A program made the position numbers and the translations under genes. From assembly GCA_013327885.1 (NCBI GenBank), contig JABUMY010000022.1, positions 1-64,000 of the forward strand: a DNA stretch of 64,000 nt. The letters run 5' to 3'. The DNA is from Flavisolibacter longurius. GTDB taxonomy: Bacteria; Bacteroidota; Bacteroidia; Chitinophagales; Chitinophagaceae. Positions 1-64,000 of this stretch are shown here, piece by piece. The notes below the pieces were generated by a model. That model saw only the letters and a list, made by a program, of their open reading frames with translations, did not search any database and was not told the DNA's origin. Position 1 is the first letter of the stretch, and the number at the start of each line of letters is the position of its first letter.

Positions 1-134
1 GCCGTTTCTTACGTTATAAGCCGATAGATATAATTGCATCAAACAACGTGAAGTGAAAATGAAAGTCGAAAAGAAGGACTGCATACAAAATGAATCAGGC
101 AACCAATAGTGAAAGGCTCTTGTGCGCCGGCCTT

Positions 135-205
135 GGAAAAAGCAGCGGAGCGTTTGCTTTTTCCTTGAACTTTTGGCTCCACCTTTTCGGGAGAGAAAAG
201 GTGGA
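135..205. repeat. Double-hairpin intergenic repeat
   Basis: Two perfect inverted repeats lie side by side. The first has 10-bp arms (GGAAAAAGCA at 135-144, TGCTTTTTCC at 155-164). The second has 11-bp arms (TCCACCTTTTC at 178-188, GAAAAGGTGGA at 195-205). A minus-strand open frame of 86 codons crosses the region but looks like a by-product of the repeat rather than a gene. I believe similar sequence recurs between genes in Bacteroidota, but that is from memory. It could be a dispersed palindromic repeat or a structured RNA. The rest of 1-339 shows no other feature. Confidence 0.45.
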
Positions 206-339
206 AAACGACCCCAAAGAAAAGAAGGACCCAACCAAAAGAACCCGAAAAACAGTCTAAAAATTTTCCATTGTTCCAATAAATGAAAAGCAATCGCAAT
301 CTTTAAAATAATGAACGCAATACCAATTGACCTCTAAAT

Positions 340-382
340 CCAACAAAACAAAAAGCCTCCGCCAGAATAACCGGCAGAGGCT
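340..382 (-). terminator. Rho-independent terminator of queA
   Basis: Read on the minus strand, a stem of 12 bp per arm with two mismatches (plus-strand arms 354-365 and 371-382) and a 5-nt loop is followed by a T-rich tract (the plus-strand A-rich run 342-354). It lies about 70 bp downstream of the queA stop codon and is correctly oriented to end that transcript. Confidence 0.75.
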
Positions 383-422
383 ATAAACATATCGTGCAAG
401 AGCAAGGGTCTGTGTGTTGGAT

Positions 423-454
423 CTCCCCTTCACCGGAGGGGCGGGGGAGGCCCC
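423..454. repeat. GC-rich CCCCT/AGGGG palindromic repeat
   Basis: A short palindrome (CCCCT at 425-429, AGGGG at 437-441) followed by a G-rich run abuts the queA stop codon. Similar CTCC/GGAG hairpins occur near 37050-37069 and at 41561-41574, so this is a dispersed intergenic motif in this genome. Function unknown. Confidence 0.4.
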
Positions 455-1504
455 TTAAATCACCAGCAATGCATCACCATAGCTAAAGAACCTATACTTA
501 TCCTTGATCGCTTTTTTATAAGCTTCCATCGTCAGGTCGTAACCCGCAAACGCACAGGTCATGATCAAAAGACTTGTTTTCGGCAGGTGAAAATTCGTCA
601 CCAGCGAATCTGCAATGCTGAAATCATACGGAGGGTGAATAAAAATATTCGTCCAGCCTTCGGAAGGCTTTAAAAGACCTTGCGCCGTCACCGAACTTTC
701 CAGGGCACGCATAGTAGTCGTACCGATCGAGCAAATGCGGCGTCCACCTTCTTTTGCTTTGTTAACGATCTTTGCCGAACCGTCATCGATACGGTAATAT
801 TCCGCATCCATCTTGTGCTTGCTCAGGTCTTCTACCTCAATCGGACGAAACGTACCCAGCCCAGTATGCAAGGTCACTTCCGAAAAGCGAATGCCTTTGA
901 TCTCGCAACGCTTGATCAGTTCGCGGCTGAAGTGAAGACCGGCAGTAGGCGCTGCCACAGCACCTTCGTGCTTGGCATAAACGGTTTGGTAGCGTTCGCG
1001 GTCCTCATCGTCGGGTTTGCGCTTGATGTATTTCGGGAGCGGTGTTTCACCGTATTTGTCCAGCACCTGGCGAAACTCCTCATCGGTTCCTTCAAACAGA
1101 AACTTGATGGTACGGCCACGGCTGGTGGTATTGTCAATCACTTCGGCTACCAGTTCTTCTGTATCGCCAAAGTACAGTTTGTTACCTACGCGGATCTTTC
1201 TTGCGGGATCAACGATCACATCCCAAAGGCGGTGTTCTTTGTTCAATTCACGCAGGAGAAAAACCTCGATCTTGGCACCCGTCTTTTCTTTGCGGCCGTA
1301 CATACGGGCAGCAAAAACACGGGTGTTGTTCACAGCAAACACATCCTTGTCGTCAAAATAATCAAGAATGTCGCGGAAATGTCTGTTCTCCATTTCACCC
1401 GTTTTGCGGTTAACCACCATCATACGGGCATCTTCACGTTTTTTGGCAGGATGTTGAGCGATAAGGTTCAGTGGCAGGTCGAACTTAAACTGTGAAAGCT
1501 TCAT
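455..1504 (-). CDS. queA: S-adenosylmethionine:tRNA ribosyltransferase-isomerase
   Basis: A 349-residue protein matching QueA, which transfers and isomerises the ribosyl part of S-adenosylmethionine onto 7-aminomethyl-7-deazaguanine in tRNA to form epoxyqueuosine in the wobble base of GUN anticodons. The N-terminus [20 protein letters not shown], the TPLPKYIKR segment, [14 protein letters not shown] and the C-terminal [20 protein letters not shown] are family hallmarks. The frame stays open 71 codons upstream, but the family normally begins at MKLSQF, so the ATG at 1502-1504 is preferred. Length is normal for the family. The gene is divergent from the TraB/GumN gene, and a terminator follows at 340-382. 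Other queuosine genes are not in the window. The call is firm. Confidence 0.96.
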
Positions 1505-1728
1505 GGGCTTAATTTCATAAATTTTAGGCCAACTGACACAATCCGGAGAGCGGAGGGATAGGTTCGGTTCCAATCCCGGTCTTACGGCACCGAGGTTGGT
1601 CAATTCGCATATAAAAGCCGCAAAAGTAAGGGGATTTTGTTTTGCAGCGGTTAATTTTTTTCCAAAGCCTTTCGGTTCGCAAGCGCTTTGTCTTATCTTC
1701 AACGGGTGAATTATCAAGTAACCTGTTT
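1505..1728. promoter_or_regulatory. Divergent intergenic region of queA and TraB/GumN gene
   Basis: This 224-bp gap must hold the promoters of both divergent genes. On the minus strand TACTTTTG (plus 1621-1628) fits the Bacteroidota -7 consensus TAnnTTTG, about 115 bp before queA, but no TTTG is seen at the -33 distance. I see no convincing promoter for the plus-strand gene and no riboswitch-like structure. Confidence 0.3.
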
Positions 1729-4700
1729 ATGAAGAACCTGCTCAGTGCCTGTTTGTGTATCGTGATTGCCCTCTCTTCGGCCTCTCAATCCTCCAGAATA
1801 AAAGCGGAAAAATACCCCAGCCTTCTTTGGGAGATCAGTGGGAAAGGGCTGAAAAAGCCATCCTACCTTTTTGGCACCATGCACGTGAGCAACAAAATGG
1901 TCTTTCATCTTTCCGACTCCTTTTACATCGGGATCAAAAACGCACAGGTCGTGGCGCTGGAAACCAATCCTGGTAACTGGCAGGAAGACTTTTCCAAATA
2001 CGACCTTGAAGGCGAATCCATGCGCTACAACCTGGGTCGCTATTTCAACAGGGGAAATGGCAGCACGCCGCAGGATTATTTAACCATCAACAGCCTGCAG
2101 TTACAGCCGTTTGAAAAATGGATGGAAGCAGCGCTGTACAGCAGTCCATCCATCATCAACAATTTTTTATACCGCAACAATTCTGAAAGCGGAAGTGATT
2201 TTGAAGAAGACACCTATCTCGATCTGCACATTTACCAGGCTGGTCGCAAATTGGGAAAAAAAGTATGCGGTGTGGAAGATTTTCATGGCAGCATGAAGCT
2301 GGTAAAAGAAGCCTATGCCGATGCGGCCAAAGAAAGGAAAAAGGCCCGCAGCGTTGATTACGACGATGATTTTTCCTATGCCCGCATGGAAGAAGCCTAC
2401 CGTACCGGCAACCTCGACCTGCTGGATACCATCAACAAAGTCAACAGCCAGTCGGTGGCCTTTGACGAAAAGTTTTTATACAAGCGTAATGATATACAGG
2501 CTGCGTCTATCGATTCGATCCTTCGATCCGGTGCAACGCTTTTTGCCGGCGTGGGTGCAGCCCACCTGCCCGGTGAAAGGGGGGTGATCGAATACCTCCG
2601 GCGGCAAGGTTATACCCTGCGGCCCATTCGCATGAAAGAACGCGACAGCCAGCACAAGGAAAGCATTGAGCGCATCCGGGTGCCGGTGCAGTTCACCACG
2701 CAAACCGCCGAAGACGGGGCGTATTCGGTAAAGGTGCCGGGTAAACTGTTTTCATTTGGCCGCAGCGGCGGGGCGCTGGACATGAAGCAGTACGCCGACA
2801 TGACCAACGGCAGTTATTACATGGTGACACGCATTGCCACCAATGCCGCCATCATGGGTCTTTCGGAAACACAGGTACAGCGCAAACTTGACAGCGTGCT
2901 GTATGAAAATATTCCCGGTAAAATTCTTACGAAAAAAAGCATCGTTCGCAATGGGTATAAAGGTTACGATATTGCCAACCGTACCCGCCGTGGCGATCAC
3001 CAGCGCTACCATATTTTCATCACGCCGTTTGACGTGTTGCTTTTTAAAATGAGCGGCAATGGCGATTATGTGCGGTTCGGAACCGAGGCCGAACAATTTT
3101 TTAATTCGATACAGCTCAAAGAACAAAAAACCGATTGGAAAGCCTGGAGCCCTGCCTATGGTGGTTTTGAAGCCGCCTTCCCGCACCTACCGGTTGTGCT
3201 GACGCTTGGCAACCGCGTTTTCGCGGCTTATGACAAGAGCAGTGGAACGGCCGTTGAAGTGGTGCGTACCGATGTGCACAACTACGAATTTGTAGAAGAA
3301 GATTCGTTTGACCTGCAACTGATGGAAGAAAGCTTTGCGGCTTCGGAAACCATTGCCCGCAACCTCTCGAAACAATGGACAGAGGTGGATGGTTACAAAG
3401 CACTGGATGCCCGGTACCGTTACAAGGACAGTTCAACGGCCCATGTGCGCTTTTTGGTGAAGGGACAACAGTATTATACGGTTATTGCGCATGCCAAAAC
3501 GGAGAACCGCTGGATGAGCTATTTCCTGCGTTCGTTTCGCATCCGGTCATTTCAGTATGAAAGCGCTAAATCGTATACCGATACCTTGTTGAAGTTTAAC
3601 GTGACATCACCTGTAGCACTGGAAAAAGATCGCAAACTGGTGATGTATCCCGAAGACGCTTATTACACCGAATCGGCAGATGACAGCCTGGTAAACAACG
3701 GCACCTACCTGAGCCGGGTTGTGGAAAGTGATTCGACGGGCGAAAAAGTATTTGTTTCCTACTACAAGCATTCGCCTTACTATTATAAAAAAGGCGGGGA
3801 GGAAGTCGAAGAGGAAGATGGCTTTGGCAAGGACTGGATGGTTCGCTGGCAAAAAAAAGACACGGTTAATGGCCTGGAAGTGCATACCTACGAGTTAGGA
3901 GGAAAGGGCAGCAGCCGGGTATTGCGCGGAAAAGAGATTGGTCGTGACGGCATGGGCTATAAACTGCTGACGCAGGGAGATACCCTCTCGGCACCCAGCG
4001 CTTTTGTTGCCTCTTTTTTCAACAGCTTTTCGCCGCAGGAAACCTTTGGTGATGTAGACGTCAACACCAAAAAAACAGCGCTTTTCTTTGCGCAATTTTT
4101 CAGTGAAGATTCCATAACCCACAGACGGGCGGTAAACAATAGTATGTCGGTGAAAATGGATGCTGCTGATTTTCCCTTGTTGAAAAGGAGCATCGAATCG
4201 CTCAACTGGAACGAAAAGGCTTACCTCGAAACAAAAAAGGCATTTATTGGAAAGCTGGCTTCCATGCCTTCCAAAGAAGCTGCCGATTACCTGAAGTCGC
4301 TTTATTTCATGGCCGGTGATACGGTGGAACTGCAGTTTACAGCCCTGGAAACCCTGCTGCGCCAGCGTACAGACTATGCCTACAACGTTTTTGGGCAGAT
4401 TATGCAGAACGATCCGCCGGTATTTGAGTTTTCCGGTAGCAATGCAGGCTACAATGCTGGTGTCAACCGGGCATACGATACATACGGCGCAGACGATGAT
4501 GATGACCTTGCCAACGGCGCTTTTATCGACAACCTTTCTGACAGCCTTCAGTTAACGGCGGGTATTTTCCCTTCGCTGCTGCCGCTGCTGAACATTGATG
4601 ATTACGAAAGACCGGTGATGGCCATCCTGGGAAAGCTGGTGGACAGCAGCCTGGTTAGCCCCAAGGCCTATGAATCCTATTTGCCCAAACTTTTACTGGA

Positions 4701-5499
4701 AGCGCGGCAGGCCCTGAAAAAACAACTGATTCGCGAAAAAAGCCGGGCCATTGAAAAACTGAAAAAGGACGAGGTAACGGAAACCTATAACCGTTTTGAG
4801 CGGGACGATGAGGACATGGGTAATTACAAGCTCAGTCTTTATGCCACGCTGATGGTGCCGTTCAGGGACGAGTCGCCGCAGGTAAAACCTTTCCTGGAGC
4901 AGTTGCTGCAAAGCCGCGACAAAAAATTAAAATACAACACAGCTATGCTGCTGCTGCGCAACAGCATGGCTTTGCCTGATACCTTGCTGAGCTATTTTGC
5001 TTCGCTGGATGATTTCCGGTACCGGCTTTATACGGACCTGGTAAAGCTGGAGAAAGCAGCGTTGTTCCCAACTGCTTTCAAGTCGCAACGCCTGCATGCA
5101 CAAAGCCGTCTCCTGGCTTATAAAACCTATGGCAAGCCCGATACCCTTGTTTACCTCGATCAGTTGCCGGTTCAATACAAAGGGAAAGAAGGAGTGGTCT
5201 ATTTCTTCCGGTATAAAGAGAAAAAAGACGACAATGGCTGGAAGCTGGCAACAGCCGGTATCTATCCAAAAGACAGTGCAGTGATTGCATTCGACCTGGC
5301 AGGTTGGGATGAGGAAGAAAAGGCAGAACTTGACTTTACCGGCCTTACCGGGACTAAACTTTCAACGGACATAACGCAAAAAGAGCAATTGGAAAAGCTG
5401 TTGAAAAAGCTGCTGTACAGCAAGCGCTCCAGCGCCGCACAGTTTTACGAAGAAGATGATCGTTACAATAATGCTGACAATCTAACCATTCAGTACTAA
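1729..5499 (+). CDS. TraB/GumN family protein with large C-terminal extension
   Basis: A 1256-residue secreted protein. MKNLLSACLCIVIALSSASQ is a signal peptide, so the ATG at 1729 is preferred over the open frame upstream. Residues about 30-330 form a TraB/GumN (Tiki-like) domain, with the conserved YLFGTMHVS near 47-54 and GAAHLPGERG near 276. The family is related to Tiki metalloproteases; activity here is not shown. The remaining 900 or so residues match nothing I recognise. They begin with repeating beta-rich segments (pairs of F-x-x-FP and VRF-like strands) and end in a helical, leucine-rich part (about 840-1200) rich in charged residues. Ordinary family members have about 300 residues, so this is a long fusion. 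It probably acts in the periplasm or outer envelope. It converges on the ABC gene downstream. Confidence 0.75.
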   Translation: MKNLLSACLCIVIALSSASQSSRIKAEKYPSLLWEISGKGLKKPSYLFGTMHVSNKMVFHLSDSFYIGIKNAQVVALETNPGNWQEDFSKYDLEGESMRYNLGRYFNRGNGSTPQDYLTINSLQLQPFEKWMEAALYSSPSIINNFLYRNNSESGSDFEEDTYLDLHIYQAGRKLGKKVCGVEDFHGSMKLVKEAYADAAKERKKARSVDYDDDFSYARMEEAYRTGNLDLLDTINKVNSQSVAFDEKFLYKRNDIQAASIDSILRSGATLFAGVGAAHLPGERGVIEYLRRQGYTLRPIRMKERDSQHKESIERIRVPVQFTTQTAEDGAYSVKVPGKLFSFGRSGGALDMKQYADMTNGSYYMVTRIATNAAIMGLSETQVQRKLDSVLYENIPGKILTKKSIVRNGYKGYDIANRTRRGDHQRYHIFITPFDVLLFKMSGNGDYVRFGTEAEQFFNSIQLKEQKTDWKAWSPAYGGFEAAFPHLPVVLTLGNRVFAAYDKSSGTAVEVVRTDVHNYEFVEEDSFDLQLMEESFAASETIARNLSKQWTEVDGYKALDARYRYKDSSTAHVRFLVKGQQYYTVIAHAKTENRWMSYFLRSFRIRSFQYESAKSYTDTLLKFNVTSPVALEKDRKLVMYPEDAYYTESADDSLVNNGTYLSRVVESDSTGEKVFVSYYKHSPYYYKKGGEEVEEEDGFGKDWMVRWQKKDTVNGLEVHTYELGGKGSSRVLRGKEIGRDGMGYKLLTQGDTLSAPSAFVASFFNSFSPQETFGDVDVNTKKTALFFAQFFSEDSITHRRAVNNSMSVKMDAADFPLLKRSIESLNWNEKAYLETKKAFIGKLASMPSKEAADYLKSLYFMAGDTVELQFTALETLLRQRTDYAYNVFGQIMQNDPPVFEFSGSNAGYNAGVNRAYDTYGADDDDDLANGAFIDNLSDSLQLTAGIFPSLLPLLNIDDYERPVMAILGKLVDSSLVSPKAYESYLPKLLLEARQALKKQLIREKSRAIEKLKKDEVTETYNRFERDDEDMGNYKLSLYATLMVPFRDESPQVKPFLEQLLQSRDKKLKYNTAMLLLRNSMALPDTLLSYFASLDDFRYRLYTDLVKLEKAALFPTAFKSQRLHAQSRLLAYKTYGKPDTLVYLDQLPVQYKGKEGVVYFFRYKEKKDDNGWKLATAGIYPKDSAVIAFDLAGWDEEEKAELDFTGLTGTKLSTDITQKEQLEKLLKKLLYSKRSSAAQFYEEDDRYNNADNLTIQY

Positions 5500-5541
5500 A
5501 GCAACGTTCGTAAGCGCATCGAAAGACATTACGGTTTGCTC

Positions 5542-5576
5542 ATTGCAAATTGCCTATTGCTTATTGCCAATGGCCG
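5542..5576. repeat. Degenerate heptanucleotide array at the 3' end of the ABC gene
   Basis: Units ATTGCAA, ATTGCCT, ATTGCTT, ATTGCCA and ATGGCCG follow each other with a period of 7. The array includes the last codons and stop of the minus-strand ABC ATPase (C-terminus AAIGNKQ), so the end of that protein appears to derive from repeat DNA. Confidence 0.6.
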
Positions 5577-7296
5577 CATCAACCTTCGGTACGGCTGCCA
5601 GTAACGTTTTGGTATACTCGTTTTTCGGGTGGTTGTAGATCTGGTCTGCCGTTCCGCTTTCTACAATCGCGCCGGCTTTCATTACCAGGATCCTGTCGCA
5701 CATATAGTGCACCACCGAAAGGTCGTGCGAAATAAACAGCAGGGTCAGGCCAAGGTCACGTTTAAGGTCGTTCAAAAGGTTCAGCACTTGTGCCTGCACA
5801 CTGACATCCAGCGCCGATACCGATTCATCACAGACCAAAAAATCAGGGTTAAGGGAAAGGGCCCGTGCAATCACAATGCGCTGGCGCTGGCCACCCGAAA
5901 ACTCGTGGGGATAACGGTTCATCATGGCAGGGGAGAGGCTGACCTGGTCGAGCAGTTGCGCCACTTTTTTTCGCCGGGCCGCACCCGAAGTTTCCAACCC
6001 GCTGACCAGCATTGGCTCCGCTATCGCATCACCGATGGTAAGCCTTGGGTTCAAAGAAGAATACGGGTCCTGGAAGATCAGTTGCACATCCTTGCGCAGC
6101 TTTTTTACGGCTGCTTTGGACAAGCGGGTAATATCAGTGCCCTTGTAAAGGATCTGTCCTGAACTGGGTTCAATCAATCGCAACAAGGTGCGGCCCAATG
6201 TTGTTTTGCCACAGCCGCTTTCGCCAACCAGTCCAAGGGATTCGTTTTTATAAATGGAAAAACTTACGTTGTCCACCGCCGTTACAAAACTTTTCGGCCG
6301 TCCAAAAAGCGATGTCTGGTTTGGGAATTTTACCGACAACTCATTCACGTTTATCACTGCCTCACTTTCCTTGTCTGCGTCCTTCGCCTGCCTACTGCCT
6401 ACTGCGTACTGCCTACTGCCTACTGCTTCCCTATACCCTCCTTCCCCGGTTTTCAGATAGTCCGCCACCATCGGCAGGGGCTCGCCTTTTGGATGCAGGG
6501 CAGGCCTGCAGGCGATCAGTGCTTTTGTATAAGGGTGTTGCGCTTTGCGGAAAATGTCGGCGACGGACCCTGTTTCCACCAGCTTGCCTTTGTACAGGAT
6601 CGCTACCCTGTCGGCAATGGAGGCCACTACACCCAGGTCATGCGTGATAAAAATTACGCCCATGTTTTGCTCCTGCTGCAATTCTTTTATCAGTTGAAGG
6701 ATCGATTGCTGCACCGTGACATCCAGCGCTGTGGTAGGTTCATCGCATACCAGCAACGAAGGCTCACAACAAAGCGCCATCGCGATCATCACCCTTTGTT
6801 TTTGCCCGCCGCTCAACTGGTGTGGGTAGCGGGAAAACATTTTTTCGGGCATCGGCAGCTTAACCTTCTCAAACCAGTGAATGGTTTTTCGGCGGGCTTC
6901 TTCTTTTGTCAGCCGTTTGTGGAGGAGCAGGGCTTCCATCACCTGCGCACCGCAAGTGATCACGGGGTTCAGGGATGTCATGGGCTCCTGGAAGATCATG
7001 GCTATACTGGCGCCGCGAATTGCCTGCATTAGCGACCGTTGGACTTGCAAAAGGTCCACGGTCTTGCCTTCGCCTTCGGTGAAAAGAAGGCTGCCGGAAG
7101 AATAATGGGCCGGTGGCTGGGGGAGAAGTTGCAGGAGCGAAAGGGAGGTCACGGATTTTCCCGAGCCGCTTTCACCCACCAGGGCAAGGATCTCGCCCCG
7201 GTTCACCACGAGGTTGAGTGCATCCACGGCGCGGGTGGTGCCGCCTTCGGTCACAAAATCAATGCTCAGGTCCTGGATCTGCAGCAAGGGCTCCAT
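5554..7296 (-). CDS. Fused peptide-type ABC transporter ATPase (two nucleotide-binding domains)
   Basis: A 580-residue protein with two complete ATPase domains of the Dpp/Opp (YejF, DppD-DppF) type. Domain 1 (about 1-270) has Walker A GESGSGKS, signature LSGGQKQR, Walker B LLVCDEPTTALD and H-loop ITHDLG. Domain 2 (about 310-570) has GESGCGKT, FSGGQRQR, LVCDESVSALD and ISHDLS. Both keep the catalytic glutamate. Such proteins power import of peptides or similar solutes at the inner membrane, but no permease or binding-protein gene is nearby, so the substrate is unknown. The linker (about residues 289-303) is encoded by a heptanucleotide repeat giving AVGSRQYAVGSRQ, and the C-terminus also runs into a repeat. 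The start lies 3 bp after the preceding gene's stop, so the two are probably cotranscribed. Confidence 0.9.
   Translation of the reverse strand: MEPLLQIQDLSIDFVTEGGTTRAVDALNLVVNRGEILALVGESGSGKSVTSLSLLQLLPQPPAHYSSGSLLFTEGEGKTVDLLQVQRSLMQAIRGASIAMIFQEPMTSLNPVITCGAQVMEALLLHKRLTKEEARRKTIHWFEKVKLPMPEKMFSRYPHQLSGGQKQRVMIAMALCCEPSLLVCDEPTTALDVTVQQSILQLIKELQQEQNMGVIFITHDLGVVASIADRVAILYKGKLVETGSVADIFRKAQHPYTKALIACRPALHPKGEPLPMVADYLKTGEGGYREAVGSRQYAVGSRQAKDADKESEAVINVNELSVKFPNQTSLFGRPKSFVTAVDNVSFSIYKNESLGLVGESGCGKTTLGRTLLRLIEPSSGQILYKGTDITRLSKAAVKKLRKDVQLIFQDPYSSLNPRLTIGDAIAEPMLVSGLETSGAARRKKVAQLLDQVSLSPAMMNRYPHEFSGGQRQRIVIARALSLNPDFLVCDESVSALDVSVQAQVLNLLNDLKRDLGLTLLFISHDLSVVHYMCDRILVMKAGAIVESGTADQIYNHPKNEYTKTLLAAVPKVDAAIGNKQ
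6389..6430. repeat. Heptanucleotide repeat inside the ABC ATPase linker
   Basis: Six 7-bp units on the plus strand: TGCCTAC, TGCCTAC, TGCGTAC, TGCCTAC, TGCCTAC, TGCTTCC. The run is within the coding sequence, exactly between the two ATPase domains. Because 7 is not a multiple of 3, gain or loss of one unit would shift the frame and remove the second domain; a change of three units keeps the frame. Confidence 0.85.
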
Positions 7297-7299
7297 GGT

Positions 7300-7677
7300 T
7301 TAGCGACAAGGTTTATCCAGCACCTTAATAGAAAGCACTTTGGCAGGCTTGGGATAATAAGCCATGCAAACGGCACAATCTTTATCCTTCTCGCCCAGTG
7401 TAAAATAAAATTCCTGTCCTTGCTGGATGGAATCGGGAAAACTGCACGGGCTACCAAGGGCGAACACGTTCCGGTATTGTTTGCCAGTGCTTTCATCCGT
7501 CCACGAGGCTTCAACAAGGGAGGTGTCGATGGGACCATCCAGGATAGCAATGGTATAATTGGAACATAGCGCTTTTACTTCCAATCGGCCCTTGTAACAG
7601 TTTGTGGCAGCCGGTATGCGGTTGCATTGTTGAAACAGGGCAGCGGCAGCAATCAGGGGTATGGCAAGGATCTTCAT
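7300..7677 (-). CDS. Small lipoprotein-like secreted protein of unknown function
   Basis: A 125-residue protein starting MKILAIPLIAAAALFQQCNR, a signal peptide ending in a weak lipobox-like site (FQQC, Cys18). The mature part has six further cysteines (for example NCYKG, ALCSNY, SPCSF, DCAVC and the C-terminal PCR), suggesting disulfide bonds in the periplasm or outer envelope. I do not recognise the family. The stop lies 3 bp before the ABC ATPase start, so the two are likely one transcript. A cysteine-rich lipoprotein upstream of a peptide-type ATPase may be incidental. Confidence 0.65.
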   Translation of the reverse strand: MKILAIPLIAAAALFQQCNRIPAATNCYKGRLEVKALCSNYTIAILDGPIDTSLVEASWTDESTGKQYRNVFALGSPCSFPDSIQQGQEFYFTLGEKDKDCAVCMAYYPKPAKVLSIKVLDKPCR

Positions 7678-7761
7678 AAATAATCTCAGTTTTCAATTGC
7701 AAATTCTCTACTGTCAAAAGGCCAAAGCTAAGGGTTTCAACAACTTCGATTGAAACACTTA

Positions 7762-8532
7762 CTAAAAACGCAGGTGCCTTACCGTTAGGCCGTTGTTGAT
7801 CAGTTGTTTCAGTGAGTCGATACCGATCTTCAGGTGGCGCTCAACATATTGTTCGGTTACTTTCCGGTCGCTTTCTTCGGTCTTCACACCTTCCGGCGTC
7901 ATGGGTTGGTCGCTTACCAGCAGCAAAGCACCGGTGGGTATTTTATTGGCAAAGCCTACAGTAAAAATGGTGGCGGTCTCCATATCAATGGCATAAGCCC
8001 TTACTTTTTGCAGGTAAGCTTTAAATTCTTCGTCATGCTCCCACACCCGGCGGTTGGTGGTGTAAACGGTGCCGGTCCAATAATCCACGCCGTAATCGCG
8101 AATGGTGGTGGAAATAGCTTTTTGCAGCGCAAACGCTGGCATGGCCGGAACTTCCGGGGGAAAATAGTCATCGGATGTACCCTCGCCGCGAATGGCAGCG
8201 ATGGGTAGAATGAGGTCGCCGATCTTGTTGCGTTTTTTCAGGCCGCCGCATTTCCCCAGGAATAAAACGGCTTCGGGCTCGATGGCTGTAAGCAGGTCCA
8301 TGACCGTTGCGGCTGTAGGACTGCCCATCCCAAAATTGATAATGGTAATGCCTTCGGCCGTGGCGCACTGCATAGGTTTGTCAAGTCCCACCACTTCCGC
8401 GCCATTGGCTTCGGCAAACATCCTTACATAGTTACTAAAGTTGGTAAGCAGGATGTATTTGCCAAAGCTGTTTAGCGGCTGCCCGGTATAGCGCGGCAGC
8501 CAGTTCTTTACGATATCATCTTTCGTCTTCAT
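7762..8532 (-). CDS. amn: AMP nucleosidase
   Basis: A 256-residue protein of the nucleoside phosphorylase fold, close to the short AMP nucleosidases annotated in Bacteroidota, which cleave AMP to adenine and ribose 5-phosphate in the cytoplasm. Visible features are the INFGMGSPTAATVMDLL substrate segment, the GKCGGLKKRNKIGDLILP loop, AIDMETATIF (the nucleoside-binding Met-Glu motif) and SDQPMTPEGVKT. The frame is open for 92 more codons upstream, but MKTKDDIVKNW at 8532 fits the family start and leaves a 30-bp gap to the divergent gene at 8563. The short Bacteroidota form lacks the N-terminal domain of the Escherichia coli enzyme. Confidence 0.88.
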   Translation of the reverse strand: MKTKDDIVKNWLPRYTGQPLNSFGKYILLTNFSNYVRMFAEANGAEVVGLDKPMQCATAEGITIINFGMGSPTAATVMDLLTAIEPEAVLFLGKCGGLKKRNKIGDLILPIAAIRGEGTSDDYFPPEVPAMPAFALQKAISTTIRDYGVDYWTGTVYTTNRRVWEHDEEFKAYLQKVRAYAIDMETATIFTVGFANKIPTGALLLVSDQPMTPEGVKTEESDRKVTEQYVERHLKIGIDSLKQLINNGLTVRHLRF

Positions 8533-8562
8533 GACCACGAATTTAAGTATTAGGTTTGACGC

Positions 8563-9003
8563 ATGATTGCAGTGCAGTTTCCGCCGGCGGATTTCAGGAT
8601 GCAAAAAAGAGACGGCAAACCATTCATTTTTGATGGGGTACGAAAACGCTGGGTGCCGCTTACCGAAGAAGAATGGGTGCGGCAAAACATAATTGCCTAC
8701 CTGGTTGGCGTGCTGCAATATCCAAAGGAAAGCATTGCCGTAGAAAAGGAAATTGTACTGAATGGGATGCCAAAGCGGTTTGATATGCTGGTGTACGACA
8801 AGACACATCAGCCCTGGATGATGATCGAATGCAAGGCACCGGCGGTTTCCCTCAGCGAAGCCGTTTTACAACAGGCCTTGCGGTATAACATGGTTTTGCC
8901 CGTCCGCTGGATACTGATCACGAACGGTGAAAATTCCATTGCCTGGCAAAAAGAGAATGCCACCCTTCATTTGGCTTCTTCACTTCCGGGATGGGGCGGG
9001 TAA
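8563..9003 (+). CDS. HsdR N-terminal-like (PD-(D/E)XK fold) protein
   Basis: A 146-residue protein resembling the N-terminal nuclease-fold domain of type I restriction R subunits (HSDR_N_2 type), here as a free-standing protein. The order VEKEIVLNG, RFDMLVYD and MMIECKAP places a possible catalytic Asp and the E-x-K pair where the PD-(D/E)XK fold needs them. No helicase domain and no hsdM or hsdS gene is present, so it is not a restriction system by itself. Stand-alone members are common in Bacteroidota and their function is unknown to me. The start MIAVQFP fits the family's usual N-terminus; TAGGTTTG at 8551-8558 resembles a -7 element but is so close that the message would be almost leaderless. 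Confidence 0.75.
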   Translation: MIAVQFPPADFRMQKRDGKPFIFDGVRKRWVPLTEEEWVRQNIIAYLVGVLQYPKESIAVEKEIVLNGMPKRFDMLVYDKTHQPWMMIECKAPAVSLSEAVLQQALRYNMVLPVRWILITNGENSIAWQKENATLHLASSLPGWGG

Positions 9004-9197
9004 TTGCAGATTAGTTTTATAAAAGCAAGTCCGGGTAAGATTTTTTCAAAAAAATTTTTAGGCCGGCAATTGAGCAGCGCTATCGGCTAAATGGCATTCT
9101 TCGCCTGTGAACCTGGCAGTATTACCGGTCAGTTTTGTTTAGGAGGTAATTCTCGCTTTCTGCTAAGGATAAATCCTTAAATAGTTATCCACAAATG

Positions 9198-9229
9198 CTT
9201 GCAGTATAGGGAAACCCTTATTATGTTTG
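9198..9229 (+). promoter_or_regulatory. Bacteroidota-type promoter before the first T9SS gene
   Basis: CTTG at 9198-9201 (consensus TTTG) and TATGTTTG at 9222-9229 (consensus TAnnTTTG) are 20 bp apart, the spacing expected for the Bacteroidota primary sigma factor. It would give a leader of about 55 nt for the gene at 9290. The rest of the 9004-9289 gap shows nothing else. Confidence 0.5.
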
Positions 9230-9289
9230 CACTCATCCGTAGTATTTGTTGAATGAACACCTGGTATTCTTCAAATCAACTGTATCACT

Positions 9290-12200
9290 ATGAAAAAACT
9301 TTTACTCACTGCCATCGCTGTATACTGTGCGTTAGTTTCCTTTGCACAGGTTCCCATTTTATATTATGACTTTGAACCCAATGCTTCCCGAAGCAGTAGT
9401 GGTGAGGTTACGCCGGAATTTGGTGTGAACAACGGGAACAGCAACTTCTTACAAAAAGACCTGGCCGGATTTGGTTATACAAACGGCGCTGGCGCTTTAT
9501 ATGGTGGCAATGCCGGTCGAGCGGTTACGGCAGAGGGCTGGCCAGTTCTGAATTTTAACCCGGGTGCAAGCGCATCCCGGTATTTCCAGTTTACGGTAAA
9601 CACACAGGGTTTTAGCAGCCTTAGTTTGAGTTTTGAGCACATGCGCGGCTTCTCCGGTCCCCAGGCCATTGGTGTTACGTATAGCATTGATGGTGTAAAC
9701 TTTACTACCCTGCCTTCCAAGTCAACGGATCTTTCTTATACTTCCTATACAGAAGCCTTGCCGGCACAAGCAGAAAACAGGAGCGCAGTCACCATTCGTA
9801 TTTACGGTTATTTTTCGGTGACAACAGTGGCTAATCTTTCCATTGATAATGTGGAGATTCTTGCGTCAACGATAACGGGTGTAAAAACGATCCCTGATCT
9901 TGATCATTTTGGTTTTTGTCTTACTTCCGGTAAAACGTACACGCCGACCATTAACGCCTTAACAATTGCTGGCAGTGGCGCCATTTGTACATTGAATAGC
10001 AAATTGAAATTAGGCACAACGCTCCGGGTTACAGACAAAGCCGTTTTTAGTTGTGGAACCAATGCTTCATTTCCGGGTAATGGTGGTACGGTGCGTATAG
10101 AGGATGCATCTGTTCTTCAGGTAAACTCTTTAAGCGCACAGGGTGGACTGAAAGCGACGCTGGGCAATAACAATGTTGTTTTCACCCCCTTGGCCATTTT
10201 AGAATTTGCCGGTGACGGCGAACAATACCTGGAAGGGATGACGGTGGTAGGAAATCTTTCCATCGATAACAACAAAGGGGTAAAACTGGTAGGCGAAGTG
10301 GTGGTAAACGGTAACCTGCTGTTGAACAAAGGAACCCTGGATGCAGGTACGTACAAATTAACGGTAAGCGGCAACCTGGTTGCCGATATCGGGAAAATAA
10401 ACGCATCAAAAAATGAGATCGTACTGAATGGAACGAAGCTTCAAACCATTTCCAAAGGAACGTTTTTTGGCAACCTCAATAACCTGATGGTCAACAACGC
10501 TGCCGGTGTATCTGCCAGTACAGACCTCACCATTGCCGGGACATTGACCCTGGCCAATGGAACCTTAACGATCAACAACCACAGGCTGGTTTTAACGGGC
10601 GGATTAAACCGGTGGTCGGGGCAAGTCAATGCACTTAGCGGCACAGTTGTTTTCCAGGCTACGTATGGTCAGTCCCTGCCATCAGCTTTTTTCACCAACA
10701 GCACCATCTTTAATCTGGAAGCAAGAAACGGTTCCAACATAACCTTACAAGGGTCTCTGACCGTTACCAACAATTTGATCCTGGCATCCAGTCCGTTTTA
10801 TGTGGGTAGCAATACGTTAACGCTGCTGGGCAGCCTGGAAAGAACTACCGGGCAATTAGAACTGGCTAATGGCACCCTTGTTTTTGCCGGCACACAAACG
10901 CAAAACCTGCCGGCGGGAAGCGTGATTGGTTACAATGAGCCGGGATGCGGCACCATCAGTCGGCTGACGGTGAACAATGCAGCTGGCGTTACCATGCATT
11001 CCGGCCAGCTTATTTCCAGTGCGTTGAATTTGCAAAAAGGTCACCTGAACCTGAATGGGAACATGTTGTTTCTGAATGCGCCGGTTACAGGGACTGGTGT
11101 GTTACGGGGGTCTGCGGCTTCGGGTATAACCGTAAAAACAGGGCAGAATATCGGTACGCTGAATTTTGACCAAACAACAGACGGCACCACCAATGCCTTG
11201 TCGACAATGGATCTATTTTGGGGTACGGTTACATTGGGTTCTAAGCTAAATGTGTATACCGGTATTACCATGGAATGGGCAACGCTTGATTTGGCAGGTA
11301 AAAACCTGGTGCTTAAATCCAATGCAACCAAAACTGCCTATCTGGGCGAGGTAAAAGGAACGTTGACCGGTGAGACCAATGTGACAATAGAGCGGTTTTC
11401 CCCCGCCTGGGCAAACCGTCGCTACCGGGTGATGACAGTTCCTGTAACAGGGATAACGATCAACCAGGCCTGGCAGGAAGGAGTAAAATGGAACGGTGAG
11501 GGGTCGCCTCAATCCACAGGATTTGGTACCCTCATTACAGGGCAGTCCCAGGGCAACGCCACTAACGCTAACAAAAATGGTTTTGATTTTTGGACGGCGA
11601 TTGCCGGCGGCTCTGCATCGGTACGGCAGTACGTTGCTGGTGCCAACAGTTCACAGGCAACCTGGCAACCCGTTGCGTCAACATTGGCACCAAATGCATT
11701 CGATCAGCACCAGGCCTACTTGTTATTTATTCGTGGCGACCGTACAGTCTATGCAGGTACATCTCCCGGTGCAGCTACAGTAAGAGGTAACGGTAAGCTG
11801 AAAAAAGGCAGTTTTACCATCCCCGTTGCAGCCAAACAAACACATACATTGATCGGTAATCCTTACGCAGCACCGCTGGACTTTAAGGCTGTGTACGATG
11901 CCAATAGCAATAAAATTCAACCCTATTTCTGGATATGGCAAGCCTCCTTGGGCACCGGTACCGGTGGCTATGTACTGGTACGGCCGGTATCTCCGGGAAG
12001 TACGCTGTACGAAGCCATCCCGGGCAACGGCTCAAAATCGGCTGCCAACCGGATCATTCACTCCGGCGAAGGCATTTTTGTGGTACCAGCCGCAGGTGCC
12101 TCTGCTTCAAACTCAATAACGATTCACGAGTCGCACAAAACTACCACCACACCCACAGTGTCGGTGTTCCGGCAGGCGGGTGCCGAAGAGCCGGCAAAGG

Positions 12201-13174
12201 TTTATGTCAACATGCTGACCGGTGGCACGGAAAATACCTTGCTGGATGGCGTTATGGCACAGTACACCGATAACGGAACTAGTGGCGGTGTAGGCAAAGC
12301 ACAAAACAATACCGAAAACCTTTCTATCCTTAAAAACGGCAGTGATGTGATCATTACCTCCAATGTGGTAAGTACAACGCTGGATACCTTAAAATTACGC
12401 ATGTGGAACACGGTTAACCGGTCGTATAAACTTGAATTGCGCAGCGAAAATTTTAGCGATCTTGGCGCCATGCCCGTGTTGGTGGATAGATTCCTGAATA
12501 CAGAAACGCCGATTACGGATGGCAGCGTAGCAACTGTTTATGCTTTCACGGTTACATCGGATGCTGCTTCCAAAGACCAGCAGCGTTTTTACATTGCCTT
12601 TAAGGAAAACAAAACCTTGCCTTTGGTGATTACCAGCATAACAGCAGAAGTAAAAGCAGCCGAACAGATTGTGGTGAAATGGAGGGCTGCCGATGAATCT
12701 GGAATTCAGTCTTATCAATTGGAAAGGTCATTTGATGGGACTGCATTTCATCCGCTGGCCGCCTTGGCTGCCCGTTCCGGTGCAGGTGACCAGTCTTATG
12801 ATTTTATAGATACAGAGGCAGCTTCTTTGAATTTTTACAGGGTGAAAATGACGGGAACAAACGGCAAGGTGAAATATTCCGATATTGTAAAAGCGGTGAT
12901 TCATAAACCGGCAGAAGGGTTTACAGTCTATCCAAATCCGGTCACTGGTACATCGGTCAATCTCCGGTTTCAAAACAAGCAAAAAGGAGAATACACCTGG
13001 GTGCTTTACAACATGACAGGGCAGGTTGTTCTCTCCAGGGCTGTTCATCATACCGGGGGAAACACTACCCATAAGGTATCCTTGACAGAAGCGGTACGCC
13101 CAGGTAATTACAAACTTGAGATCAGGAACGAGAAGGGCGTTAACGAATACGTCAGCGTCAGTGTGCTGAAATAA
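9290..13174 (+). CDS. Giant T9SS-secreted surface protein A
   Basis: A 1294-residue secreted protein. Residues 1-20 are a signal peptide (ALVSFAQ end). Residues about 21-190 look like a beta-sandwich ending in SIDNVEIL. Residues about 200-690 are beta-solenoid-like, with repeated strands of the type GNLLLNKGTLDAGTYKLTVSG. From residue 698 (VTIERF) begins the constant tail shared with three genes downstream: RRYRVMTVPV, INQAWQEG, FGTLITGQ, GFDFWTAIAGG, LLFIRGDR, HTLIGNPYAAPLDF, SGEGIFVVPAAG. An FN3-like segment (about 1110-1205) follows, then a type A sorting domain (VYPNPVTG near 1212). The sorting domain implies export by T9SS and anchoring at or release from the cell surface. Biochemical function unknown; adhesion or matrix roles are guesses. 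A promoter (9198) and a terminator (13203) make it its own transcription unit. Confidence 0.85.
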   Translation: MKKLLLTAIAVYCALVSFAQVPILYYDFEPNASRSSSGEVTPEFGVNNGNSNFLQKDLAGFGYTNGAGALYGGNAGRAVTAEGWPVLNFNPGASASRYFQFTVNTQGFSSLSLSFEHMRGFSGPQAIGVTYSIDGVNFTTLPSKSTDLSYTSYTEALPAQAENRSAVTIRIYGYFSVTTVANLSIDNVEILASTITGVKTIPDLDHFGFCLTSGKTYTPTINALTIAGSGAICTLNSKLKLGTTLRVTDKAVFSCGTNASFPGNGGTVRIEDASVLQVNSLSAQGGLKATLGNNNVVFTPLAILEFAGDGEQYLEGMTVVGNLSIDNNKGVKLVGEVVVNGNLLLNKGTLDAGTYKLTVSGNLVADIGKINASKNEIVLNGTKLQTISKGTFFGNLNNLMVNNAAGVSASTDLTIAGTLTLANGTLTINNHRLVLTGGLNRWSGQVNALSGTVVFQATYGQSLPSAFFTNSTIFNLEARNGSNITLQGSLTVTNNLILASSPFYVGSNTLTLLGSLERTTGQLELANGTLVFAGTQTQNLPAGSVIGYNEPGCGTISRLTVNNAAGVTMHSGQLISSALNLQKGHLNLNGNMLFLNAPVTGTGVLRGSAASGITVKTGQNIGTLNFDQTTDGTTNALSTMDLFWGTVTLGSKLNVYTGITMEWATLDLAGKNLVLKSNATKTAYLGEVKGTLTGETNVTIERFSPAWANRRYRVMTVPVTGITINQAWQEGVKWNGEGSPQSTGFGTLITGQSQGNATNANKNGFDFWTAIAGGSASVRQYVAGANSSQATWQPVASTLAPNAFDQHQAYLLFIRGDRTVYAGTSPGAATVRGNGKLKKGSFTIPVAAKQTHTLIGNPYAAPLDFKAVYDANSNKIQPYFWIWQASLGTGTGGYVLVRPVSPGSTLYEAIPGNGSKSAANRIIHSGEGIFVVPAAGASASNSITIHESHKTTTTPTVSVFRQAGAEEPAKVYVNMLTGGTENTLLDGVMAQYTDNGTSGGVGKAQNNTENLSILKNGSDVIITSNVVSTTLDTLKLRMWNTVNRSYKLELRSENFSDLGAMPVLVDRFLNTETPITDGSVATVYAFTVTSDAASKDQQRFYIAFKENKTLPLVITSITAEVKAAEQIVVKWRAADESGIQSYQLERSFDGTAFHPLAALAARSGAGDQSYDFIDTEAASLNFYRVKMTGTNGKVKYSDIVKAVIHKPAEGFTVYPNPVTGTSVNLRFQNKQKGEYTWVLYNMTGQVVLSRAVHHTGGNTTHKVSLTEAVRPGNYKLEIRNEKGVNEYVSVSVLK

Positions 13175-13202
13175 AGTAAGTTCTCCCTAAGAAGAAGAGC
13201 AT

Positions 13203-13245
13203 AAAAGGAGCCGAAGGCAATTGATCGCGGCTCCTTTTATTTTTA
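13203..13245 (+). terminator. Rho-independent terminator after T9SS gene A
   Basis: An 11-bp perfect stem (AAAAGGAGCCG at 13203-13213, CGGCTCCTTTT at 13228-13238) with a 14-nt loop is followed by ATTTTTAG. It lies 28 bp after the stop codon. The A-rich left arm could also end a minus-strand transcript. Confidence 0.85.
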
Positions 13246-13254
13246 GCGACAGGC

Positions 13255-13286
13255 TTTGCAAACCGGTCATATTTCTGCTATATTTG
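13255..13286 (+). promoter_or_regulatory. Near-consensus Bacteroidota promoter
   Basis: TTTG at 13255-13258 and TATATTTG at 13279-13286 match both the -33 and -7 elements exactly, with a 20-bp spacer. Transcription would start near 13291-13293, only about 12 nt before the ATG at 13304 of the small PID-CTERM-like gene. Confidence 0.7.
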
Positions 13287-13303
13287 AACACAAATCTCCG
13301 GGA

Positions 13304-13570
13304 ATGAGGCAAGGGAAGAAATATCGTATGTTGTTTGGTTTCGGCCTGGCAATAATGCTGTGTAGCGTGCAAGCGGTACAGGCACAGGATGATCCCCCAC
13401 CGCCATCTACCTGTCTTCCCGGAGACCCTGATTACGATCCCCGCTTATGTGTGCCAATTGATGGCGGACTGGCTTTTTTATTGATGGCAGGTGTAGGTTA
13501 TGGTGTCTTAAAAAACCGGTCCACTAACCGCAAAGAACAAAACGAGCCCTCCACGCCAACCGATATATGA
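13304..13570 (+). CDS. Small secreted protein with PID-CTERM-like tail
   Basis: An 88-residue protein. MRQGKKYR is a basic leader before the hydrophobic segment LFGFGLAIMLCSVQAVQAQ, a signal peptide. The short mature part is proline-rich (DDPPPPS) with two cysteines. It ends in VPIDGGLAFLLMAGVGYGVL followed by KNR and a charged tail. This P-I-D-G-G-L motif, transmembrane stretch and basic end resembles what is annotated as a PID-CTERM sorting domain in Bacteroidota; that match is from memory. Such tails are thought to be cleaved or retained by a sorting enzyme in the inner membrane. No candidate sorting enzyme is in the window. An ATG at 13328 is an alternative start. The gene has its own promoter and sits between two giant T9SS genes. 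Confidence 0.65.
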   Translation: MRQGKKYRMLFGFGLAIMLCSVQAVQAQDDPPPPSTCLPGDPDYDPRLCVPIDGGLAFLLMAGVGYGVLKNRSTNRKEQNEPSTPTDI

Positions 13571-14007
13571 TCTGGGTTTATTCGGCCAACCTTTTACAGT
13601 AAACTTTACTTTGGTTTTAAGGAGAGATGCCATATTGTTACAGATAAACTCCTTTCCTGCAACATGCTGGTGGAAATTTGTTGCATTACAGATACCGAAA
13701 GGGCACTGTTATTTACTCCGCTAAATTGTTCATATTCCGATGGCCCAGGAGTTCGGATGAAAAATAAACCAATAAATAATTAATTATATATAAATTCGTT
13801 TTTGTGCTTCTGTTCTTGTCTCTTGCACACAATGCCGATATCCCGGTATTCAGAATAACCTGCTGACCCTTTTGATACAATGAGAATGTTCTGACGATCA
13901 AGTCTTGGTATTACTGCTTATTCTTATTCCAGTTCCCTACGGATAACCATTGGCTAACCACCAGTAAGCAACCAAACAAACCAAACCAAACCAAACCACT
14001 GCCAGTC
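13571..14007 (+). other. Intergenic region before T9SS gene B
   Basis: No gene is supported in these 437 bp. An AT-rich stretch with TAATTATATATAAA lies at 13780-13793. A CCAAA pentamer run occupies 13972-13997, directly before the start codon. I find no promoter matching both Bacteroidota elements and no terminator for the small gene upstream. Confidence 0.5.
13972..13997. repeat. CCAAA pentanucleotide repeat in the leader of T9SS gene B
   Basis: One CCAAA unit, an imperfect CAAA, three perfect CCAAA units and a partial CC end 10 bp before the ATG at 14008. A change in unit number would alter the spacing of the ribosome-loading region by 5 nt without changing the protein. Confidence 0.7.
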
Positions 14008-17000
14008 ATGAAACTGCCTGCTTATCCACTTCTACTAATTGTAGCCTGTGCTGCAATGCCATCGGTTTCAACATCAGCCCAACAAAACATCACTGTTCTC
14101 AACACACCAGTCATACAGGACTTCAATGCATTGCCGGCAACCGGGAATGCTCTATTCGCTACCGGTGGGATATTTGCAGAGGGATGGTCTTTCCTGGAAA
14201 ACGGAACCAATAAAAATGACCTTTACCAGGCAGGATCAGGTACTTCCGCCACCGGTGATACCTATAGTTTTGGTGCTTCGGGAATGACAGACAGGGGTTT
14301 TGGTTTCCTGCAATCGGGCAGCCTGGGTTCAATTCCGGGGTATAAATTTCAGAACAATACCGGGCAGGTGATTTCGTCGATGGTGGTAGGGTATACCGGT
14401 GAACTATGGCGACTGAGTGCGGCTCCGGACGGGTTGACCTTTTCTTATCAAGTAGGCGATGTTGCTTTGGACGAGGCACTGGGTTGGAGAACCGTGACGG
14501 CGCTGAATTTTATCACGCCGGTTACCGGCACCGGCGCTGTGGATGGAAACAGTGGTGTCAACCGCATAGTGCTAAACCCGGTTTTGATCACAGGCCTTTC
14601 ATTACCGCCGGGTGCCGTGGTCACGTTTCGTTGGGTGGATGCCACCCTGTCCAACTCTGCTGCCATGGCTATCGATGATTTTAGCCTGGTCTTGATACCT
14701 GCTTTTACCGGGTATTTTAGAAGCCGCGGCAACGGCAGCTGGAATGAGCCGGCTACTTGGGAAAACAGCCTGGATGGCAACACCTGGACTGCTGCCAGTA
14801 ATGTAGTTCCATGCAGTGAGGCCGCAGGCACAACCCTGCTGACAGGGCATGCTGTATCTGTAACAGATGACCTGGTCGCAGCAAAAATCACTGTGCAACC
14901 GGGTGGTAAGCTGGCTTGGACAGGCGGGAAGTTTTCACTCGAAGACACACCGGGCGACGACCTGGTTCTACAGGGAACGGGCAGCGAATGGGAGATGGCA
15001 GCGAACGTTATACCCGTTTTGGCGGGAACTGCTTCTGTCCGCGTAGGGTCGGGTGCCATTTTAAAATTGGCAGGCAATAACAACCTGCTGGCTTTTCACG
15101 GTAATCCCTACACGTATGCGGATAAAGCAATTTTTGAGTACAGTCACACAACCGCTCCAATTATCGCCGGCCCTTTTTTTAGTTCCCAGGAAAATGGCGC
15201 CATACCTGTTTTTCGTTACAATTCACCGCTTACAACCGCAATTGGCAACAGCAGCGCCACAACCATCAACGGAAGTGTGGAGGTGGCTGCCGGACGGACC
15301 TTTAACCTGAATGGTGTCAGTGGGCCACTCATTATCCGCAATGGAATCGCGGGAGATGGCAATTTGAGTTCGGGAGCAGTCATTCAGCTAACAGGCAGTA
15401 CGGCCATACTGGGCGGAGCAGGCACGCTAAATTCAAATCTTTCTATACTGCAGGGCTGCACCACAACCTTAATATCCAATAGAGTGGTATCCAATAACAG
15501 GACATTGTCTGTAAGTGGAATTTTGGATGCGGGTACACGGCAACTGCGCACATCATCAGGTACAGCGACGTTGAATATAAATAGTACGGGTACGGTCAGG
15601 ACGGCAAATGCAGCAGGGTTGATTGCCGAAACGGGCTCCTTAAAAACAGGAAATTTTTCGCTAAGTCTTGCGCCGGGTTCCACGGTCGAATACAATGCAC
15701 CGGGAAACCAGGACCTGACGGTTACAAATATACCGGCTTATCAAAACCTGGTTATCTCCGGTACAGGAATAAAAACGGCACAAAGCGGTGGTAACCTAAT
15801 TGTGCAAGGGGCCTGCAGGATCGAATCCGGCGCCACCTTCGCCCTTTCCGGCAATGCAGCGGAAAACCTCTACCTGAACAACAATGCTTTGCTACAGGTA
15901 TTGCCCGGTGGCACCTTCGACAACGGTGGTGAAAGCAGTATCACATCTTCCAGCGGCACACCTTCCATTAGCATCGCTGGTACATTTATAACAAGAGACA
16001 GGCAGGGATTTATTGGCACCGGCGCCGCCATTCCAACCATTAACCCACAACTCCTGGCCGGTTCGTTGATAGACTTCGGCTGTGCCGGCGACCAATCCAT
16101 CCAGGCTACGCTGACCTACGAAAATCTTTCCTGCAGTGGGACAGGCATCAAAACACCATCCAATGCAATAGCGGTCAACGGCACAATTTACACAAGTGGT
16201 GCTGCGGTGCTAGATGGTACGTCTCATACCATCGGTGGAACAACCACCAACCTGGTTATGAAACAGAGCAGCCGGCTGATAGTTGGAAGCACCGGTACCC
16301 AGCCTGCGATGGGTGGCATGTATACCTTGTCACCAGGAACAGCGATCGAATTTGCCAATAACAACCTTACCACCGCCACCATGCGACAGGGAAACCCTGT
16401 GATTCAATATGCAAATGTTGAAATAGCCGGCAACAATGTAACCGCACCCTTGTCAGGCATCACCCTGCAAGCCGGTGCTACCCTGCAAGTAAAAAGCGGT
16501 GGGACCCTGAAATTGTCATCGGTAAATGGTTTGTATGCAACCGCAAACGCGGCTGTGCTGAGTCTAAATAACCCGGCTATAGACCTGCAGCCCGGTTCAA
16601 CGGTGGAATATAACGGGGCGGCACAAACGATTACTACAGCCTTTCCCTATAGCAGCCTCACGATCGCCGGTTCAGGTAACAAAACGGCGCTTGCCGCACC
16701 AATAATCAATCAACGGTGCACCCGAAGCGGCACTGCAGAATGGGCAGGGGCCAGTCCGGTCTATGCAGCAGGAGCTTCATTGGTTTACGCAGATGGCGAG
16801 GCAAGCAGAACCTATACACCAGGTTTGGAATGGCCGGTAGCATCGCCACCCCAAAATATCACGGTGAATTTAACGGGCACGGGTTCACCTTTAGTAAGGC
16901 TGGCAACGAACCGGCAGGTTGCAGGAAATCTTACCCTGGCAGCCGGTGCACTAAGTCTCGAAGGTTTTCACCTGGAGGTGACGGGCAGCATTATGGGCAA

Positions 17001-19077
17001 TGGCACCTTAAACGGTTCGGAAACGTCAGCCCTTACCCTGCATGGAGGCGTATCGAACCTCCAGTTTACGCAGGTAGCAGATGGCACATCCAACGCTCTA
17101 GGAAATCTGGTGATCAGGAGCGGAAACATAACACTTGGCAACAAGCTGCAACTCTATAACGTGTTGGACCTGGCTGGCGGCACGCTTGATCTTGCGGATA
17201 AAAACCTGGTACTAAAGTCTGGCCCAACCCAAACCGCCCGGGTGACGGAGCGAAAAGGAATTTTGCTCGGCGCTACCCGGGTCACGGTAGAACGGTTTGT
17301 CAAGGGTGCTTTCAACCGTCGCTGGCGATTGCTGACGGCACCGGTAAGCGCCACCACCATCAACGAGGCTTGGCAGGAAGGTCGCACCTGGAATGGGGGA
17401 GGACCCGACAACCTTTCTCCCGGCTATGGCACCCTCATCACGGGGCAGGAGCAAGGTTCGGCAGCAGCCGCTAATGCAAAAGGTTTTGACTTTTGGCCTG
17501 GGATCGCCAGTGGCCAAGCTTCCATCCGCAGGTACCTGGGCAGCAGCAATTTTACAGCGGCTTCCTGGCAGCCACTTCCTTCCACATTCACAGCAGGTTT
17601 TACCTACGGCGAAGCCTACCTGTTGTTTGTCCGGGGCGATCGTTCGGTTACCTCGGTAGGCGGTGGAACAGTGTTAAGGGCAACAGGGGCTTTAAAGGAA
17701 AATTTCGAGTATACGATTCCAATCAATCCATCGCAATCGCATACGGTAATCGGCAATCCATTTGCGTCACCCCTCCACTTCAGGAAGATCTATGAAGAGA
17801 ACAACAACAATATCAAGCCTTATTTCTGGATCTGGCAGGCAGGTTTGTCTTCTACTGGCGGCTATGCCCTGGTAAGGCCCGAATGGGAAGGAAGTACAAC
17901 TTATGAAGTGATTCCCTATGGTGGCGGGGCTTTCACTGCAGAACCGGTGATCAGCTCCGGTGAAGGATTTTTTGTCGTGCCCTCCGGCCTGCCATCAGCA
18001 ACCAACATCAATATCAGGCAAGCCCACAAAGCGGCTGAAAGTTCCACCATTTCCGTGCTGCGGCAAACGGGTGAGGCGCCGCCAAAACTTTATATGAATC
18101 TTCATTCAACGCAGAATAGTTCAACAACCTTGCTCGACGGTATCATGTTACAATTTGGTAAACCCGGTGAAAGAGGAAATCAGGATGCCATTGCCAAAGC
18201 TGTAAACAATGGTGAAAATCTTTCGGTTTTTAGTGCAGGGAAAGACTGGTTACTTTCGGAAGCGGATTTGCCAGCACCGGGAACGGAGATCCAGCTTCGC
18301 CTATGGAACACCACCGAACGAGCTTACACATTACAGCTTCACAGCCGTGATTTCAATTGGCCGGGAGGGGCTATCTGGCTTTGGGACAGGTACATCGATA
18401 AAAGGATTCCGCTTACCTTGGGCAATGCGGTGACCGATCACCTGTTCACCATTACGTCTGATCCATCTTCCCGCGACCCGTTTCGCTTTCGGCTCATTTT
18501 TGAGGGACCTGTGAACATTCCTTTGCCCCTCCGTTTGGTAAACTTTTCGGTCAGGGAAAAAGCCGAAGGATTGAACCTGGAATGGAAAATGGAAGGCGAA
18601 GAAGACCAGGCCACTTACGAACTGGAACGGTCAGCAACAGGGTTGGCTTTCCAAAAATTGGCTACAATCAAGGCAAAGCAGGATACAGGTACCAACGGGT
18701 ACGAATTTTTGGACCGGCAACCTTTACAAAAGGCAACATATCGCCTGAAGATCTTACACCAGAGCGGGAAAGTGGAATATTCCCCGGCACTACATTATGA
18801 AAAGCGTACAGGGAGCGAACCGTCATTTGTGTATGCCAACCCGGTACGGGGCGGAAACATCCATCTGCGGGTCAATAACTTGTCCGGGGGATTGTACACC
18901 TTAACCTTGTATTCGGGTGATGGAAAAAAATGCTGGCAGCAAAAACGGGAGCACAGCGGTGGCACTACAGATTGGTCCATAGACCTTGGCCAAAGCTTGC
19001 CGGCCGCGCTTTACAAGCTGGTGATAACGTCGTCGTCCGGGAAAACAACAACCCTGCCGGTACAGGTATTGCGGTAA
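14008..19077 (+). CDS. Giant T9SS-secreted surface protein B
   Basis: A 1689-residue secreted protein. The signal peptide ends near STSAQQ. Residues about 28-235 are a beta-sandwich ending in AIDDFSLVLIP. At about 236 follows a segment with GNGSWNEPATWE and a GHAVSVTDD strand, typical of beta-solenoid starts in Bacteroidota surface proteins. The long middle (about 280-1090) is beta-solenoid-like, with repeated LQPGSTVEYNG and NLTLAAGALSLEG-type strands. The constant tail starts at residue 1092 (VTVERF): RRWRLLTAPV, INEAWQEGRTWNGGG, GYGTLITGQEQG, LLFVRGDR, HTVIGNPFASPLHF, SSGEGFFVVPSG. An FN3-like part (about 1505-1600) and the sorting domain follow. The sorting motif reads VYANPVRG instead of VYPNPVRG. 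No known catalytic motif was seen. Function unknown, probably at the cell surface. Confidence 0.85.
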   Translation: MKLPAYPLLLIVACAAMPSVSTSAQQNITVLNTPVIQDFNALPATGNALFATGGIFAEGWSFLENGTNKNDLYQAGSGTSATGDTYSFGASGMTDRGFGFLQSGSLGSIPGYKFQNNTGQVISSMVVGYTGELWRLSAAPDGLTFSYQVGDVALDEALGWRTVTALNFITPVTGTGAVDGNSGVNRIVLNPVLITGLSLPPGAVVTFRWVDATLSNSAAMAIDDFSLVLIPAFTGYFRSRGNGSWNEPATWENSLDGNTWTAASNVVPCSEAAGTTLLTGHAVSVTDDLVAAKITVQPGGKLAWTGGKFSLEDTPGDDLVLQGTGSEWEMAANVIPVLAGTASVRVGSGAILKLAGNNNLLAFHGNPYTYADKAIFEYSHTTAPIIAGPFFSSQENGAIPVFRYNSPLTTAIGNSSATTINGSVEVAAGRTFNLNGVSGPLIIRNGIAGDGNLSSGAVIQLTGSTAILGGAGTLNSNLSILQGCTTTLISNRVVSNNRTLSVSGILDAGTRQLRTSSGTATLNINSTGTVRTANAAGLIAETGSLKTGNFSLSLAPGSTVEYNAPGNQDLTVTNIPAYQNLVISGTGIKTAQSGGNLIVQGACRIESGATFALSGNAAENLYLNNNALLQVLPGGTFDNGGESSITSSSGTPSISIAGTFITRDRQGFIGTGAAIPTINPQLLAGSLIDFGCAGDQSIQATLTYENLSCSGTGIKTPSNAIAVNGTIYTSGAAVLDGTSHTIGGTTTNLVMKQSSRLIVGSTGTQPAMGGMYTLSPGTAIEFANNNLTTATMRQGNPVIQYANVEIAGNNVTAPLSGITLQAGATLQVKSGGTLKLSSVNGLYATANAAVLSLNNPAIDLQPGSTVEYNGAAQTITTAFPYSSLTIAGSGNKTALAAPIINQRCTRSGTAEWAGASPVYAAGASLVYADGEASRTYTPGLEWPVASPPQNITVNLTGTGSPLVRLATNRQVAGNLTLAAGALSLEGFHLEVTGSIMGNGTLNGSETSALTLHGGVSNLQFTQVADGTSNALGNLVIRSGNITLGNKLQLYNVLDLAGGTLDLADKNLVLKSGPTQTARVTERKGILLGATRVTVERFVKGAFNRRWRLLTAPVSATTINEAWQEGRTWNGGGPDNLSPGYGTLITGQEQGSAAAANAKGFDFWPGIASGQASIRRYLGSSNFTAASWQPLPSTFTAGFTYGEAYLLFVRGDRSVTSVGGGTVLRATGALKENFEYTIPINPSQSHTVIGNPFASPLHFRKIYEENNNNIKPYFWIWQAGLSSTGGYALVRPEWEGSTTYEVIPYGGGAFTAEPVISSGEGFFVVPSGLPSATNINIRQAHKAAESSTISVLRQTGEAPPKLYMNLHSTQNSSTTLLDGIMLQFGKPGERGNQDAIAKAVNNGENLSVFSAGKDWLLSEADLPAPGTEIQLRLWNTTERAYTLQLHSRDFNWPGGAIWLWDRYIDKRIPLTLGNAVTDHLFTITSDPSSRDPFRFRLIFEGPVNIPLPLRLVNFSVREKAEGLNLEWKMEGEEDQATYELERSATGLAFQKLATIKAKQDTGTNGYEFLDRQPLQKATYRLKILHQSGKVEYSPALHYEKRTGSEPSFVYANPVRGGNIHLRVNNLSGGLYTLTLYSGDGKKCWQQKREHSGGTTDWSIDLGQSLPAALYKLVITSSSGKTTTLPVQVLR

Positions 19078-19778
19078 CTTATCGGAATTAAAAGTGAACA
19101 CGGCAAGGGCTACAATACAGCGCTTTCCGTATACCTGTTATGGCTGAATCAGTTCCTTTCATTTTAGCAAAGTGCAATTTCTTCCGTCTTTGTGAGGCAA
19201 CCACATGCGATGGACAAGGCTATGCCCTTTATTTGATTGACAATGTCTTGTGAATGAGCCTTTTTGAATCTATTTGGAAAAACACATCTTTCTTCCCACG
19301 AAAGGGACAAATAATCTGGCGACGGCAATGCATAAACGCAAATTTTACCCCATCTTTTCATACGCGTAAGGGCGTGCGTGCATCACAAGTGGAAAAACTT
19401 TTGGTACGTATCAGCGATTTTCCTACTTTAAAGATTATCTTGCGCCCAAATCCAAACCTGTCAAACTGCTGCTTTCCAATCCCTCTGATCATTAACCCCC
19501 TTTCCAATTTTCTTTTAAAGCCCTTCTGAAAACTGTCACTTTTCCGCAAGCTTACGCAAGCCTGGAGGTAATGGTTTTATCCCTTTCCTGGAAAAGCTTT
19601 TTATGAAATGACACTTTAGGTGTTAAATACAAAACATGAAAAGGGGCAAAATTAATAACGGAAGTATCCATAGGTTAATTAGACCAGAATATAAATGGAC
19701 TTGCTTTTCACAAAGTGCAGCAAATTCAGCTGTGCATACTTATCCTGCCAATTTTTCCCAACCATTAACCAGCGCTTT
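19078..19778 (+). other. Intergenic region before T9SS gene C
   Basis: No gene is supported here. A plus-strand frame of 91 codons (19254-19529) lacks family resemblance and overlaps another frame in antisense. I see no clear terminator after gene B and no exact Bacteroidota promoter. The coding frame of gene C is open from 19695, but the signal peptide sets the start at 19779. Confidence 0.5.
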
Positions 19779-22700
19779 ATGAAGACAATTTTACCTAGAG
19801 GTAATTTTCAGATAGTATTGTTCACTGTTTTTTGTTTGTTAGGTGTTAACGTAGCGATTGGACAGACAAGTCTAACATTTACCTCATCAAATCCTTTTAC
19901 TGTACCTGCAGGAGTTACAACAATTAATGTGCAGGCGTGGGGAGGAGGGGGTGCCGGAGGAAGGGCCAACACAAATGGGAACAATTTTGCAACTGGGGGT
20001 GGTGGTGGTGGTGGCGCTTTCGCAAGAAAAATATTGACCGTTACTCCAAATACCGTCTATAATGTTACAGTAGCTAGTGCAAAAATATCTTCTACAATTT
20101 CAAATGCATCAATCGATAACAATGGAAATCCATCTGTTTTTTCGCTTGGTGGAACTGAGCTTGTGAAAGCTATGGGAGGAACAGGTGGTACAGGATTTAC
20201 AGCAAATGGAGGTGGGAATGGTGCAGGGGGTAATGGTTCTGTTGCAGGAAGTATCGGTGATGTTGGATTTATATTCAATGGTGGTAACGGCGGAACAGGA
20301 AACAATTCAATATCAGGAGCTGGAGGCGGTGGAGCAGGTTCAACTGGTGTGGGTGGAAATGCAAATGCAGGAGTCGCTGGCGTGGGCAGAACAATTGGCG
20401 GAGGTGACGGTGCAAGTGGCGTGGCTGTAGAAGATGCTGTTGGTAACACTGGTTCTACTTTTGGTGGTGGGGGATCAGGTGCAAGAGTTAAAGGCAATCA
20501 AAATAAAGCTGGTGGAACAGGTGCCGCAGGCCAAATTATCGTGTATTACTATTATTTAAATAGCGCAGTAACTTCAAGTAGTATCTGCAATGGAAACCCG
20601 GCAACAATTTCGATATCATCAAACGCTATTCCCACCTCATTGCCAAATGGCACATTTACAATCAGCTACAGTTTAAGCGGAGCGAATTCAGGGACCGGCA
20701 CAGCCAACATGACCATTTCAAATGGATCGGGCGCAGGTACATTCAACACCATTCCACTGGCAAATGCGGGTTCTACTACTTTGACGATCACAAACATCTC
20801 CAATGGAACTATTTCGATGGCTCCATCGGGCAGCACAACGGCTACGATCACAACAAGTACACAACCGGCATCCGGCACCTTGACAAAAACGCCAAACACA
20901 ACATCGGTTTGCAGTGGTAGTAGCGTTTCGGCTACCGCTACAGCCGGTACAGGTGGTACAGGTACGGTAGCTGATGTGTTGGAATACCGTTATGACGGGG
21001 GAAGCTGGCAGTCTTATACCTCTGGTACTATTCTTTCCACTGCTGGTCATACCAGTGTGGATATCCGTACGTATCGCACCGCCTCCGGTACGGGTTGTAC
21101 GCAATCTATACCGAACATGGCCAGTTGGGTGGTGAATGCGCGGCCGACGGTTAGCATTGGAAAAAGTGAAACTTCGGGAACAACGAACAATGATGGCATT
21201 ATCTGTACAGGAAGTTCAGTTACGCTGACGGGCAATGGCAGCGGCACGCTGGCCCCCTATTCGTATTCCTGGGTAACCGGTGCAACTACAATTGCTTCCA
21301 CTCAATCGGTGCCTGTTTCGCCAACATCAAACACAGACTACCTGGTAACAGTCACTGACGGCAATGGCTGTACCAATACCGAAACCTTTACCGTTGAGGT
21401 CAACTCCCTGCCCACACCCGGCATCGCGGTAGCCGAAACTTCCGGCACCACCAACAATGATGGAACCATCTGCACCAGCGATGCTGCAACGCTGACTGCC
21501 AGCGGTGGTACTTCCTATGCCTGGAACACGGGTGCCACAGGCGCTGTTCTCAGCAACCTGACGCCTGGAGCAACCACTTCCTACACCGTCACTGTAACAA
21601 ACGTCAATGGCTGTTCGGCCACCGCCAGCAAAACAATAACCGTAAACCCATTGCCAATAGTACCCATTATCACCGGCACATCATCTGTTTGTATTGGCGG
21701 TACAACGACTTTAATGAATAGTGTGTCAGGTTCATGGACTAGTCTGAATACATCCATTGCTACAATAGACAATAATTCTGGTGAGGTAACCGGTGTAGCA
21801 CCAGGAAGCACAACGATCCAATTTGCTGTAACCGATAACAATGGCTGTACCAACAACAGAACCACAACTGTTACAGTAAACGCTCTGCCAACGTTAACAA
21901 GCGTTTCCTCAAGTACTATAGCCTTATGTTCAGGTACTGGTGCCACAATTACATTAAATGGTTTGTTGCCAAACACCACCCAAACGATTGATTACACAAT
22001 TCCGGGAGAGGGTACACTTACAACAACAGTAACGTCCAACGGTTCAGGTGTTGCAAGTTTTACAACAATTGGGTTGAACGCCTCCAACAGCGGGGCACAA
22101 TTAACCATTACAGGCATTACACGCAATGATGTAACACCCAGTTGTTCTATACTGCCATCAAATGCTGGAACGACACTTCCAACCGTTACACCGATTGACC
22201 TGGTTGCACCTGTTATAGACAAACCTGCTGGTATTGATGTAGCAACCCTTTGTGCAGGACAAACATTAACTGTCGATATTACAACACCTGGCTCTGGAGG
22301 TACAACCAATCCGCAGGATGAATATCGTTATTCTACTGATGGGGGAGCAAACTGGTCTGCCTGGAGTACAACTGTTCCTAGTTTTGCAGCCGTTACCGGT
22401 ACAAACAGCATTCAAGCGAGAAGAACGGCCGCTGACGGAACTTGTACCGCATCTGGTACGAATAGCAAAAGTTGGGTCGTGACTGCACAACCTTCTGCCG
22501 GTTCACTTTCACCAGCCGTACAGGATGCTTGTTTGAACACGGTGGCGCAAATTCTGACAGTAAACCCGTCTGGTGGTTCCGGAAACTTCTCTTATCAGTG
22601 GTACGCAAACACAACAAATTCCAACACAGGTGGAAATCTTATAAATGGAGAAACAAATTCTACTTACACACCGCCAACCGTCTCGGTAGGAACAATATAC

Positions 22701-25700
22701 TATTACGCTGTAGTAACGAATACGGGAACAGGATGTAATGCAGCAACATCTGCTACTGCCTCTGTTTCGGTAGATGCCCAACCTGTGTCCGGTACGATAG
22801 CAAAAAGTGCAAGTGTAAACACAACATCGGTTTGCAGTGGTAGTAGCGTTTCGGCTACCGCTACAGCCGGTACAGGGACTGGAACGGATTTGTTGGAATA
22901 CAGCTTTGATGACAGCGGTATCTGGTCAACCTACACAGCAGGCGCAAATCTCTCTACAGCCGGGCATACAAAAGTTGAAATCCGCACATACAGAAGCGCT
23001 GCTGGTACAAACTGTACATCCTCCACACCAGTATCAGTTAGTTGGGTGGTGAATGCGCGGCCGACAGTTAGCATTGGAAAAAGTGAAACTTCGGGAACAA
23101 CGAACAATGATGGCATTATCTGTACAGGAAGTTCAGTTACGCTGACGGGCAATGGCAGCGGCACGCTGGCCCCCTATTCGTATTCCTGGGTAACCGGTGC
23201 AACTACAATTGCTTCCACTCAATCGGTGCCTGTTTCGCCAACATCAAACACAGACTACCTGGTAACAGTCACTGACGGCAATGGCTGTACCAATACCGAA
23301 ACCTTTACCGTTGAGGTCAACTCCCTGCCCACACCCGGCATCGCGGTAGCCGAAACTTCCGGCACCACCAACAATGATGGAACCATCTGCACCAGCGATG
23401 CTGCAACGCTGACTGCCAGCGGTGGTACTTCCTATGCCTGGAACACGGGTGCCACGGGCGCTGTTCTCAGCAACCTGACGCCTGGGGCAACCACTTCCTA
23501 CACCGTCACTGTAACAAACGTCAATGGCTGTTCGGCCACCGCCAGCAAAACAATAACCGTAAACCCATTGCCAATAGTAACATTTATTGTAGCCCCTGGA
23601 ACATCCACTTGTATTGGCACCAGTGTTACCTATACCACGCAGGCAGGCCAATCCAATTATAATTGGATCTTACCTACTCCGGCATCTGCCTATACCATAA
23701 CGGGTGGTGGTTTAAACACCAACTCTATAACAGTACAGTGGAATACGGTAAACAACAAAATGGTAATAGTTGGGTATAAAAATAGTGATGGCTGTACAGC
23801 GACAAGTTCAGGCGCAACTGTGCTTGTAAATCCATTGCCAACAATTTCAACAAGCGGTGCAATGACGCCTCTTTGTGAGAGTACAGCAGGACAAACAACG
23901 ACGCTTTCTTATACCGCAACAAGTAACAGTCCAACTTCCTACAGCATCGACTGGAATGCCGCAGCGAACAGTGCGGGCCTTACTGATCAGGGAAGCACAA
24001 ACTTTTCCTTCGCAGGGGGAGGAGGCAACATCAACACCATCTTAGTTTCGGCCAATACGCAACCCGGTTCCTATGCGGGTATAATGACCATCACCAATGC
24101 AAATGGCTGTACGGCAACACAAGCCGTTTCGCTGGTGGTAACTCCAACGAATACCGTGGGTGCGGCTTCAGCAACGCCGACACTTTGTATCAGCACAGCC
24201 TTAACACCAATAACACATAGCACCACTGGTGCTACAGGCATTGGCACGCCTGCTGGCCTGCCAGCGGGTGTTACTGCAGGTTTTGCTTCAAATACCATCA
24301 CAATCTTGGGTACGCCTACTGTAAACGGCACATTTAACTATTCAATTCCGCTAACTGGCGGTTGCGGCTTGATCAGTGCTACCGGAACTATTACTGTTAC
24401 ATCCGCATCAATAGGTGGAACCATTGCACAACCCGTTACAACAGTATGTGCAAATGCAGCGGGTGGAACGCTGACCTTAAGTGGGCATAATGGCTCAATT
24501 GTAAGGTGGGAATCTTCTACCAATGGCGGAACATCATGGACACAGATAGCAAATACGACAACTTCCCAAACCTATTCAACAACGGTAACAACATTGTACC
24601 GGGTCTTCATCCAAAATGGAGTTTGCAGTGGCGTGTATTCAAGCAATGCTGTTGTCAGTGTAATTCCTACTTACACACCAACGGCTACAGCTACCCCTGC
24701 GGCTATTTGTGTTGGTCAATCTGCGATGCTTTCAGCAACGGCAGGTTTTACCACGGGTTGGGGAAATATTGATGGTACCTTTAACCAGGCGAATCCTGAC
24801 GGTTGGCAGGTTACAGAAAATGGTTCGCATATAAATTTTCCTGCGAACGCAAACAATGCAGTGACTAACCCTTGGAGTGAATCTAACGGTCCAAAAACTC
24901 TGAATGGGGTCATCTATAACAACCTTCAAACCAATGGTAAATTCGCCGTTGCCTCTGGTGTTGTTTCAACTTTTTTAGAAACACCGGTCTTTAACACGAT
25001 TGGAATGGGTTCTGCTTTGTTGCAGTTTTATCAGGCCTATAATTTTAATGCGGGAACAATTGGAAAAATTGAAATTTCAACAAACGGAGGGGCGTCCTAT
25101 AATCATACATTAATTACATACAATGGTGCACAAAATCCAAATTTGGGAAATCCAACTAATAGTTGGGTGTTAACAAACTTGGATTTATCAAGTTATTTAG
25201 GACTGACGAATTTGCGGATACGCTTTAATTTTCAGGGAGTGAATGGGCCCACGATAAGTAATTGGGCAATAGACGGAATGACCCTTCCAGGATCACTTCC
25301 CACGATCACATACGCATGGATGCCCACAACAGGGTTGACACCAACAGCAGGTCAGACTGTGACGGCTTCTCCCACAACAACGACAACATATACATTAACA
25401 ACTACAGTTGGTGGTTGTCCGGGTGGAAGCAATCCGGTAACTGTCACGGTGAACCCCTTGCCAACGGCTACCGTCGCGGTGAATGCAACGGCAGCTTGCC
25501 AGAATGGTAGCTCCAACGCTGTTACCTTTACCGGTGCAGATGGCACAGCACCATATACCTTTACCTATAATGTCAACAATGGTGCAAACCAAACGGTAAC
25601 TACAACAAGTGGAAACAGTATAACCATCCAACATCCCACAGGAACGGCAGGTGCCTTTACATACAACCTTGTCAGCGTAAGGGATGGTTCCTCAACGCAA

Positions 25701-28421
25701 TGTGCACAACCGCAAACGGGCACGGTCACTATCAATGTTTACAGGCCAGTCCTCATCGCCAATACAGCTCCCCTGCCTCCGCAGTGCTGGGGCAGCAAGG
25801 TCACACTTACCTTTATGGCAACCGGCGACATAACAGGATACCAGTGGTATAAAAATAACCAGCCCATAATCGGCGCCACCTCCAATTCCTATGTCATCAA
25901 TGCAATGGCTCCCGCTGATGCAGGGGACTATTACCTGCTAATAAAGGGTACATCACCCTGCCTTGACGCAACCTCAGGCACCATCAACCTCACAACCTAT
26001 GCTACAGATATGACGGTGTGGACATCCGGAGCAAATACGGACGAATGGCATGATGACTTGAACTGGACTTGTAAGATACCCAATTTGTACAGGGATGCAT
26101 TGGTACCTGTTGTTCCAAACAACAAATATCCTCATATCGATGGTACTTCTGGATTGGTAGGACAAACAAGAAACCTGACAATTGACGCCAATACGTCGGT
26201 AACACTGGATGGCCTTTTGCAGATGGCCGGAACCGTTACCAACAACGGAATATTAGACGCCTACCTGAATGGACCAGCCAGCAAAGGCATGCTGGAATTT
26301 GTTTCCAACATTAATTTTAGCGCCTATCCAAACAATACCCTGGATCCAAAATCACTGACAGGTACGGGTGCAACAGAGACGCAGCACCTGAAGATCAGCA
26401 ATACGGTCACCTTTGCCAAACTGGTTGATGTTTACGGGCAGTTATCCTTCGGCGGCAGCAACAAATCACTGGCCACCGGCGACAAGCTTACATTGAAATC
26501 CGTGTCCTCTACCGTTAGTGCCATGGTCATGGACAGAACGAACGGCATTGGTGTTGAACAAAACAATACCATCAGCGGGCAGGTTACGGTAGAGCGGTTT
26601 ATCGATGGCGCCCTTGGACGAAAATGGCGCCTGGTGACCGCCCCGGTGAAAGGTATCAATATCAACCAGGCCTGGCAAGAGGGCATGACCAGTAACAATG
26701 GCGCACATAAATTGACAATTTCTGGCACCGCAGTCACACCAATACCGAAATACGGGACGCTGATCACCGGTGGTGGGCTGGCAGACCAGACGCCAAGGTT
26801 CACCACCGCGGCGGCCGCCAATGCAGCCGGCTTTGATTTCTGGGACGCCATTGCTTTAGCCCAGTCTTCTCTTCGGTATTATGCCGGCAATGCCGATTGG
26901 ACCGCTGCCATTTGGCAACCGGTAGCTTCTACCATTGCAAATAATTTTAATGCAAACCAGGCCTACCTCCTATTTGTCAGGGGCGACCGTTCCATTACCT
27001 CCGCCAGCGGCGGCACCACCTTGCGGCCAAAAGGATTGCTGAAAGAAGAGTTCAGCCACGACGTGCCCGTAAATGCCGGGAATTCTCATACCCTTGTAGG
27101 CAACCCTTATGCAGCGCCATTGGATTTCCACAAGATGTACAGCGATGCCAAACTGGGAAATAAAACGACGATCCAGCCTTACTTCTGGATTTGGCAGGCT
27201 TCACTCACCGCTTCTTTTGGCGGCTATGCCATCATAAGGCCACAATCGCCTGGAGACGATAACTACGAAATGGTGCCGGATGCCAGTATGACGGGAGGAC
27301 CTCCCGTACCACCGGTTATCAGTTCCGGGCAGGGATTTTTTGTGGTTCCCCTTCCGAACGTTACCAATCCAAAGATCACCATCAACCAAACCCACAAGGC
27401 CCTCGCCAACTCTACAGTGTCCGTATTCCGGCAATTGGGTGAAAAGCCGAAAAAGCTGTTTGTCAATGTGTATGCCCCGGCAAGGGGCGGCAGAGAAGAC
27501 ATCCTGCTTGATGGCGTACTAGCGGAATTTAGTCCCGGCAGCAAGCCACAGGGGTTGACAAAAGCCCTCCAGGCAGGGGAGAACCTTTCCGTGCAGCTGA
27601 AGGGGAGCGATTATATCGTATCCACAACCGATTTGCCGCGTATGGGCGACACGGTTCACCTGCGGTTATGGAACACGGCCCCGGGAGCCTATAAACTGCG
27701 GGTTCGCAGCGCCAATTTTACAGCGCCGGGACTGGCAGCGATCCTGGTCGACAAATTCCTGCAGAAGGAAACCCCGCTAAGCCTGGGTGATGCCTTTACG
27801 GAGTACAGTTTCAACCGGAGCGGCCAGGCTGCCTCCGGCGATGAGAAGCGCTTCGTCATCGTCTTCCGGTCGGCACCGTTACCGGTGGTTACCCTGGAAG
27901 CAGCAGAAAAACGGGCCGGCGTTCAGTTGCAGTGGCAGGTGCCGGAAGAAGTGAATGTGGCCCGCTATGAACTGGAAAGGTCCACCGATGGAACAACCTT
28001 TGCAACCATCAGCACCACGCTTTCACAGGCAAGTGCTGCGCCAAAGCAATACACCCATTTCGATAAGGAGCCATTCATGCAGGTGCACTACCGCGTAAAA
28101 CTGACCGGTGTCTCCGGGGCGACAGTTTATTCCAATACGGTTACGGTTAACCTGGTGCAGCCATCCGGTTTCACGGTTTATCCCAACCCGGTACTTGGCC
28201 GAACAGCCAATCTCCGGTTTACCACAAAACCCGAAGGACGGTACAACCTGCAGCTATTTGCACCCGGGGGCCAACAGGTGGCGAGCCAGGTGATTCAGCA
28301 CATGGGCGGAACCGCAACCTACGAATTGCAGGTAGGCAACCTGGCAAGCGGTACCTACACGGCTGAAATTCACCACCCGGGTGGCTGGAAAGAAAAAATA
28401 AAACTGGTGATCACGCATTAA
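19779..28421 (+). CDS. Giant T9SS-secreted surface protein C with Ig-like repeats
   Basis: A 2880-residue secreted protein, the largest in the window. MKTILPRGNFQIVLFTVFCL begins a signal peptide ending in AIGQ. Residues about 45-265 are glycine-rich (GGGGAGG, ATGGGGGGGAF). About 270-2080 is a string of Ig-like or PKD-like domains with the signatures SGSSVTLTG, TYTVTVTNVNGC and TITVNPLP. Two of these blocks are near-identical DNA duplicates (21123-21662 and 23040-23579). At residues 1656-1839 a jelly-roll-like domain (WAIDGMTLPG end) is inserted within one Ig-like domain. About 2085-2268 has the NWTCKIP beta-solenoid segment. The constant tail starts at 2269 (VTVERF), followed by FN3-like (about 2701) and sorting (VYPNPVLG, about 2800) domains. 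Likely a long stalk-like adhesin, but the function is inferred from architecture only. Confidence 0.85.
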   Translation: MKTILPRGNFQIVLFTVFCLLGVNVAIGQTSLTFTSSNPFTVPAGVTTINVQAWGGGGAGGRANTNGNNFATGGGGGGGAFARKILTVTPNTVYNVTVASAKISSTISNASIDNNGNPSVFSLGGTELVKAMGGTGGTGFTANGGGNGAGGNGSVAGSIGDVGFIFNGGNGGTGNNSISGAGGGGAGSTGVGGNANAGVAGVGRTIGGGDGASGVAVEDAVGNTGSTFGGGGSGARVKGNQNKAGGTGAAGQIIVYYYYLNSAVTSSSICNGNPATISISSNAIPTSLPNGTFTISYSLSGANSGTGTANMTISNGSGAGTFNTIPLANAGSTTLTITNISNGTISMAPSGSTTATITTSTQPASGTLTKTPNTTSVCSGSSVSATATAGTGGTGTVADVLEYRYDGGSWQSYTSGTILSTAGHTSVDIRTYRTASGTGCTQSIPNMASWVVNARPTVSIGKSETSGTTNNDGIICTGSSVTLTGNGSGTLAPYSYSWVTGATTIASTQSVPVSPTSNTDYLVTVTDGNGCTNTETFTVEVNSLPTPGIAVAETSGTTNNDGTICTSDAATLTASGGTSYAWNTGATGAVLSNLTPGATTSYTVTVTNVNGCSATASKTITVNPLPIVPIITGTSSVCIGGTTTLMNSVSGSWTSLNTSIATIDNNSGEVTGVAPGSTTIQFAVTDNNGCTNNRTTTVTVNALPTLTSVSSSTIALCSGTGATITLNGLLPNTTQTIDYTIPGEGTLTTTVTSNGSGVASFTTIGLNASNSGAQLTITGITRNDVTPSCSILPSNAGTTLPTVTPIDLVAPVIDKPAGIDVATLCAGQTLTVDITTPGSGGTTNPQDEYRYSTDGGANWSAWSTTVPSFAAVTGTNSIQARRTAADGTCTASGTNSKSWVVTAQPSAGSLSPAVQDACLNTVAQILTVNPSGGSGNFSYQWYANTTNSNTGGNLINGETNSTYTPPTVSVGTIYYYAVVTNTGTGCNAATSATASVSVDAQPVSGTIAKSASVNTTSVCSGSSVSATATAGTGTGTDLLEYSFDDSGIWSTYTAGANLSTAGHTKVEIRTYRSAAGTNCTSSTPVSVSWVVNARPTVSIGKSETSGTTNNDGIICTGSSVTLTGNGSGTLAPYSYSWVTGATTIASTQSVPVSPTSNTDYLVTVTDGNGCTNTETFTVEVNSLPTPGIAVAETSGTTNNDGTICTSDAATLTASGGTSYAWNTGATGAVLSNLTPGATTSYTVTVTNVNGCSATASKTITVNPLPIVTFIVAPGTSTCIGTSVTYTTQAGQSNYNWILPTPASAYTITGGGLNTNSITVQWNTVNNKMVIVGYKNSDGCTATSSGATVLVNPLPTISTSGAMTPLCESTAGQTTTLSYTATSNSPTSYSIDWNAAANSAGLTDQGSTNFSFAGGGGNINTILVSANTQPGSYAGIMTITNANGCTATQAVSLVVTPTNTVGAASATPTLCISTALTPITHSTTGATGIGTPAGLPAGVTAGFASNTITILGTPTVNGTFNYSIPLTGGCGLISATGTITVTSASIGGTIAQPVTTVCANAAGGTLTLSGHNGSIVRWESSTNGGTSWTQIANTTTSQTYSTTVTTLYRVFIQNGVCSGVYSSNAVVSVIPTYTPTATATPAAICVGQSAMLSATAGFTTGWGNIDGTFNQANPDGWQVTENGSHINFPANANNAVTNPWSESNGPKTLNGVIYNNLQTNGKFAVASGVVSTFLETPVFNTIGMGSALLQFYQAYNFNAGTIGKIEISTNGGASYNHTLITYNGAQNPNLGNPTNSWVLTNLDLSSYLGLTNLRIRFNFQGVNGPTISNWAIDGMTLPGSLPTITYAWMPTTGLTPTAGQTVTASPTTTTTYTLTTTVGGCPGGSNPVTVTVNPLPTATVAVNATAACQNGSSNAVTFTGADGTAPYTFTYNVNNGANQTVTTTSGNSITIQHPTGTAGAFTYNLVSVRDGSSTQCAQPQTGTVTINVYRPVLIANTAPLPPQCWGSKVTLTFMATGDITGYQWYKNNQPIIGATSNSYVINAMAPADAGDYYLLIKGTSPCLDATSGTINLTTYATDMTVWTSGANTDEWHDDLNWTCKIPNLYRDALVPVVPNNKYPHIDGTSGLVGQTRNLTIDANTSVTLDGLLQMAGTVTNNGILDAYLNGPASKGMLEFVSNINFSAYPNNTLDPKSLTGTGATETQHLKISNTVTFAKLVDVYGQLSFGGSNKSLATGDKLTLKSVSSTVSAMVMDRTNGIGVEQNNTISGQVTVERFIDGALGRKWRLVTAPVKGININQAWQEGMTSNNGAHKLTISGTAVTPIPKYGTLITGGGLADQTPRFTTAAAANAAGFDFWDAIALAQSSLRYYAGNADWTAAIWQPVASTIANNFNANQAYLLFVRGDRSITSASGGTTLRPKGLLKEEFSHDVPVNAGNSHTLVGNPYAAPLDFHKMYSDAKLGNKTTIQPYFWIWQASLTASFGGYAIIRPQSPGDDNYEMVPDASMTGGPPVPPVISSGQGFFVVPLPNVTNPKITINQTHKALANSTVSVFRQLGEKPKKLFVNVYAPARGGREDILLDGVLAEFSPGSKPQGLTKALQAGENLSVQLKGSDYIVSTTDLPRMGDTVHLRLWNTAPGAYKLRVRSANFTAPGLAAILVDKFLQKETPLSLGDAFTEYSFNRSGQAASGDEKRFVIVFRSAPLPVVTLEAAEKRAGVQLQWQVPEEVNVARYELERSTDGTTFATISTTLSQASAAPKQYTHFDKEPFMQVHYRVKLTGVSGATVYSNTVTVNLVQPSGFTVYPNPVLGRTANLRFTTKPEGRYNLQLFAPGGQQVASQVIQHMGGTATYELQVGNLASGTYTAEIHHPGGWKEKIKLVITH
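21123..21662 (+). repeat. 540-bp direct repeat, copy 1 (within T9SS gene C)
   Basis: Identical to 23040-23579 except at three positions (21149 G/A, 21539 A/G, 21569 A/G), spaced 1917 bp apart and in frame (639 codons). It encodes two consecutive Ig-like domains. A shorter exact 60-bp repeat (20894-20953 and 22817-22876) precedes each copy, and the sequence between the 60-bp and 540-bp blocks has diverged. This shows a larger ancestral duplication, partly kept uniform afterwards. Confidence 0.95.
23040..23579 (+). repeat. 540-bp direct repeat, copy 2 (within T9SS gene C)
   Basis: Second copy of the repeat at 21123-21662 (537 of 540 positions identical by base-by-base reading). Recombination between the copies would remove or add exactly 1917 bp and keep the reading frame. 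Confidence 0.95.
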
Positions 28422-28440
28422 AGCAAACAATACCAACTGC

Positions 28441-28495
28441 AGGCGGCAGGCCGGAAGGGGAAAGCAAACCCTTCGCCTGCCGCCTTATCTTTTAT
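28441..28495 (+). terminator. Strong terminator after T9SS gene C
   Basis: A long stem (AGGCGGCAGGC at 28441-28451 pairing with GCCTGCCGCCT at 28475-28485, extended inward by GAAGGG at 28454-28459 with CCCTTC at 28469-28474, with a 2-nt bulge) is followed by TATCTTTTA. It lies 19 bp after the stop codon. Confidence 0.85.
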
Positions 28496-29067
28496 AACAC
28501 GGACGATGGACCTTAAAGGAACATAGCGATATGCCTATACGCTAAGCATCAATTCAAAAAAAGAGGCCCATTTCATTTGTCTGGACAGCTATTGTAGGGA
28601 CATGCTCCTGGCATGTCCTATAGTAATAAAAATAACCTATCACGATAACGAACCTGCGAATACCTGATGAAAATTAATCACTTCAATCTGAAAATAACAG
28701 GGCAGTAGAAGATGCAAAACCGGTTAACAAGGGTTTCAAAATCTTGCCAATCGTAAAAAGGCACAACCATCGATTTTAAATTTCAACCGGGCTTTACCGC
28801 TCAACTAAGGGTTTTCACCGAAAAGGACCTAGGGGTACTTGCAAGGAAAAATAATCGGCTTTATCTTGCCCCCGAATTCAATCCTGCGGATAACCATACA
28901 CAATATTCCTTCGAATGACGCCATATCCACCTTCCTGTAAAAAGCCTTACCGGAAACGACTACCTTGCAATTCAATTTCATTGTTTTGTGTAGGGAGCAA
29001 GTTTCACTGATCTCCTGCGGACAACCAATCATTAGATGACTGCACCACCAGTGCCAAATTCTACCTT
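28496..29067 (+). other. Intergenic region before T9SS gene D
   Basis: No gene is supported in these 572 bp. The only structure is a perfect 8-bp hairpin (GGACATGC at 28598-28605, GCATGTCC at 28611-28618). It lacks a T-run and looks like a dispersed palindromic repeat. TTGTTTTG at 28981-28988 is one base from the -7 consensus, but no -33 element is at the right distance. Confidence 0.45.
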
Positions 29068-32000
29068 ATGAAGCAGCGTTATTCTGTTGTCCAAAACTTA
29101 GGCAGGCTCATTTTTTCAGGCAATTACGTATCGTCGGGTAAAGGTAGCAAACAGGTTGTAGCCCTAGCCATCACTATATTCTGTATGCTGCAGGGCACTC
29201 TGGCCCAAAATGCAACAGTCACCTGGCCGTTGACAGCCAATGCGAATGCAACAGTTCCGGCTGGATTGACAGCCGCAATGACAAAAGGGAATGGGTTGAC
29301 AAATGGTGGATATGGAACGAATGGCTATACGATAAAGGATGCCATTACAAATTCTTTGAACAATGCAAAAACAGCAAACGATTATATTCAGTTTTCCGTA
29401 ACAGTAAACGCCACCAATACATTTTCAATTTCTGGTCTGGTCCTCAAAACCCTTGTCCCAGCAAACCAGGCCAATGCCCGTTTCCAGGTACAGTATTCTT
29501 TTTCCAGCAATTTTGCCGCACCGGCCAATATCGGTACGGAGACCACGCCGGCAGCAGCCATAACAACTACCACCTTTAATCCGTCAAACCTTCAGGTACC
29601 CGCAGGAAGTACCATCTATATACGCATCTTTACTTGGGGGCTTTCTGCAACAAACACCGATTTTACAATCAAGGATGTTCAGGTACTGGGCAGCGTTTGT
29701 CCTTCAGTAGCCATTACCTACCCGGCACCTGGTGCCTATTGTAAAACCCCCGGCGCAACGGCAATGCCTACCCGCACCGGCCCTACAGGTGGTGTGTACA
29801 CAGCACCAGCAGGCCTGGTGATCAACAGTTCAACCGGTGTGATCGACGTAGCAGCAAGCGTCGCCGGTACCTATACCGTTTCCTATACGGTCGCGGGTGG
29901 TTCCGGTTGTGGCAACCTGGTGGCAACAAAATCGGTGGTGATCAATAACCTGCCCACGGCCTTTACCCTCACAGGACCCGACGGTGCCACCGGCTCATTT
30001 TGCACCAACGGTACCCCGGCAACCTTCACCCTGAGTGGGTCAGAGGAAGGCGTGACCTACACTTTCACAGCCATTAACCCCGGCGGCAATACCCCTCCCG
30101 GGCAAAACTTTTCAGTGGAAGGCGTAGGGGGTACACTTGAATTTGTACAAACACCCGATGGCAAATGGAGTTACAAAGTAATTGGCGAGGACACCGAAAC
30201 CGGCTGTTCCAATACCATGGAAGGTCTGCTCACCGCCGTCGACGGCCCAAAGGTCACCAGCCAGCCCGAACCAATAAAAACCGTTTGTTCCGGGTCTACG
30301 GTTGCCTTGACCGTTGCAGTGAGCAATGCCAATTCCCTTGCCTGGGAAGTGAGCCCCAATGGCGTTACCGGGTGGACGCCGCTCAATGCTGGTGGACAGT
30401 ATGCCATCACCAAAAACGGGAACAACTCCACTACCTTAACCATCAGCAATGTAACGGTGGGTCTCAATGGCTACCGCTACCGTACGGTGTTCGGCGGCCC
30501 TGCTGCCTGCCCCATCAACTACAGTAACGGTACCACCCTGAGTGTATCCGCCATTCCCGAAGTGACGGCCCAACCGGTTTCCAAAGCGGTATGTCTGAAC
30601 AGCACCTTCCAGGTTTCAGTAGCTGCCTTGCACGCTACTTCCTACCAGTGGTATAAAAACGGAACCTTGCTCACAGGCGAAACAGCACCAACACTGACCC
30701 GCAACTTCACATCAACCGCTGATGCAGGCGCTTATTATGTAATGATCTATGGTACTTGTGGTTCCAAACGCTCAAACGACGCTAACATTTCCGCCAATAC
30801 CAACCCGGCATCGACCACCTGGCTCGGACCCACGGCGTCAACAACGCCGGCCAACGGTACCGCTTGGGAATTTGCACCCAACTGGACCTGCGGCGTACCC
30901 ACGCGAACAAAAGACGCCATCATCCCGGCCGATGTATTGGACGGCTACCCAACCATCAAGGCCACCATCACTGGCGAAGTGCGTAACCTCACAATTCAAT
31001 CCGGTGTGTTTGGCGGCTTCCTGAACGTGGAAGGAAAATTACAATTGTTCGGTACCGTTACCAACACCGGTGTTTTCGAAGCAGGCAACGGAACCATCGA
31101 ATACAGCGGCACCACCGTACAATCAATCAGCGCCAACACCTTTGCCAACAACACCGTGAAAAACCTGGTCATCAGTAACAACGTAACGCTCAACGGACCG
31201 CTCGACCTTACAGGCACCCTTTCCTTTGGAGCAGTGAACAGCAAAACATTTACCACCAACGATCACCTGGCCCTGAAATCATCAGCAGCCGCCACGGCAA
31301 GAGTAGCCGATATCACCAACAACGGTGTCAACGCAGGAAATAGCATTACTGGCAATGTATCCGTAGAGCGCTTTATCCCTGCCCATAGCAGCCGTCGCTG
31401 GCGCCTGGTCACCGCACCGGTAAAAGGCGTGAGCATCAACAAGGCCTGGCAGGAAGGCCGCACCTGGAACGGCAGCGGGGCATCAGAAGCGCAGGGTTAC
31501 GGAACCCTCATTACCGGCCAGGCCCAGGGTACCCCTGAAAAGGCCAACGCAGCCGGCTTCGATTTCTGGACGGCGATAGCAGGCGGTGGCGCATCGGTCC
31601 GCAAATACGTAGGTTCATCCTCTGCGTCCAGCAACATTGATGCGGCATTTTTTCCAATCGACAATACAACAACAGCCAGCTTCACAAGCCACGAGGCCTA
31701 CCTCTTGTTTGTACGGGGCGACCGTACCATCTCTTCCGGGTCGGCTGTAGGCAGCGCCACGTTGCGGGCCAAAGGACCGCTGAAGCAGGAAACAACGTAT
31801 ACCATCCCGGTTGCCACAACACAAAGCCACACCCTTATCGGGAACCCTTACGCATCGCCCATCAACTTCCGGAAGCTCTATACCGACAACAGCTCCAAGA
31901 TCCAGCCTTATTATTGGACATGGCAGGCTGGCCTGGGCTCCGGCGTGGGCGGTTATGTGCTGATGTTTCCCAATGGCGAAGGTGGATGGGAGCCCGTTCC

Positions 32001-33147
32001 CGCCACGAGTGGCGCCGGAACAACCGAGCCGGTAATTGCTTCCGGTGAAGGCTTTTTTGTGGTGCCGGCAGCAGGGGCCACAACCGGCAACACCATACAA
32101 TTGAAAGAAGTTCACAAAGACGGCAACAAGCCCTCGATTTCAACTTTCCGGCAAGCCGATGCCGCACCGGCCAAGGTCCGTATCAACCTCTTTACTTCTA
32201 TCAACGGTCAGCAAGTGCTGCTCGATGGCGTTCAGGCCCGGTTCAGCGAGTCTGAAAAGACCGCCATGCAAAAAGCGGTCAACGGCGGTGAGAACCTGTC
32301 GATATACAAAAACAGCAAGGACCTGATCGTTGCGGGTGACGCACTTCCCGCGGCGGGCGATTCCATTCAGCTCCGTTTCTGGAACCTGGCGGTTCGAAAA
32401 TACACACTGGAACTGGCAGGCAATCGTTTTCCTGCCGGCACAGCTGCTGTTCTGTACGACCGCCACCTGGCAAAAGAAACACCCATACAGTTGGCTGCCG
32501 AAGGACTGGTATACGAATTCGCCGTGACCGCTGACGCCGGCAGCAAGGCCGCCCAGCGCTTTGTGATCCGCTTTCAAAAGGCGCAGGTCCTCCCGGTGAC
32601 CCTCCTTTCATTCACCGCGAAAGAAGAAAGCAACAGCACGGTAGGCATCGAATGGAAAGTGACGGGTGAGAACAATATCAAAGACTACACGGTAGAACAC
32701 AGCACCGATGGAAGCATCTACAAACCCCTGCAAACCGTGCTGCCAACTGGCCAGGCAACAGATCAGGTTTACGGTACGACGCATGGCCAACCCGCATCGG
32801 TCAACCACTACCGTCTGAAAATAACCGAAGCAACAGGCTCGATTCGCTATTCCGGTGTGGCTACGGTACGACTGGATCTGAAAGAAGGCGCAACAACGGT
32901 TTACCCCAATCCGGTACGCGGCAGCAAAGCCTTTATTAAATTGAGCAACAAGCCGGCCGGCAACTACAGCCTGGCGATCTATAACCCGGCCGGTCAGCAG
33001 GTGCTGGCAACGGTGCTGGTGCACGGCGGCGGAACAGCAGCCCTGTCCCTGCCCCTCAACAGCAACTGGGCAGAAGGCATCTATACGGTTAGGCTGACCA
33101 ACAGCAAGGGTGGGGTAGAAACAATCTCCCTTCACTTGGCAAAATAG
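29068..33147 (+). CDS. Giant T9SS-secreted surface protein D
   Basis: A 1359-residue secreted protein. A long basic N-terminal region precedes the hydrophobic signal core, which ends near GTLAQ (residue 47). Residues about 48-212 are a beta-sandwich ending in TIKDVQVLGS. About 213-580 holds three or four Ig-like domains (for example TYTVSYTVAGGSGCG and YQWYKNGTLLTGE). About 585-763 has the NWTCGVPTRTKDAIIP beta-solenoid segment, similar to gene C. The constant tail starts at 764 (VSVERF): RRWRLVTAPVKG, INKAWQEGRTWNGSG, GYGTLITGQAQG, LLFVRGDR, HTLIGNPYASPINF, SGEGFFVVPAAG. FN3-like (about 1175) and sorting (VYPNPVRG, about 1278) domains follow. It is the last of the four tail-sharing genes. 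Function unknown. Confidence 0.85.
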   Translation: MKQRYSVVQNLGRLIFSGNYVSSGKGSKQVVALAITIFCMLQGTLAQNATVTWPLTANANATVPAGLTAAMTKGNGLTNGGYGTNGYTIKDAITNSLNNAKTANDYIQFSVTVNATNTFSISGLVLKTLVPANQANARFQVQYSFSSNFAAPANIGTETTPAAAITTTTFNPSNLQVPAGSTIYIRIFTWGLSATNTDFTIKDVQVLGSVCPSVAITYPAPGAYCKTPGATAMPTRTGPTGGVYTAPAGLVINSSTGVIDVAASVAGTYTVSYTVAGGSGCGNLVATKSVVINNLPTAFTLTGPDGATGSFCTNGTPATFTLSGSEEGVTYTFTAINPGGNTPPGQNFSVEGVGGTLEFVQTPDGKWSYKVIGEDTETGCSNTMEGLLTAVDGPKVTSQPEPIKTVCSGSTVALTVAVSNANSLAWEVSPNGVTGWTPLNAGGQYAITKNGNNSTTLTISNVTVGLNGYRYRTVFGGPAACPINYSNGTTLSVSAIPEVTAQPVSKAVCLNSTFQVSVAALHATSYQWYKNGTLLTGETAPTLTRNFTSTADAGAYYVMIYGTCGSKRSNDANISANTNPASTTWLGPTASTTPANGTAWEFAPNWTCGVPTRTKDAIIPADVLDGYPTIKATITGEVRNLTIQSGVFGGFLNVEGKLQLFGTVTNTGVFEAGNGTIEYSGTTVQSISANTFANNTVKNLVISNNVTLNGPLDLTGTLSFGAVNSKTFTTNDHLALKSSAAATARVADITNNGVNAGNSITGNVSVERFIPAHSSRRWRLVTAPVKGVSINKAWQEGRTWNGSGASEAQGYGTLITGQAQGTPEKANAAGFDFWTAIAGGGASVRKYVGSSSASSNIDAAFFPIDNTTTASFTSHEAYLLFVRGDRTISSGSAVGSATLRAKGPLKQETTYTIPVATTQSHTLIGNPYASPINFRKLYTDNSSKIQPYYWTWQAGLGSGVGGYVLMFPNGEGGWEPVPATSGAGTTEPVIASGEGFFVVPAAGATTGNTIQLKEVHKDGNKPSISTFRQADAAPAKVRINLFTSINGQQVLLDGVQARFSESEKTAMQKAVNGGENLSIYKNSKDLIVAGDALPAAGDSIQLRFWNLAVRKYTLELAGNRFPAGTAAVLYDRHLAKETPIQLAAEGLVYEFAVTADAGSKAAQRFVIRFQKAQVLPVTLLSFTAKEESNSTVGIEWKVTGENNIKDYTVEHSTDGSIYKPLQTVLPTGQATDQVYGTTHGQPASVNHYRLKITEATGSIRYSGVATVRLDLKEGATTVYPNPVRGSKAFIKLSNKPAGNYSLAIYNPAGQQVLATVLVHGGGTAALSLPLNSNWAEGIYTVRLTNSKGGVETISLHLAK

Positions 33148-33655
33148 GCACGGGCATTTCGCTGCCACGGACTTTCTCTTCAATAGACCCCGAAGGGGGG
33201 CCCCTGTCAATAGCCCCGGGTGAAACCCGGGGTAAGGAAAGAAGAGAAGTGACCACGACCCCGTAGGGGTCGACCATCAGAGTGAAAGAATCGAATAATT
33301 CAACGCTATCAGTAAAAAGGACTTTTGTCCCTGGCGCTGGGTGAAAGCCGGCGGTTAAAAAGCCAATCGTCTGTGGCATGCTCGCAGCGCTGGGAGGGGG
33401 CTACCAAAAGAGAAAAAAACAAGCGGAAAGAAATCGCTTTTCCTAAACAAGCAACATCCGGTCCTCAAAACCCTTCCAACAGAACCGCTTGTTTAACAGG
33501 CCGCAAAGAGGAGAGAGGGGGCCATTCAGCCCCTCCACACCCTGTCAGCGGGCATTGGCCGAAAAATAGTTTTCTTCTTGTGCAAACACCCTATTTTTAA
33601 GTATTGGTTTTACACCCTGCTAAGGGGAAACGCCGTTACGGAATCATCTTTGCCT
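33148..33655 (+). other. Intergenic region between T9SS array and polysaccharide locus
   Basis: No gene is supported. The first part holds the hairpin cluster at 33188-33272. A plus-strand frame of 91 codons (33325-33600) is low-complexity and has no family resemblance. The region marks the border between the T9SS array and the polysaccharide locus and should contain the promoter of the export genes, but I see no exact match to the consensus. Confidence 0.45.
33188..33272. repeat. Cluster of three GC-rich hairpins
   Basis: Three perfect palindromes follow each other: CCCC-GAA-GGGG (33188-33198), CCCCGGG-TGAAA-CCCGGGG (33214-33232) and CGACCCC-GTA-GGGGTCG (33256-33272). None is followed by a T-run, so they are not ordinary terminators. 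They resemble dispersed palindromic repeats found between genes in Bacteroidota. Confidence 0.6.
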
Positions 33656-34411
33656 ATGTCTGAACCAGTACGAATGTTGGCTGCTTGCGGTTGGGTTACC
33701 CTGGTCTCCCTCTGCCTTTTTGCCTGCAGGTCCGCCAAGCCAGTTTCCTACTTTCAGACCATAACCCGCGACACCCTTTTGCAAAACACCGTTACCCAAA
33801 ATTTTGACCTGAAAATAAAACCGGGCGACCAACTGGTTATTACCATTGCCAGCGCTTCACCGGAATTGTCAACTCTTTTTAACACCGCCCCGGGTGGCGA
33901 AGCGGGAACAGGGGGCTACCTGGTCGACAAAGAAGGCAACATTACGCTGTACAAATTGGGCGATGTCAAAGTTGCTGGCTTAACCCGTACCGAATTAAAA
34001 ACAAAGCTTTTAAAAGACCTGTCACCCTACCTGAAAGACCCCGTGGTCACCGTTCGTTTTGCCAACCACCGCGTCACGGTACTGGGCGAAGTGGGCAACC
34101 CCGGTGTCATCAACCTTACCGGTGAAGGCATCACCCTGCTGGAAGCCATCGGCCAAAGCGGCGACCTCACGGAGAACGGCAAACGCGACAGGATCCTGGT
34201 CATTCGTCAGGCGGAAGAAGGAAAGGAGTTCCGGCACCTGAACCTGCTCGACCATTCTGTTTTCACATCGCCGTATTTTTACCTTCGGAACGAGGATGTG
34301 GTTTATGTGGAGCCGGAGGAGAAAAAGGAGACCCCAAAGACCCAGCAGACGATCTCGTATATAATAACGGGTATTTCTATTTTATCACTGATCATCAGTC
34401 GTATCCGCTAA
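33656..34411 (+). CDS. Polysaccharide export outer-membrane lipoprotein (Wza-like)
   Basis: A 251-residue lipoprotein of the polysaccharide biosynthesis/export family. The signal peptide ends in the lipobox LFAC (Cys24 by this start), which decides the ATG at 33656 over a TTG at 33578. Residues about 45-150 carry the export domain (LKIKPGDQLVITIA, GYLVDKEGNITLYKLGDVKV). A SLBB domain follows (VTVLGEVGNPGVINLTGEGI). A C-terminal hydrophobic segment (ISYIITGISILSLIIS) may span the outer membrane, as the C-terminal helix of Wza does. It is shorter than Wza (about 380), as is usual in Bacteroidota. It would form the outer-membrane channel for the glycan made by the downstream locus. The next gene starts 2 bp later. 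Confidence 0.92.
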   Translation: MSEPVRMLAACGWVTLVSLCLFACRSAKPVSYFQTITRDTLLQNTVTQNFDLKIKPGDQLVITIASASPELSTLFNTAPGGEAGTGGYLVDKEGNITLYKLGDVKVAGLTRTELKTKLLKDLSPYLKDPVVTVRFANHRVTVLGEVGNPGVINLTGEGITLLEAIGQSGDLTENGKRDRILVIRQAEEGKEFRHLNLLDHSVFTSPYFYLRNEDVVYVEPEEKKETPKTQQTISYIITGISILSLIISRIR

Positions 34412-34413
34412 CC

Positions 34414-36867
34414 ATGAACGAGCAGACAAACAAAGGCCAGGGCGACCAGTTCTTCAAGGAACGGACGGAGACCAACATGATCATCCAGTTGATCCACCGC
34501 TACCTACCCTTCTGGCCCCTCTTTCTCATTACGGTGAGCATGTCCATGAGTGTGGCCTATGTCTACCTGCGTTCCCAGCCCCGCATCTACATGGCCTACG
34601 GCCGGGTGCTGCTCAAAGATCCCAACCGCGGCGGCTCCGAATCCAAGGTTTTGGATGCCCTCAACATCTTCGGCGAGAAAAAGATTGTCGAGAACGAGAT
34701 CGTGGTGCTCCGCTCTTCCAGTGTCATGCAGGAAGTGGTACGCCGGCTCAACCTCTACGCCAGCATCCACAGCAAAGGGCGGGTGCGCACCGAAGAGTTA
34801 TACGGCCCGGAAGCCCCGGTTAACTTTGTTGCCCTCAACGAAGATTCGATCAACGGGGGCGGACAGCACTTTTTTTCAGTCGATTGGGACAAGAATGCCA
34901 TCATTCTGAATGAAAAAGCCTATCCCATCGGTGGACTAATTACCATGGCGGGCACCACCTACCGCATCGAGCCAACGCCAGGCTATAACAAATTTGCCAT
35001 CAACGGCAAGAACTTTTACGTGATTTTCAACAGCGTGGAAGGGGCAGCCGGTGGGCTTGCCGGCGCCGTCAGCGCTTCGCCCATCTCCACCCAGTCTACG
35101 GTGCTCGACGTAAAAATGCAGACCCTCGTACCGGCCAAGGGCCGTGATGTGTTGAATACCCTTTTCAAGGTCTACAACGAATTCACCATTGAAGACAAAA
35201 ACCAGATGGCGGCCAAAACACTGGCCTTTATCGAAGATCGCCTGGCCATGGTGATCGGCCAGCTCGACAGTGTGGAGCGTGACGTACGGGATTACAAAAC
35301 AAGCAACAATATTTATGATTTGGGTTCCCAGGCGCAATCCTACCTGGGTAACGTCCAAAGCTTCGACCTCAAAAAAGGCGAGATCGATGTGCAGCTGGAA
35401 GTACTGGCCTCCGTGTCCGACTATATCAACAGCCGGGGCGGCCAGCGCAGCACCCTGCCTTCACTTTTGCTGGTCAACGATCCTACCTTGGCGGGCCTCT
35501 TACCCCGTTTGTACGAAGCAGAGGCGGCCTTGGAAAAAGCGCTGTTGGTCGGTGGGGTCCAAAGCGACCCTGTGGTAACGGCAGAAGAAACGGTAAGCCG
35601 GCTAAAAGAAACCATCCGCGACAACATCACCACCATCCGCTCCAACCTCCTTACGGCCCGCAACGCCATCAATGCACGCATCAGCGAAAGCAACAGCCTG
35701 CTGAAGGCCGTACCGCAGAAAGAGATCGGCCTGGTCAACATCAGCCGCCAGCAGGCCATCAAAAACAACATCTTTACCTACCTCCTGCAAAAGCGGGAAG
35801 AAACGGCCCTCAACTCGGCCTCCACCATCGCCGATCTGCGGGTGATCGAAAGAGCCTCCTCGGGTGGGCCCATCAGCCCCATTCCAAAAAACTATTACAT
35901 CACCGGCTTGCTGGTGGGTGTTCTCTTGGCAGCCGGCTTTATCGCCATGCGGGAGCAGCTAAACCGCAAGGTCCTCTTCCGCCAGGAGATCGAAGCCCGG
36001 GTAAGCATCCCCGTAATTGCTGAACTCCTGCAACTACACAACACAGCGCCTATCGTGGTACGCGACGGCAAACGCTCCGCCATTGCAGAACAGTTTCGCT
36101 CCCTGCGCACCAACCTGGCCTTTATGGGCATTTCCGAAGGTGCCAACGCCGTACTGCTTACCTCCAGCGTGTCCGGCGAAGGCAAAAGCTTTACCGCCAT
36201 CAACCTGGCCATCTCCTTTACCCTGACCGGCAAAAAGGTGGCCCTCATGGAGGTCGACCTCCGCAAGCCCAAGATCAGCAAACACCTGGGCATCGACCGT
36301 TCTCCTGGCATCACCAACTATGTCATCGGCCAGGCCAACCTGGAAGAAATAACCAAACCAACGGAATTTCAAAACCTTTTTGTCATCCCGGCCGGTACCA
36401 TCCCGCCCAACCCTTCCGAGTTGTTGCTGCGGGAACGTTTTGCCCAACTGATGAAGGAAGTAAAAGAGTCCTTTGATTATGTCATCATCGATACGGCGCC
36501 CATCGGGCCGGTAACCGACGCCTTCCTCCTGAAAGATTTTGCCGACGTGACCATCTACATGATCCGCCACGACGTAACACCCAAGGTCTACCTGAAATTG
36601 ATCAACGATATGTACAAACAGGAAAAGTTCAACAACCTCACCATTGTGTTCAATGGGCTCAAGCGGCGGGGCTTTTCTTACTACGGCAGCGGCTATGGCG
36701 ATGACGGGTACAACTATGGCTATGGCTATGGTTACGGCTATGGTTATGGCTACGGTTACGGCTATGGGAACAGCGGCTACTACCTCGACGACAAACCAAA
36801 GAAGGGATCCATTCGCACCTTCCGCAGATCCATTGTGAAAAAGCTGCGTTCATTTAAGCTTTGGTAA
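34414..36867 (+). CDS. Wzc-like chain-length regulator and tyrosine autokinase
   Basis: An 817-residue inner-membrane protein of the polysaccharide co-polymerase type with a bacterial tyrosine (BY) kinase domain. TM1 is near 32-54 and TM2 near 492-512 (ITGLLVGVLLAAGFIAM), enclosing the periplasmic Wzz-type domain. The cytoplasmic kinase has Walker A around 588 (SGEGKSFT), the A'-type motif ALMEVDLRKP and Walker B YVIIDTAP. The C-terminus has a tyrosine cluster made of nine GY dipeptides, encoded by a hexanucleotide repeat at 36715-36768, before KPKKGSIRTFRR. Autophosphorylation of this cluster normally regulates oligomerisation and chain length. It is translationally coupled to the Wza-like gene. 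Wzc kinases usually serve Wzy-dependent systems, yet the locus also has Wzm/Wzt. Confidence 0.93.
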   Translation: MNEQTNKGQGDQFFKERTETNMIIQLIHRYLPFWPLFLITVSMSMSVAYVYLRSQPRIYMAYGRVLLKDPNRGGSESKVLDALNIFGEKKIVENEIVVLRSSSVMQEVVRRLNLYASIHSKGRVRTEELYGPEAPVNFVALNEDSINGGGQHFFSVDWDKNAIILNEKAYPIGGLITMAGTTYRIEPTPGYNKFAINGKNFYVIFNSVEGAAGGLAGAVSASPISTQSTVLDVKMQTLVPAKGRDVLNTLFKVYNEFTIEDKNQMAAKTLAFIEDRLAMVIGQLDSVERDVRDYKTSNNIYDLGSQAQSYLGNVQSFDLKKGEIDVQLEVLASVSDYINSRGGQRSTLPSLLLVNDPTLAGLLPRLYEAEAALEKALLVGGVQSDPVVTAEETVSRLKETIRDNITTIRSNLLTARNAINARISESNSLLKAVPQKEIGLVNISRQQAIKNNIFTYLLQKREETALNSASTIADLRVIERASSGGPISPIPKNYYITGLLVGVLLAAGFIAMREQLNRKVLFRQEIEARVSIPVIAELLQLHNTAPIVVRDGKRSAIAEQFRSLRTNLAFMGISEGANAVLLTSSVSGEGKSFTAINLAISFTLTGKKVALMEVDLRKPKISKHLGIDRSPGITNYVIGQANLEEITKPTEFQNLFVIPAGTIPPNPSELLLRERFAQLMKEVKESFDYVIIDTAPIGPVTDAFLLKDFADVTIYMIRHDVTPKVYLKLINDMYKQEKFNNLTIVFNGLKRRGFSYYGSGYGDDGYNYGYGYGYGYGYGYGYGYGNSGYYLDDKPKKGSIRTFRRSIVKKLRSFKLW
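36715..36768 (+). repeat. GGYTAY-type hexanucleotide repeat encoding the tyrosine cluster
   Basis: Nine codon pairs TAY-GGN run without interruption (54 bp), encoding (Tyr-Gly)9 in the Wzc-like kinase tail. Gain or loss of units would change the number of phospho-acceptor tyrosines while keeping the frame. Confidence 0.9.
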
Positions 36868-36883
36868 TCTTGGGGAGGATGAG

Positions 36884-36975
36884 TTAGTAGGTTAGTAGGT
36901 TAATAGGTTATTGGGTGAGAAGTGATTGGGCAATGAGTGATAGAGAGGAGGTCGGTCAATAGGCAATAGGTGACA
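36884..36975. repeat. Degenerate octamer/heptamer repeat tract
   Basis: It starts with TTAGTAGG, TTAGTAGG, TTAATAGG, TTATTGGG (36884-36915). It continues as degenerate units such as GGCAATGAGTGATAG and ends with GGTCAATA, GGCAATA, GGTGACA. The tract begins 16 bp after the Wzc-like stop codon. Confidence 0.6.
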
Positions 36976-37461
36976 GCAGTAGCCGGTATTGAAAGAGGTA
37001 GATGCCGATTGAAAAATGAAAGCACAAACCGGGCAAAATGAACAGCCATCCCCTGCCTGGAGGGGGAAATAAAGGAGAGTAGAGAAATAAAACGGCCGGG
37101 TTGGGTTTGGATCTTTGTTTAGGAACAAACAATTTCCAAAACCTGCAGAAAGCTTCGCCAGGCAGGCACTGACCATTTTTAACGGTTCTGTCTGAGTTCT
37201 GTCAGTCAGTCTGAGCTCGCCGAAGACTGTAAATTGAATTCAACGATACCGGGGTTTCAAAACCTGGTTTGAGAATTGAAAAATCTGGTGTGTTACCAGG
37301 ATAAAATAAACACGAAGCAGGACCGTTCTCAACAACCTGTCCGGAACCTGTTTCACATCTGGTGCTTGCAGTTTACGTGCCACATCAGTTGATTTGTGTG
37401 AGCGTTCAGTGTCGGGAATTGTTTCACGTTTAACGTTTTGCGTTTGACTTGAAAGGACTCA

Positions 37462-37485
37462 CCATTGACCACTCACCACTCACCA
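37462..37485. repeat. CCACTCA heptanucleotide repeat
   Basis: Units CCATTGA, CCACTCA, CCACTCA and a partial CCA lie about 50 bp before the start of the NusG-like gene. This is the same period of 7 as in other arrays of the window but with another sequence. Confidence 0.65.
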
Positions 37486-37537
37486 AATGCCTTCAGGAAC
37501 ACAAACGGGTGTAACTGAGGGACAGCGAAGCTTTGCC

Positions 37538-38038
37538 ATGTCAGAAGAAAACAAACACTGGTACGCCGTCTACACCCTCCCGCGGTGGGAAAAAAAAGTA
37601 GCCCGTATACTCGAGCAAAGGGGCATCGGGGTCTACTGCCCACTCAACAAAGTGCTCCGCCAATGGAGCGACCGGAAAAAGCAGGTCCTTGAGCCCCTGT
37701 TCAAAGGCTACGTATTTGTCCAGGTAAGCGAAAGCGAAAAATGGAGGGTAAAAGAAACCCACGGCATTCTAAACTACGTCTACTGGAACGGCAAACCCGG
37801 CATCATCCGCGACGATGAAATTGAAACCATCCGGCATTTCCTGGACGGCTTCACCGATGTGGAAGTGGAGGAATACAGCCTGGGCGTCGACACCCGCGTC
37901 AGGATCAAAGGCGGCATCCTCATGAACTACCAGGGTACCATCGTTGAGGTCACGGGAAACCGGGCCTCCGTCCTCATCGAATCCATGGGCATCCGCCTCT
38001 CCGCCATTTTCGAAAAAAAGAACCTCGAGCCAATTTGA
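37538..38038 (+). CDS. NusG-like transcription antiterminator (UpxY/RfaH type)
   Basis: A 166-residue NusG paralogue. The N-terminal NGN domain has HWYAVYTLPRWEKKVA, the GIGVYCPL strand and LFKGYVFVQV. The C-terminal KOW-like part has RIKGGILMNYQGTIVEV. Housekeeping NusG is longer and lies beside rpl genes; a member at the head of a glycan locus is typical of UpxY proteins, which let RNA polymerase read through long polysaccharide operons. The MSEENKHW start at 37538 is preferred; the upstream ATG at 37487 lies within repeat-derived sequence. It probably controls its own operon through the 670-bp leader; this is inferred from position. The left inverted repeat of the next element overlaps its stop codon. 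Confidence 0.9.
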   Translation: MSEENKHWYAVYTLPRWEKKVARILEQRGIGVYCPLNKVLRQWSDRKKQVLEPLFKGYVFVQVSESEKWRVKETHGILNYVYWNGKPGIIRDDEIETIRHFLDGFTDVEVEEYSLGVDTRVRIKGGILMNYQGTIVEVTGNRASVLIESMGIRLSAIFEKKNLEPI

Positions 38039-38076
38039 ACCACGAAGACAGGAAGGCACAAGGAAGCACAAAGAAT
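38037..38076. repeat. Left imperfect inverted repeat flanking the GxxExxY gene
   Basis: Forty bp starting GAACCACGAAGACAGGAAGG. It matches the reverse complement of 38486-38525 at 29 of 40 positions, without gaps. It begins within the TGA stop of the NusG-like gene. Confidence 0.75.
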
Positions 38077-38093
38077 ATTTTATGATTAGTTAA

Positions 38094-38483
38094 ATGGCAG
38101 ATAACCTATCGATATACACCGAGGCTTTGGCCAAAGAAATCGTGGATGTTGCTTTTACGATTCACAAAAAACTAGGACCCGGTTTACTGGAGTCTGTTTA
38201 CGAGAAATGTTTTTGCCACGCTTTACAAAAGCGGGAGATTGATTTTGTCAGGCAACAGGCTGTACCCATTCATTTTGATGAGTTGGTGATCGATGAGGGT
38301 TTGAGACTTGATATTCTCGTCAACAATGAAATCATCATTGAGTTAAAAGCACAGGAAAATTATCACCCGGTATGGGAAGCACAACTTCTGAGTTATTTAC
38401 GCTTAAGCAAAAAGCGATTGGGTTTCCTGATAAACTTTAATGTTCCCTTGATGAAGAATGGTATCAAACGCATGATTCTTTAA
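38094..38483 (+). CDS. GxxExxY family protein
   Basis: A 129-residue protein of the GxxExxY family: GPGLLESVYEKCF carries the name-giving motif. RLDILVNNEIIIELKA has the spacing of a PD-(D/E)XK nuclease core (D, then E-x-K). The family is widespread in Bacteroidota, Planctomycetes and Chlorobi; its function is unknown to me and nuclease activity is only inferred from the motif. The gene stands out in a polysaccharide operon and is enclosed by 40-bp imperfect inverted repeats at 38037-38076 and 38486-38525, suggesting insertion as a unit of about 490 bp. The ATG at 38094 is the first in frame. Confidence 0.85.
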   Translation: MADNLSIYTEALAKEIVDVAFTIHKKLGPGLLESVYEKCFCHALQKREIDFVRQQAVPIHFDELVIDEGLRLDILVNNEIIIELKAQENYHPVWEAQLLSYLRLSKKRLGFLINFNVPLMKNGIKRMIL

Positions 38484-38485
38484 AA

Positions 38486-38525
38486 ATGTTTTGTGACCCT
38501 TTGTGCCATCGCGCCTTTGTGGTTC
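38486..38525. repeat. Right imperfect inverted repeat flanking the GxxExxY gene
   Basis: Forty bp ending CGCGCCTTTGTGGTTC, the counterpart of 38037-38076. It begins 3 bp after the GxxExxY stop and ends 6 bp before the start codon of the asparagine synthetase-like gene, so it forms that gene's leader. Confidence 0.75.
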
Positions 38526-38531
38526 AAACCC

Positions 38532-40352
38532 ATGTGTAGAATAGCAGGCATAGCATCCCCTTCGCTTTCCCTCGCGGAAATGCAGCACGCCGTGGCCGCC
38601 ATGTGCCACGTGCAGCGCCATGGAGGTCCTGATGGCGAAGGCTTGTTTACGGATGATAGGGCCGGCGTGGTGCTCGGGCACCGCCGGCTGGCACTCATCG
38701 ACCTAGCAGCTACCGGCCACCAGCCCATGCAGAACGCCGGGGGCCGGTTTACCATCACCTACAACGGTGAGCTCTATAATTTCCGGGAGCTGAAAGCGGA
38801 ATTGGAAGGGGAAGGTTTTGTCTTCCGTTCCACCAGCGACACCGAAGTGGTCCTGGCTGCCTTTGCCACCTGGGGCCCAGCCGCCTTTGCCCGGTTCAAC
38901 GGCATGTTTGCCTTTGCGCTTTTCGACAAGGGTACGGGCCTGCTTTACCTCGTTCGCGATGGCATGGGCATCAAACCGCTCTATTACCACCACTCTCGCA
39001 AAGGGATTGTTTTTGCCTCCGAAGTCAGGGCCTTTTACCAGTTGCCCCATCCGCCGGATGAGCATCCCCACTGGCCCGTGTATTTTATGGCCTATGGACA
39101 CCTGCCCGAGCCGGTAACAACGCTTAAAAATGTGTTGCCGCTGGCAAAAGGCACAGCGCTTTGTTACAACACCCTTACCGGGAGTATTACGACCGAAAAA
39201 TTCGATACCCGCAATTTTATCGAAAAAGAAGAATCCCGCGAAAAGGCCCTCGGGCAGGTAGCGGCCGGCCTGCGGGCTGCCGTAAGCCGCCACCTGCTGG
39301 CCGATGCGCCCATCGGCGTATTGCTCAGCGGCGGTGTCGATTCTTCCATCATCGCCCTGGCAGCAGCCGAAAAAAAGGGCGGCGAGTTAAACACCCTGTC
39401 CATCAACTTCAGGGAAAAAGCTTATTCCGAAAAGGCCTTCCAGGAAAAAGTGCAGGGGCTGATCGGCTCCCGCCACCACCAGTACCGCCTTACCGAGCAG
39501 GAGTTTCATTACCACCTGCCCGATGTGCTGGAAGCGGCCGACCTGCCCTGTTCCGACGGCATCAACACCTGGTTCATCTCCCGCTTTGCAGCACAGCACG
39601 GCATCAAGGCCGTGCTCTCCGGGCTGGGTGGCGACGAGCTCTTTGGCGGCTATCCCTCGTTCAGGCGCATGCGCAGCGCCACCTGGTTGCAGGGGCTTTC
39701 CGGCGCAGGGCTCCGTTCGATGCGCTATGCCCGCGACAAAAAACTCCGCCGCCTGGCTTACCTGAGCCTGCCGGGAGTGGCCGGGCAATACCTTTTTTTA
39801 CGCGGCCATTTCAGCCCGCCCACAATTGCCCGCTACCTCGAAATGGCCGAAGAAGAGGTCTGGCAACTTTTGGAAAACGAACCCCGCCTGCCGGGCAACA
39901 ACCACCTCACCCTGGCCAACCAGGCAAGCTGGATGGAGCTCAACCTCTACATGCAAAACCAGTTGCTCCGCGACACCGATGTCATGAGCATGGCCCATGG
40001 CGTGGAAGTACGGGTTCCCCTGCTCGACAAAGAATTTATGAAGACGGCCATGCACATCCGCTCGGCTGTAAAATACAGCGGCCCCAATGCCAAAGGCTTG
40101 CTGGTGGATGCCTTCCGCAATCACCTACCCCGAGAGGTTTGGGACCGCAAAAAAATGGGTTTTTCCTTCCCCTTCACCGAATGGATGAAGGGTGACGAAT
40201 GGGTCCGATCACGGCTATCAGGCGGAAGCCGTACCGCCGTGAACCTGATGAAGCAATTCGACCGGGGCGGACTGCACTGGTCCGGCCTCATGTGCCTCCT
40301 GGTTTTACGCACACACCATTATGCAAAGCCACGTACTTTTCTTAACGCTTAA
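38532..40352 (+). CDS. Asparagine synthetase-like glutamine amidotransferase
   Basis: A 606-residue protein of the glutamine-hydrolysing asparagine synthetase (AsnB) family. The start MCRIAG at 38532 puts the catalytic Cys at position 2, as needed for a class II glutaminase domain (about 1-210, with RHGGPDGEG and TYNGELYNFREL). The synthetase domain has the pyrophosphate loop SGGVDSS at 266-272 and SGLGGDELFGGYPSF. The length matches family members found in glycan loci. There such enzymes may amidate a uronic acid or other carboxylate of the sugar rather than make free asparagine; which applies here cannot be told. The 3' end overlaps the next gene by 32 bp, so the two are translationally coupled. 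Confidence 0.9.
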   Translation: MCRIAGIASPSLSLAEMQHAVAAMCHVQRHGGPDGEGLFTDDRAGVVLGHRRLALIDLAATGHQPMQNAGGRFTITYNGELYNFRELKAELEGEGFVFRSTSDTEVVLAAFATWGPAAFARFNGMFAFALFDKGTGLLYLVRDGMGIKPLYYHHSRKGIVFASEVRAFYQLPHPPDEHPHWPVYFMAYGHLPEPVTTLKNVLPLAKGTALCYNTLTGSITTEKFDTRNFIEKEESREKALGQVAAGLRAAVSRHLLADAPIGVLLSGGVDSSIIALAAAEKKGGELNTLSINFREKAYSEKAFQEKVQGLIGSRHHQYRLTEQEFHYHLPDVLEAADLPCSDGINTWFISRFAAQHGIKAVLSGLGGDELFGGYPSFRRMRSATWLQGLSGAGLRSMRYARDKKLRRLAYLSLPGVAGQYLFLRGHFSPPTIARYLEMAEEEVWQLLENEPRLPGNNHLTLANQASWMELNLYMQNQLLRDTDVMSMAHGVEVRVPLLDKEFMKTAMHIRSAVKYSGPNAKGLLVDAFRNHLPREVWDRKKMGFSFPFTEWMKGDEWVRSRLSGGSRTAVNLMKQFDRGGLHWSGLMCLLVLRTHHYAKPRTFLNA

Positions 40353-41523
40353 CGTCTTTTCCGCCACGGGTGGCATCGAAAAGGTTTCCCGCCTGGCGGG
40401 CAAAGCCCTTCATGAGCTGTGCAGCGAAAAGGGGGGAAGCCTGCAGGTCTTTTCCATGTACGATGGACAAAACGAGGACTGCGCGGCTTATTTCCCGCCC
40501 ACCGCCTTTCGCGGCTTCGGGGGACGGCGAGCAGCCTTCGTGGTGCAAAGCATACAGGAAGGGCGCAAAGCGGCCCTGGTCATCCTCAGCCATGTCAACC
40601 TGCTCTCCGTGGGCTACGCCATCAAACAGCTGTCACCGGCCACAAAGCTGGTACTCCTGGCACACGGCATCGAGGTCTGGCAGCCTTTCCCAGCCTGGAA
40701 ACGCCGCATGCTCCGGGCCTGCGACAGGATACTGCCCGTCAGCAAGTTTACTCGCGACAAAATGAAAAGCCTCTACGGGCTGCAAAAGGGAAAGCTCCGT
40801 GTGGTGAACAACTGCCTCGACCCCCTCTTACCGCCGCCGGCAGGGGGGCGATCGGCCAGGCTGGTGGAAAAATACGGGTTAAAGCCAGGCAGCAAACTGG
40901 TATTGACGCTGACCCGCCTTTCGCACAAGGACTGGTACAAGGGCTACGACGATGTGTTGATGGCCATGAAAAGCTTGAAAAAGGAGCACCCCGGCCTGCG
41001 CTACATGCTCATCGGCACCTATGAAGGGGACGAAAAAGCCCGCCTCGACCGCCTGATTTCCCAGCAGGGCCTGGAAGAGGTCGTGATCTTCACCGGTTAT
41101 GTTCCCGACAACGAGCTGGCCGAACATTTTTCCGTGGCCGACTGTTACATAATGCCCAGCCGCAAGGAAGGTTTCGGGATTGTGTTCGTGGAAGCACTTT
41201 ATTACGGCCTGCCCGTTATCGCCGGTAGCATCGATGGCTCTGTGGATGCCCTCGCAGGTGGTAGTATGGGGGTCTTGGTAGACCCCGACAACCCGGTGGA
41301 GATTCGCACGGCCCTGCAAAGGGTACTGAGCAGGGGCGTCGGCAACCAGCCTTCAACCGCCGAGGTCTTGGCCCGTTTCGGTTACCCGGTCTACAAACAG
41401 GCCCTCTGGCAAGCCATCCGCCCTTTCCTGCAGGCTGAAAACGGGGCCACCGGCAAAAACGGCTCACAGGAAAGACCCACTGCCGAAACAGTAAAAAACA
41501 TAGAAAAAGAAGAAGCCACATAA
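40321..41523 (+). CDS. Glycosyltransferase family 4
   Basis: A 400-residue GT-B fold transferase. The N-terminal domain begins HVLFLTLNVFSATGGIEKVS, with the glycine-rich acceptor loop. The C-terminal nucleotide-sugar domain has TLTRLSHKDWYKGYDDVLMA and MPSRKEGFGIVFVEALYYGLPVI, with the E-x7-E signature. It would add one sugar in the cytoplasm during glycan assembly; the donor cannot be read from sequence. It starts inside the end of the AsnB-like gene (32-bp overlap). The last 25 residues (charged, EKEEAT end) are poorly conserved. Confidence 0.9.
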   Translation: MQSHVLFLTLNVFSATGGIEKVSRLAGKALHELCSEKGGSLQVFSMYDGQNEDCAAYFPPTAFRGFGGRRAAFVVQSIQEGRKAALVILSHVNLLSVGYAIKQLSPATKLVLLAHGIEVWQPFPAWKRRMLRACDRILPVSKFTRDKMKSLYGLQKGKLRVVNNCLDPLLPPPAGGRSARLVEKYGLKPGSKLVLTLTRLSHKDWYKGYDDVLMAMKSLKKEHPGLRYMLIGTYEGDEKARLDRLISQQGLEEVVIFTGYVPDNELAEHFSVADCYIMPSRKEGFGIVFVEALYYGLPVIAGSIDGSVDALAGGSMGVLVDPDNPVEIRTALQRVLSRGVGNQPSTAEVLARFGYPVYKQALWQAIRPFLQAENGATGKNGSQERPTAETVKNIEKEEAT

Positions 41524-41560
41524 CCTGCGGTAGCCACTAACGCTCCCAAAAGGAAACCTC

Positions 41561-41574
41561 CCCTCCTTGGAGGG
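41561..41574. repeat. CCCTCC/GGAGGG hairpin
   Basis: A perfect 6-bp palindrome with a 2-nt loop between the GT4 and Wzm genes, of the same type as the sequence at 423-454 and near 37050-37069. Without a T-run it is not a terminator. Confidence 0.45.
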
Positions 41575-41623
41575 AGAAAAAAAGAAAACCAGCGAATATA
41601 AACGACCAGGGGTGGATTCAACG

Positions 41624-41651
41624 ACAAACCACAAACTACAAACCACAAACT
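41624..41651. repeat. ACAAACY heptanucleotide repeat before wzm
   Basis: Four perfect-length units: ACAAACC, ACAAACT, ACAAACC, ACAAACT. They end 11 bp before the GTG start of the permease gene, so unit number would alter the translation-initiation region. Confidence 0.85.
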
Positions 41652-41662
41652 TTCTTACGACC

Positions 41663-42595
41663 GTGAAAGCCGTCACCGAAATACCGGAACAAAATGAAAC
41701 CCTTCGCCTGCAATCCTTATCGGGAGGCTTACTCTTAGAAACTCCGGAGAAAGAGGAAGACTGGGATCTCGTCATCGAGCCCAAAGGCAATCTTTTTGCC
41801 CTCAACCTGAAAGAGCTCTGGCAGTACCGCGACCTGCTCCTCTTGCTGGTGAAACGCGACCTGGCGGCCCAGTACAAGCAAACCATTTTAGGACCGGCCT
41901 GGCACTTTATCCAGCCCATTTTTACCACGGCTATTTTCCTGCTCCTGTTTACCGGGCTGGCACAATTTCCTACTGACGGCATTCACCCGGTCCTGTTTTA
42001 CATGAGCGGCATCACCATTTGGAACTATTTCAGTTCCTGTTTTATGGCCACCTCCAATGCTTTTGTGGCCAATGCCGGCATCTTCGGCAAGGTCTGGTTC
42101 CCGCGGCTGATCATGCCCCTGAGCTCCGTCGTCAGTAACCTGGCCCGCTTTGGCATCCAGGCCCTCCTGCTGCTGGGAGTTATGATTAGTTTTGGCATGA
42201 GGGGAGAAGGTTTTCACCTGGGATGGAGCTGGCTCCTGGTTCCCGTTTTGGTGATGATGATGGCCGGCATGGGCCTGGGGCTGGGTATTATCATTTCGGC
42301 CCTCACCACCAAGTACCGCGACCTCCATGTGCTGCTGGGTTTTGCCGTGCAGTTGCTCATGTACACAACACCCATCGCCTATCCTGTTTCGTTTTTACAA
42401 ACAAAGACTTATGCAAGCTGGATTGCCTGGAACCCCCTTTCGCCGGTGGTCGAAGGGTTCAGATATGCGTTGTTTGGAACGGATAATTTTGGCTTGGCGT
42501 CATTGGGCTACAGTTTTGGTGTAATGACAATTTTGCTATTGACAGGCGTGCTACTCTTCAATAGGGTAGAGCGAACGTTTATGGATACCGTTTAA
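41663..42595 (+). CDS. ABC-2 type polysaccharide export permease (Wzm)
   Basis: A 310-residue inner-membrane protein of the O-antigen/capsule ABC-2 permease family. LLVKRDLAAQYKQTILGPAWHF precedes TM1 and is the family hallmark. About six membrane segments follow (for example IFTTAIFLLLFTGLA and VLVMMMAGMGLGLGIIISAL), with TTPIAYPVSFL before the last segments. No ATG occurs before the conserved region; GTG at 41663 (MKAVTEIPEQ) is preferred over a TTG at 41567 whose extension runs through repeat DNA. With Wzt (46251) it would export the lipid-linked glycan. It lies four genes away from wzt, whereas the pair is usually adjacent. Confidence 0.9.
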   Translation: MKAVTEIPEQNETLRLQSLSGGLLLETPEKEEDWDLVIEPKGNLFALNLKELWQYRDLLLLLVKRDLAAQYKQTILGPAWHFIQPIFTTAIFLLLFTGLAQFPTDGIHPVLFYMSGITIWNYFSSCFMATSNAFVANAGIFGKVWFPRLIMPLSSVVSNLARFGIQALLLLGVMISFGMRGEGFHLGWSWLLVPVLVMMMAGMGLGLGIIISALTTKYRDLHVLLGFAVQLLMYTTPIAYPVSFLQTKTYASWIAWNPLSPVVEGFRYALFGTDNFGLASLGYSFGVMTILLLTGVLLFNRVERTFMDTV

Positions 42596-42639
42596 AAACG
42601 GATAGGAAAAATTAGGCTTCAAATTAAATATCCGCCCCA

Positions 42640-43725
42640 ATGATTCCCGTTACCAAACCCTACCTGCCTTCAAGAGAAAACTTTGACCGGTATATCGACG
42701 GCATCTGGAGCCGCAACTGGATCACCAACCACGGACCACTGGCCAGTGAGCTGGAACTGCAGCTAAAGGAATACCTCGGCCTGCCTCACCTGCTCTTTCT
42801 CTGCAACGGTACCATTGCCTTGCAGGTAGCCATCAAGGCCCTGGAATTGAAAGGAGAGGTGATCACTACGCCGTTCTCTTACGTGGCTACGACTTCCTCC
42901 CTTGTGTGGGAAGGTTGCCGGCCAGTGTTTGTGGACATAGAGCCCGACACTTTTACCATCGACCCCCAAAAGATAGAAGCGGCCATTACGCCGGACACGT
43001 CGGCCATCCTGGCCACCCATGTCTTTGGCAATCCCTGCGACATTAGTGCCATTGAGTCCATTGCAGCCAAACACAACCTGAAAGTTGTTTACGATGCCGC
43101 CCATTGTTTTGGCACCTTGTACCAGGGGCAATCGGTATATGGCTATGGTCATATTAGTACTGCGTCCTTCCATGCCACCAAAATATTCCATACAGGTGAG
43201 GGTGGCGCTGTGTTCACACAGGACCCGGCCCTCCTGAAAAAAATGGCACTCCTGCGCAACTTTGGCCATGAATCACCGGTTGCTTTTGCCGGCGTTGGCA
43301 TCAACGGCAAAAGCAGCGAGCTCCACGCCGCCATGGGGCTGAGTGTGTTGCCGCATGTAAAGGCAATTTTAGAGAAGTACGAACAACTCAGTGAAAGATA
43401 TAGCCGCCAACTGCAAAACCTGGAAGTGGAGCGGCAAGCCATTCGCCAAAACACTACCTATAACAATGCTTATTACCCGGTGGTGTTTCCGTCCGAGGAC
43501 CGGTTGTTACGGAGTATCGAAGAGCTGAATAAATACGGTGTTTTTCCACGGCGTTATTTTTATCCTTCGTTGGATACCCTGGACTATGTAGGAGAACAGT
43601 GCTGCCCCGTCTCCCGGTCGGTGGCGCAAAGGGTGCTCTGCCTGCCGCTTTTTTATGCCCTTTCTTTTGAAGAAATTGATCTGATTGCCCGCTTGCTGTT
43701 GCGGGTGCAAAACTATCCGTTATGA
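42640..43725 (+). CDS. DegT/DnrJ/EryC1/StrS sugar aminotransferase
   Basis: A 361-residue pyridoxal-phosphate enzyme of the sugar aminotransferase family, which converts a nucleotide keto-sugar to the amino-sugar with glutamate as donor. GTIALQVAIKAL, the VFVDIEPDTFTIDP strand, DAAHCFGT (cofactor-binding Asp) and SFHATKIFHTGEGG are visible; Lys181 would form the internal aldimine. Sequence style resembles the FdtB/VioA type that acts on dTDP-4- or 3-keto-6-deoxyglucose, but the exact sugar is uncertain. A NeuD-type acyltransferase overlaps its stop by 4 bp (ATGA), suggesting that the product is an N-acylated amino-deoxysugar such as Qui4NAc-like sugars. Confidence 0.9.
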   Translation: MIPVTKPYLPSRENFDRYIDGIWSRNWITNHGPLASELELQLKEYLGLPHLLFLCNGTIALQVAIKALELKGEVITTPFSYVATTSSLVWEGCRPVFVDIEPDTFTIDPQKIEAAITPDTSAILATHVFGNPCDISAIESIAAKHNLKVVYDAAHCFGTLYQGQSVYGYGHISTASFHATKIFHTGEGGAVFTQDPALLKKMALLRNFGHESPVAFAGVGINGKSSELHAAMGLSVLPHVKAILEKYEQLSERYSRQLQNLEVERQAIRQNTTYNNAYYPVVFPSEDRLLRSIEELNKYGVFPRRYFYPSLDTLDYVGEQCCPVSRSVAQRVLCLPLFYALSFEEIDLIARLLLRVQNYPL

Positions 43726-44330
43726 TCATTGCCGGCGCCGGCGGGCATGCCCGCGAGATTTTCATGTTGCTTTCGAAAGAGGAAAAAAGCAACGTATACT
43801 TTTTTGATAATGTAACTGCTTCGGTTCCGGAAAAGATCGGCGGGGTTACGGTCCTTCGGTCGGAAAGGGAAGCAAGGCTTTCTTTAGAACAGGATCCACG
43901 GTTTATTGTTGGTACCGGCAACCCTGCGGTGCGGAAAAAACTATTTGAATTATTTGCTGCCTGGGGGGGAGAACCTTTTACATTTCGATCTTCTACGGCA
44001 ATTATTAGCGAACTGGAAACCGTTATCGGTGAAGGTGCCAATATCATGCACGATGTTTTCATCAGCAGCCATGTTAAAATGGGCAAAGGCTGTTTGATCA
44101 ATACAAGAGCAAACCTGCACCACGACGTGGTGATGGGTGATTTTTGTGAGATAGCACCGGCCGCCCTTTTGCTGGGGCAGGTCCGAATCGGCAACAACGT
44201 ATTTATTGGGGCTGGCGCCATTCTGTTACCGGGAATTGAAGTAGCTGATGGAGCGGTAATTGGTGCAGGTGCCGTAGTGACAAAACATATTATCTCTGAT
44301 CGAACGGTAAAAGGTGTACCGGCTGTATGA
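43722..44330 (+). CDS. NeuD/PglD-type sugar acyltransferase
   Basis: A 202-residue left-handed beta-helix acyltransferase. The N-terminal MIIAGAGGHAREIF is the nucleotide-sugar binding part. Hexapeptide repeats follow, with IGEGANIMHDVFISSHVKMG and VFIGAGAILLPGIEVADGAV. The catalytic His is expected at LHHDVVMGDF (His133 or His134). It would transfer an acetyl (or related) group to the amino-sugar made by the aminotransferase upstream, with which it overlaps by 4 bp. It ends about 10-15 residues shorter than many relatives, at VKGVPAV, which is still a natural end for the fold. Confidence 0.88.
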   Translation: MIIAGAGGHAREIFMLLSKEEKSNVYFFDNVTASVPEKIGGVTVLRSEREARLSLEQDPRFIVGTGNPAVRKKLFELFAAWGGEPFTFRSSTAIISELETVIGEGANIMHDVFISSHVKMGKGCLINTRANLHHDVVMGDFCEIAPAALLLGQVRIGNNVFIGAGAILLPGIEVADGAVIGAGAVVTKHIISDRTVKGVPAV

Positions 44331-44373
44331 TTAAAAAAGTTTCTGCGCAATTAAAACATAAAATCAAATTCCA

Positions 44374-45210
44374 TTGAAGCTTCTGACTATTGAAGATATT
44401 GTAAGCACTGGGTCTGTAATAGCCAAAGATCTTAAAATCCTCTTTAAAAAAGATAGGGAGTTGCAGGTATTAGATATTGGAGCTTGCACAGGAGAAGATT
44501 CGATAATTTATTCAAATCTCTTTCCGAACGCTACAATCACAGCCTTTGAGCCACTGCCTGGAAATGTGGAAGTAATGAAGCAACATTTAAAGGCGTACGG
44601 GAAGGAAGGAAAGGTGCATATTGAAAGCACCGCTTTGTCAGATACAGAGGGCGAGTTTTCATTTTATGTATCGGGCGGATCACCTTACGGTAGCGAGAAT
44701 GTTCAAAACACCACCATAATTCCCAAAGAATGGAATAAATCAAGTTCATTACTAAGACCGAGTCATTTATTGGAAAAAGAATTTCCTTGGCTGGAATTCA
44801 AGGAGCAGACTGTTGTGAAAACAAAGCGGCTGGACAATTACCTGTACTGCCATAGTATTGCAAACATTGATTTCATCCATATGGATGTACAGGGAGCAGA
44901 ACTAAAGGTGCTTTTGGGACTAGGACAAAAAATAAAGAATGTTAAGGTGATTTGGTTGGAAGTTGAAAATGTTGCGTTATACGAGAATCAACCTTTAAAA
45001 AAAGACATTCAATCCTATCTATCAAGGCATAATTTTTACAAGGCGAAAGATACTTCAAAGGGAAGAGTGGCGGGAGACTGCTTTTACATTCGGGGTTTAT
45101 TTCCATTTTTACGATACAGGCTTTACAAGACGATTCTGCTTGTTGCTAAAATAATTCCCTATGTATGGCAGAAATTTATAGGAAAGTTAGTAAAGAAGGA
45201 GCCTTACTGA
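44374..45210 (+). CDS. FkbM family methyltransferase
   Basis: A 278-residue SAM-dependent methyltransferase of the FkbM type: VLDIGACTGEDSIIYSNLFP is the SAM-binding motif I and NIDFIHMDVQGAELKVLLGL the family's C-terminal motif. It probably O-methylates a sugar or similar hydroxyl. There is no ATG at the expected position; the frame starts at TTG 44374. An ATG at 44327, overlapping the upstream stop as ATGA, opens a 16-codon peptide (MIKKVSAQLKHKIKFH) in another frame that ends at 44375-44377. A one-base difference between about 44357 and 44374 would join the two into a normal start, so the beginning may be frameshifted. The gene is clearly more AT-rich than the genes before it. Confidence 0.82.
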   Translation: MKLLTIEDIVSTGSVIAKDLKILFKKDRELQVLDIGACTGEDSIIYSNLFPNATITAFEPLPGNVEVMKQHLKAYGKEGKVHIESTALSDTEGEFSFYVSGGSPYGSENVQNTTIIPKEWNKSSSLLRPSHLLEKEFPWLEFKEQTVVKTKRLDNYLYCHSIANIDFIHMDVQGAELKVLLGLGQKIKNVKVIWLEVENVALYENQPLKKDIQSYLSRHNFYKAKDTSKGRVAGDCFYIRGLFPFLRYRLYKTILLVAKIIPYVWQKFIGKLVKKEPY

Positions 45211-45264
45211 CGCCATAGTAAACGATGGTAGTGTAAAGTAGAATTCATTTTAGGACATTTTTCA

Positions 45265-46137
45265 ATGATTATCGTTCAATTACAAGGAGGTTTAGGCAAT
45301 CAGTTGTTTCAATACGCCACTGCATATGCACTCTCGCGGCAAATTGGATCCAGCTTGCGAATTGATAGATCCCTGTATGGCGGTGGTTCGGAAAAAAGAA
45401 AGTTCCAGTTGGATAAGTTCAAGATTAATTGCCGGGTCATCAATAACAATCTTTTAAAATTGATGAGAAGTGAAAAGACGCGATTTTTCACAAATCACCC
45501 TTTTGTTAATGTATACCATCAAACTGTCTGCGATCCAATTTGGGAAGAATTAGATTTTAATACATTCGGCAAGAGACTTTATTTGAAAGGATACTGGGCA
45601 TTCTCCCATTACTTTTTGAATCACCTGGAATATTTTAGGAACTGTTTCCAGTTGCGTGACCATCTAGCCACGCCACAGTACGTTAGTATTAAAAAGTTTA
45701 TCGAAAACCGGAACGCTGTGGCTATCCATATCCGGAGGGGCGACTATTTAGAAAAAGGAAATAGTAATCTTTTTCGGTTGCTTGCTGCCGAGTATTACAA
45801 GACGGCCATCACCAAAATAAAAGCAGAAGTTCAGAGCCCTACTTTTATTATTTTCTCCGATGATGTTTCATGGGCGAAGGCAAATTTGACGACAGCACAC
45901 GAAACAGTTTTTGTAGCGGATTCCGGCGTAAAGGAAGATTACCTGGAATTTGACCTTATGCGTCGCTGTCAGCATAATATTATTAGCAATAGCACTTTCA
46001 GTTGGTGGGCTGCCTTGTTAAATGAGAATAACGACAAATGCACTATTCAGCCAGCAAGATGGTACAATGATCCTGGCGCACAGCGGGCATATGAGAGTAG
46101 GAGATTGCTCCACATTGATGGTGCTTCGTACCTGTAA
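45265..46137 (+). CDS. Alpha-1,2-fucosyltransferase (GT11)
   Basis: A 290-residue protein of GT11, which transfers fucose from GDP-fucose to galactose or a similar acceptor in alpha-1,2 linkage. GGLGNQLFQYATAYALS at the N-terminus, HIRRGDY near residue 155 (the donor-binding motif) and ISNSTFSWWAALL are the conserved motifs I-III. Length is normal. It is AT-rich like its left neighbour. GDP-fucose synthesis genes (gmd, fcl) are not in the window and must lie elsewhere or beyond the edge. Together with the broken GT10 gene at 56996 it argues for a fucosylated glycan. Confidence 0.92.
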   Translation: MIIVQLQGGLGNQLFQYATAYALSRQIGSSLRIDRSLYGGGSEKRKFQLDKFKINCRVINNNLLKLMRSEKTRFFTNHPFVNVYHQTVCDPIWEELDFNTFGKRLYLKGYWAFSHYFLNHLEYFRNCFQLRDHLATPQYVSIKKFIENRNAVAIHIRRGDYLEKGNSNLFRLLAAEYYKTAITKIKAEVQSPTFIIFSDDVSWAKANLTTAHETVFVADSGVKEDYLEFDLMRRCQHNIISNSTFSWWAALLNENNDKCTIQPARWYNDPGAQRAYESRRLLHIDGASYL

Positions 46138-46196
46138 TAATTCGATTTACCAATCGCTGAAAAGACAACAAAAAGACGAGAGAGCAGCAATTCTAT

Positions 46197-46216
46197 AAGA
46201 TTAATTTATTAATCTT
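46197..46216 (+). promoter_or_regulatory. AT-rich palindrome before wzt
   Basis: AAGATTAAT and ATTAATCTT form a perfect 9-bp palindrome with a 2-nt centre, 34 bp before the wzt start codon in the 113-bp gap after the GT11 gene. It could be an operator or part of an AT-rich promoter; its short centre and AT-rich arms make chance occurrence possible. Confidence 0.25.
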
Positions 46217-46250
46217 TAATAACCAGTAATCAGAATAGGGCAAAATCGCT

Positions 46251-47561
46251 ATGTCAAAAGCAGTTATACGTGTTGAAAATATTTCAAAACAATACCGGCT
46301 AGGTACCGTAAGTACCGGCACAGTCAGCCATGATGTAAACCGCTGGTGGCACAGGGTAAGGGGTAAGGAAGACCCCTACCTGAAAATTGGTGAAACCAAT
46401 GACCGAACGGTAAAAGGGGCCAGCGAATATGTCTGGGCCCTTAAAGATGTAAATTTTGACGTTAATCAGGGCGAGGTGCTGGGCATTATCGGCCGTAACG
46501 GCGCCGGCAAAAGCACCCTGCTGAAGATACTGAGCCGCACAACGGCACCCACAAAAGGGAGCATTAAAATAAAAGGCCGGGTTGCTTCCCTGTTGGAAGT
46601 GGGTACCGGTTTTCATCCGGAGCTAAGCGGCCGGGAAAATATTTACCTCAATGGCGCCATCCTTGGTATGACAAAAAGCGAGATAACCCGCAAGTTTGAC
46701 GAGATCGTGGACTTTGCCGGCGTGGAGCGGTATATTGACACACCTGTAAAACGGTACAGCAGCGGCATGTATGTGCGGCTGGCCTTTGCCGTGGCAGCGC
46801 ACCTGGAGCCAGAGATTTTGATTGTGGATGAAGTGCTGGCAGTAGGGGATACAGAATTTCAAAAAAAGGCAATGGGAAAAATGAAAGATGTAAGTGGCAG
46901 AGAAGGAAGAACAGTGCTATTTGTAAGCCACAGTATAGCTGCAATTAATCGGATGTGTGACAATTGCGTTGTTCTCGATAATGGTCGGATAACTTTTGAA
47001 GGCAAGAGTGATAAAGCAATTCACTATTATTTGCATGGACAAAGAAATGGTTCGGCATGTAGAAGCTGGTTGAATTTGGATTCCGCTCCAGGTAACGAAA
47101 TTGTTCGACTCAAGGAGGTGAAAGTGCTGGCAAGAAATGGTAGTATTTCCGATACCATTAGGATTGATCAAGAAGTAATGATTACCTTTTCTTATGAAGT
47201 TTTAGCGGATGATATTGTATTAACACATGGCTTCAATTTGTATAATCATACGGGTGTTCACATTTTAAGTTCACACGATAAAAAAACGATGGCAGAGCAG
47301 ACCATTTGCAAAAAAGGAACTTATGAAGCTTCAGTCATATTACCTCCTAACTTTCTAGCAGAGGGATTTCATCATGTCGGCGTTGCGATGATGAGCTACA
47401 ATCCTTACATTGTTCATTTTAATGAAGTGGATGCTATTGGTTTTAATATAGTTGATATTTTAAATGGTGAAACAGCTCGAGGAACATATGGTGGTAGTAT
47501 TCCGGGTGTTATTCGTCCAGTCTTGCCGTGGGAAACACGTATTTTAAATTCATCAATTTAA
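46251..47561 (+). CDS. Polysaccharide ABC exporter ATPase with C-terminal recognition domain (Wzt)
   Basis: A 436-residue ATPase of the polysaccharide/teichoic acid export type. Walker A GRNGAGKST starts at residue 81; the signature is YSSGMYVRLAFAVA and Walker B ILIVDEVLAVGD, with the H-loop VSHS. Residues about 260-436 form a Wzt_C-like beta-sandwich (VLTHGFNLYNHTGVHI, GVAMMSYNPYIVHFNEVDAI), which in studied systems binds the modified non-reducing end of the glycan before export. Base composition changes inside the gene near 46850: the ATPase part is GC-rich and the C-terminal part AT-rich, suggesting that the recognition domain was exchanged. The partner permease is at 41663. Confidence 0.92.
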   Translation: MSKAVIRVENISKQYRLGTVSTGTVSHDVNRWWHRVRGKEDPYLKIGETNDRTVKGASEYVWALKDVNFDVNQGEVLGIIGRNGAGKSTLLKILSRTTAPTKGSIKIKGRVASLLEVGTGFHPELSGRENIYLNGAILGMTKSEITRKFDEIVDFAGVERYIDTPVKRYSSGMYVRLAFAVAAHLEPEILIVDEVLAVGDTEFQKKAMGKMKDVSGREGRTVLFVSHSIAAINRMCDNCVVLDNGRITFEGKSDKAIHYYLHGQRNGSACRSWLNLDSAPGNEIVRLKEVKVLARNGSISDTIRIDQEVMITFSYEVLADDIVLTHGFNLYNHTGVHILSSHDKKTMAEQTICKKGTYEASVILPPNFLAEGFHHVGVAMMSYNPYIVHFNEVDAIGFNIVDILNGETARGTYGGSIPGVIRPVLPWETRILNSSI

Positions 47562-47579
47562 TTTCTGTATAGAAACAAT

Positions 47580-48476
47580 ATGAAATGGACTGGAGAACGA
47601 ATGGTGACCGACTCCACTTTAGGAAAAGGTGCAATAGAGCACCTTCACCGGTACAGCATCCTGGAGCCCCTCGTGAAAAAAAAAGTTGTATTGGACCTTG
47701 CTTCAGGAGAGGGATACGGAACTAACCTGATTGCGCAACATGCCTCGTTTGTTACCGGCGTTGATATCTCACCGGAAGCGGTCGCCCATGCAAAAACAAA
47801 ATATAAAAAGGCAAACATCAACTTTCTTGTTGGATCAGCAACCGCTGTTCCACTCGACAACAACACCGTTGATGTTATTGTGAGCTTTGAGACGATAGAA
47901 CATCACGACGAGCATGAAAAGATGATGGAAGAATTCAGGCGTGTTTTAAAGCCGGATGGCCTTCTCATTATTTCTTCACCCGAGAAAGTCAACTACAGAG
48001 AAATAGACCCGGATAATCCATACCATGTAAAAGAACTGACATTAGGAGAATTTAAAAACCTCCTGTCGGCATACTTCATCTCTGTAAGGCTTTATCACCA
48101 GCGTTTTTTCGACGTCTCATTCATTTACCCGGAACAAGAAGAAATTGCAAAGATTGAAGAGTATACCGGTGATTTTGTCCACATTGTCAGGCAGCCATTT
48201 TATTCAAAGCACCTTTTTAATATTGGTATCTGCTGCAATACCCCATCGGCAATGCCAGCTCTTCCCGCCAGTTTTTTTAACGCAGAAGAATACTGGAAAA
48301 AAAGTCGCATAGAATTGAGCCTTCTTACAGAATCCATGCTTCGTCAGGCCGTCGAAACCGTTCGCAGCTCTTACTCATACAGGCTTGGTAACTTTCTACT
48401 TTTTCCGCTGTCGGCTGTGAAAAAGTGGCTCGGCTCCAATCGTTTTGGAAACCGTAAAAACGGAACTTTTTCATGA
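47580..48476 (+). CDS. SAM-dependent methyltransferase, possible glycan-capping enzyme
   Basis: A 298-residue class I methyltransferase. It begins MKWTGERMV, a start common in methyltransferases of O-antigen loci. Motif I is VLDLASGEGYGTNLIA; the acidic residue after beta-2 is in VTGVDISPEAV, and VIVSFETIEHHDEHEKMMEE is the Methyltransf_11 signature. The C-terminal 80 residues have a hydrophobic segment (YRLGNFLLFPLSAVKKW) that may bind the membrane. It lies 18 bp after wzt. In WbdD/Wzt systems a methyl cap ends the chain and is read by the Wzt C-terminal domain, so a capping role is plausible but unproven. The 3' end overlaps the next start by 4 bp. Confidence 0.82.
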   Translation: MKWTGERMVTDSTLGKGAIEHLHRYSILEPLVKKKVVLDLASGEGYGTNLIAQHASFVTGVDISPEAVAHAKTKYKKANINFLVGSATAVPLDNNTVDVIVSFETIEHHDEHEKMMEEFRRVLKPDGLLIISSPEKVNYREIDPDNPYHVKELTLGEFKNLLSAYFISVRLYHQRFFDVSFIYPEQEEIAKIEEYTGDFVHIVRQPFYSKHLFNIGICCNTPSAMPALPASFFNAEEYWKKSRIELSLLTESMLRQAVETVRSSYSYRLGNFLLFPLSAVKKWLGSNRFGNRKNGTFS

Positions 48477-49612
48477 TTAAGCCAATTGCACTTTACCTAC
48501 CACAGTATCACCCCTTGCCTGAGAATGACAGGTGGTGGGGCAAGGGATTTACCGAGTGGACAAATGTTACGAAGGCGTCCCCTCTTTTCAACGGCCACTG
48601 GCAGCCACGGCTGCCTGCCGACCTTGGCTTTTATGACCTGCGTGTACCTGAGGTGCGCCAGGCCCAGGCCGATCTTGCCAGGCAGCATGGTATCTACGGT
48701 TTTTGCTACTGGCATTATTGGTTTGCGGGCAAACAGCTGCTCGAACGTCCCCTCAAAGAGGTGGTGGAAAACCGAAAGCCTGACTTCCCATTTTGTGTTG
48801 CCTGGGCCAATCAAACCTGGTCTGGGACCTGGCATGGTGTTTCAAACGGCAAAGTGCTGGTAGAACAAACCTACCCGGGCGACAGCGACAATATTGCGCA
48901 CTTTTATGCGTTACTGCCGGCACTTAGGGATACCCGCTACATCACCGTCAACGGGAAAAAGGTGATCTTCATTTTCCGCCCGATGGAAATTCCCGAACCC
49001 CAGCGGTTTATCGATTGTTGGCAGGAACTGGCCGTAAAGGAGGGATTGGGGGGCCTGCACCTGGTGGGTATGCATATGCCGGAAGACTGGGACCCGAAAT
49101 GGCATGGGTATGATGCGGTGGTACAAAACTGGATTAACCGGGACCTGCTCCGGCTCCGTTCCGCCACCGAAAGCCTGGCCGGGAAGGTTCAGCAGATGCT
49201 TCGGCTAACAACGCCGGCCCGCCGGGAAGTAAAACCCTTGCTTGTTTCGTACAAAGCCTACGTAGAACAATACGATTCCACTTCCGTGAAGCCGGATACC
49301 TATCCGATGGTGTATGCCGATTGGGACAATACGCCCCGCAGCGGCCGGGAGGGATGGCTGTTCCGGGATTTTTCACCGGCCCGGTTTGAGCAGGCCTGTG
49401 CAAAAGCCCTGGCAGCAACCGCCAACAAGCCGGCCTGCGAACAAATAGTGGTGATTAAATCCTGGAACGAGTGGGCCGAAGGCAATTACTTGGAACCTGA
49501 CCAGCGATATGGGCTTTCCCTTCTGCAAGCTTTTCAAAAAGCATTGCACCGTTTCCAGCAACAAAAAAGCCCGGTGGCTTTAAACAGTCAATCGTTACAT
49601 ACCGTCTTGTAG
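48473..49612 (+). CDS. WbsX-type glycosyltransferase/GH99-like protein
   Basis: A 379-residue protein of the WbsX family. The start IKPIALYLPQYHPLPENDRW with WGKGFTEWTNV and the GFCYWHYWFAGKQLL and SWNEWAEGNYLEPD motifs are diagnostic. The fold is that of GH99-like TIM barrels, and members in O-antigen loci are annotated as glycosyltransferases or lipopolysaccharide biosynthesis proteins; whether it makes or cuts a bond is not settled from sequence. No signal peptide, so it acts in the cytoplasm. It is coupled to the methyltransferase upstream by an ATGA overlap and followed after 2 bp by a GT2 gene. Confidence 0.88.
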   Translation: MIKPIALYLPQYHPLPENDRWWGKGFTEWTNVTKASPLFNGHWQPRLPADLGFYDLRVPEVRQAQADLARQHGIYGFCYWHYWFAGKQLLERPLKEVVENRKPDFPFCVAWANQTWSGTWHGVSNGKVLVEQTYPGDSDNIAHFYALLPALRDTRYITVNGKKVIFIFRPMEIPEPQRFIDCWQELAVKEGLGGLHLVGMHMPEDWDPKWHGYDAVVQNWINRDLLRLRSATESLAGKVQQMLRLTTPARREVKPLLVSYKAYVEQYDSTSVKPDTYPMVYADWDNTPRSGREGWLFRDFSPARFEQACAKALAATANKPACEQIVVIKSWNEWAEGNYLEPDQRYGLSLLQAFQKALHRFQQQKSPVALNSQSLHTVL

Positions 49613-49614
49613 CA

Positions 49615-50538
49615 ATGAGTCCCTTTTCAGTTTCCGTTATTATTCCGGTGTACAACGCCGCCAGGTACCTGACCGAGGCTGTGGCATCCGCTGTAGCCCT
49701 GCCCGATGTAATTGAGGTTTTACTCGTGGAAGATGCCTCTTCAGATGATTCCCTGCAGGTTTGCTTTATCCTGGCGGAAAAATACAGGACGGTACATGTT
49801 CTGCAGCACGCAGACAAAAAAAACCACGGTGTGGCGGCCTCCCGTAACCTCGGCATCCGGGCGGCGAAGGCTGATTTTATTGCGTTTCTGGATGCCGATG
49901 ACTATTATCTTCCGGGACGCTTTGAGAAAGAACGAGAAATCTTTGCCTCGAATGCGGATGTGGATGGTGTATATGGTTGTAACAAAGCGGTGTTTGAGAA
50001 CGAGGATGTGAAGAAAAAATTTCTGCAGCAGTACGAAAGTGAGGTAACAACGGTCAGCCAGACCTTGCCGCCGGGTGAACTTTTTAAAGCGTTGCTCTAT
50101 GGGGGATATGGCCGCTTTCATACCAGTGCCATTACATTGCGGAAAAGCATCTTTTTTTCCGCTGGTTTTTTTAACACCAGCCTACGCATGGCAGAGGATT
50201 CAGAACTCTGGCTGAAACTTTCGCTGAAAGGTAAATTGGTTGCAGGCAGCATTGACCTGCCGGTGGCCATCCGCCGGGTACACGGGAGCAACAGCATCCA
50301 CCAAACCGCCCTAGCGGTTGAATACCGGAAACGGATGTATGAAGCGCTTTTCCCCTGGGCCCTGAAGCAGGACGTTAGTTTCGACGTAAAAAATAGTTTT
50401 TTTATTACGCTTCACAAGCACGTAATAGGAGAGCAACACGGCGTAAAAACGCTCCTTTGGCAGCAGGTCATACGCCATCCCCGGCTTTTATTTTCTTCTT
50501 TTTTCTATAAAAAGATCCACCAACTCTATCTTCTATGA
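49615..50538 (+). CDS. Glycosyltransferase family 2
   Basis: A 307-residue GT-A transferase. VSVIIPVYNAARYLTEAV starts the nucleotide-binding half; VEDASSDDS and FLDADDYYLPGRFEKE (the metal-binding D-x-D) follow, then MAEDSELWLKL with the probable catalytic-base ED. The C-terminal part is helical and basic and may touch the membrane. It would add one sugar on the cytoplasmic face. The gene starts 2 bp after the WbsX stop. Donor and acceptor are unknown. Confidence 0.9.
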   Translation: MSPFSVSVIIPVYNAARYLTEAVASAVALPDVIEVLLVEDASSDDSLQVCFILAEKYRTVHVLQHADKKNHGVAASRNLGIRAAKADFIAFLDADDYYLPGRFEKEREIFASNADVDGVYGCNKAVFENEDVKKKFLQQYESEVTTVSQTLPPGELFKALLYGGYGRFHTSAITLRKSIFFSAGFFNTSLRMAEDSELWLKLSLKGKLVAGSIDLPVAIRRVHGSNSIHQTALAVEYRKRMYEALFPWALKQDVSFDVKNSFFITLHKHVIGEQHGVKTLLWQQVIRHPRLLFSSFFYKKIHQLYLL

Positions 50539-50569
50539 GCCAACTGACCACAAAGGAAACTGCTTTGAA

Positions 50570-52039
50570 ATGAAGAACAACCATTTCTATCTGATGGTGA
50601 CGGCCATTGTTGTTGCCGGTACCCTACTGCGCATCTACAATGTCAATTATGCTTCGCTATGGGCCGATGAACTATACAGCGTTTTGGCTGTTCGTCCAGG
50701 TAATTCCTGGTACGAAATCCTCTACATGCAGCGGGCCTACCAGCCCCCGGCTTATTTTATGTTGCTGTGGGTGTGGACAAAGGCGTTCGGGTTTGATGAG
50801 TTTTCCGTCCGGCTTTTGTCGGTTATTGGCGGCGTCCTTTGCATCGCTGTCAGCGCCTGGCTGGGTCGCGTGGTGTTGAATGCACGCCTTGGTATCCTGA
50901 TGGCGCTGATCGTTGCTTTTAACCCCGTGCAGATTTGGTATTCACTCGAAGTGCGGTTTTACGTTTTCGTTTATTTTTTCGCCGCGCTGTCCATTTTGCT
51001 GTACTGGCAACTGCGCAGGCAAAAACCCCGTTCGGCTTGGCTTTACCTTTTTAAAGGTAGCGTTGATGCTACGCTATGTTATTTTCACCACTTTGGGATC
51101 GTGTTTGTTTTTGCGCAGGGCGTTTTTGATTTGTTTTTTTGGAAGCAGGAAAGGGACGGCATTTTCCTGCGTAAAATGTTCATGGGTTACCTGTTTGCTG
51201 CCTTACTCTACCTGCCCTGGGTTTTGTGGGGACTCACCGAAGGCCTGGCTGTAAAGCAATACTGGCTAAAGGAAAATGACCTTCTGCAATTTCTCCGGTT
51301 CAATTTCGGGTACCCCAACCTGGTTACCTATACAGCACTGGCAATGGTTGCCTGGTTTGTAGTAGTGGCCATACGGCAAAAACGGTGGTTACTCCTGCTA
51401 TTCCCCTTTATTGTGGCGCTTGTGACACTGGTGCCGTTCCTCTATTCAGTTATCCGCTTTCCAATCCTGGTTGACCGGTATGCCATGGTGTTGGCGCCGC
51501 TATTTTACCTCATGCTGGGTTTTTCAATTCTTCATCTTGCAGCGAAGTTGCAGGACGCCGCTCCGGTACCGCTAGCCAAAGGTGCGCATGCCCTGGTCAT
51601 GGCAGCTTTCTGTTTCTGGGGCTTGCACCTGTCACTGGTGGATAGGGCACCACTGGTCAAACAGCCCTGGCGGGAACTGGCAGAATGGGTGAAAAAACAA
51701 CCAGACTACGGCCAGGTGCCGGTATATTCACTGGGAACACAGGTGAAAGGATTGTCGAATATTGATTTTTACCTTGATAGCCAAAAGCCCTCTGTCCATC
51801 TTGACCGGTTAGTTCCGGGTCGTGATGCGAAAATGTATCTGGTTGAAACAAGTGGTATCTGGCAGATCAGGGATTCTGTCTGGCAACGGGTTGATTCATT
51901 TTATAACCGCAGGAAACTGGCCCTTGATCCGGCATACCCGGGAACCGGAAATATTTATATCTGCGAACGGAAAAACAATACGCTGATCGCCTTGCGGGAT
52001 TCTGCAGGTAAACAATTAAACCAATGGACTGCTCGGTAG
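50570..52039 (+). CDS. Multi-pass GT-C type (GT39/ArnT-like) glycosyltransferase
   Basis: A 489-residue inner-membrane protein with about ten or more hydrophobic segments. NYASLWADELYSV in the first periplasmic loop contains the acidic D-E pair expected in GT-C enzymes that use polyprenyl-phosphate sugars. YQPPAYFMLLWVW and FNPVQIWYSLEVRFYVFVYF are typical of the family. A soluble C-terminal domain of about 120 residues follows the last membrane segment. The next gene, a dolichol-phosphate-mannose synthase-like GT2, overlaps its end by 16 bp, so the pair could make and use a polyprenyl-phosphate sugar to decorate the glycan in the periplasm; the pairing is inferred. Confidence 0.85.
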   Translation: MKNNHFYLMVTAIVVAGTLLRIYNVNYASLWADELYSVLAVRPGNSWYEILYMQRAYQPPAYFMLLWVWTKAFGFDEFSVRLLSVIGGVLCIAVSAWLGRVVLNARLGILMALIVAFNPVQIWYSLEVRFYVFVYFFAALSILLYWQLRRQKPRSAWLYLFKGSVDATLCYFHHFGIVFVFAQGVFDLFFWKQERDGIFLRKMFMGYLFAALLYLPWVLWGLTEGLAVKQYWLKENDLLQFLRFNFGYPNLVTYTALAMVAWFVVVAIRQKRWLLLLFPFIVALVTLVPFLYSVIRFPILVDRYAMVLAPLFYLMLGFSILHLAAKLQDAAPVPLAKGAHALVMAAFCFWGLHLSLVDRAPLVKQPWRELAEWVKKQPDYGQVPVYSLGTQVKGLSNIDFYLDSQKPSVHLDRLVPGRDAKMYLVETSGIWQIRDSVWQRVDSFYNRRKLALDPAYPGTGNIYICERKNNTLIALRDSAGKQLNQWTAR

Positions 52040-52953
52040 TAATTCCTGTTTTTTACAACGCCGGCACACTTTGCTCAACGTTCGCCAAAGTGCAGGCGGT
52101 ACTCGATAACCATTCTGCTGTGAACGCCTACGAAGTCATCTTTGTTGACGATGGTTCAGGTGATGAGTCATACAAAGAATTGCAGGACCTGCAAAAGGCC
52201 CATCCGGGCATTGTGAAGCTGATCAAGTTTACCAGGAATTTCGGGCAACTGGCTGCCATAAAAGCCGGTTACCGTTTTGCAAAGGGAAGCTGCATTGTGA
52301 ATATTTCAGCCGACCTGCAGGACCCACCCGAACTTATTGCCCGCATGCTGGATGAGCATTTCCTTCATCAATACGAGATCGTGATTTGTTCCCGCGAAGA
52401 CCGGGAAGAAGGCTGGTTCCGAAAAAAAACCTCGCAATTGTTTTACAAGGCTATTCGCAAACTGAGTTTTCAAAATATGCCGGCGGGAGGTTTTGATTTT
52501 ACCCTGGTCAGTAAAAAAGCAGCGGATGCTTTTTCATGCGAATACGAAGCGAACAATTTTTGGCAGGGACAAATACTGTGGACAGGATTTCCGGTTAAAT
52601 TTATTCCATACAAACGGCAGGAAAGAAAAGTGGGAGAGTCTAGGTGGACCTTCTCCAAAAAAATCAAATACCTGATTGACGGCGTGATGGCCTATTCCTA
52701 TACACCTTTACGCTTTATGTCAATCCTGGGCATCATATCCTTCCTGGTAGGAGTTATTTATGCCTTTGTGATCGTACTGCTGTATTTCCTGGGTGATGTG
52801 CCTTTTAAAGGCTGGGCGCCCATTATGATCATTGTATTAGTGCTTTCCGGCCTACAGATGCTGATGTTAGGCGTGATTGGCGAATACCTCTGGCGTACGC
52901 TTGACCAGGTGAGGAAGCGACCTGATTTTGTGATTGAAGCGATTGTGGAATAA
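52024..52953 (+). CDS. Polyprenyl-phosphate sugar synthase-like GT2 (GtrB/DPM1 type)
   Basis: A 309-residue protein with a GT-A domain (CSVVIPVFYNAGTL, VIFVDDGSGDES, FGQLAAIKAGYRFA, NISADLQDPPELI) and two C-terminal membrane segments (about 230-255 and 265-290), the layout of GtrB/DPM1-like enzymes that transfer a hexose from a nucleotide sugar to polyprenyl phosphate. KIKYLIDGVMAYSYTPLR is the usual pre-membrane segment. It overlaps the GT-C gene upstream by 16 bp, which supports a donor-synthase and transferase pair. It could equally serve the second GT-C-like protein downstream. Confidence 0.9.
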   Translation: MDCSVVIPVFYNAGTLCSTFAKVQAVLDNHSAVNAYEVIFVDDGSGDESYKELQDLQKAHPGIVKLIKFTRNFGQLAAIKAGYRFAKGSCIVNISADLQDPPELIARMLDEHFLHQYEIVICSREDREEGWFRKKTSQLFYKAIRKLSFQNMPAGGFDFTLVSKKAADAFSCEYEANNFWQGQILWTGFPVKFIPYKRQERKVGESRWTFSKKIKYLIDGVMAYSYTPLRFMSILGIISFLVGVIYAFVIVLLYFLGDVPFKGWAPIMIIVLVLSGLQMLMLGVIGEYLWRTLDQVRKRPDFVIEAIVE

Positions 52954-52960
52954 CACAAGC

Positions 52961-54718
52961 ATGATTTATACTAAAAAAAATGTATTGTTTCAGAAACTAA
53001 CCCATAAGTTAACTACCCGAAGGATGGACTTAAAGAATCCGGTGAATGCGATACTGTTGCTACTCTTGCTTTTTTATGCTACCGTTTTGGCAACAGCAAA
53101 CATTGGATTTGATTTAAGAGATGAAGGTTATTATTTTTTAGGTTATGAACGTAACCAGGATTTGTTTTTTCTTTTTTCAGGTTCACATAAGCTGATTCGT
53201 TTATTGCCCTTTTCAGACCATATAGTGATAAATCGCATTTACCGAGTCGTACTTATTTTAACTGCATCCTTAATTTTTGCCAGATCATTAAATAGGGCAT
53301 GTTTTACAAAAGATAAATTTTGGATAGTATTCAGCTGGGTATTGTTGGCCAATACAGTAAGCTATTTGTTTGGCCCCATTTCCTTATCGTATAATACACT
53401 TAACCTGCTTATGCTACAGGTTACATTTGCTGTACTGATTGATATCTATTTGTCTTCTCACGGTTTAAATAAGTACAAACGATTTCTAAGGCTATTGTTG
53501 TTTTCTTTTTTGTTGTCTCTTTTAATTGTTAATAAGCCTTCCACCGGTGCTTTGGTTACCATACTCTTTGCAGTAAGTCTGTTTTATTTATATCGAAAAA
53601 TTCCAGGTAAAGCTGTTAAAGATTTACTATTTGTTGGGATTTCATCAATAGTTTTCACCTGTACTGTTTATTTTCTGATGTATCAGGATCAATTGAAACT
53701 TATTCTTTCACTTCTGCTTCAAAAACAATTTTACCCGGGTGATCAACATTTGAACTTTGCATTTCTTTTCAAGCAAACTTTAGTGAAACCATTTCATGAT
53801 GCAAAAGGAGTAATTTTATTTGCGTTAGCTTATTTGGTGATATATTTTATTTGGAAAAAAAACATTATTCGTTATAAAGTCTTTTTGAGTTTATTTTTTT
53901 TACTGCTTTTTCTGTCAATTGTTTCCTATCACAAGTTTTATTATAACGGTTATGCAGGGGCCCAGTTCATTTATTCGTACTTATTGTTTATTGTAATAGC
54001 AAACTATCAATTAATCAAAGGAAAACTGAAAGAGCTGGATCATTCTAAAAAATACATAATTGTATGGTTGGCCCTTTTGCCAATTATTGGCTTTTGGGGT
54101 TCCGATGTCCCATTTTTTTTAGGTGTATTAAATCTTATTGGCTTTCACGTACTGCTCTTCCTTTTTTTCCAAGAAAGTAGATTGTACGGATTCAGAATTT
54201 TTTCAATATTAATTGTCGGATTTGCTTTTTATGTTAATCTGTTTAATCCGTATTCAAATCCAACTGTATTCCAACAAAAAAACAAGATCAATTCTTCAAA
54301 AGCGAATTTATTTGTTAGTGACTATGTCTATGATGAATATTTGGCCTTGCTTAAAGTGAAGCCTTTTATTTTGGAATCCGATGCACTGATAAACATTGGT
54401 ACACCAGTTGGCTCCTTGTATTTGTGTGAATTAAAGAGCTTCCACACTATTTATTTTAATTCAGTTTTTTTTAATAATGGTTATCTGCAATTAATCAAGA
54501 ATACAACCTTTAATAAGAGAGTTCAAATCTTATATAACAAAAAATCAAATCATTCTGACTCATATAAAAAAATGAAAGATGGGTTTTATATGTTTTTACT
54601 TGACAAAGGATATACGTTGAGCAAGAATATAGAAACTGAAAAATACGAACTGGTGACGCTTTCTCCTAAATCTTTTGTTAACGGCTTTGGATCGGAGAAG
54701 TTGGCTGATTTTAATTAG
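52961..54718 (+). CDS. Multi-pass membrane protein, probable GT-C glycosyltransferase
   Basis: A 585-residue, very hydrophobic protein with about 11-13 membrane segments. NIGFDLRDEGYYFLGYERN right after the first membrane segment carries an acidic motif like that of GT-C enzymes, so a lipid-linked sugar donor is plausible; I do not recognise a named family. The C-terminal 150 residues are soluble. The ATG at 52961 is used here; MDLKN at 53024 is an alternative nearer the first membrane segment. The frame is open back to 52934 but inside the previous gene. The gene is strongly AT-rich compared with its neighbours, a sign of separate origin. Confidence 0.7.
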   Translation: MIYTKKNVLFQKLTHKLTTRRMDLKNPVNAILLLLLLFYATVLATANIGFDLRDEGYYFLGYERNQDLFFLFSGSHKLIRLLPFSDHIVINRIYRVVLILTASLIFARSLNRACFTKDKFWIVFSWVLLANTVSYLFGPISLSYNTLNLLMLQVTFAVLIDIYLSSHGLNKYKRFLRLLLFSFLLSLLIVNKPSTGALVTILFAVSLFYLYRKIPGKAVKDLLFVGISSIVFTCTVYFLMYQDQLKLILSLLLQKQFYPGDQHLNFAFLFKQTLVKPFHDAKGVILFALAYLVIYFIWKKNIIRYKVFLSLFFLLLFLSIVSYHKFYYNGYAGAQFIYSYLLFIVIANYQLIKGKLKELDHSKKYIIVWLALLPIIGFWGSDVPFFLGVLNLIGFHVLLFLFFQESRLYGFRIFSILIVGFAFYVNLFNPYSNPTVFQQKNKINSSKANLFVSDYVYDEYLALLKVKPFILESDALINIGTPVGSLYLCELKSFHTIYFNSVFFNNGYLQLIKNTTFNKRVQILYNKKSNHSDSYKKMKDGFYMFLLDKGYTLSKNIETEKYELVTLSPKSFVNGFGSEKLADFN

Positions 54719-54761
54719 TTATAGGTATACAACGAGTAATTAGAAGGGATACAATTCAGGT

Positions 54762-55991
54762 ATGATCGAAATTCTTGTTATTATTCCATACGATTTTTAT
54801 CCTCCCTACTATGGAGGTGCTCTTCGCTGTTTTTACCTTTTGCGGGAACTAGCAAAGGAAAACAATGTTACTCTTCTAACTGTACAACCACAAACGGATT
54901 TTTTTAGAAACGTTCTGCCGGAATTTCCCAATTCGGTTAAAGTGATCTCCACAGCAGGAGCGCCAGGTTATAGGACAGTTTTCAATCTTTTCCCGGTCCG
55001 TATAGCAAATGCCGTGAATAGCCGTATCCTAAAGCGATCGCTTAGGGAAAGAGGAAATCTTTATCTTCTGCAAACTTTCCCCACAATAAAGCGGCTCCTG
55101 GCTGAGAATCACTTTGATTTTGTGCTTTATGAGAATCTGGAATGTTTTAGCGTATTGCACCCACAGGTAGGCCGGTTGGCGCCGGGAGTAAGACAGCTGT
55201 ATGATGCCCATAACGTGGATTCGGAACTTTGGCACCAGCTTTATGGCATTGAAAAAAAACCAGAACTAAAAGCCTATGCGGCGTCTGCACTAGCGGTGGA
55301 GGAGAATTTGCACCAAACAGTTTCACTCTGTTTTGCCTGCAGCAAAGCAGACCAGCATAAACTGGAAAAACTAAACGATGGAAAGCTTATTGTACGGGTG
55401 GTGCCAAATGGTGTGGATACTGCTTCACGCCCCTTTGATTTGAATAGTGAAAAACATACTCTGACCAACTTACTTTTTTGCGGTACGCTGGATTACACTC
55501 CTAACCATGAGGGACTGACATGGTTTTACGAAAAGGTATTTCCATTGGTGAAGAAGGCTCGCCCTGATATCACCTTAACTGTCATTGGTAAGCTGAATAC
55601 ACCCGGCATGTACATAACAATGAAAGCCGATCCGTCTATACGTTTCATTGGACCGGTGGAAGAAGTACAATCTTATTACCGTGAAAGTATTTTGCTAGTC
55701 GTGCCTTTGCTGAGCGGAAGCGGCACCCGGCTGAAGATTCTTGAGGCCATGAGTATGGGAAGTCCCGTGGTGTCCACCGCTATTGGAGCGGAAGGTTTAG
55801 GCTTAGAAGATGGAAGGCACATACGGTTGGCCGATAATCCTGAAGAATTTGCCAAAGCTATCCTGGATTTGTTGGCAGACAAAGCGATGTTTGAACAGCA
55901 ACGCATTTTAGCACGTGTCTTTGTAGAAACGCATTACGATTGGGAAATTATTGGTAAGAATCTGAACTGCGAATTGGCAAGCGTCAAGTAG
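54762..55991 (+). CDS. Glycosyltransferase family 4
   Basis: A 409-residue GT-B transferase. The N-terminus ILVIIPYDFYPPYYGGALRC has the glycine loop; LYDAHNVDSELW and VVPNGVDTAS link the two domains. In the second domain LLFCGTLDYTPNHEGLTWF and LLSGSGTRLKILEAMSMGSP contain the donor-binding region with the conserved glutamate, followed by TAIGAEGLGLEDG. This resembles the PelF/WcaL-like branch often annotated as glycosyltransferase with sugar-transfer PEP-CTERM-like features, but the branch is uncertain. It probably adds a sugar in the cytoplasm. Confidence 0.9.
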   Translation: MIEILVIIPYDFYPPYYGGALRCFYLLRELAKENNVTLLTVQPQTDFFRNVLPEFPNSVKVISTAGAPGYRTVFNLFPVRIANAVNSRILKRSLRERGNLYLLQTFPTIKRLLAENHFDFVLYENLECFSVLHPQVGRLAPGVRQLYDAHNVDSELWHQLYGIEKKPELKAYAASALAVEENLHQTVSLCFACSKADQHKLEKLNDGKLIVRVVPNGVDTASRPFDLNSEKHTLTNLLFCGTLDYTPNHEGLTWFYEKVFPLVKKARPDITLTVIGKLNTPGMYITMKADPSIRFIGPVEEVQSYYRESILLVVPLLSGSGTRLKILEAMSMGSPVVSTAIGAEGLGLEDGRHIRLADNPEEFAKAILDLLADKAMFEQQRILARVFVETHYDWEIIGKNLNCELASVK

Positions 55992-56009
55992 GTGATAATA
56001 TAAGAGTAC

Positions 56010-56969
56010 ATGGAGGCTTATTTAAATAGCGCATTTCAAAAAGGTTTAGTATCAGTGATTATTCCGACCTACAACCGGGCTACTTATTTGTCAGAAGCCT
56101 TACAATCAGTGTGGGAACAAAAATATCGGCCTATTGAATGTATTGTTGTAGACGATGGGTCAATCGATCATACTTTTTCTATTGTAGAAAGCTTTTTACA
56201 AAGGCGGAGTGTAGGATTTGAGTTATTGTATATAAAGCAAAGAAATGCCGGTGCGCCAGCCGCCAGAAATGCTGGAACGGCTGCATCAAAAGGAGAATTT
56301 ATTCAATACCTCGACTCTGACGATTTTCTTTATACTGATAAAATTGCCAAACAAGTAAACTTTTTAAAGGAAAACAATCAATTTGATTGTGTATTCGGTG
56401 ATTGGGAAAAGGGAACTGAAGAAACAAAAGAGTTGATCAGGGCCTATAAGTCTGAAAATTTTATTCAGCAGGTCGTTACATTAGAAAAACCCATTCACAC
56501 ATTAGCATTTTTAATGCGCAGATCATTGGTTGTAAAAACTGATGGCTGGGATATATCGTTAAAAAGAATGCAAGAATTAGATTTTCAATTGAACGCTTTC
56601 ATAAAGGGAGGACAGTTTTTTCATCAGCCCCAATTATGTGGACTTTGGCGATATCATTCAGGTAATAGAATTCAAAATAACACAACAGTTAAGGATATGC
56701 TTCCTTTTTTTCAAAAATGGGAAAGGATTCTTGTTGCCCAGCAATTCTTCAACCAAGAAATGAAAGAAAAGATAGCAGCTTGGTATATGTGGTTCATATC
56801 ACAATCAAAAGATCAGGTAATGGAAGTTTTATTGCCCGTGCTACAGGAGGCAGTTCGCCTGCATCCGAAAGTTGCATTTTACGAAACAAAAAGAATGCAT
56901 TTGCTTCGGAATTGTATAGGGCGGAAATGGGCTCTAAGACTTTGGATATTACGTTACCGGTTTTCATGA
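56010..56969 (+). CDS. Glycosyltransferase family 2
   Basis: A 319-residue GT-A transferase. SVIIPTYNRATYLSEALQSV, VVDDGSIDHTF and IQYLDSDDFLYTDKI (D-x-D) are the hallmarks. RNAGAPAARNAGTAASKGEF is the usual sequence before the metal site. The gene belongs to an AT-rich block that runs to about 58740. It starts 18 bp after the preceding GT4 gene. Donor and acceptor are unknown. Confidence 0.9.
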   Translation: MEAYLNSAFQKGLVSVIIPTYNRATYLSEALQSVWEQKYRPIECIVVDDGSIDHTFSIVESFLQRRSVGFELLYIKQRNAGAPAARNAGTAASKGEFIQYLDSDDFLYTDKIAKQVNFLKENNQFDCVFGDWEKGTEETKELIRAYKSENFIQQVVTLEKPIHTLAFLMRRSLVVKTDGWDISLKRMQELDFQLNAFIKGGQFFHQPQLCGLWRYHSGNRIQNNTTVKDMLPFFQKWERILVAQQFFNQEMKEKIAAWYMWFISQSKDQVMEVLLPVLQEAVRLHPKVAFYETKRMHLLRNCIGRKWALRLWILRYRFS

Positions 56970-56995
56970 ATCTTTATTTTCATAGCTAGTAAACA

Positions 56996-57928
56996 ATGAA
57001 AACGATACGTGTAGCATTTGGTGATTTCTGGCCAAACTTTAATCCTGAAGACAATTATTTCACACGGGTTTTACGGAAGAAACATATAGTAGAAATTACT
57101 GCCCAACCTGATCTTTATTTTTTTACCCATCCTTACAATGGAAAACTGGACTACCTAAAGTACAATTGTCACCGTGTTTTTTTAGGATGGGAAAATAAAT
57201 GAGCGGATTGGAACTGTTGCGACTACGTGCTCGATTCAGATTTTGTAACTGGCAACCCAAGGCACAAAAGATGGCCGATATGGGCAGCCTGGCAACCCGA
57301 GCGGCTTACGCTTCAAAAGGAGCCCGAAGCTTTTCTTAAAAAGAAAAAATTTGCTTGCATGGTGGTCTCCAATCCAAACGCTACGGAGCGGATTGATTTT
57401 TTTCACCAGCTATCAAAATACAAAAAAGTTGATTCAGGTGGCAAGTACCTAAATAATATTGGTGGGCCTGTCGCAAACAAAATGGAATTTATCAGTGACT
57501 ATAAGTTCGTTCTATCCTTTGAAAATTCTAGCCACCCTGGCTACACGACGGAAAAATTAATCGAGCCAATGTTAGCGAACTGTATTCCTGTTTATTGGGG
57601 GAATCCTAATGTTGGGAGAGATTTCAATATAAGCAGTTTTATTCATGTAAACGGTTTTAACTCTGTTGAAAAAGCGATAGAACGGATTGTTGAACTGGAT
57701 AGAGACGAAAATAAGTTTTTACAAGTCGTAAATGAACCCTGGTTCGTCGGTAATCAGATACCATATGAAATGACAATGGTAGATCTCGAGCATTTTTTTG
57801 ACTTTATAATCTCAGATATACAGAGTACCAAGCCTGTTGCACAATCTGCATTTAAGTCAACTTTTCATGAAATATCCATAGTTAAAAGGAAGTGTAGGGA
57901 ATACTTAGGTGCAAAGTTAAAACTATAG
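56996..57928 (+). pseudogene. Alpha-1,3-fucosyltransferase (GT10) interrupted by an in-frame TGA
   Basis: Two pieces in the same frame, 56996-57202 (68 residues, ending VFLGWENK) and from 57203 onward, together read as one GT10 fucosyltransferase of about 310 residues. After the TGA at 57200-57202 the frame continues ADWNCCDYVLDSDFVTGNPR with no other stop to 57928, and it contains the GT10 core: FVLSFENSSHPGYTTEKLIE and the CIPVYWGNP loop. A single C-to-T change in a CGA codon explains the stop. A GTG at 57227 could start only the C-terminal piece, which lacks the N-terminal acceptor domain. The gene is probably inactive unless the stop is read through or is a sequencing error. Confidence 0.85.
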
Positions 57929-58032
57929 TAGTCGCAACTCAATATGATAGACCATACATTCATTGGGTTTTTTTAACTATCATTTCTTAATCAACTATAC
58001 TAGCCCAACTACACAAAACCAGCTTGTTGTTA

Positions 58033-58737
58033 ATGAAGTATTTCTCCCAATACTGCCAGGATAAGTTTATCAACGATGTTGTTTTCAATCATAAAAGAAA
58101 CGGCTTTTTCCTAGATATTGGCGCCCATGACGGCATTTCATTCAGTAACTCATATTTCTTTGAAGAATACAGGGAATTTAAAGGTATTTGCATAGAGCCA
58201 AATCCGAAAGTATTTAAGTTATTAAATGATAACAGAAAAGCGAAGAATATCAATGCTTGTATAGGTGCGGAAGATGGAACGGCAGTTTTTCTGGCAATTT
58301 CTGGATATGGCGAGATGCTAAGCGGTCTTCTAGAATATTACAGGCCTGAACATCTCGTTCGTATTGATCAATTAATGAAAGACAATGGCAGTCAAAAACA
58401 ATTAATTGATGTTAATGTAGTTACATTGGATACAATTCGCAATTTTATTCCTGGATGTGTTGACTATTGTAGTTTGGATACTGAAGGGAATGAACTTGCG
58501 ATACTAAAAACAATTGATTTTAAAAAGTGGAAAATAAAATGCTTCTCTATCGAAAACAATTATGACGATCCAGAAGTAGGAGAGTTTATGACGAACAATC
58601 ATTACACTCCGCTGATTCAACTTGGCTGCGACACAATCTATGTGCAGAATACTATGGTTACATTTTCTTTGAAAGCAAGGTTGTTGTGTTACAGGCTTAA
58701 AGCAAAGATTATCAATTTCATCCATAGGATCAGGTAG
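58033..58737 (+). CDS. FkbM family methyltransferase
   Basis: A 234-residue SAM-dependent methyltransferase. It starts MKYFSQYCQDKFINDVVF; the SAM-binding GFFLDIGAHDGISFSNSYFF and CIEPNPKVFKLL follow, and CVDYCSLDTEGNELAILKTI is the family's C-terminal motif. The ATG at 58033 is preferred over a TTG at 58024. It differs clearly from the FkbM gene at 44374 and is more like the short type found in glycan loci. It probably methylates a sugar hydroxyl. AT-rich, like the GT2 and GT10 genes before it. Confidence 0.88.
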   Translation: MKYFSQYCQDKFINDVVFNHKRNGFFLDIGAHDGISFSNSYFFEEYREFKGICIEPNPKVFKLLNDNRKAKNINACIGAEDGTAVFLAISGYGEMLSGLLEYYRPEHLVRIDQLMKDNGSQKQLIDVNVVTLDTIRNFIPGCVDYCSLDTEGNELAILKTIDFKKWKIKCFSIENNYDDPEVGEFMTNNHYTPLIQLGCDTIYVQNTMVTFSLKARLLCYRLKAKIINFIHRIR

Positions 58738-58821
58738 TTGAATTCTTGAGTTTAAGAAATTATTTAAGTACGGTAATTTTTTTCTTTTATCCTCTACGGT
58801 TTCGTACAATTTGGTAAGAAT

Positions 58822-59688
58822 ATGAATCCCTCGGTAAGCGTATTGATGACTGCGTACAATCGGCAGAACTACATTGCGGAATCTATTGAGAGTGTGCTTC
58901 GATCAACTTACGCGAATTTCGAACTCATTATTGTCGATGACTGTTCTGGAGATAAAACCATAGAAATCGCCGAACAATTTAGACAAAAAGACAAACGAAT
59001 AAAAATTTTTGTCAATAGTTTAAATCTGGGTGACTATCTCAACCGTAACCAAGCTGCTTCTTATGCTACAGGAAAGTATTTAAAATATGTTGATTCCGAC
59101 GACAAACTGGAACCGGATGCCCTGGGGAAAATGGTTGCGGTGATGGAAGAACATCCTGAAGCCGGCTTGGGTATAAACTTAGAGCTGAATGATGGTTCTA
59201 TAAGCTCCCGGCTGTTGAATAGCAGGGAGGCGTATCGCTGCCATTATTTTGATCAGCCCATTTTTTTTGCATCGCCAGGGTTGGTGATATTCAAAAAGGA
59301 GTGTTTTGAAGCAGTGGGTGGCTTCCCGGAAAAAAGAATGGTCAGTGATTTTGAAATGTGGCACAAAATGGCCCTTGCTTTTCCGGTGGTGCTGATACCG
59401 GGAAATTTGTATTGGTTGAGGCAGCATGCCGGCCAAGAAGTAGCTGAACAGGATCACTACATTGAAGAGTATGAAAAAATTAAGATTCGTTATTTGTTTT
59501 CTTCAAAAAGCCCGCTGTCTTATCAGGAGGCAAGCCAGGTAATTCACAACAGGAAAAAAACGTTGCTAAAAATCTTTGCCCGTAAACTAGTTTCTTTTGA
59601 GCTGCGGGCAGCGGCAGTGCGTGCACGGGTCTTACTCTTTTACATACGTCATTTTTCGTTACTGAAAAATAAAGCGCTGACCTCCTGA
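58822..59688 (+). CDS. Glycosyltransferase family 2 (tandem copy 1)
   Basis: A 288-residue GT-A transferase with SVLMTAYNRQNYIAESIESV, IIVDDCSGDKTIEIAEQF and YVDSDDKLEPDALGKM. About the first 100 residues align closely with the next gene (shared NLGDYxNRNxAASxAxGKYL), so the two are an old tandem duplication that later diverged in the acceptor half. MVSDFEMWHKMA supplies the expected ED-like catalytic position. The stop overlaps the next start by one base (TGATG). Sugar unknown. Confidence 0.9.
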   Translation: MNPSVSVLMTAYNRQNYIAESIESVLRSTYANFELIIVDDCSGDKTIEIAEQFRQKDKRIKIFVNSLNLGDYLNRNQAASYATGKYLKYVDSDDKLEPDALGKMVAVMEEHPEAGLGINLELNDGSISSRLLNSREAYRCHYFDQPIFFASPGLVIFKKECFEAVGGFPEKRMVSDFEMWHKMALAFPVVLIPGNLYWLRQHAGQEVAEQDHYIEEYEKIKIRYLFSSKSPLSYQEASQVIHNRKKTLLKIFARKLVSFELRAAAVRARVLLFYIRHFSLLKNKALTS

Positions 59689-60572
59689 TGAACAACGAAC
59701 CTTTGGTAAGTGTGCTGATGACCTGTTACAACAGGGAACCATTCATAAGCGAAGCCATTGAATCTGTACTGGCATCCTCCTATACAAACTTTGAACTGTT
59801 GGTCGTGGATGACGGATCTTCCGACCAAACCGTCCGGATGGCGGAGGCCTATGCGTCCAGAGACCGCCGGATAAAGGTGTATCTAAATGCAAAAAACCTT
59901 GGCGACTACCCCAACCGGAATAAAGCGGCTAGCCTGGCAAAAGGGAAATACTTGGTGTATACTGATTCAGATGACTGGATGTTTGCCAACGCCCTGCAAG
60001 AATGGGTGGGGTGGATGGAAAAAGAAGCTGCTGCGTTTGGCATTTTCAGACCGGGCATAAGCGAACTCCCGGTTCTATGGCCAGGCAAAAAGATAATCCG
60101 CACGCATTTTTTTGTTCAACCGGTTCTAATGAACGGACCAACCGCCACCATCACCAAAAAGGACTTTTTCGTTTCGATTGGTGGTTTCCCGGAGTCTTTC
60201 GGACCGGCTAACGATATGTATTATAACCTGAAGGCCGCTTCACAAACAGCTACGTTACTTTTTCCCTTACCGCTTAACGACTACCGCATTCATGAAAGCC
60301 AGGAGCGCAACAACCGGTACAGTTATCTCTATAACAACTACCTATACTTGCAGCATGCCTTACACGAGTTAGACCTTGGTCTCACGGCTTCCGAAATACA
60401 TTTCCTGGTCGCCAAAAACAAACGGCGGTTTGTGGCCAATTGTCTCAGATTCCTTAAAACAGGCAATGAACGGCAACACCTGGTCAGGGCCTTACGAACG
60501 ACAAAATTTTCGTTTACAGACTTGCTGCAGGCCTTGTATATCAAATCGCTTAAACCGAAAACCTTAGACTAA
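59688..60572 (+). CDS. Glycosyltransferase family 2 (tandem copy 2)
   Basis: A 294-residue GT-A transferase, paralogue of the previous gene. SVLMTCYNREPFISEAIESV, LVVDDGSSDQTVRMAEAY, NLGDYPNRNKAASLAKGKYL and YTDSDDWMFANALQE are visible. The C-terminal half (from about residue 110) differs from copy 1, as expected if acceptor choice changed. Copy 2 is more GC-rich than copy 1, so the duplication may not be local; the copies may have arrived separately. Its stop is directly followed by the next ATG. Confidence 0.9.
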   Translation: MNNEPLVSVLMTCYNREPFISEAIESVLASSYTNFELLVVDDGSSDQTVRMAEAYASRDRRIKVYLNAKNLGDYPNRNKAASLAKGKYLVYTDSDDWMFANALQEWVGWMEKEAAAFGIFRPGISELPVLWPGKKIIRTHFFVQPVLMNGPTATITKKDFFVSIGGFPESFGPANDMYYNLKAASQTATLLFPLPLNDYRIHESQERNNRYSYLYNNYLYLQHALHELDLGLTASEIHFLVAKNKRRFVANCLRFLKTGNERQHLVRALRTTKFSFTDLLQALYIKSLKPKTLD

Positions 60573-61493
60573 ATGCAGCAACCGCTGATCTCTGTTTTGG
60601 TCATTACGTATAACCAGGAACGATATATCCGGCAAACGCTGGAAACTATCGTTAGACAGGAAGGCGATTTCCGCGTAGAAATGGTCGTATCCAACGACTG
60701 CTCAACAGACAAAACCGACACGGTCATCAGGACCTTCATGGAAAACTACAAAGGCCCTGTTACCATCCGGTATTTTCAACAGAAAACAAACCTTGGCATT
60801 CTGCTCAATCTCATTTTTGCGCTGGAGCAATGCTCCGGGGATTACCTGGCCATGTGCGAGGGTGATGACTTCTGGCTGACCAATGATAAACTGCAAAAAC
60901 AACTTGCACTTCTGCAAAAGCACCACGATTGTGCCCTGGTAATTACAAACAGGAAAGTGATTCGGGAAGACCATTCGGCGTATGATGAGCGGTATGATGA
61001 ATTTTATAAAAAACAAATTTTCACTGCAACAGACATTATACAGGGCTTCGTACCGGGCCTTCAGACCCTGCTTGCCAGGAACGATCATGGCTTGTCCCGG
61101 TATCTATCCGGAAACAATGATCTGGGCCATGCCGACCAGTATATTGCCTATTATTATTCACTTCAGGGAAAAATATACCTGCTCAGCGAGATAACAGCCG
61201 CGTACCGGATGACAGGTAGCGGTGCTTGGTCATCACACAGCAGCCTGCAAAAATTGCAGGTAAAAACAGAAATGCTTGCTGATTTTCACCGCCGGATTGG
61301 GTTGCCCATGACCAACGCCGTTCTGCGAAAAACGCAGCTGAATTGCTCTTATGCAACATTGCGGTATTGCCTCAAACGCCCAGCTGAACTCAGAATTCGG
61401 TCGAACTGGCAATGGATTCAATTGATCTGGAAAACGTTTTGGTTCGGCACCAGGACACGGGTGGGGAAAGGAATTTTTATCAATACAAAATGA
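60573..61493 (+). CDS. Glycosyltransferase family 2
   Basis: A 306-residue GT-A transferase with SVLVITYNQERYIRQTLETI, MVVSNDCSTDKTD and YLAMCEGDDFWLTNDKLQKQ. The metal site reads EGDD rather than DSDD, a pattern typical of one GT2 branch in O-antigen loci. The start codon directly follows the upstream stop, and the stop overlaps the next ATG (ATGA), so translation is coupled on both sides. Sugar unknown. Confidence 0.9.
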   Translation: MQQPLISVLVITYNQERYIRQTLETIVRQEGDFRVEMVVSNDCSTDKTDTVIRTFMENYKGPVTIRYFQQKTNLGILLNLIFALEQCSGDYLAMCEGDDFWLTNDKLQKQLALLQKHHDCALVITNRKVIREDHSAYDERYDEFYKKQIFTATDIIQGFVPGLQTLLARNDHGLSRYLSGNNDLGHADQYIAYYYSLQGKIYLLSEITAAYRMTGSGAWSSHSSLQKLQVKTEMLADFHRRIGLPMTNAVLRKTQLNCSYATLRYCLKRPAELRIRSNWQWIQLIWKTFWFGTRTRVGKGIFINTK

Positions 61494-62557
61494 ATACGCA
61501 GGCCTCAAAAATACCGGCTGTACAAAAACCCGTCATTTCGGTGATAATGGCCGCCTATAACGCCGAAAGCTATATTGCTGCTGCTGTTAAATCGGTGATT
61601 GACCAAACCTTCACGGATTTCGAATTGATTGTTGTGAATGATGGCAGTCGTGATAACACGCTGGGGGTTCTCCGCTCATTTACCGATCGTCGTATCCGGA
61701 TCATTGACCAGGAAAATAAGGGGCAGGATGCTGCATTCAACGAAGGGTTCCGGGCTTCGTTGGGTTCCTACATTAAGTTTTTTGACGCTGACGATCTACT
61801 GAATCCTGAAATGCTCCAAAGACAACTGGATGTTCTGATCTGTAATGAAAACACCATTACCTATGGGGAATGGGCGAGGTTCTATAAAGATCAGCCTGAA
61901 CTGGCAGATTTTTCGCCGCTAGACTACTGGAAAGACGCGGCGCCAATGGACTTTCTTACAGCCAGGCCGGAAGGCGTTATGCTGCAATGCGGCAGCATGC
62001 TTTTGCCGCGCCACCTGGTTGAAATAGCAGGACTTTGGAACGAAGATCTGGTTCTATATAACGATACAGAATTTTTTACACGGATCATCCTGGCATCAGC
62101 AGGCGTAAAATTTACACCGGGTGCAAGGCTCTATTATCGCTCCGGCACCAAAAGCAGTGTTTCGGTGCAGACGGCACGAAAATATTTCGAGTCAACTTTC
62201 CAGGCAACCTGCTTGATCGGGCGACACCTACTGGCACACGAGGATTCTTACCGGGTGCGAAACTTGGTTTCCAATATGTTCCTTGACCGGTATTATGCGA
62301 TGTATCCAAAATACCCGGACCTGGGAAAAAAACATTTGCAAAAGGCAGCCGAATATGGCTGCGCAACAACAAAGCCGGAGGGCAGTACTGCCTTCGAGGC
62401 AGCCAGTACTATCCTTGGATGGAAAAGAGCAAGACACCTTCAATTTTTTTATTACCAAACAGGTTTAGCCCGTGTAATCGCTCCGGTTAAACGATTTCTC
62501 AGAACCGCTTTTGGAAAGTATCGTTTCGCACGGCCCAACAGCCAGCCATCAACGTAA
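61490..62557 (+). CDS. Glycosyltransferase family 2
   Basis: A 355-residue GT-A transferase. VISVIMAAYNAESYIAAAV, IVVNDGSRDNTLGVLRSF and YIKFFDADDLLNPEMLQRQ are the conserved parts, with LYNDTEFFTRI as a likely catalytic-acid region. The frame is open back to 61412, but MNTQASKIPA at 61490 overlaps the previous stop as ATGA and fits the start of the conserved domain. The long helical C-terminus ends in a basic segment (KRFLRTAFGKYRFAR). Sugar unknown. Confidence 0.9.
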   Translation: MNTQASKIPAVQKPVISVIMAAYNAESYIAAAVKSVIDQTFTDFELIVVNDGSRDNTLGVLRSFTDRRIRIIDQENKGQDAAFNEGFRASLGSYIKFFDADDLLNPEMLQRQLDVLICNENTITYGEWARFYKDQPELADFSPLDYWKDAAPMDFLTARPEGVMLQCGSMLLPRHLVEIAGLWNEDLVLYNDTEFFTRIILASAGVKFTPGARLYYRSGTKSSVSVQTARKYFESTFQATCLIGRHLLAHEDSYRVRNLVSNMFLDRYYAMYPKYPDLGKKHLQKAAEYGCATTKPEGSTAFEAASTILGWKRARHLQFFYYQTGLARVIAPVKRFLRTAFGKYRFARPNSQPST

Positions 62558-62562
62558 AGTGG

Positions 62563-63786
62563 ATGCCGAAATCCATACTTTTTATCACAACCAACAGCCT
62601 TGCCACCAATCCCCGTTTGGTAAAGGAACTGTGGGCTTGCTTGAACGCAGGTCACCAGGCAACAGTGATCTCGTTTTCCTTTCAAAACTGGAGCGGACCG
62701 TTGGACGAGAAGATCCGCGGGAAGCTGGCAGGACATGCCAACCTAATTCTTCTTTCAGGTGACAGAACAGATAAATGGCAATGGATGGCGTCCACAGCAA
62801 TGAATGTGACGGCCAGATACTTGTCAAAGGTTTTTCCGAGTAACCTTTACCTGGCCACAATCAGTTTTTCAAAACGAAGCTGGCTCTTGCTGAATAAACT
62901 GAAAATGGTGCATGGAAGCTATGACCTGGTTATTGCACACAACCCCGGCGCATTCGTGCCGGCCCATTATTTCGCCAAAAGACACAAGGTGCCGTTGGGG
63001 ATTGACCTGGAAGACTACCATCCGGGCGAAAGCAGTATACCAGAAGAGGTAAGGCGATCGGAATACGTGCTGGAAAGTGTTTGTCAACAAGCCGCAATAC
63101 TAACGGCATCCTCGCAACGGATCCTATGCGAAGCAAAGAAATGGTTGGATGGCAAACCTGTGACAACAACGGTCATCCGTAATGTGTTTTCTCGTCACCA
63201 CCAACCCGCTTTCAAAGACTTGGCGGTAGAACCGTTAAAATTGATCTGGTTTTCGCAAACTGTAGGATTGAACCGGGGCATACAAGATGCCATTCTGGCT
63301 ATGAACAGGGTAACCAGTGGTTTTATGGAGCTTACCATTGCCGGGTATTGTCAAAGCGGCGTCCGGGAACAACTTAGTCAGCTACTTACGAAAGGAAAAC
63401 ACAGGCTCCGTTTTCTGGACCCATTGCCGGAAGCAGACCTTATTGAAACCTGCAGTCGTCATCACATTGGCTTGGCACTGGAACCGGGTTTTTCGTTGAA
63501 CAATGAGCTGGCGCTTTCCAACAAATTGTTTGCCTATCTCCTTGCCGGGAATGCGGTAGTGGCCTCTGAAACAAAAGCGCAAAAAGAATTTATGCAGGCG
63601 TATGAAGGTATAGGACAGTCATACCCAATTGGTGCCGTAGAGAGCCTTGCCCGTATCTTCAGCACATATATTGAGCAGCCCATTCTTTTACAGAAAACAA
63701 GAGATGCGGCCTGGCGGCTGGCAAAAACAGAATTGAACTGGGAGGAGGAATCGGGCCGGTTTCTGCAGATTTATAAACTGAATTAA
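62563..63786 (+). CDS. Glycosyltransferase family 4-like
   Basis: A 407-residue GT-B-like protein. SILFITTNSLATNPRLVKEL begins the N-terminal domain; VPLGIDLEDYHPGE and ILTASSQRILCEAKKWL lie before the hinge. The C-terminal half has LIWFSQTVGLNRGIQDAILA and ALEPGFSLNNELALSNKLFA, the last with the conserved glutamate region. It is a divergent member of the family, so the fold is more certain than the activity. It follows the GT2 gene after 5 bp. Confidence 0.82.
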   Translation: MPKSILFITTNSLATNPRLVKELWACLNAGHQATVISFSFQNWSGPLDEKIRGKLAGHANLILLSGDRTDKWQWMASTAMNVTARYLSKVFPSNLYLATISFSKRSWLLLNKLKMVHGSYDLVIAHNPGAFVPAHYFAKRHKVPLGIDLEDYHPGESSIPEEVRRSEYVLESVCQQAAILTASSQRILCEAKKWLDGKPVTTTVIRNVFSRHHQPAFKDLAVEPLKLIWFSQTVGLNRGIQDAILAMNRVTSGFMELTIAGYCQSGVREQLSQLLTKGKHRLRFLDPLPEADLIETCSRHHIGLALEPGFSLNNELALSNKLFAYLLAGNAVVASETKAQKEFMQAYEGIGQSYPIGAVESLARIFSTYIEQPILLQKTRDAAWRLAKTELNWEEESGRFLQIYKLN

Positions 63787-63848
63787 ACAATCTTTTATCG
63801 GTACCGGGTACCTGCCTGTTTGATTCAGAAGCTAATCCGAAATTTTGA

Positions 63849-64000
63849 ATGAACACATTACTACACCATGTTTTAGAACAAAAGACCGTTGTGACACCGG
63901 ACGGCCAAAAACAGGAACTGCACTCTGGAATAGACCGGGAGGAAGCCCGCTTTCTCCAGGCATTGATCAAACGTTACAACGTTACGCGGACGCTGGAAGT
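63849..64000 (+). CDS. Class I methyltransferase, partial (runs off the window)
   Basis: The first 50 codons of a gene starting MNTLLHHVLEQKTVVTPDG, followed by HSGIDREEARFLQALI and ending at the window edge in VTRTLE. The segment (G-I-x-R-E-E, then an L-E expected to continue as VG) is how class I SAM methyltransferases of glycan loci reach motif I. Most of the protein is missing, so the family is likely but the role is unknown. It lies 62 bp after the GT4-like gene. Confidence 0.6.
   Translation, partial: MNTLLHHVLEQKTVVTPDGQKQELHSGIDREEARFLQALIKRYNVTRTLE

Follow-up and report, generated by a model that had tools for sequence, protein, structure and literature searches.

A tail module of giant T9SS-type surface proteins in Flavisolibacter and its gene pairing with PID-CTERM peptides in Bacteroidota

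The window, a 64-kb stretch of Flavisolibacter DNA, contains an array of four giant genes on the forward strand, followed by genes for polysaccharide export (Table 1). All four ORFs reported in a first-pass annotation are present, and its description of surface proteins of the T9SS type that share a tail and adjoin a polysaccharide export locus is supported. Between array genes 1 and 2 lies a PID-CTERM gene, which is new relative to that annotation. No RNA family was found in the window at gathering thresholds, and the repeats detected in the intergenic gaps were short and not convincing.

Table 1. Position and composition of the array, its intergenic features and the neighboring export genes in the 64-kb window.
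Feature	Position	Strand	Remarks
Array gene 1	9290..13174	+	1294 aa; signal peptide (by eye), unassigned N-terminal part, solenoid-like repeats, module, FN3-like, type A sorting domain
Module core, gene 1	11300..12231	+	
Hairpin and T-rich run, terminator-like	13201..13240	+	13-bp perfect hairpin, located behind gene 1 and ahead of the PID-CTERM gene; putative terminator
Promoter-like stretch TATATTTG	13279..13286	+	Putative promoter
PID-CTERM small protein	13304..13570	+	88 aa; NF046080, 30.2 bits (cut-off 26)
Array gene 2	14008..19077	+	1689 aa; sorting domain weak
Module core, gene 2	17200..18119	+	
Array gene 3	19695..28421	+	2908 aa from the first ATG, 2880 from Met29; Gly_rich_2, seven Ig_7 stretches, module, tail
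Module core, gene 3	26481..27470	+	
Array gene 4	29068..33147	+	1359 aa; Ig_3, solenoid, module, beta domain, FN3-like, sorting domain; modelled from residue 588
Module core, gene 4	31261..32200	+	31261-32169 modelled alone
Wza-type polysaccharide export protein	33578..34411	+	PF02563 and SLBB above cut-off
Wzc-type chain-length/tyrosine-kinase protein	34414..36867	+	AAA_31 and GNVR above cut-off; Wzz below
UpxY-family antiterminator	37487..38038	+	NF033644, 135.9 bits (cut-off 100)

The four tails are homologous: they align over their full length with a pairwise identity of 40.7–43.2% (667–676 aligned positions, including 90 residues upstream of the V-T-[VI]-E-R-F motif), and chance is excluded by BLAST E-values of 1e-173 to 6e-144 between them. 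From the start of this motif to the C-terminus, the products of genes 1 to 4 measure 597, 598, 612 and 596 residues; gene 4 has the form VSVERF. The homology is clear from about 26–33 residues upstream of the motif ('LKS..TA.V'). The motifs that the first-pass annotation had named all occur in the same order in the four tails. It had also assigned a type A sorting domain to every tail. This domain scores above both cut-offs (Pfam and TIGR04183) in genes 1 and 4, whereas gene 2 has only a weak one (Pfam 14.7 bits, cut-off 27; TIGR04183 17.0, cut-off 23), as does gene 3 (Pfam 21.7 bits in one scan and 29.7, above the cut-off of 27, in another; no TIGR04183 match listed in the NCBIfam scan). SprA, of the T9SS translocon, is encoded in the genome (SprA_N, 520.9 bits). 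Like other T9SS type A cargo (TIGR04183/PF18962), the array proteins combine a signal peptide (by eye), a large repeat-rich extracellular part and a C-terminal sorting domain that is clear in genes 1 and 4. They differ from it by an extra module, about 300 residues long, that precedes the FN3-like and sorting domains and, in gene 2, by the weakness of the latter. The common tail is best explained as a T9SS display tail; the proteins would be exported and lose their sorting domain by cleavage.

The core of the module is modelled with confidence (pLDDT 88.6 and pTM 0.89 for gene 4). A Foldseek search of this model against the PDB gave no match (best E 0.41), and the fold is apparently unclassified. 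Nor could the module be given a name: no Pfam model matched the four cores at E-values up to 10, Pfam on the core sequences of 69 relatives gave no family common to more than three of them (Kelch_1 in three, best E 0.006), and the NCBIfam scan, which covered whole tails only, showed no match on the core. A Kelch beta-propeller was considered, as a sequence profile matched Kelch chains, but no single stretch passed; no Kelch chain appeared among the best 50 of 254 Foldseek matches, and none was below E 0.41. The whole-tail model matched mainly FN3 and other tandem beta-domain chains, which is uninformative for the module. A phage origin was also rejected: nine pattern matches in viral_contigs were not confirmed, and one core used as the query found no relative among phage records. 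In BFVD, a single structural match fell below E 0.001, to an uncultured marine phage protein 587 aa in length (E 3.5e-7, TMq 0.51).

In the gene 4 model, and by sequence in the relatives, the tail is ordered as beta-solenoid, module, beta domain, FN3-like domain and sorting domain. Solenoid-like rungs precede the module in most of the 80 relatives fetched (by eye), and in the model its first strand continues the solenoid pattern. The array is not the only place where the module occurs: 92 of 296 sampled Bacteroidota genomes carry it.

The heads had been regarded as interchangeable, which is mostly wrong. The island is syntenic in three Flavisolibacter species; F. longurius and F. nicotianae possess orthologues of the heads of array genes 2–4, and these heads are conserved roughly like their tails. 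For gene 2, the heads are 52–62% identical over their length and the tails 44–52%. The corresponding values for gene 4 are 52–66% and 54–60% in the main block of the tail, with only 28–38% in the last 80–90 residues of the shorter F. nicotianae version. The gene 3 heads share 48–74% in long blocks, one copy being cut by a contig end. Only the head of gene 1 differs between species; in F. longurius, 148–286 aa adjoining the tail match at ~35%. Within the array, the heads of genes 3 and 4 share 152 aa at 36% identity and a weak 155-aa match (E 6e-4), and those of genes 1 and 2 have about 100 solenoid-like residues in common, adjoining the tail. A cassette of surface proteins that can replace one another, their heads varying on a constant anchor, would account for the largely unrelated heads of the paralogues and for the divergent head of gene 1. 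It is nevertheless very improbable, given the orthology of the other three heads and the fact that each tail finds its best-scoring match in the gene of the same number in another species, no sign of conversion being seen. A local variable-head cassette for phase or antigenic variation is rejected on account of the same orthologous heads, gene 1 being the exception.

The PID-CTERM protein of the window consists of a signal peptide (by eye), a short Pro/Asp/Gly-rich segment and a C-terminus in which PIDGG is followed by a hydrophobic stretch and a basic tail; the small proteins found here match PID-CTERM, a curated sorting signal of NCBIfam (NF046080), above its cut-off. In each of the three Flavisolibacter species, the gene occupies the gap that separates genes 1 and 2, the orthologues of F. 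longurius and F. nicotianae scoring 29.7 and 39.0 bits, and no PID-CTERM gene follows array genes 2, 3 or 4. The promoter-like stretch TATATTTG is conserved in the same gap of the two sister species and fits the Bacteroidota -7 box, TAnnTTTG. As this stretch and the hairpin separate the PID-CTERM gene from gene 1, the pair may not form one transcript.

The same gene order recurs widely. A sample of 95 PID-CTERM genes was drawn from 62 genomes of 34 genera, with at most two per genome, and the nearest same-strand ORF of at least 250 aa, up to 6 kb upstream, was taken as the partner. The module was detected in 61 of the 95 partners (43 before iteration of the profile) and in none of the reversed decoys. 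These 61 pairs come from 43 genomes, 20 genera and 10 families, and the gap between the two genes has a median of 69 bp, with at most 100 bp in 53 of 60. Seven of the 34 PID-CTERM genes without a detected module upstream adjoin an exosortase gene and 27 have neither neighbor; some of these 27 lie at contig ends or have divergent upstream proteins. Among T9SS-sorted upstream proteins of at least 450 aa, 56 of 60 contain the module (39 of 60 before iteration). The control was a random sample of 60 of the T9SS proteins listed for the PID-CTERM genomes; the module occurs in eight of them (five before iteration), four of which have a PID-CTERM gene behind, belong also to the 95 and thus give no independent support. 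In the controls with no such gene behind, it is found in 4 of 56 (3 of 56 with the first profile). For this difference (56/60 vs. 4/56), the Fisher p value is 4.5e-23, or 7e-21 against the 48 long controls, with the reservation that the p values overstate independence because the genomes share descent. As the iterated profile was trained on PID-CTERM neighbors, it favors these over the controls; the first-profile figures (39/60 vs. 3/56) are free of this bias.

At the genome level, the module was found together with PID-CTERM in 48 of the 296 Bacteroidota genomes, PID-CTERM occurring in 49. The module is the wider of the two: 44 of its 92 genomes have no PID-CTERM gene, and such a gene lies within 1.5 kb behind only 17 of 72 module genes. 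In the 57 nearest relatives, searched with a narrower profile, the overlap is weaker (8 genomes shared, 11 with the module and 16 with PID-CTERM; p = 8e-4). The module could be a mere structural adapter that caps the beta-solenoid C-terminally and joins it to the sorting tail, the PID-CTERM genes riding along through co-expression and exopolysaccharide-coated surfaces. The solenoid context of the module and the many module genes standing alone speak for such an adapter, but a cap need not span ~300 residues, and shared regulation alone leaves unexplained why PID-CTERM genes prefer module-bearing T9SS proteins; we consider it possible, if somewhat doubtful.

All 49 PID-CTERM genomes encode an exosortase, which is present in 113 of the 296. 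A separate check of relatives with PID-CTERM genes found one in eight of nine; none was seen in the ninth (G033), which carries PID-CTERM and the module and is 96% complete. An exosortase lies within 1.5 kb behind only 11 of the 95 PID-CTERM genes. Genes for the module, PID-CTERM and exosortase follow each other on the same strand in G169, where the PID-CTERM and exosortase ORFs overlap by 4 bp, and, judged by position, in G003, G029 and contig C59 of G007. In the three Flavisolibacter species, the array, or gene 3 in the case of F. nicotianae, is followed by an exosortase gene at 35–40 kb. The array genome has two PID-CTERM genes, two exosortases and five module genes, together on contigs C14 and C2. 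Both exosortases exceed the TIGR04178 cut-off (44.1 and 35.0 bits vs. 23), and alignment of four sequences shows conserved Cys, Arg and His, the catalytic residues of exosortases. They are below the curated cut-offs for XrtX (NF046081) and XrtY (NF046083; 112.3 and 83.4 bits vs. 160) and are nearest to XrtY, though they are not filed as such.

The arrangement resembles the PEP-CTERM/exosortase systems, with a motif, hydrophobic stretch and basic tail at the C-terminus and an exosortase in a polysaccharide locus. It is distinguished by the PID motif, by leaving hardly any mature protein, by an exosortase nearest XrtX/XrtY and by the gene pairing with T9SS cargo. Such systems, which are linked to exopolysaccharide, are described in two papers (PMC10936215, PMC7468200). 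In F. johnsoniae, deletion of the exosortase XrtF is reported to reduce biofilm strongly and to abolish zorbs, as does deletion of SprA, PorV or PorU, and the exosortase substrates are left to future work (PMC10936215). A literature search returned no paper with the term 'PID-CTERM', none joining two of XrtX, XrtY and exosortase, and none combining T9SS, Kelch and sorting domain; on the pairing of module and PID-CTERM, nothing appeared in the titles or abstract starts among the matches listed.

The pairing, which is seen in the gene order, hints that two separate surface-sorting systems work together. With a probability of about one half, we propose that a T9SS-exported giant protein is paired with an exosortase-processed PID-CTERM peptide and linked to exopolysaccharide. 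The module-bearing giant would leave the cell by the T9SS, an exosortase would cut and transfer the peptide, and both would come together at the cell surface with exopolysaccharide from the neighboring locus. The module may then be the constant part that serves the pairing, perhaps by binding, with contacts made by the heads. The PID-CTERM proteins are small, with a median length of 69 aa and a median of 39.5 residues, counting the signal peptide, ahead of the PID motif. Their size, the single hydrophobic stretch and the tight position behind the giant gene would also suit an inner-membrane escort that keeps its neighbor export-competent in the periplasm and is released by the exosortase, instead of a surface partner. 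This seems unlikely, as few residues remain outside the signal peptide and sorting signal, and the low-complexity segment leaves little for a chaperone. As a more specific and more tentative form of the proposed pairing, Bacteroidota may possess a two-sortase surface system in which giant solenoid proteins sorted by the T9SS and PID-CTERM peptides sorted by an exosortase are produced pairwise, the module receiving the peptide, or its attached lipid or sugar, and tying it to exopolysaccharide. The conserved face of the core (R37, GNP, RGDR and K286) would be a candidate site for such docking.

The module is a frequent and confidently modelled domain for which no curated family and no Foldseek match in the PDB were found. 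It is a target for structure determination and would make a useful new family for annotation. The pairing of an exosortase-type substrate with one class of T9SS cargo provides a concrete partner to test.

Genes 1 to 4 are present as the first-pass annotation described them, and their common tail of about 600 residues aligns at 41–43% identity in all six pairs. The unnamed part of this tail, hereafter the module or core, comprises ~300 residues, from the LKS to the HK...FRQ stretch, and in genes 2–4 it is 48–53% identical to the core of gene 1. It was said to match no nameable domain; indeed, none of the four cores has any Pfam match, and no curated family for the module was found. Pfam and NCBIfam recognize the C-terminal sorting domain, with weak scores for genes 2 and 3; they also match the gene 3 and gene 4 heads to Gly_rich_2 and Ig-type domains.

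The structure prediction that had been proposed was run on the gene 4 tail (residue 588 onwards) and gave a pLDDT of 91.2 and a pTM of 0.77. In our reading of the model, strands with beta-solenoid spacing (1–150) are followed by the core (~150–430), a beta domain (448–585), an FN3-like domain and the sorting domain. Modelled alone, the core reaches a pLDDT of 88.6 and a pTM of 0.89. A Foldseek search of the PDB returned 254 matches at E up to 10, the best at 0.41, and nothing convincing; judged against the PDB, we read the predicted fold as unclassified, and it may be known among predicted cellular structures. The Kelch likeness seen in the sequence profile is not borne out by the predicted fold. 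In the viral library, the only structural relative below E 0.001 is BFVD A0A8D9C8P8 (E 3.5e-7, TMq 0.51), a 587-aa protein of an uncultured marine phage annotated as a putative hemin binding protein.

The heads were compared with homologues from the closest named relatives, Flavisolibacter longurius (four genes, order kept) and F. nicotianae, in whose contigs genes 1 and 2 lie together and the other two at different places. For genes 2, 3 and 4, the heads have orthologues across the species and are about as conserved as the tails; the gene 1 head is partially conserved in F. nicotianae (35–41%), and in F. longurius most of it has been replaced or has diverged. The proposal of interchangeable heads is hence not borne out: by these comparisons, the four proteins of the array form a long-established set, each distinct from the others, rather than a cassette with exchangeable heads. 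Ahead of genes 3 and 4, intergenic stretches at a distance of ~100–300 bp are 74–78% identical to the same gaps of F. longurius, and a 26-nt element is 85% identical between the two gaps, possibly a common upstream regulatory element.

Genes 1 and 2 are separated by 833 bp, in which lies an 88-aa ORF matching PID-CTERM (PID; NCBIfam NF046080) over the cut-off; each of the two sister species has an orthologue in the corresponding gap. PID genes occur in 3 of 15 flanking stretches in the three species, namely only these gaps. The median length of PID-CTERM proteins is 69 residues, and their consensus, PIDGGLgLLAAAGGAYAiKKLRdk, has the form of an exosortase signal with almost no cargo attached. 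The genome (5.75 Mb, 52 contigs, window included) has one other PID gene, on contig C2, followed by an exosortase gene, a 182-aa ORF and a fifth module gene.

Positions of the features discussed
Feature	Location	Remark
Gene 1	window 9290-13174 (+)	
Gene 2	window 14008-19077 (+)	
Gene 3	window 19695-28421 (+)	
Gene 4	window 29068-33147 (+)	
PID ORF	window 13304-13570	88 aa
Upstream of gene 3	window 19391-19593	
Upstream of gene 4	window 28790-28885	
146-aa ORF	window 8563-9003 (+)	
Nucleoside-phosphorylase-type gene	window 7762-8808	opposite strand to 146-aa ORF
Exosortase	window's contig 71390-72043	beyond window
PID gene	C2 12602-12835	
Exosortase	C2 12949-13572	
182-aa ORF	C2	
Fifth module gene	C2 14617-18723	own genome (G000), locus L265; CHRD
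Module gene	locus L075:10001-12082	CHRD
Module gene	locus L329:10849-14613	CHRD
181-aa ORF	L265:9034-9576	directly upstream of module gene
175-aa ORF	L329:9593-10117	directly upstream of module gene
132-aa ORF	locus L330:4505-4900 (genome G169)	overlaps exosortase gene end

The generality of this pairing was assessed with 95 PID genes from 62 genomes and up to 6 kb upstream of each, the partner being the nearest same-strand ORF of at least 250 aa. The partner has a sorting domain in 61/95 cases and the module in 43/95 with the first profile, or 61/95 with the profile iterated three times, which gave no module match on reversed decoy sequences. Among sorted upstream proteins of at least 450 aa, the iterated profile finds the module in 56 of 60. 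The control set consisted of 60 T9SS proteins, taken from the 150 with the highest scores among 543 in ten PID genomes; 8/60 carry the module (iterated; 5/60 with the first profile). Without a PID gene behind, the iterated count is 4/56 (4/48 for long ones); with one, it is 4/4, all four also among the 95. Because PID neighbours made up part of the training set of the iterated profile, the cleaner contrast is that of the first profile, 39/60 versus 3/56. The pairs span 43 genomes, 20 genera and 10 families. Of 49 PID genomes among 296, 48 have the module and all 49 an exosortase; among nine near-kin PID genomes, no exosortase was detected in one (G033), and the narrow module profile matches in only 8 of the 16 PID genomes of the nearest 57 relatives. 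Conversely, a PID gene lies close behind 17 of 72 module genes. In some genomes an exosortase gene comes later in the same gene run; one lies within 1.5 kb behind the PID gene in 11/95.

The module itself is widespread, occurring in 11/57 near relatives and, phylum-wide, in 92/296 genomes and 42/139 genera. The first profile finds five copies in this genome, the four of the window plus one on C2; a wider profile counts six, five of them listed. The C2 copy is interrupted by an inserted domain, and its first half possibly accounts for the sixth. When one genome was scanned for each GTDB species, 88 relatives were confirmed, of which 80 were kept, all Bacteroidota by title except two titled 'uncultured bacterium'; by eye, solenoid-like rungs precede the module in most. 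Among 69 aligned tails selected for completeness, 64 match the sorting domain of Pfam and 62 that of NCBI, with E no higher than 0.01. Within the genus, three genomes carry a CHRD domain (PF07452, above the cut-off) nested in the module between the RRAWRLL-type and WQE stretches, after which the module resumes.

The polysaccharide locus noted beside the array is confirmed by Wza- and Wzc-type genes behind genes 1–4 within the window, together with an UpxY-type antiterminator, an asparagine synthase and a glycosyltransferase. Behind the array in the sister species, ORFs were matched by similar size and start alone, and the antiterminator is absent among those listed for F. nicotianae. The only other exosortase match of the genome is on the same contig as the window and sits amid the glycosyltransferase-type genes of this locus. 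The sole exosortase match in F. longurius is on the array's contig, ~40 kb behind the array, and that of F. nicotianae ~36 kb behind gene 3. The small ORFs of L265, L329 and L330, without family match over the cut-off, are possibly further operon parts. Ahead of the array, a 146-aa ORF weakly resembles a type I restriction R subunit (25.3 bits vs. cut-off 550); it overlaps the 5' part of a nucleoside-phosphorylase-type gene and is partly conserved in both sister species.

The proteins belong to known kinds, T9SS cargo, PID-CTERM and exosortase; no paper on the module-PID pairing was found in searches partly limited to the best-ranked matches. The module may bind the peptide, the peptide may aid export, or the two may merely be co-expressed. 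Finding a PID peptide encoded beside giant T9SS cargo of one class suggests joint action of the two: the giant protein would be displayed via the T9SS, the peptide would be transferred by the exosortase, and both would end up in the exopolysaccharide layer.
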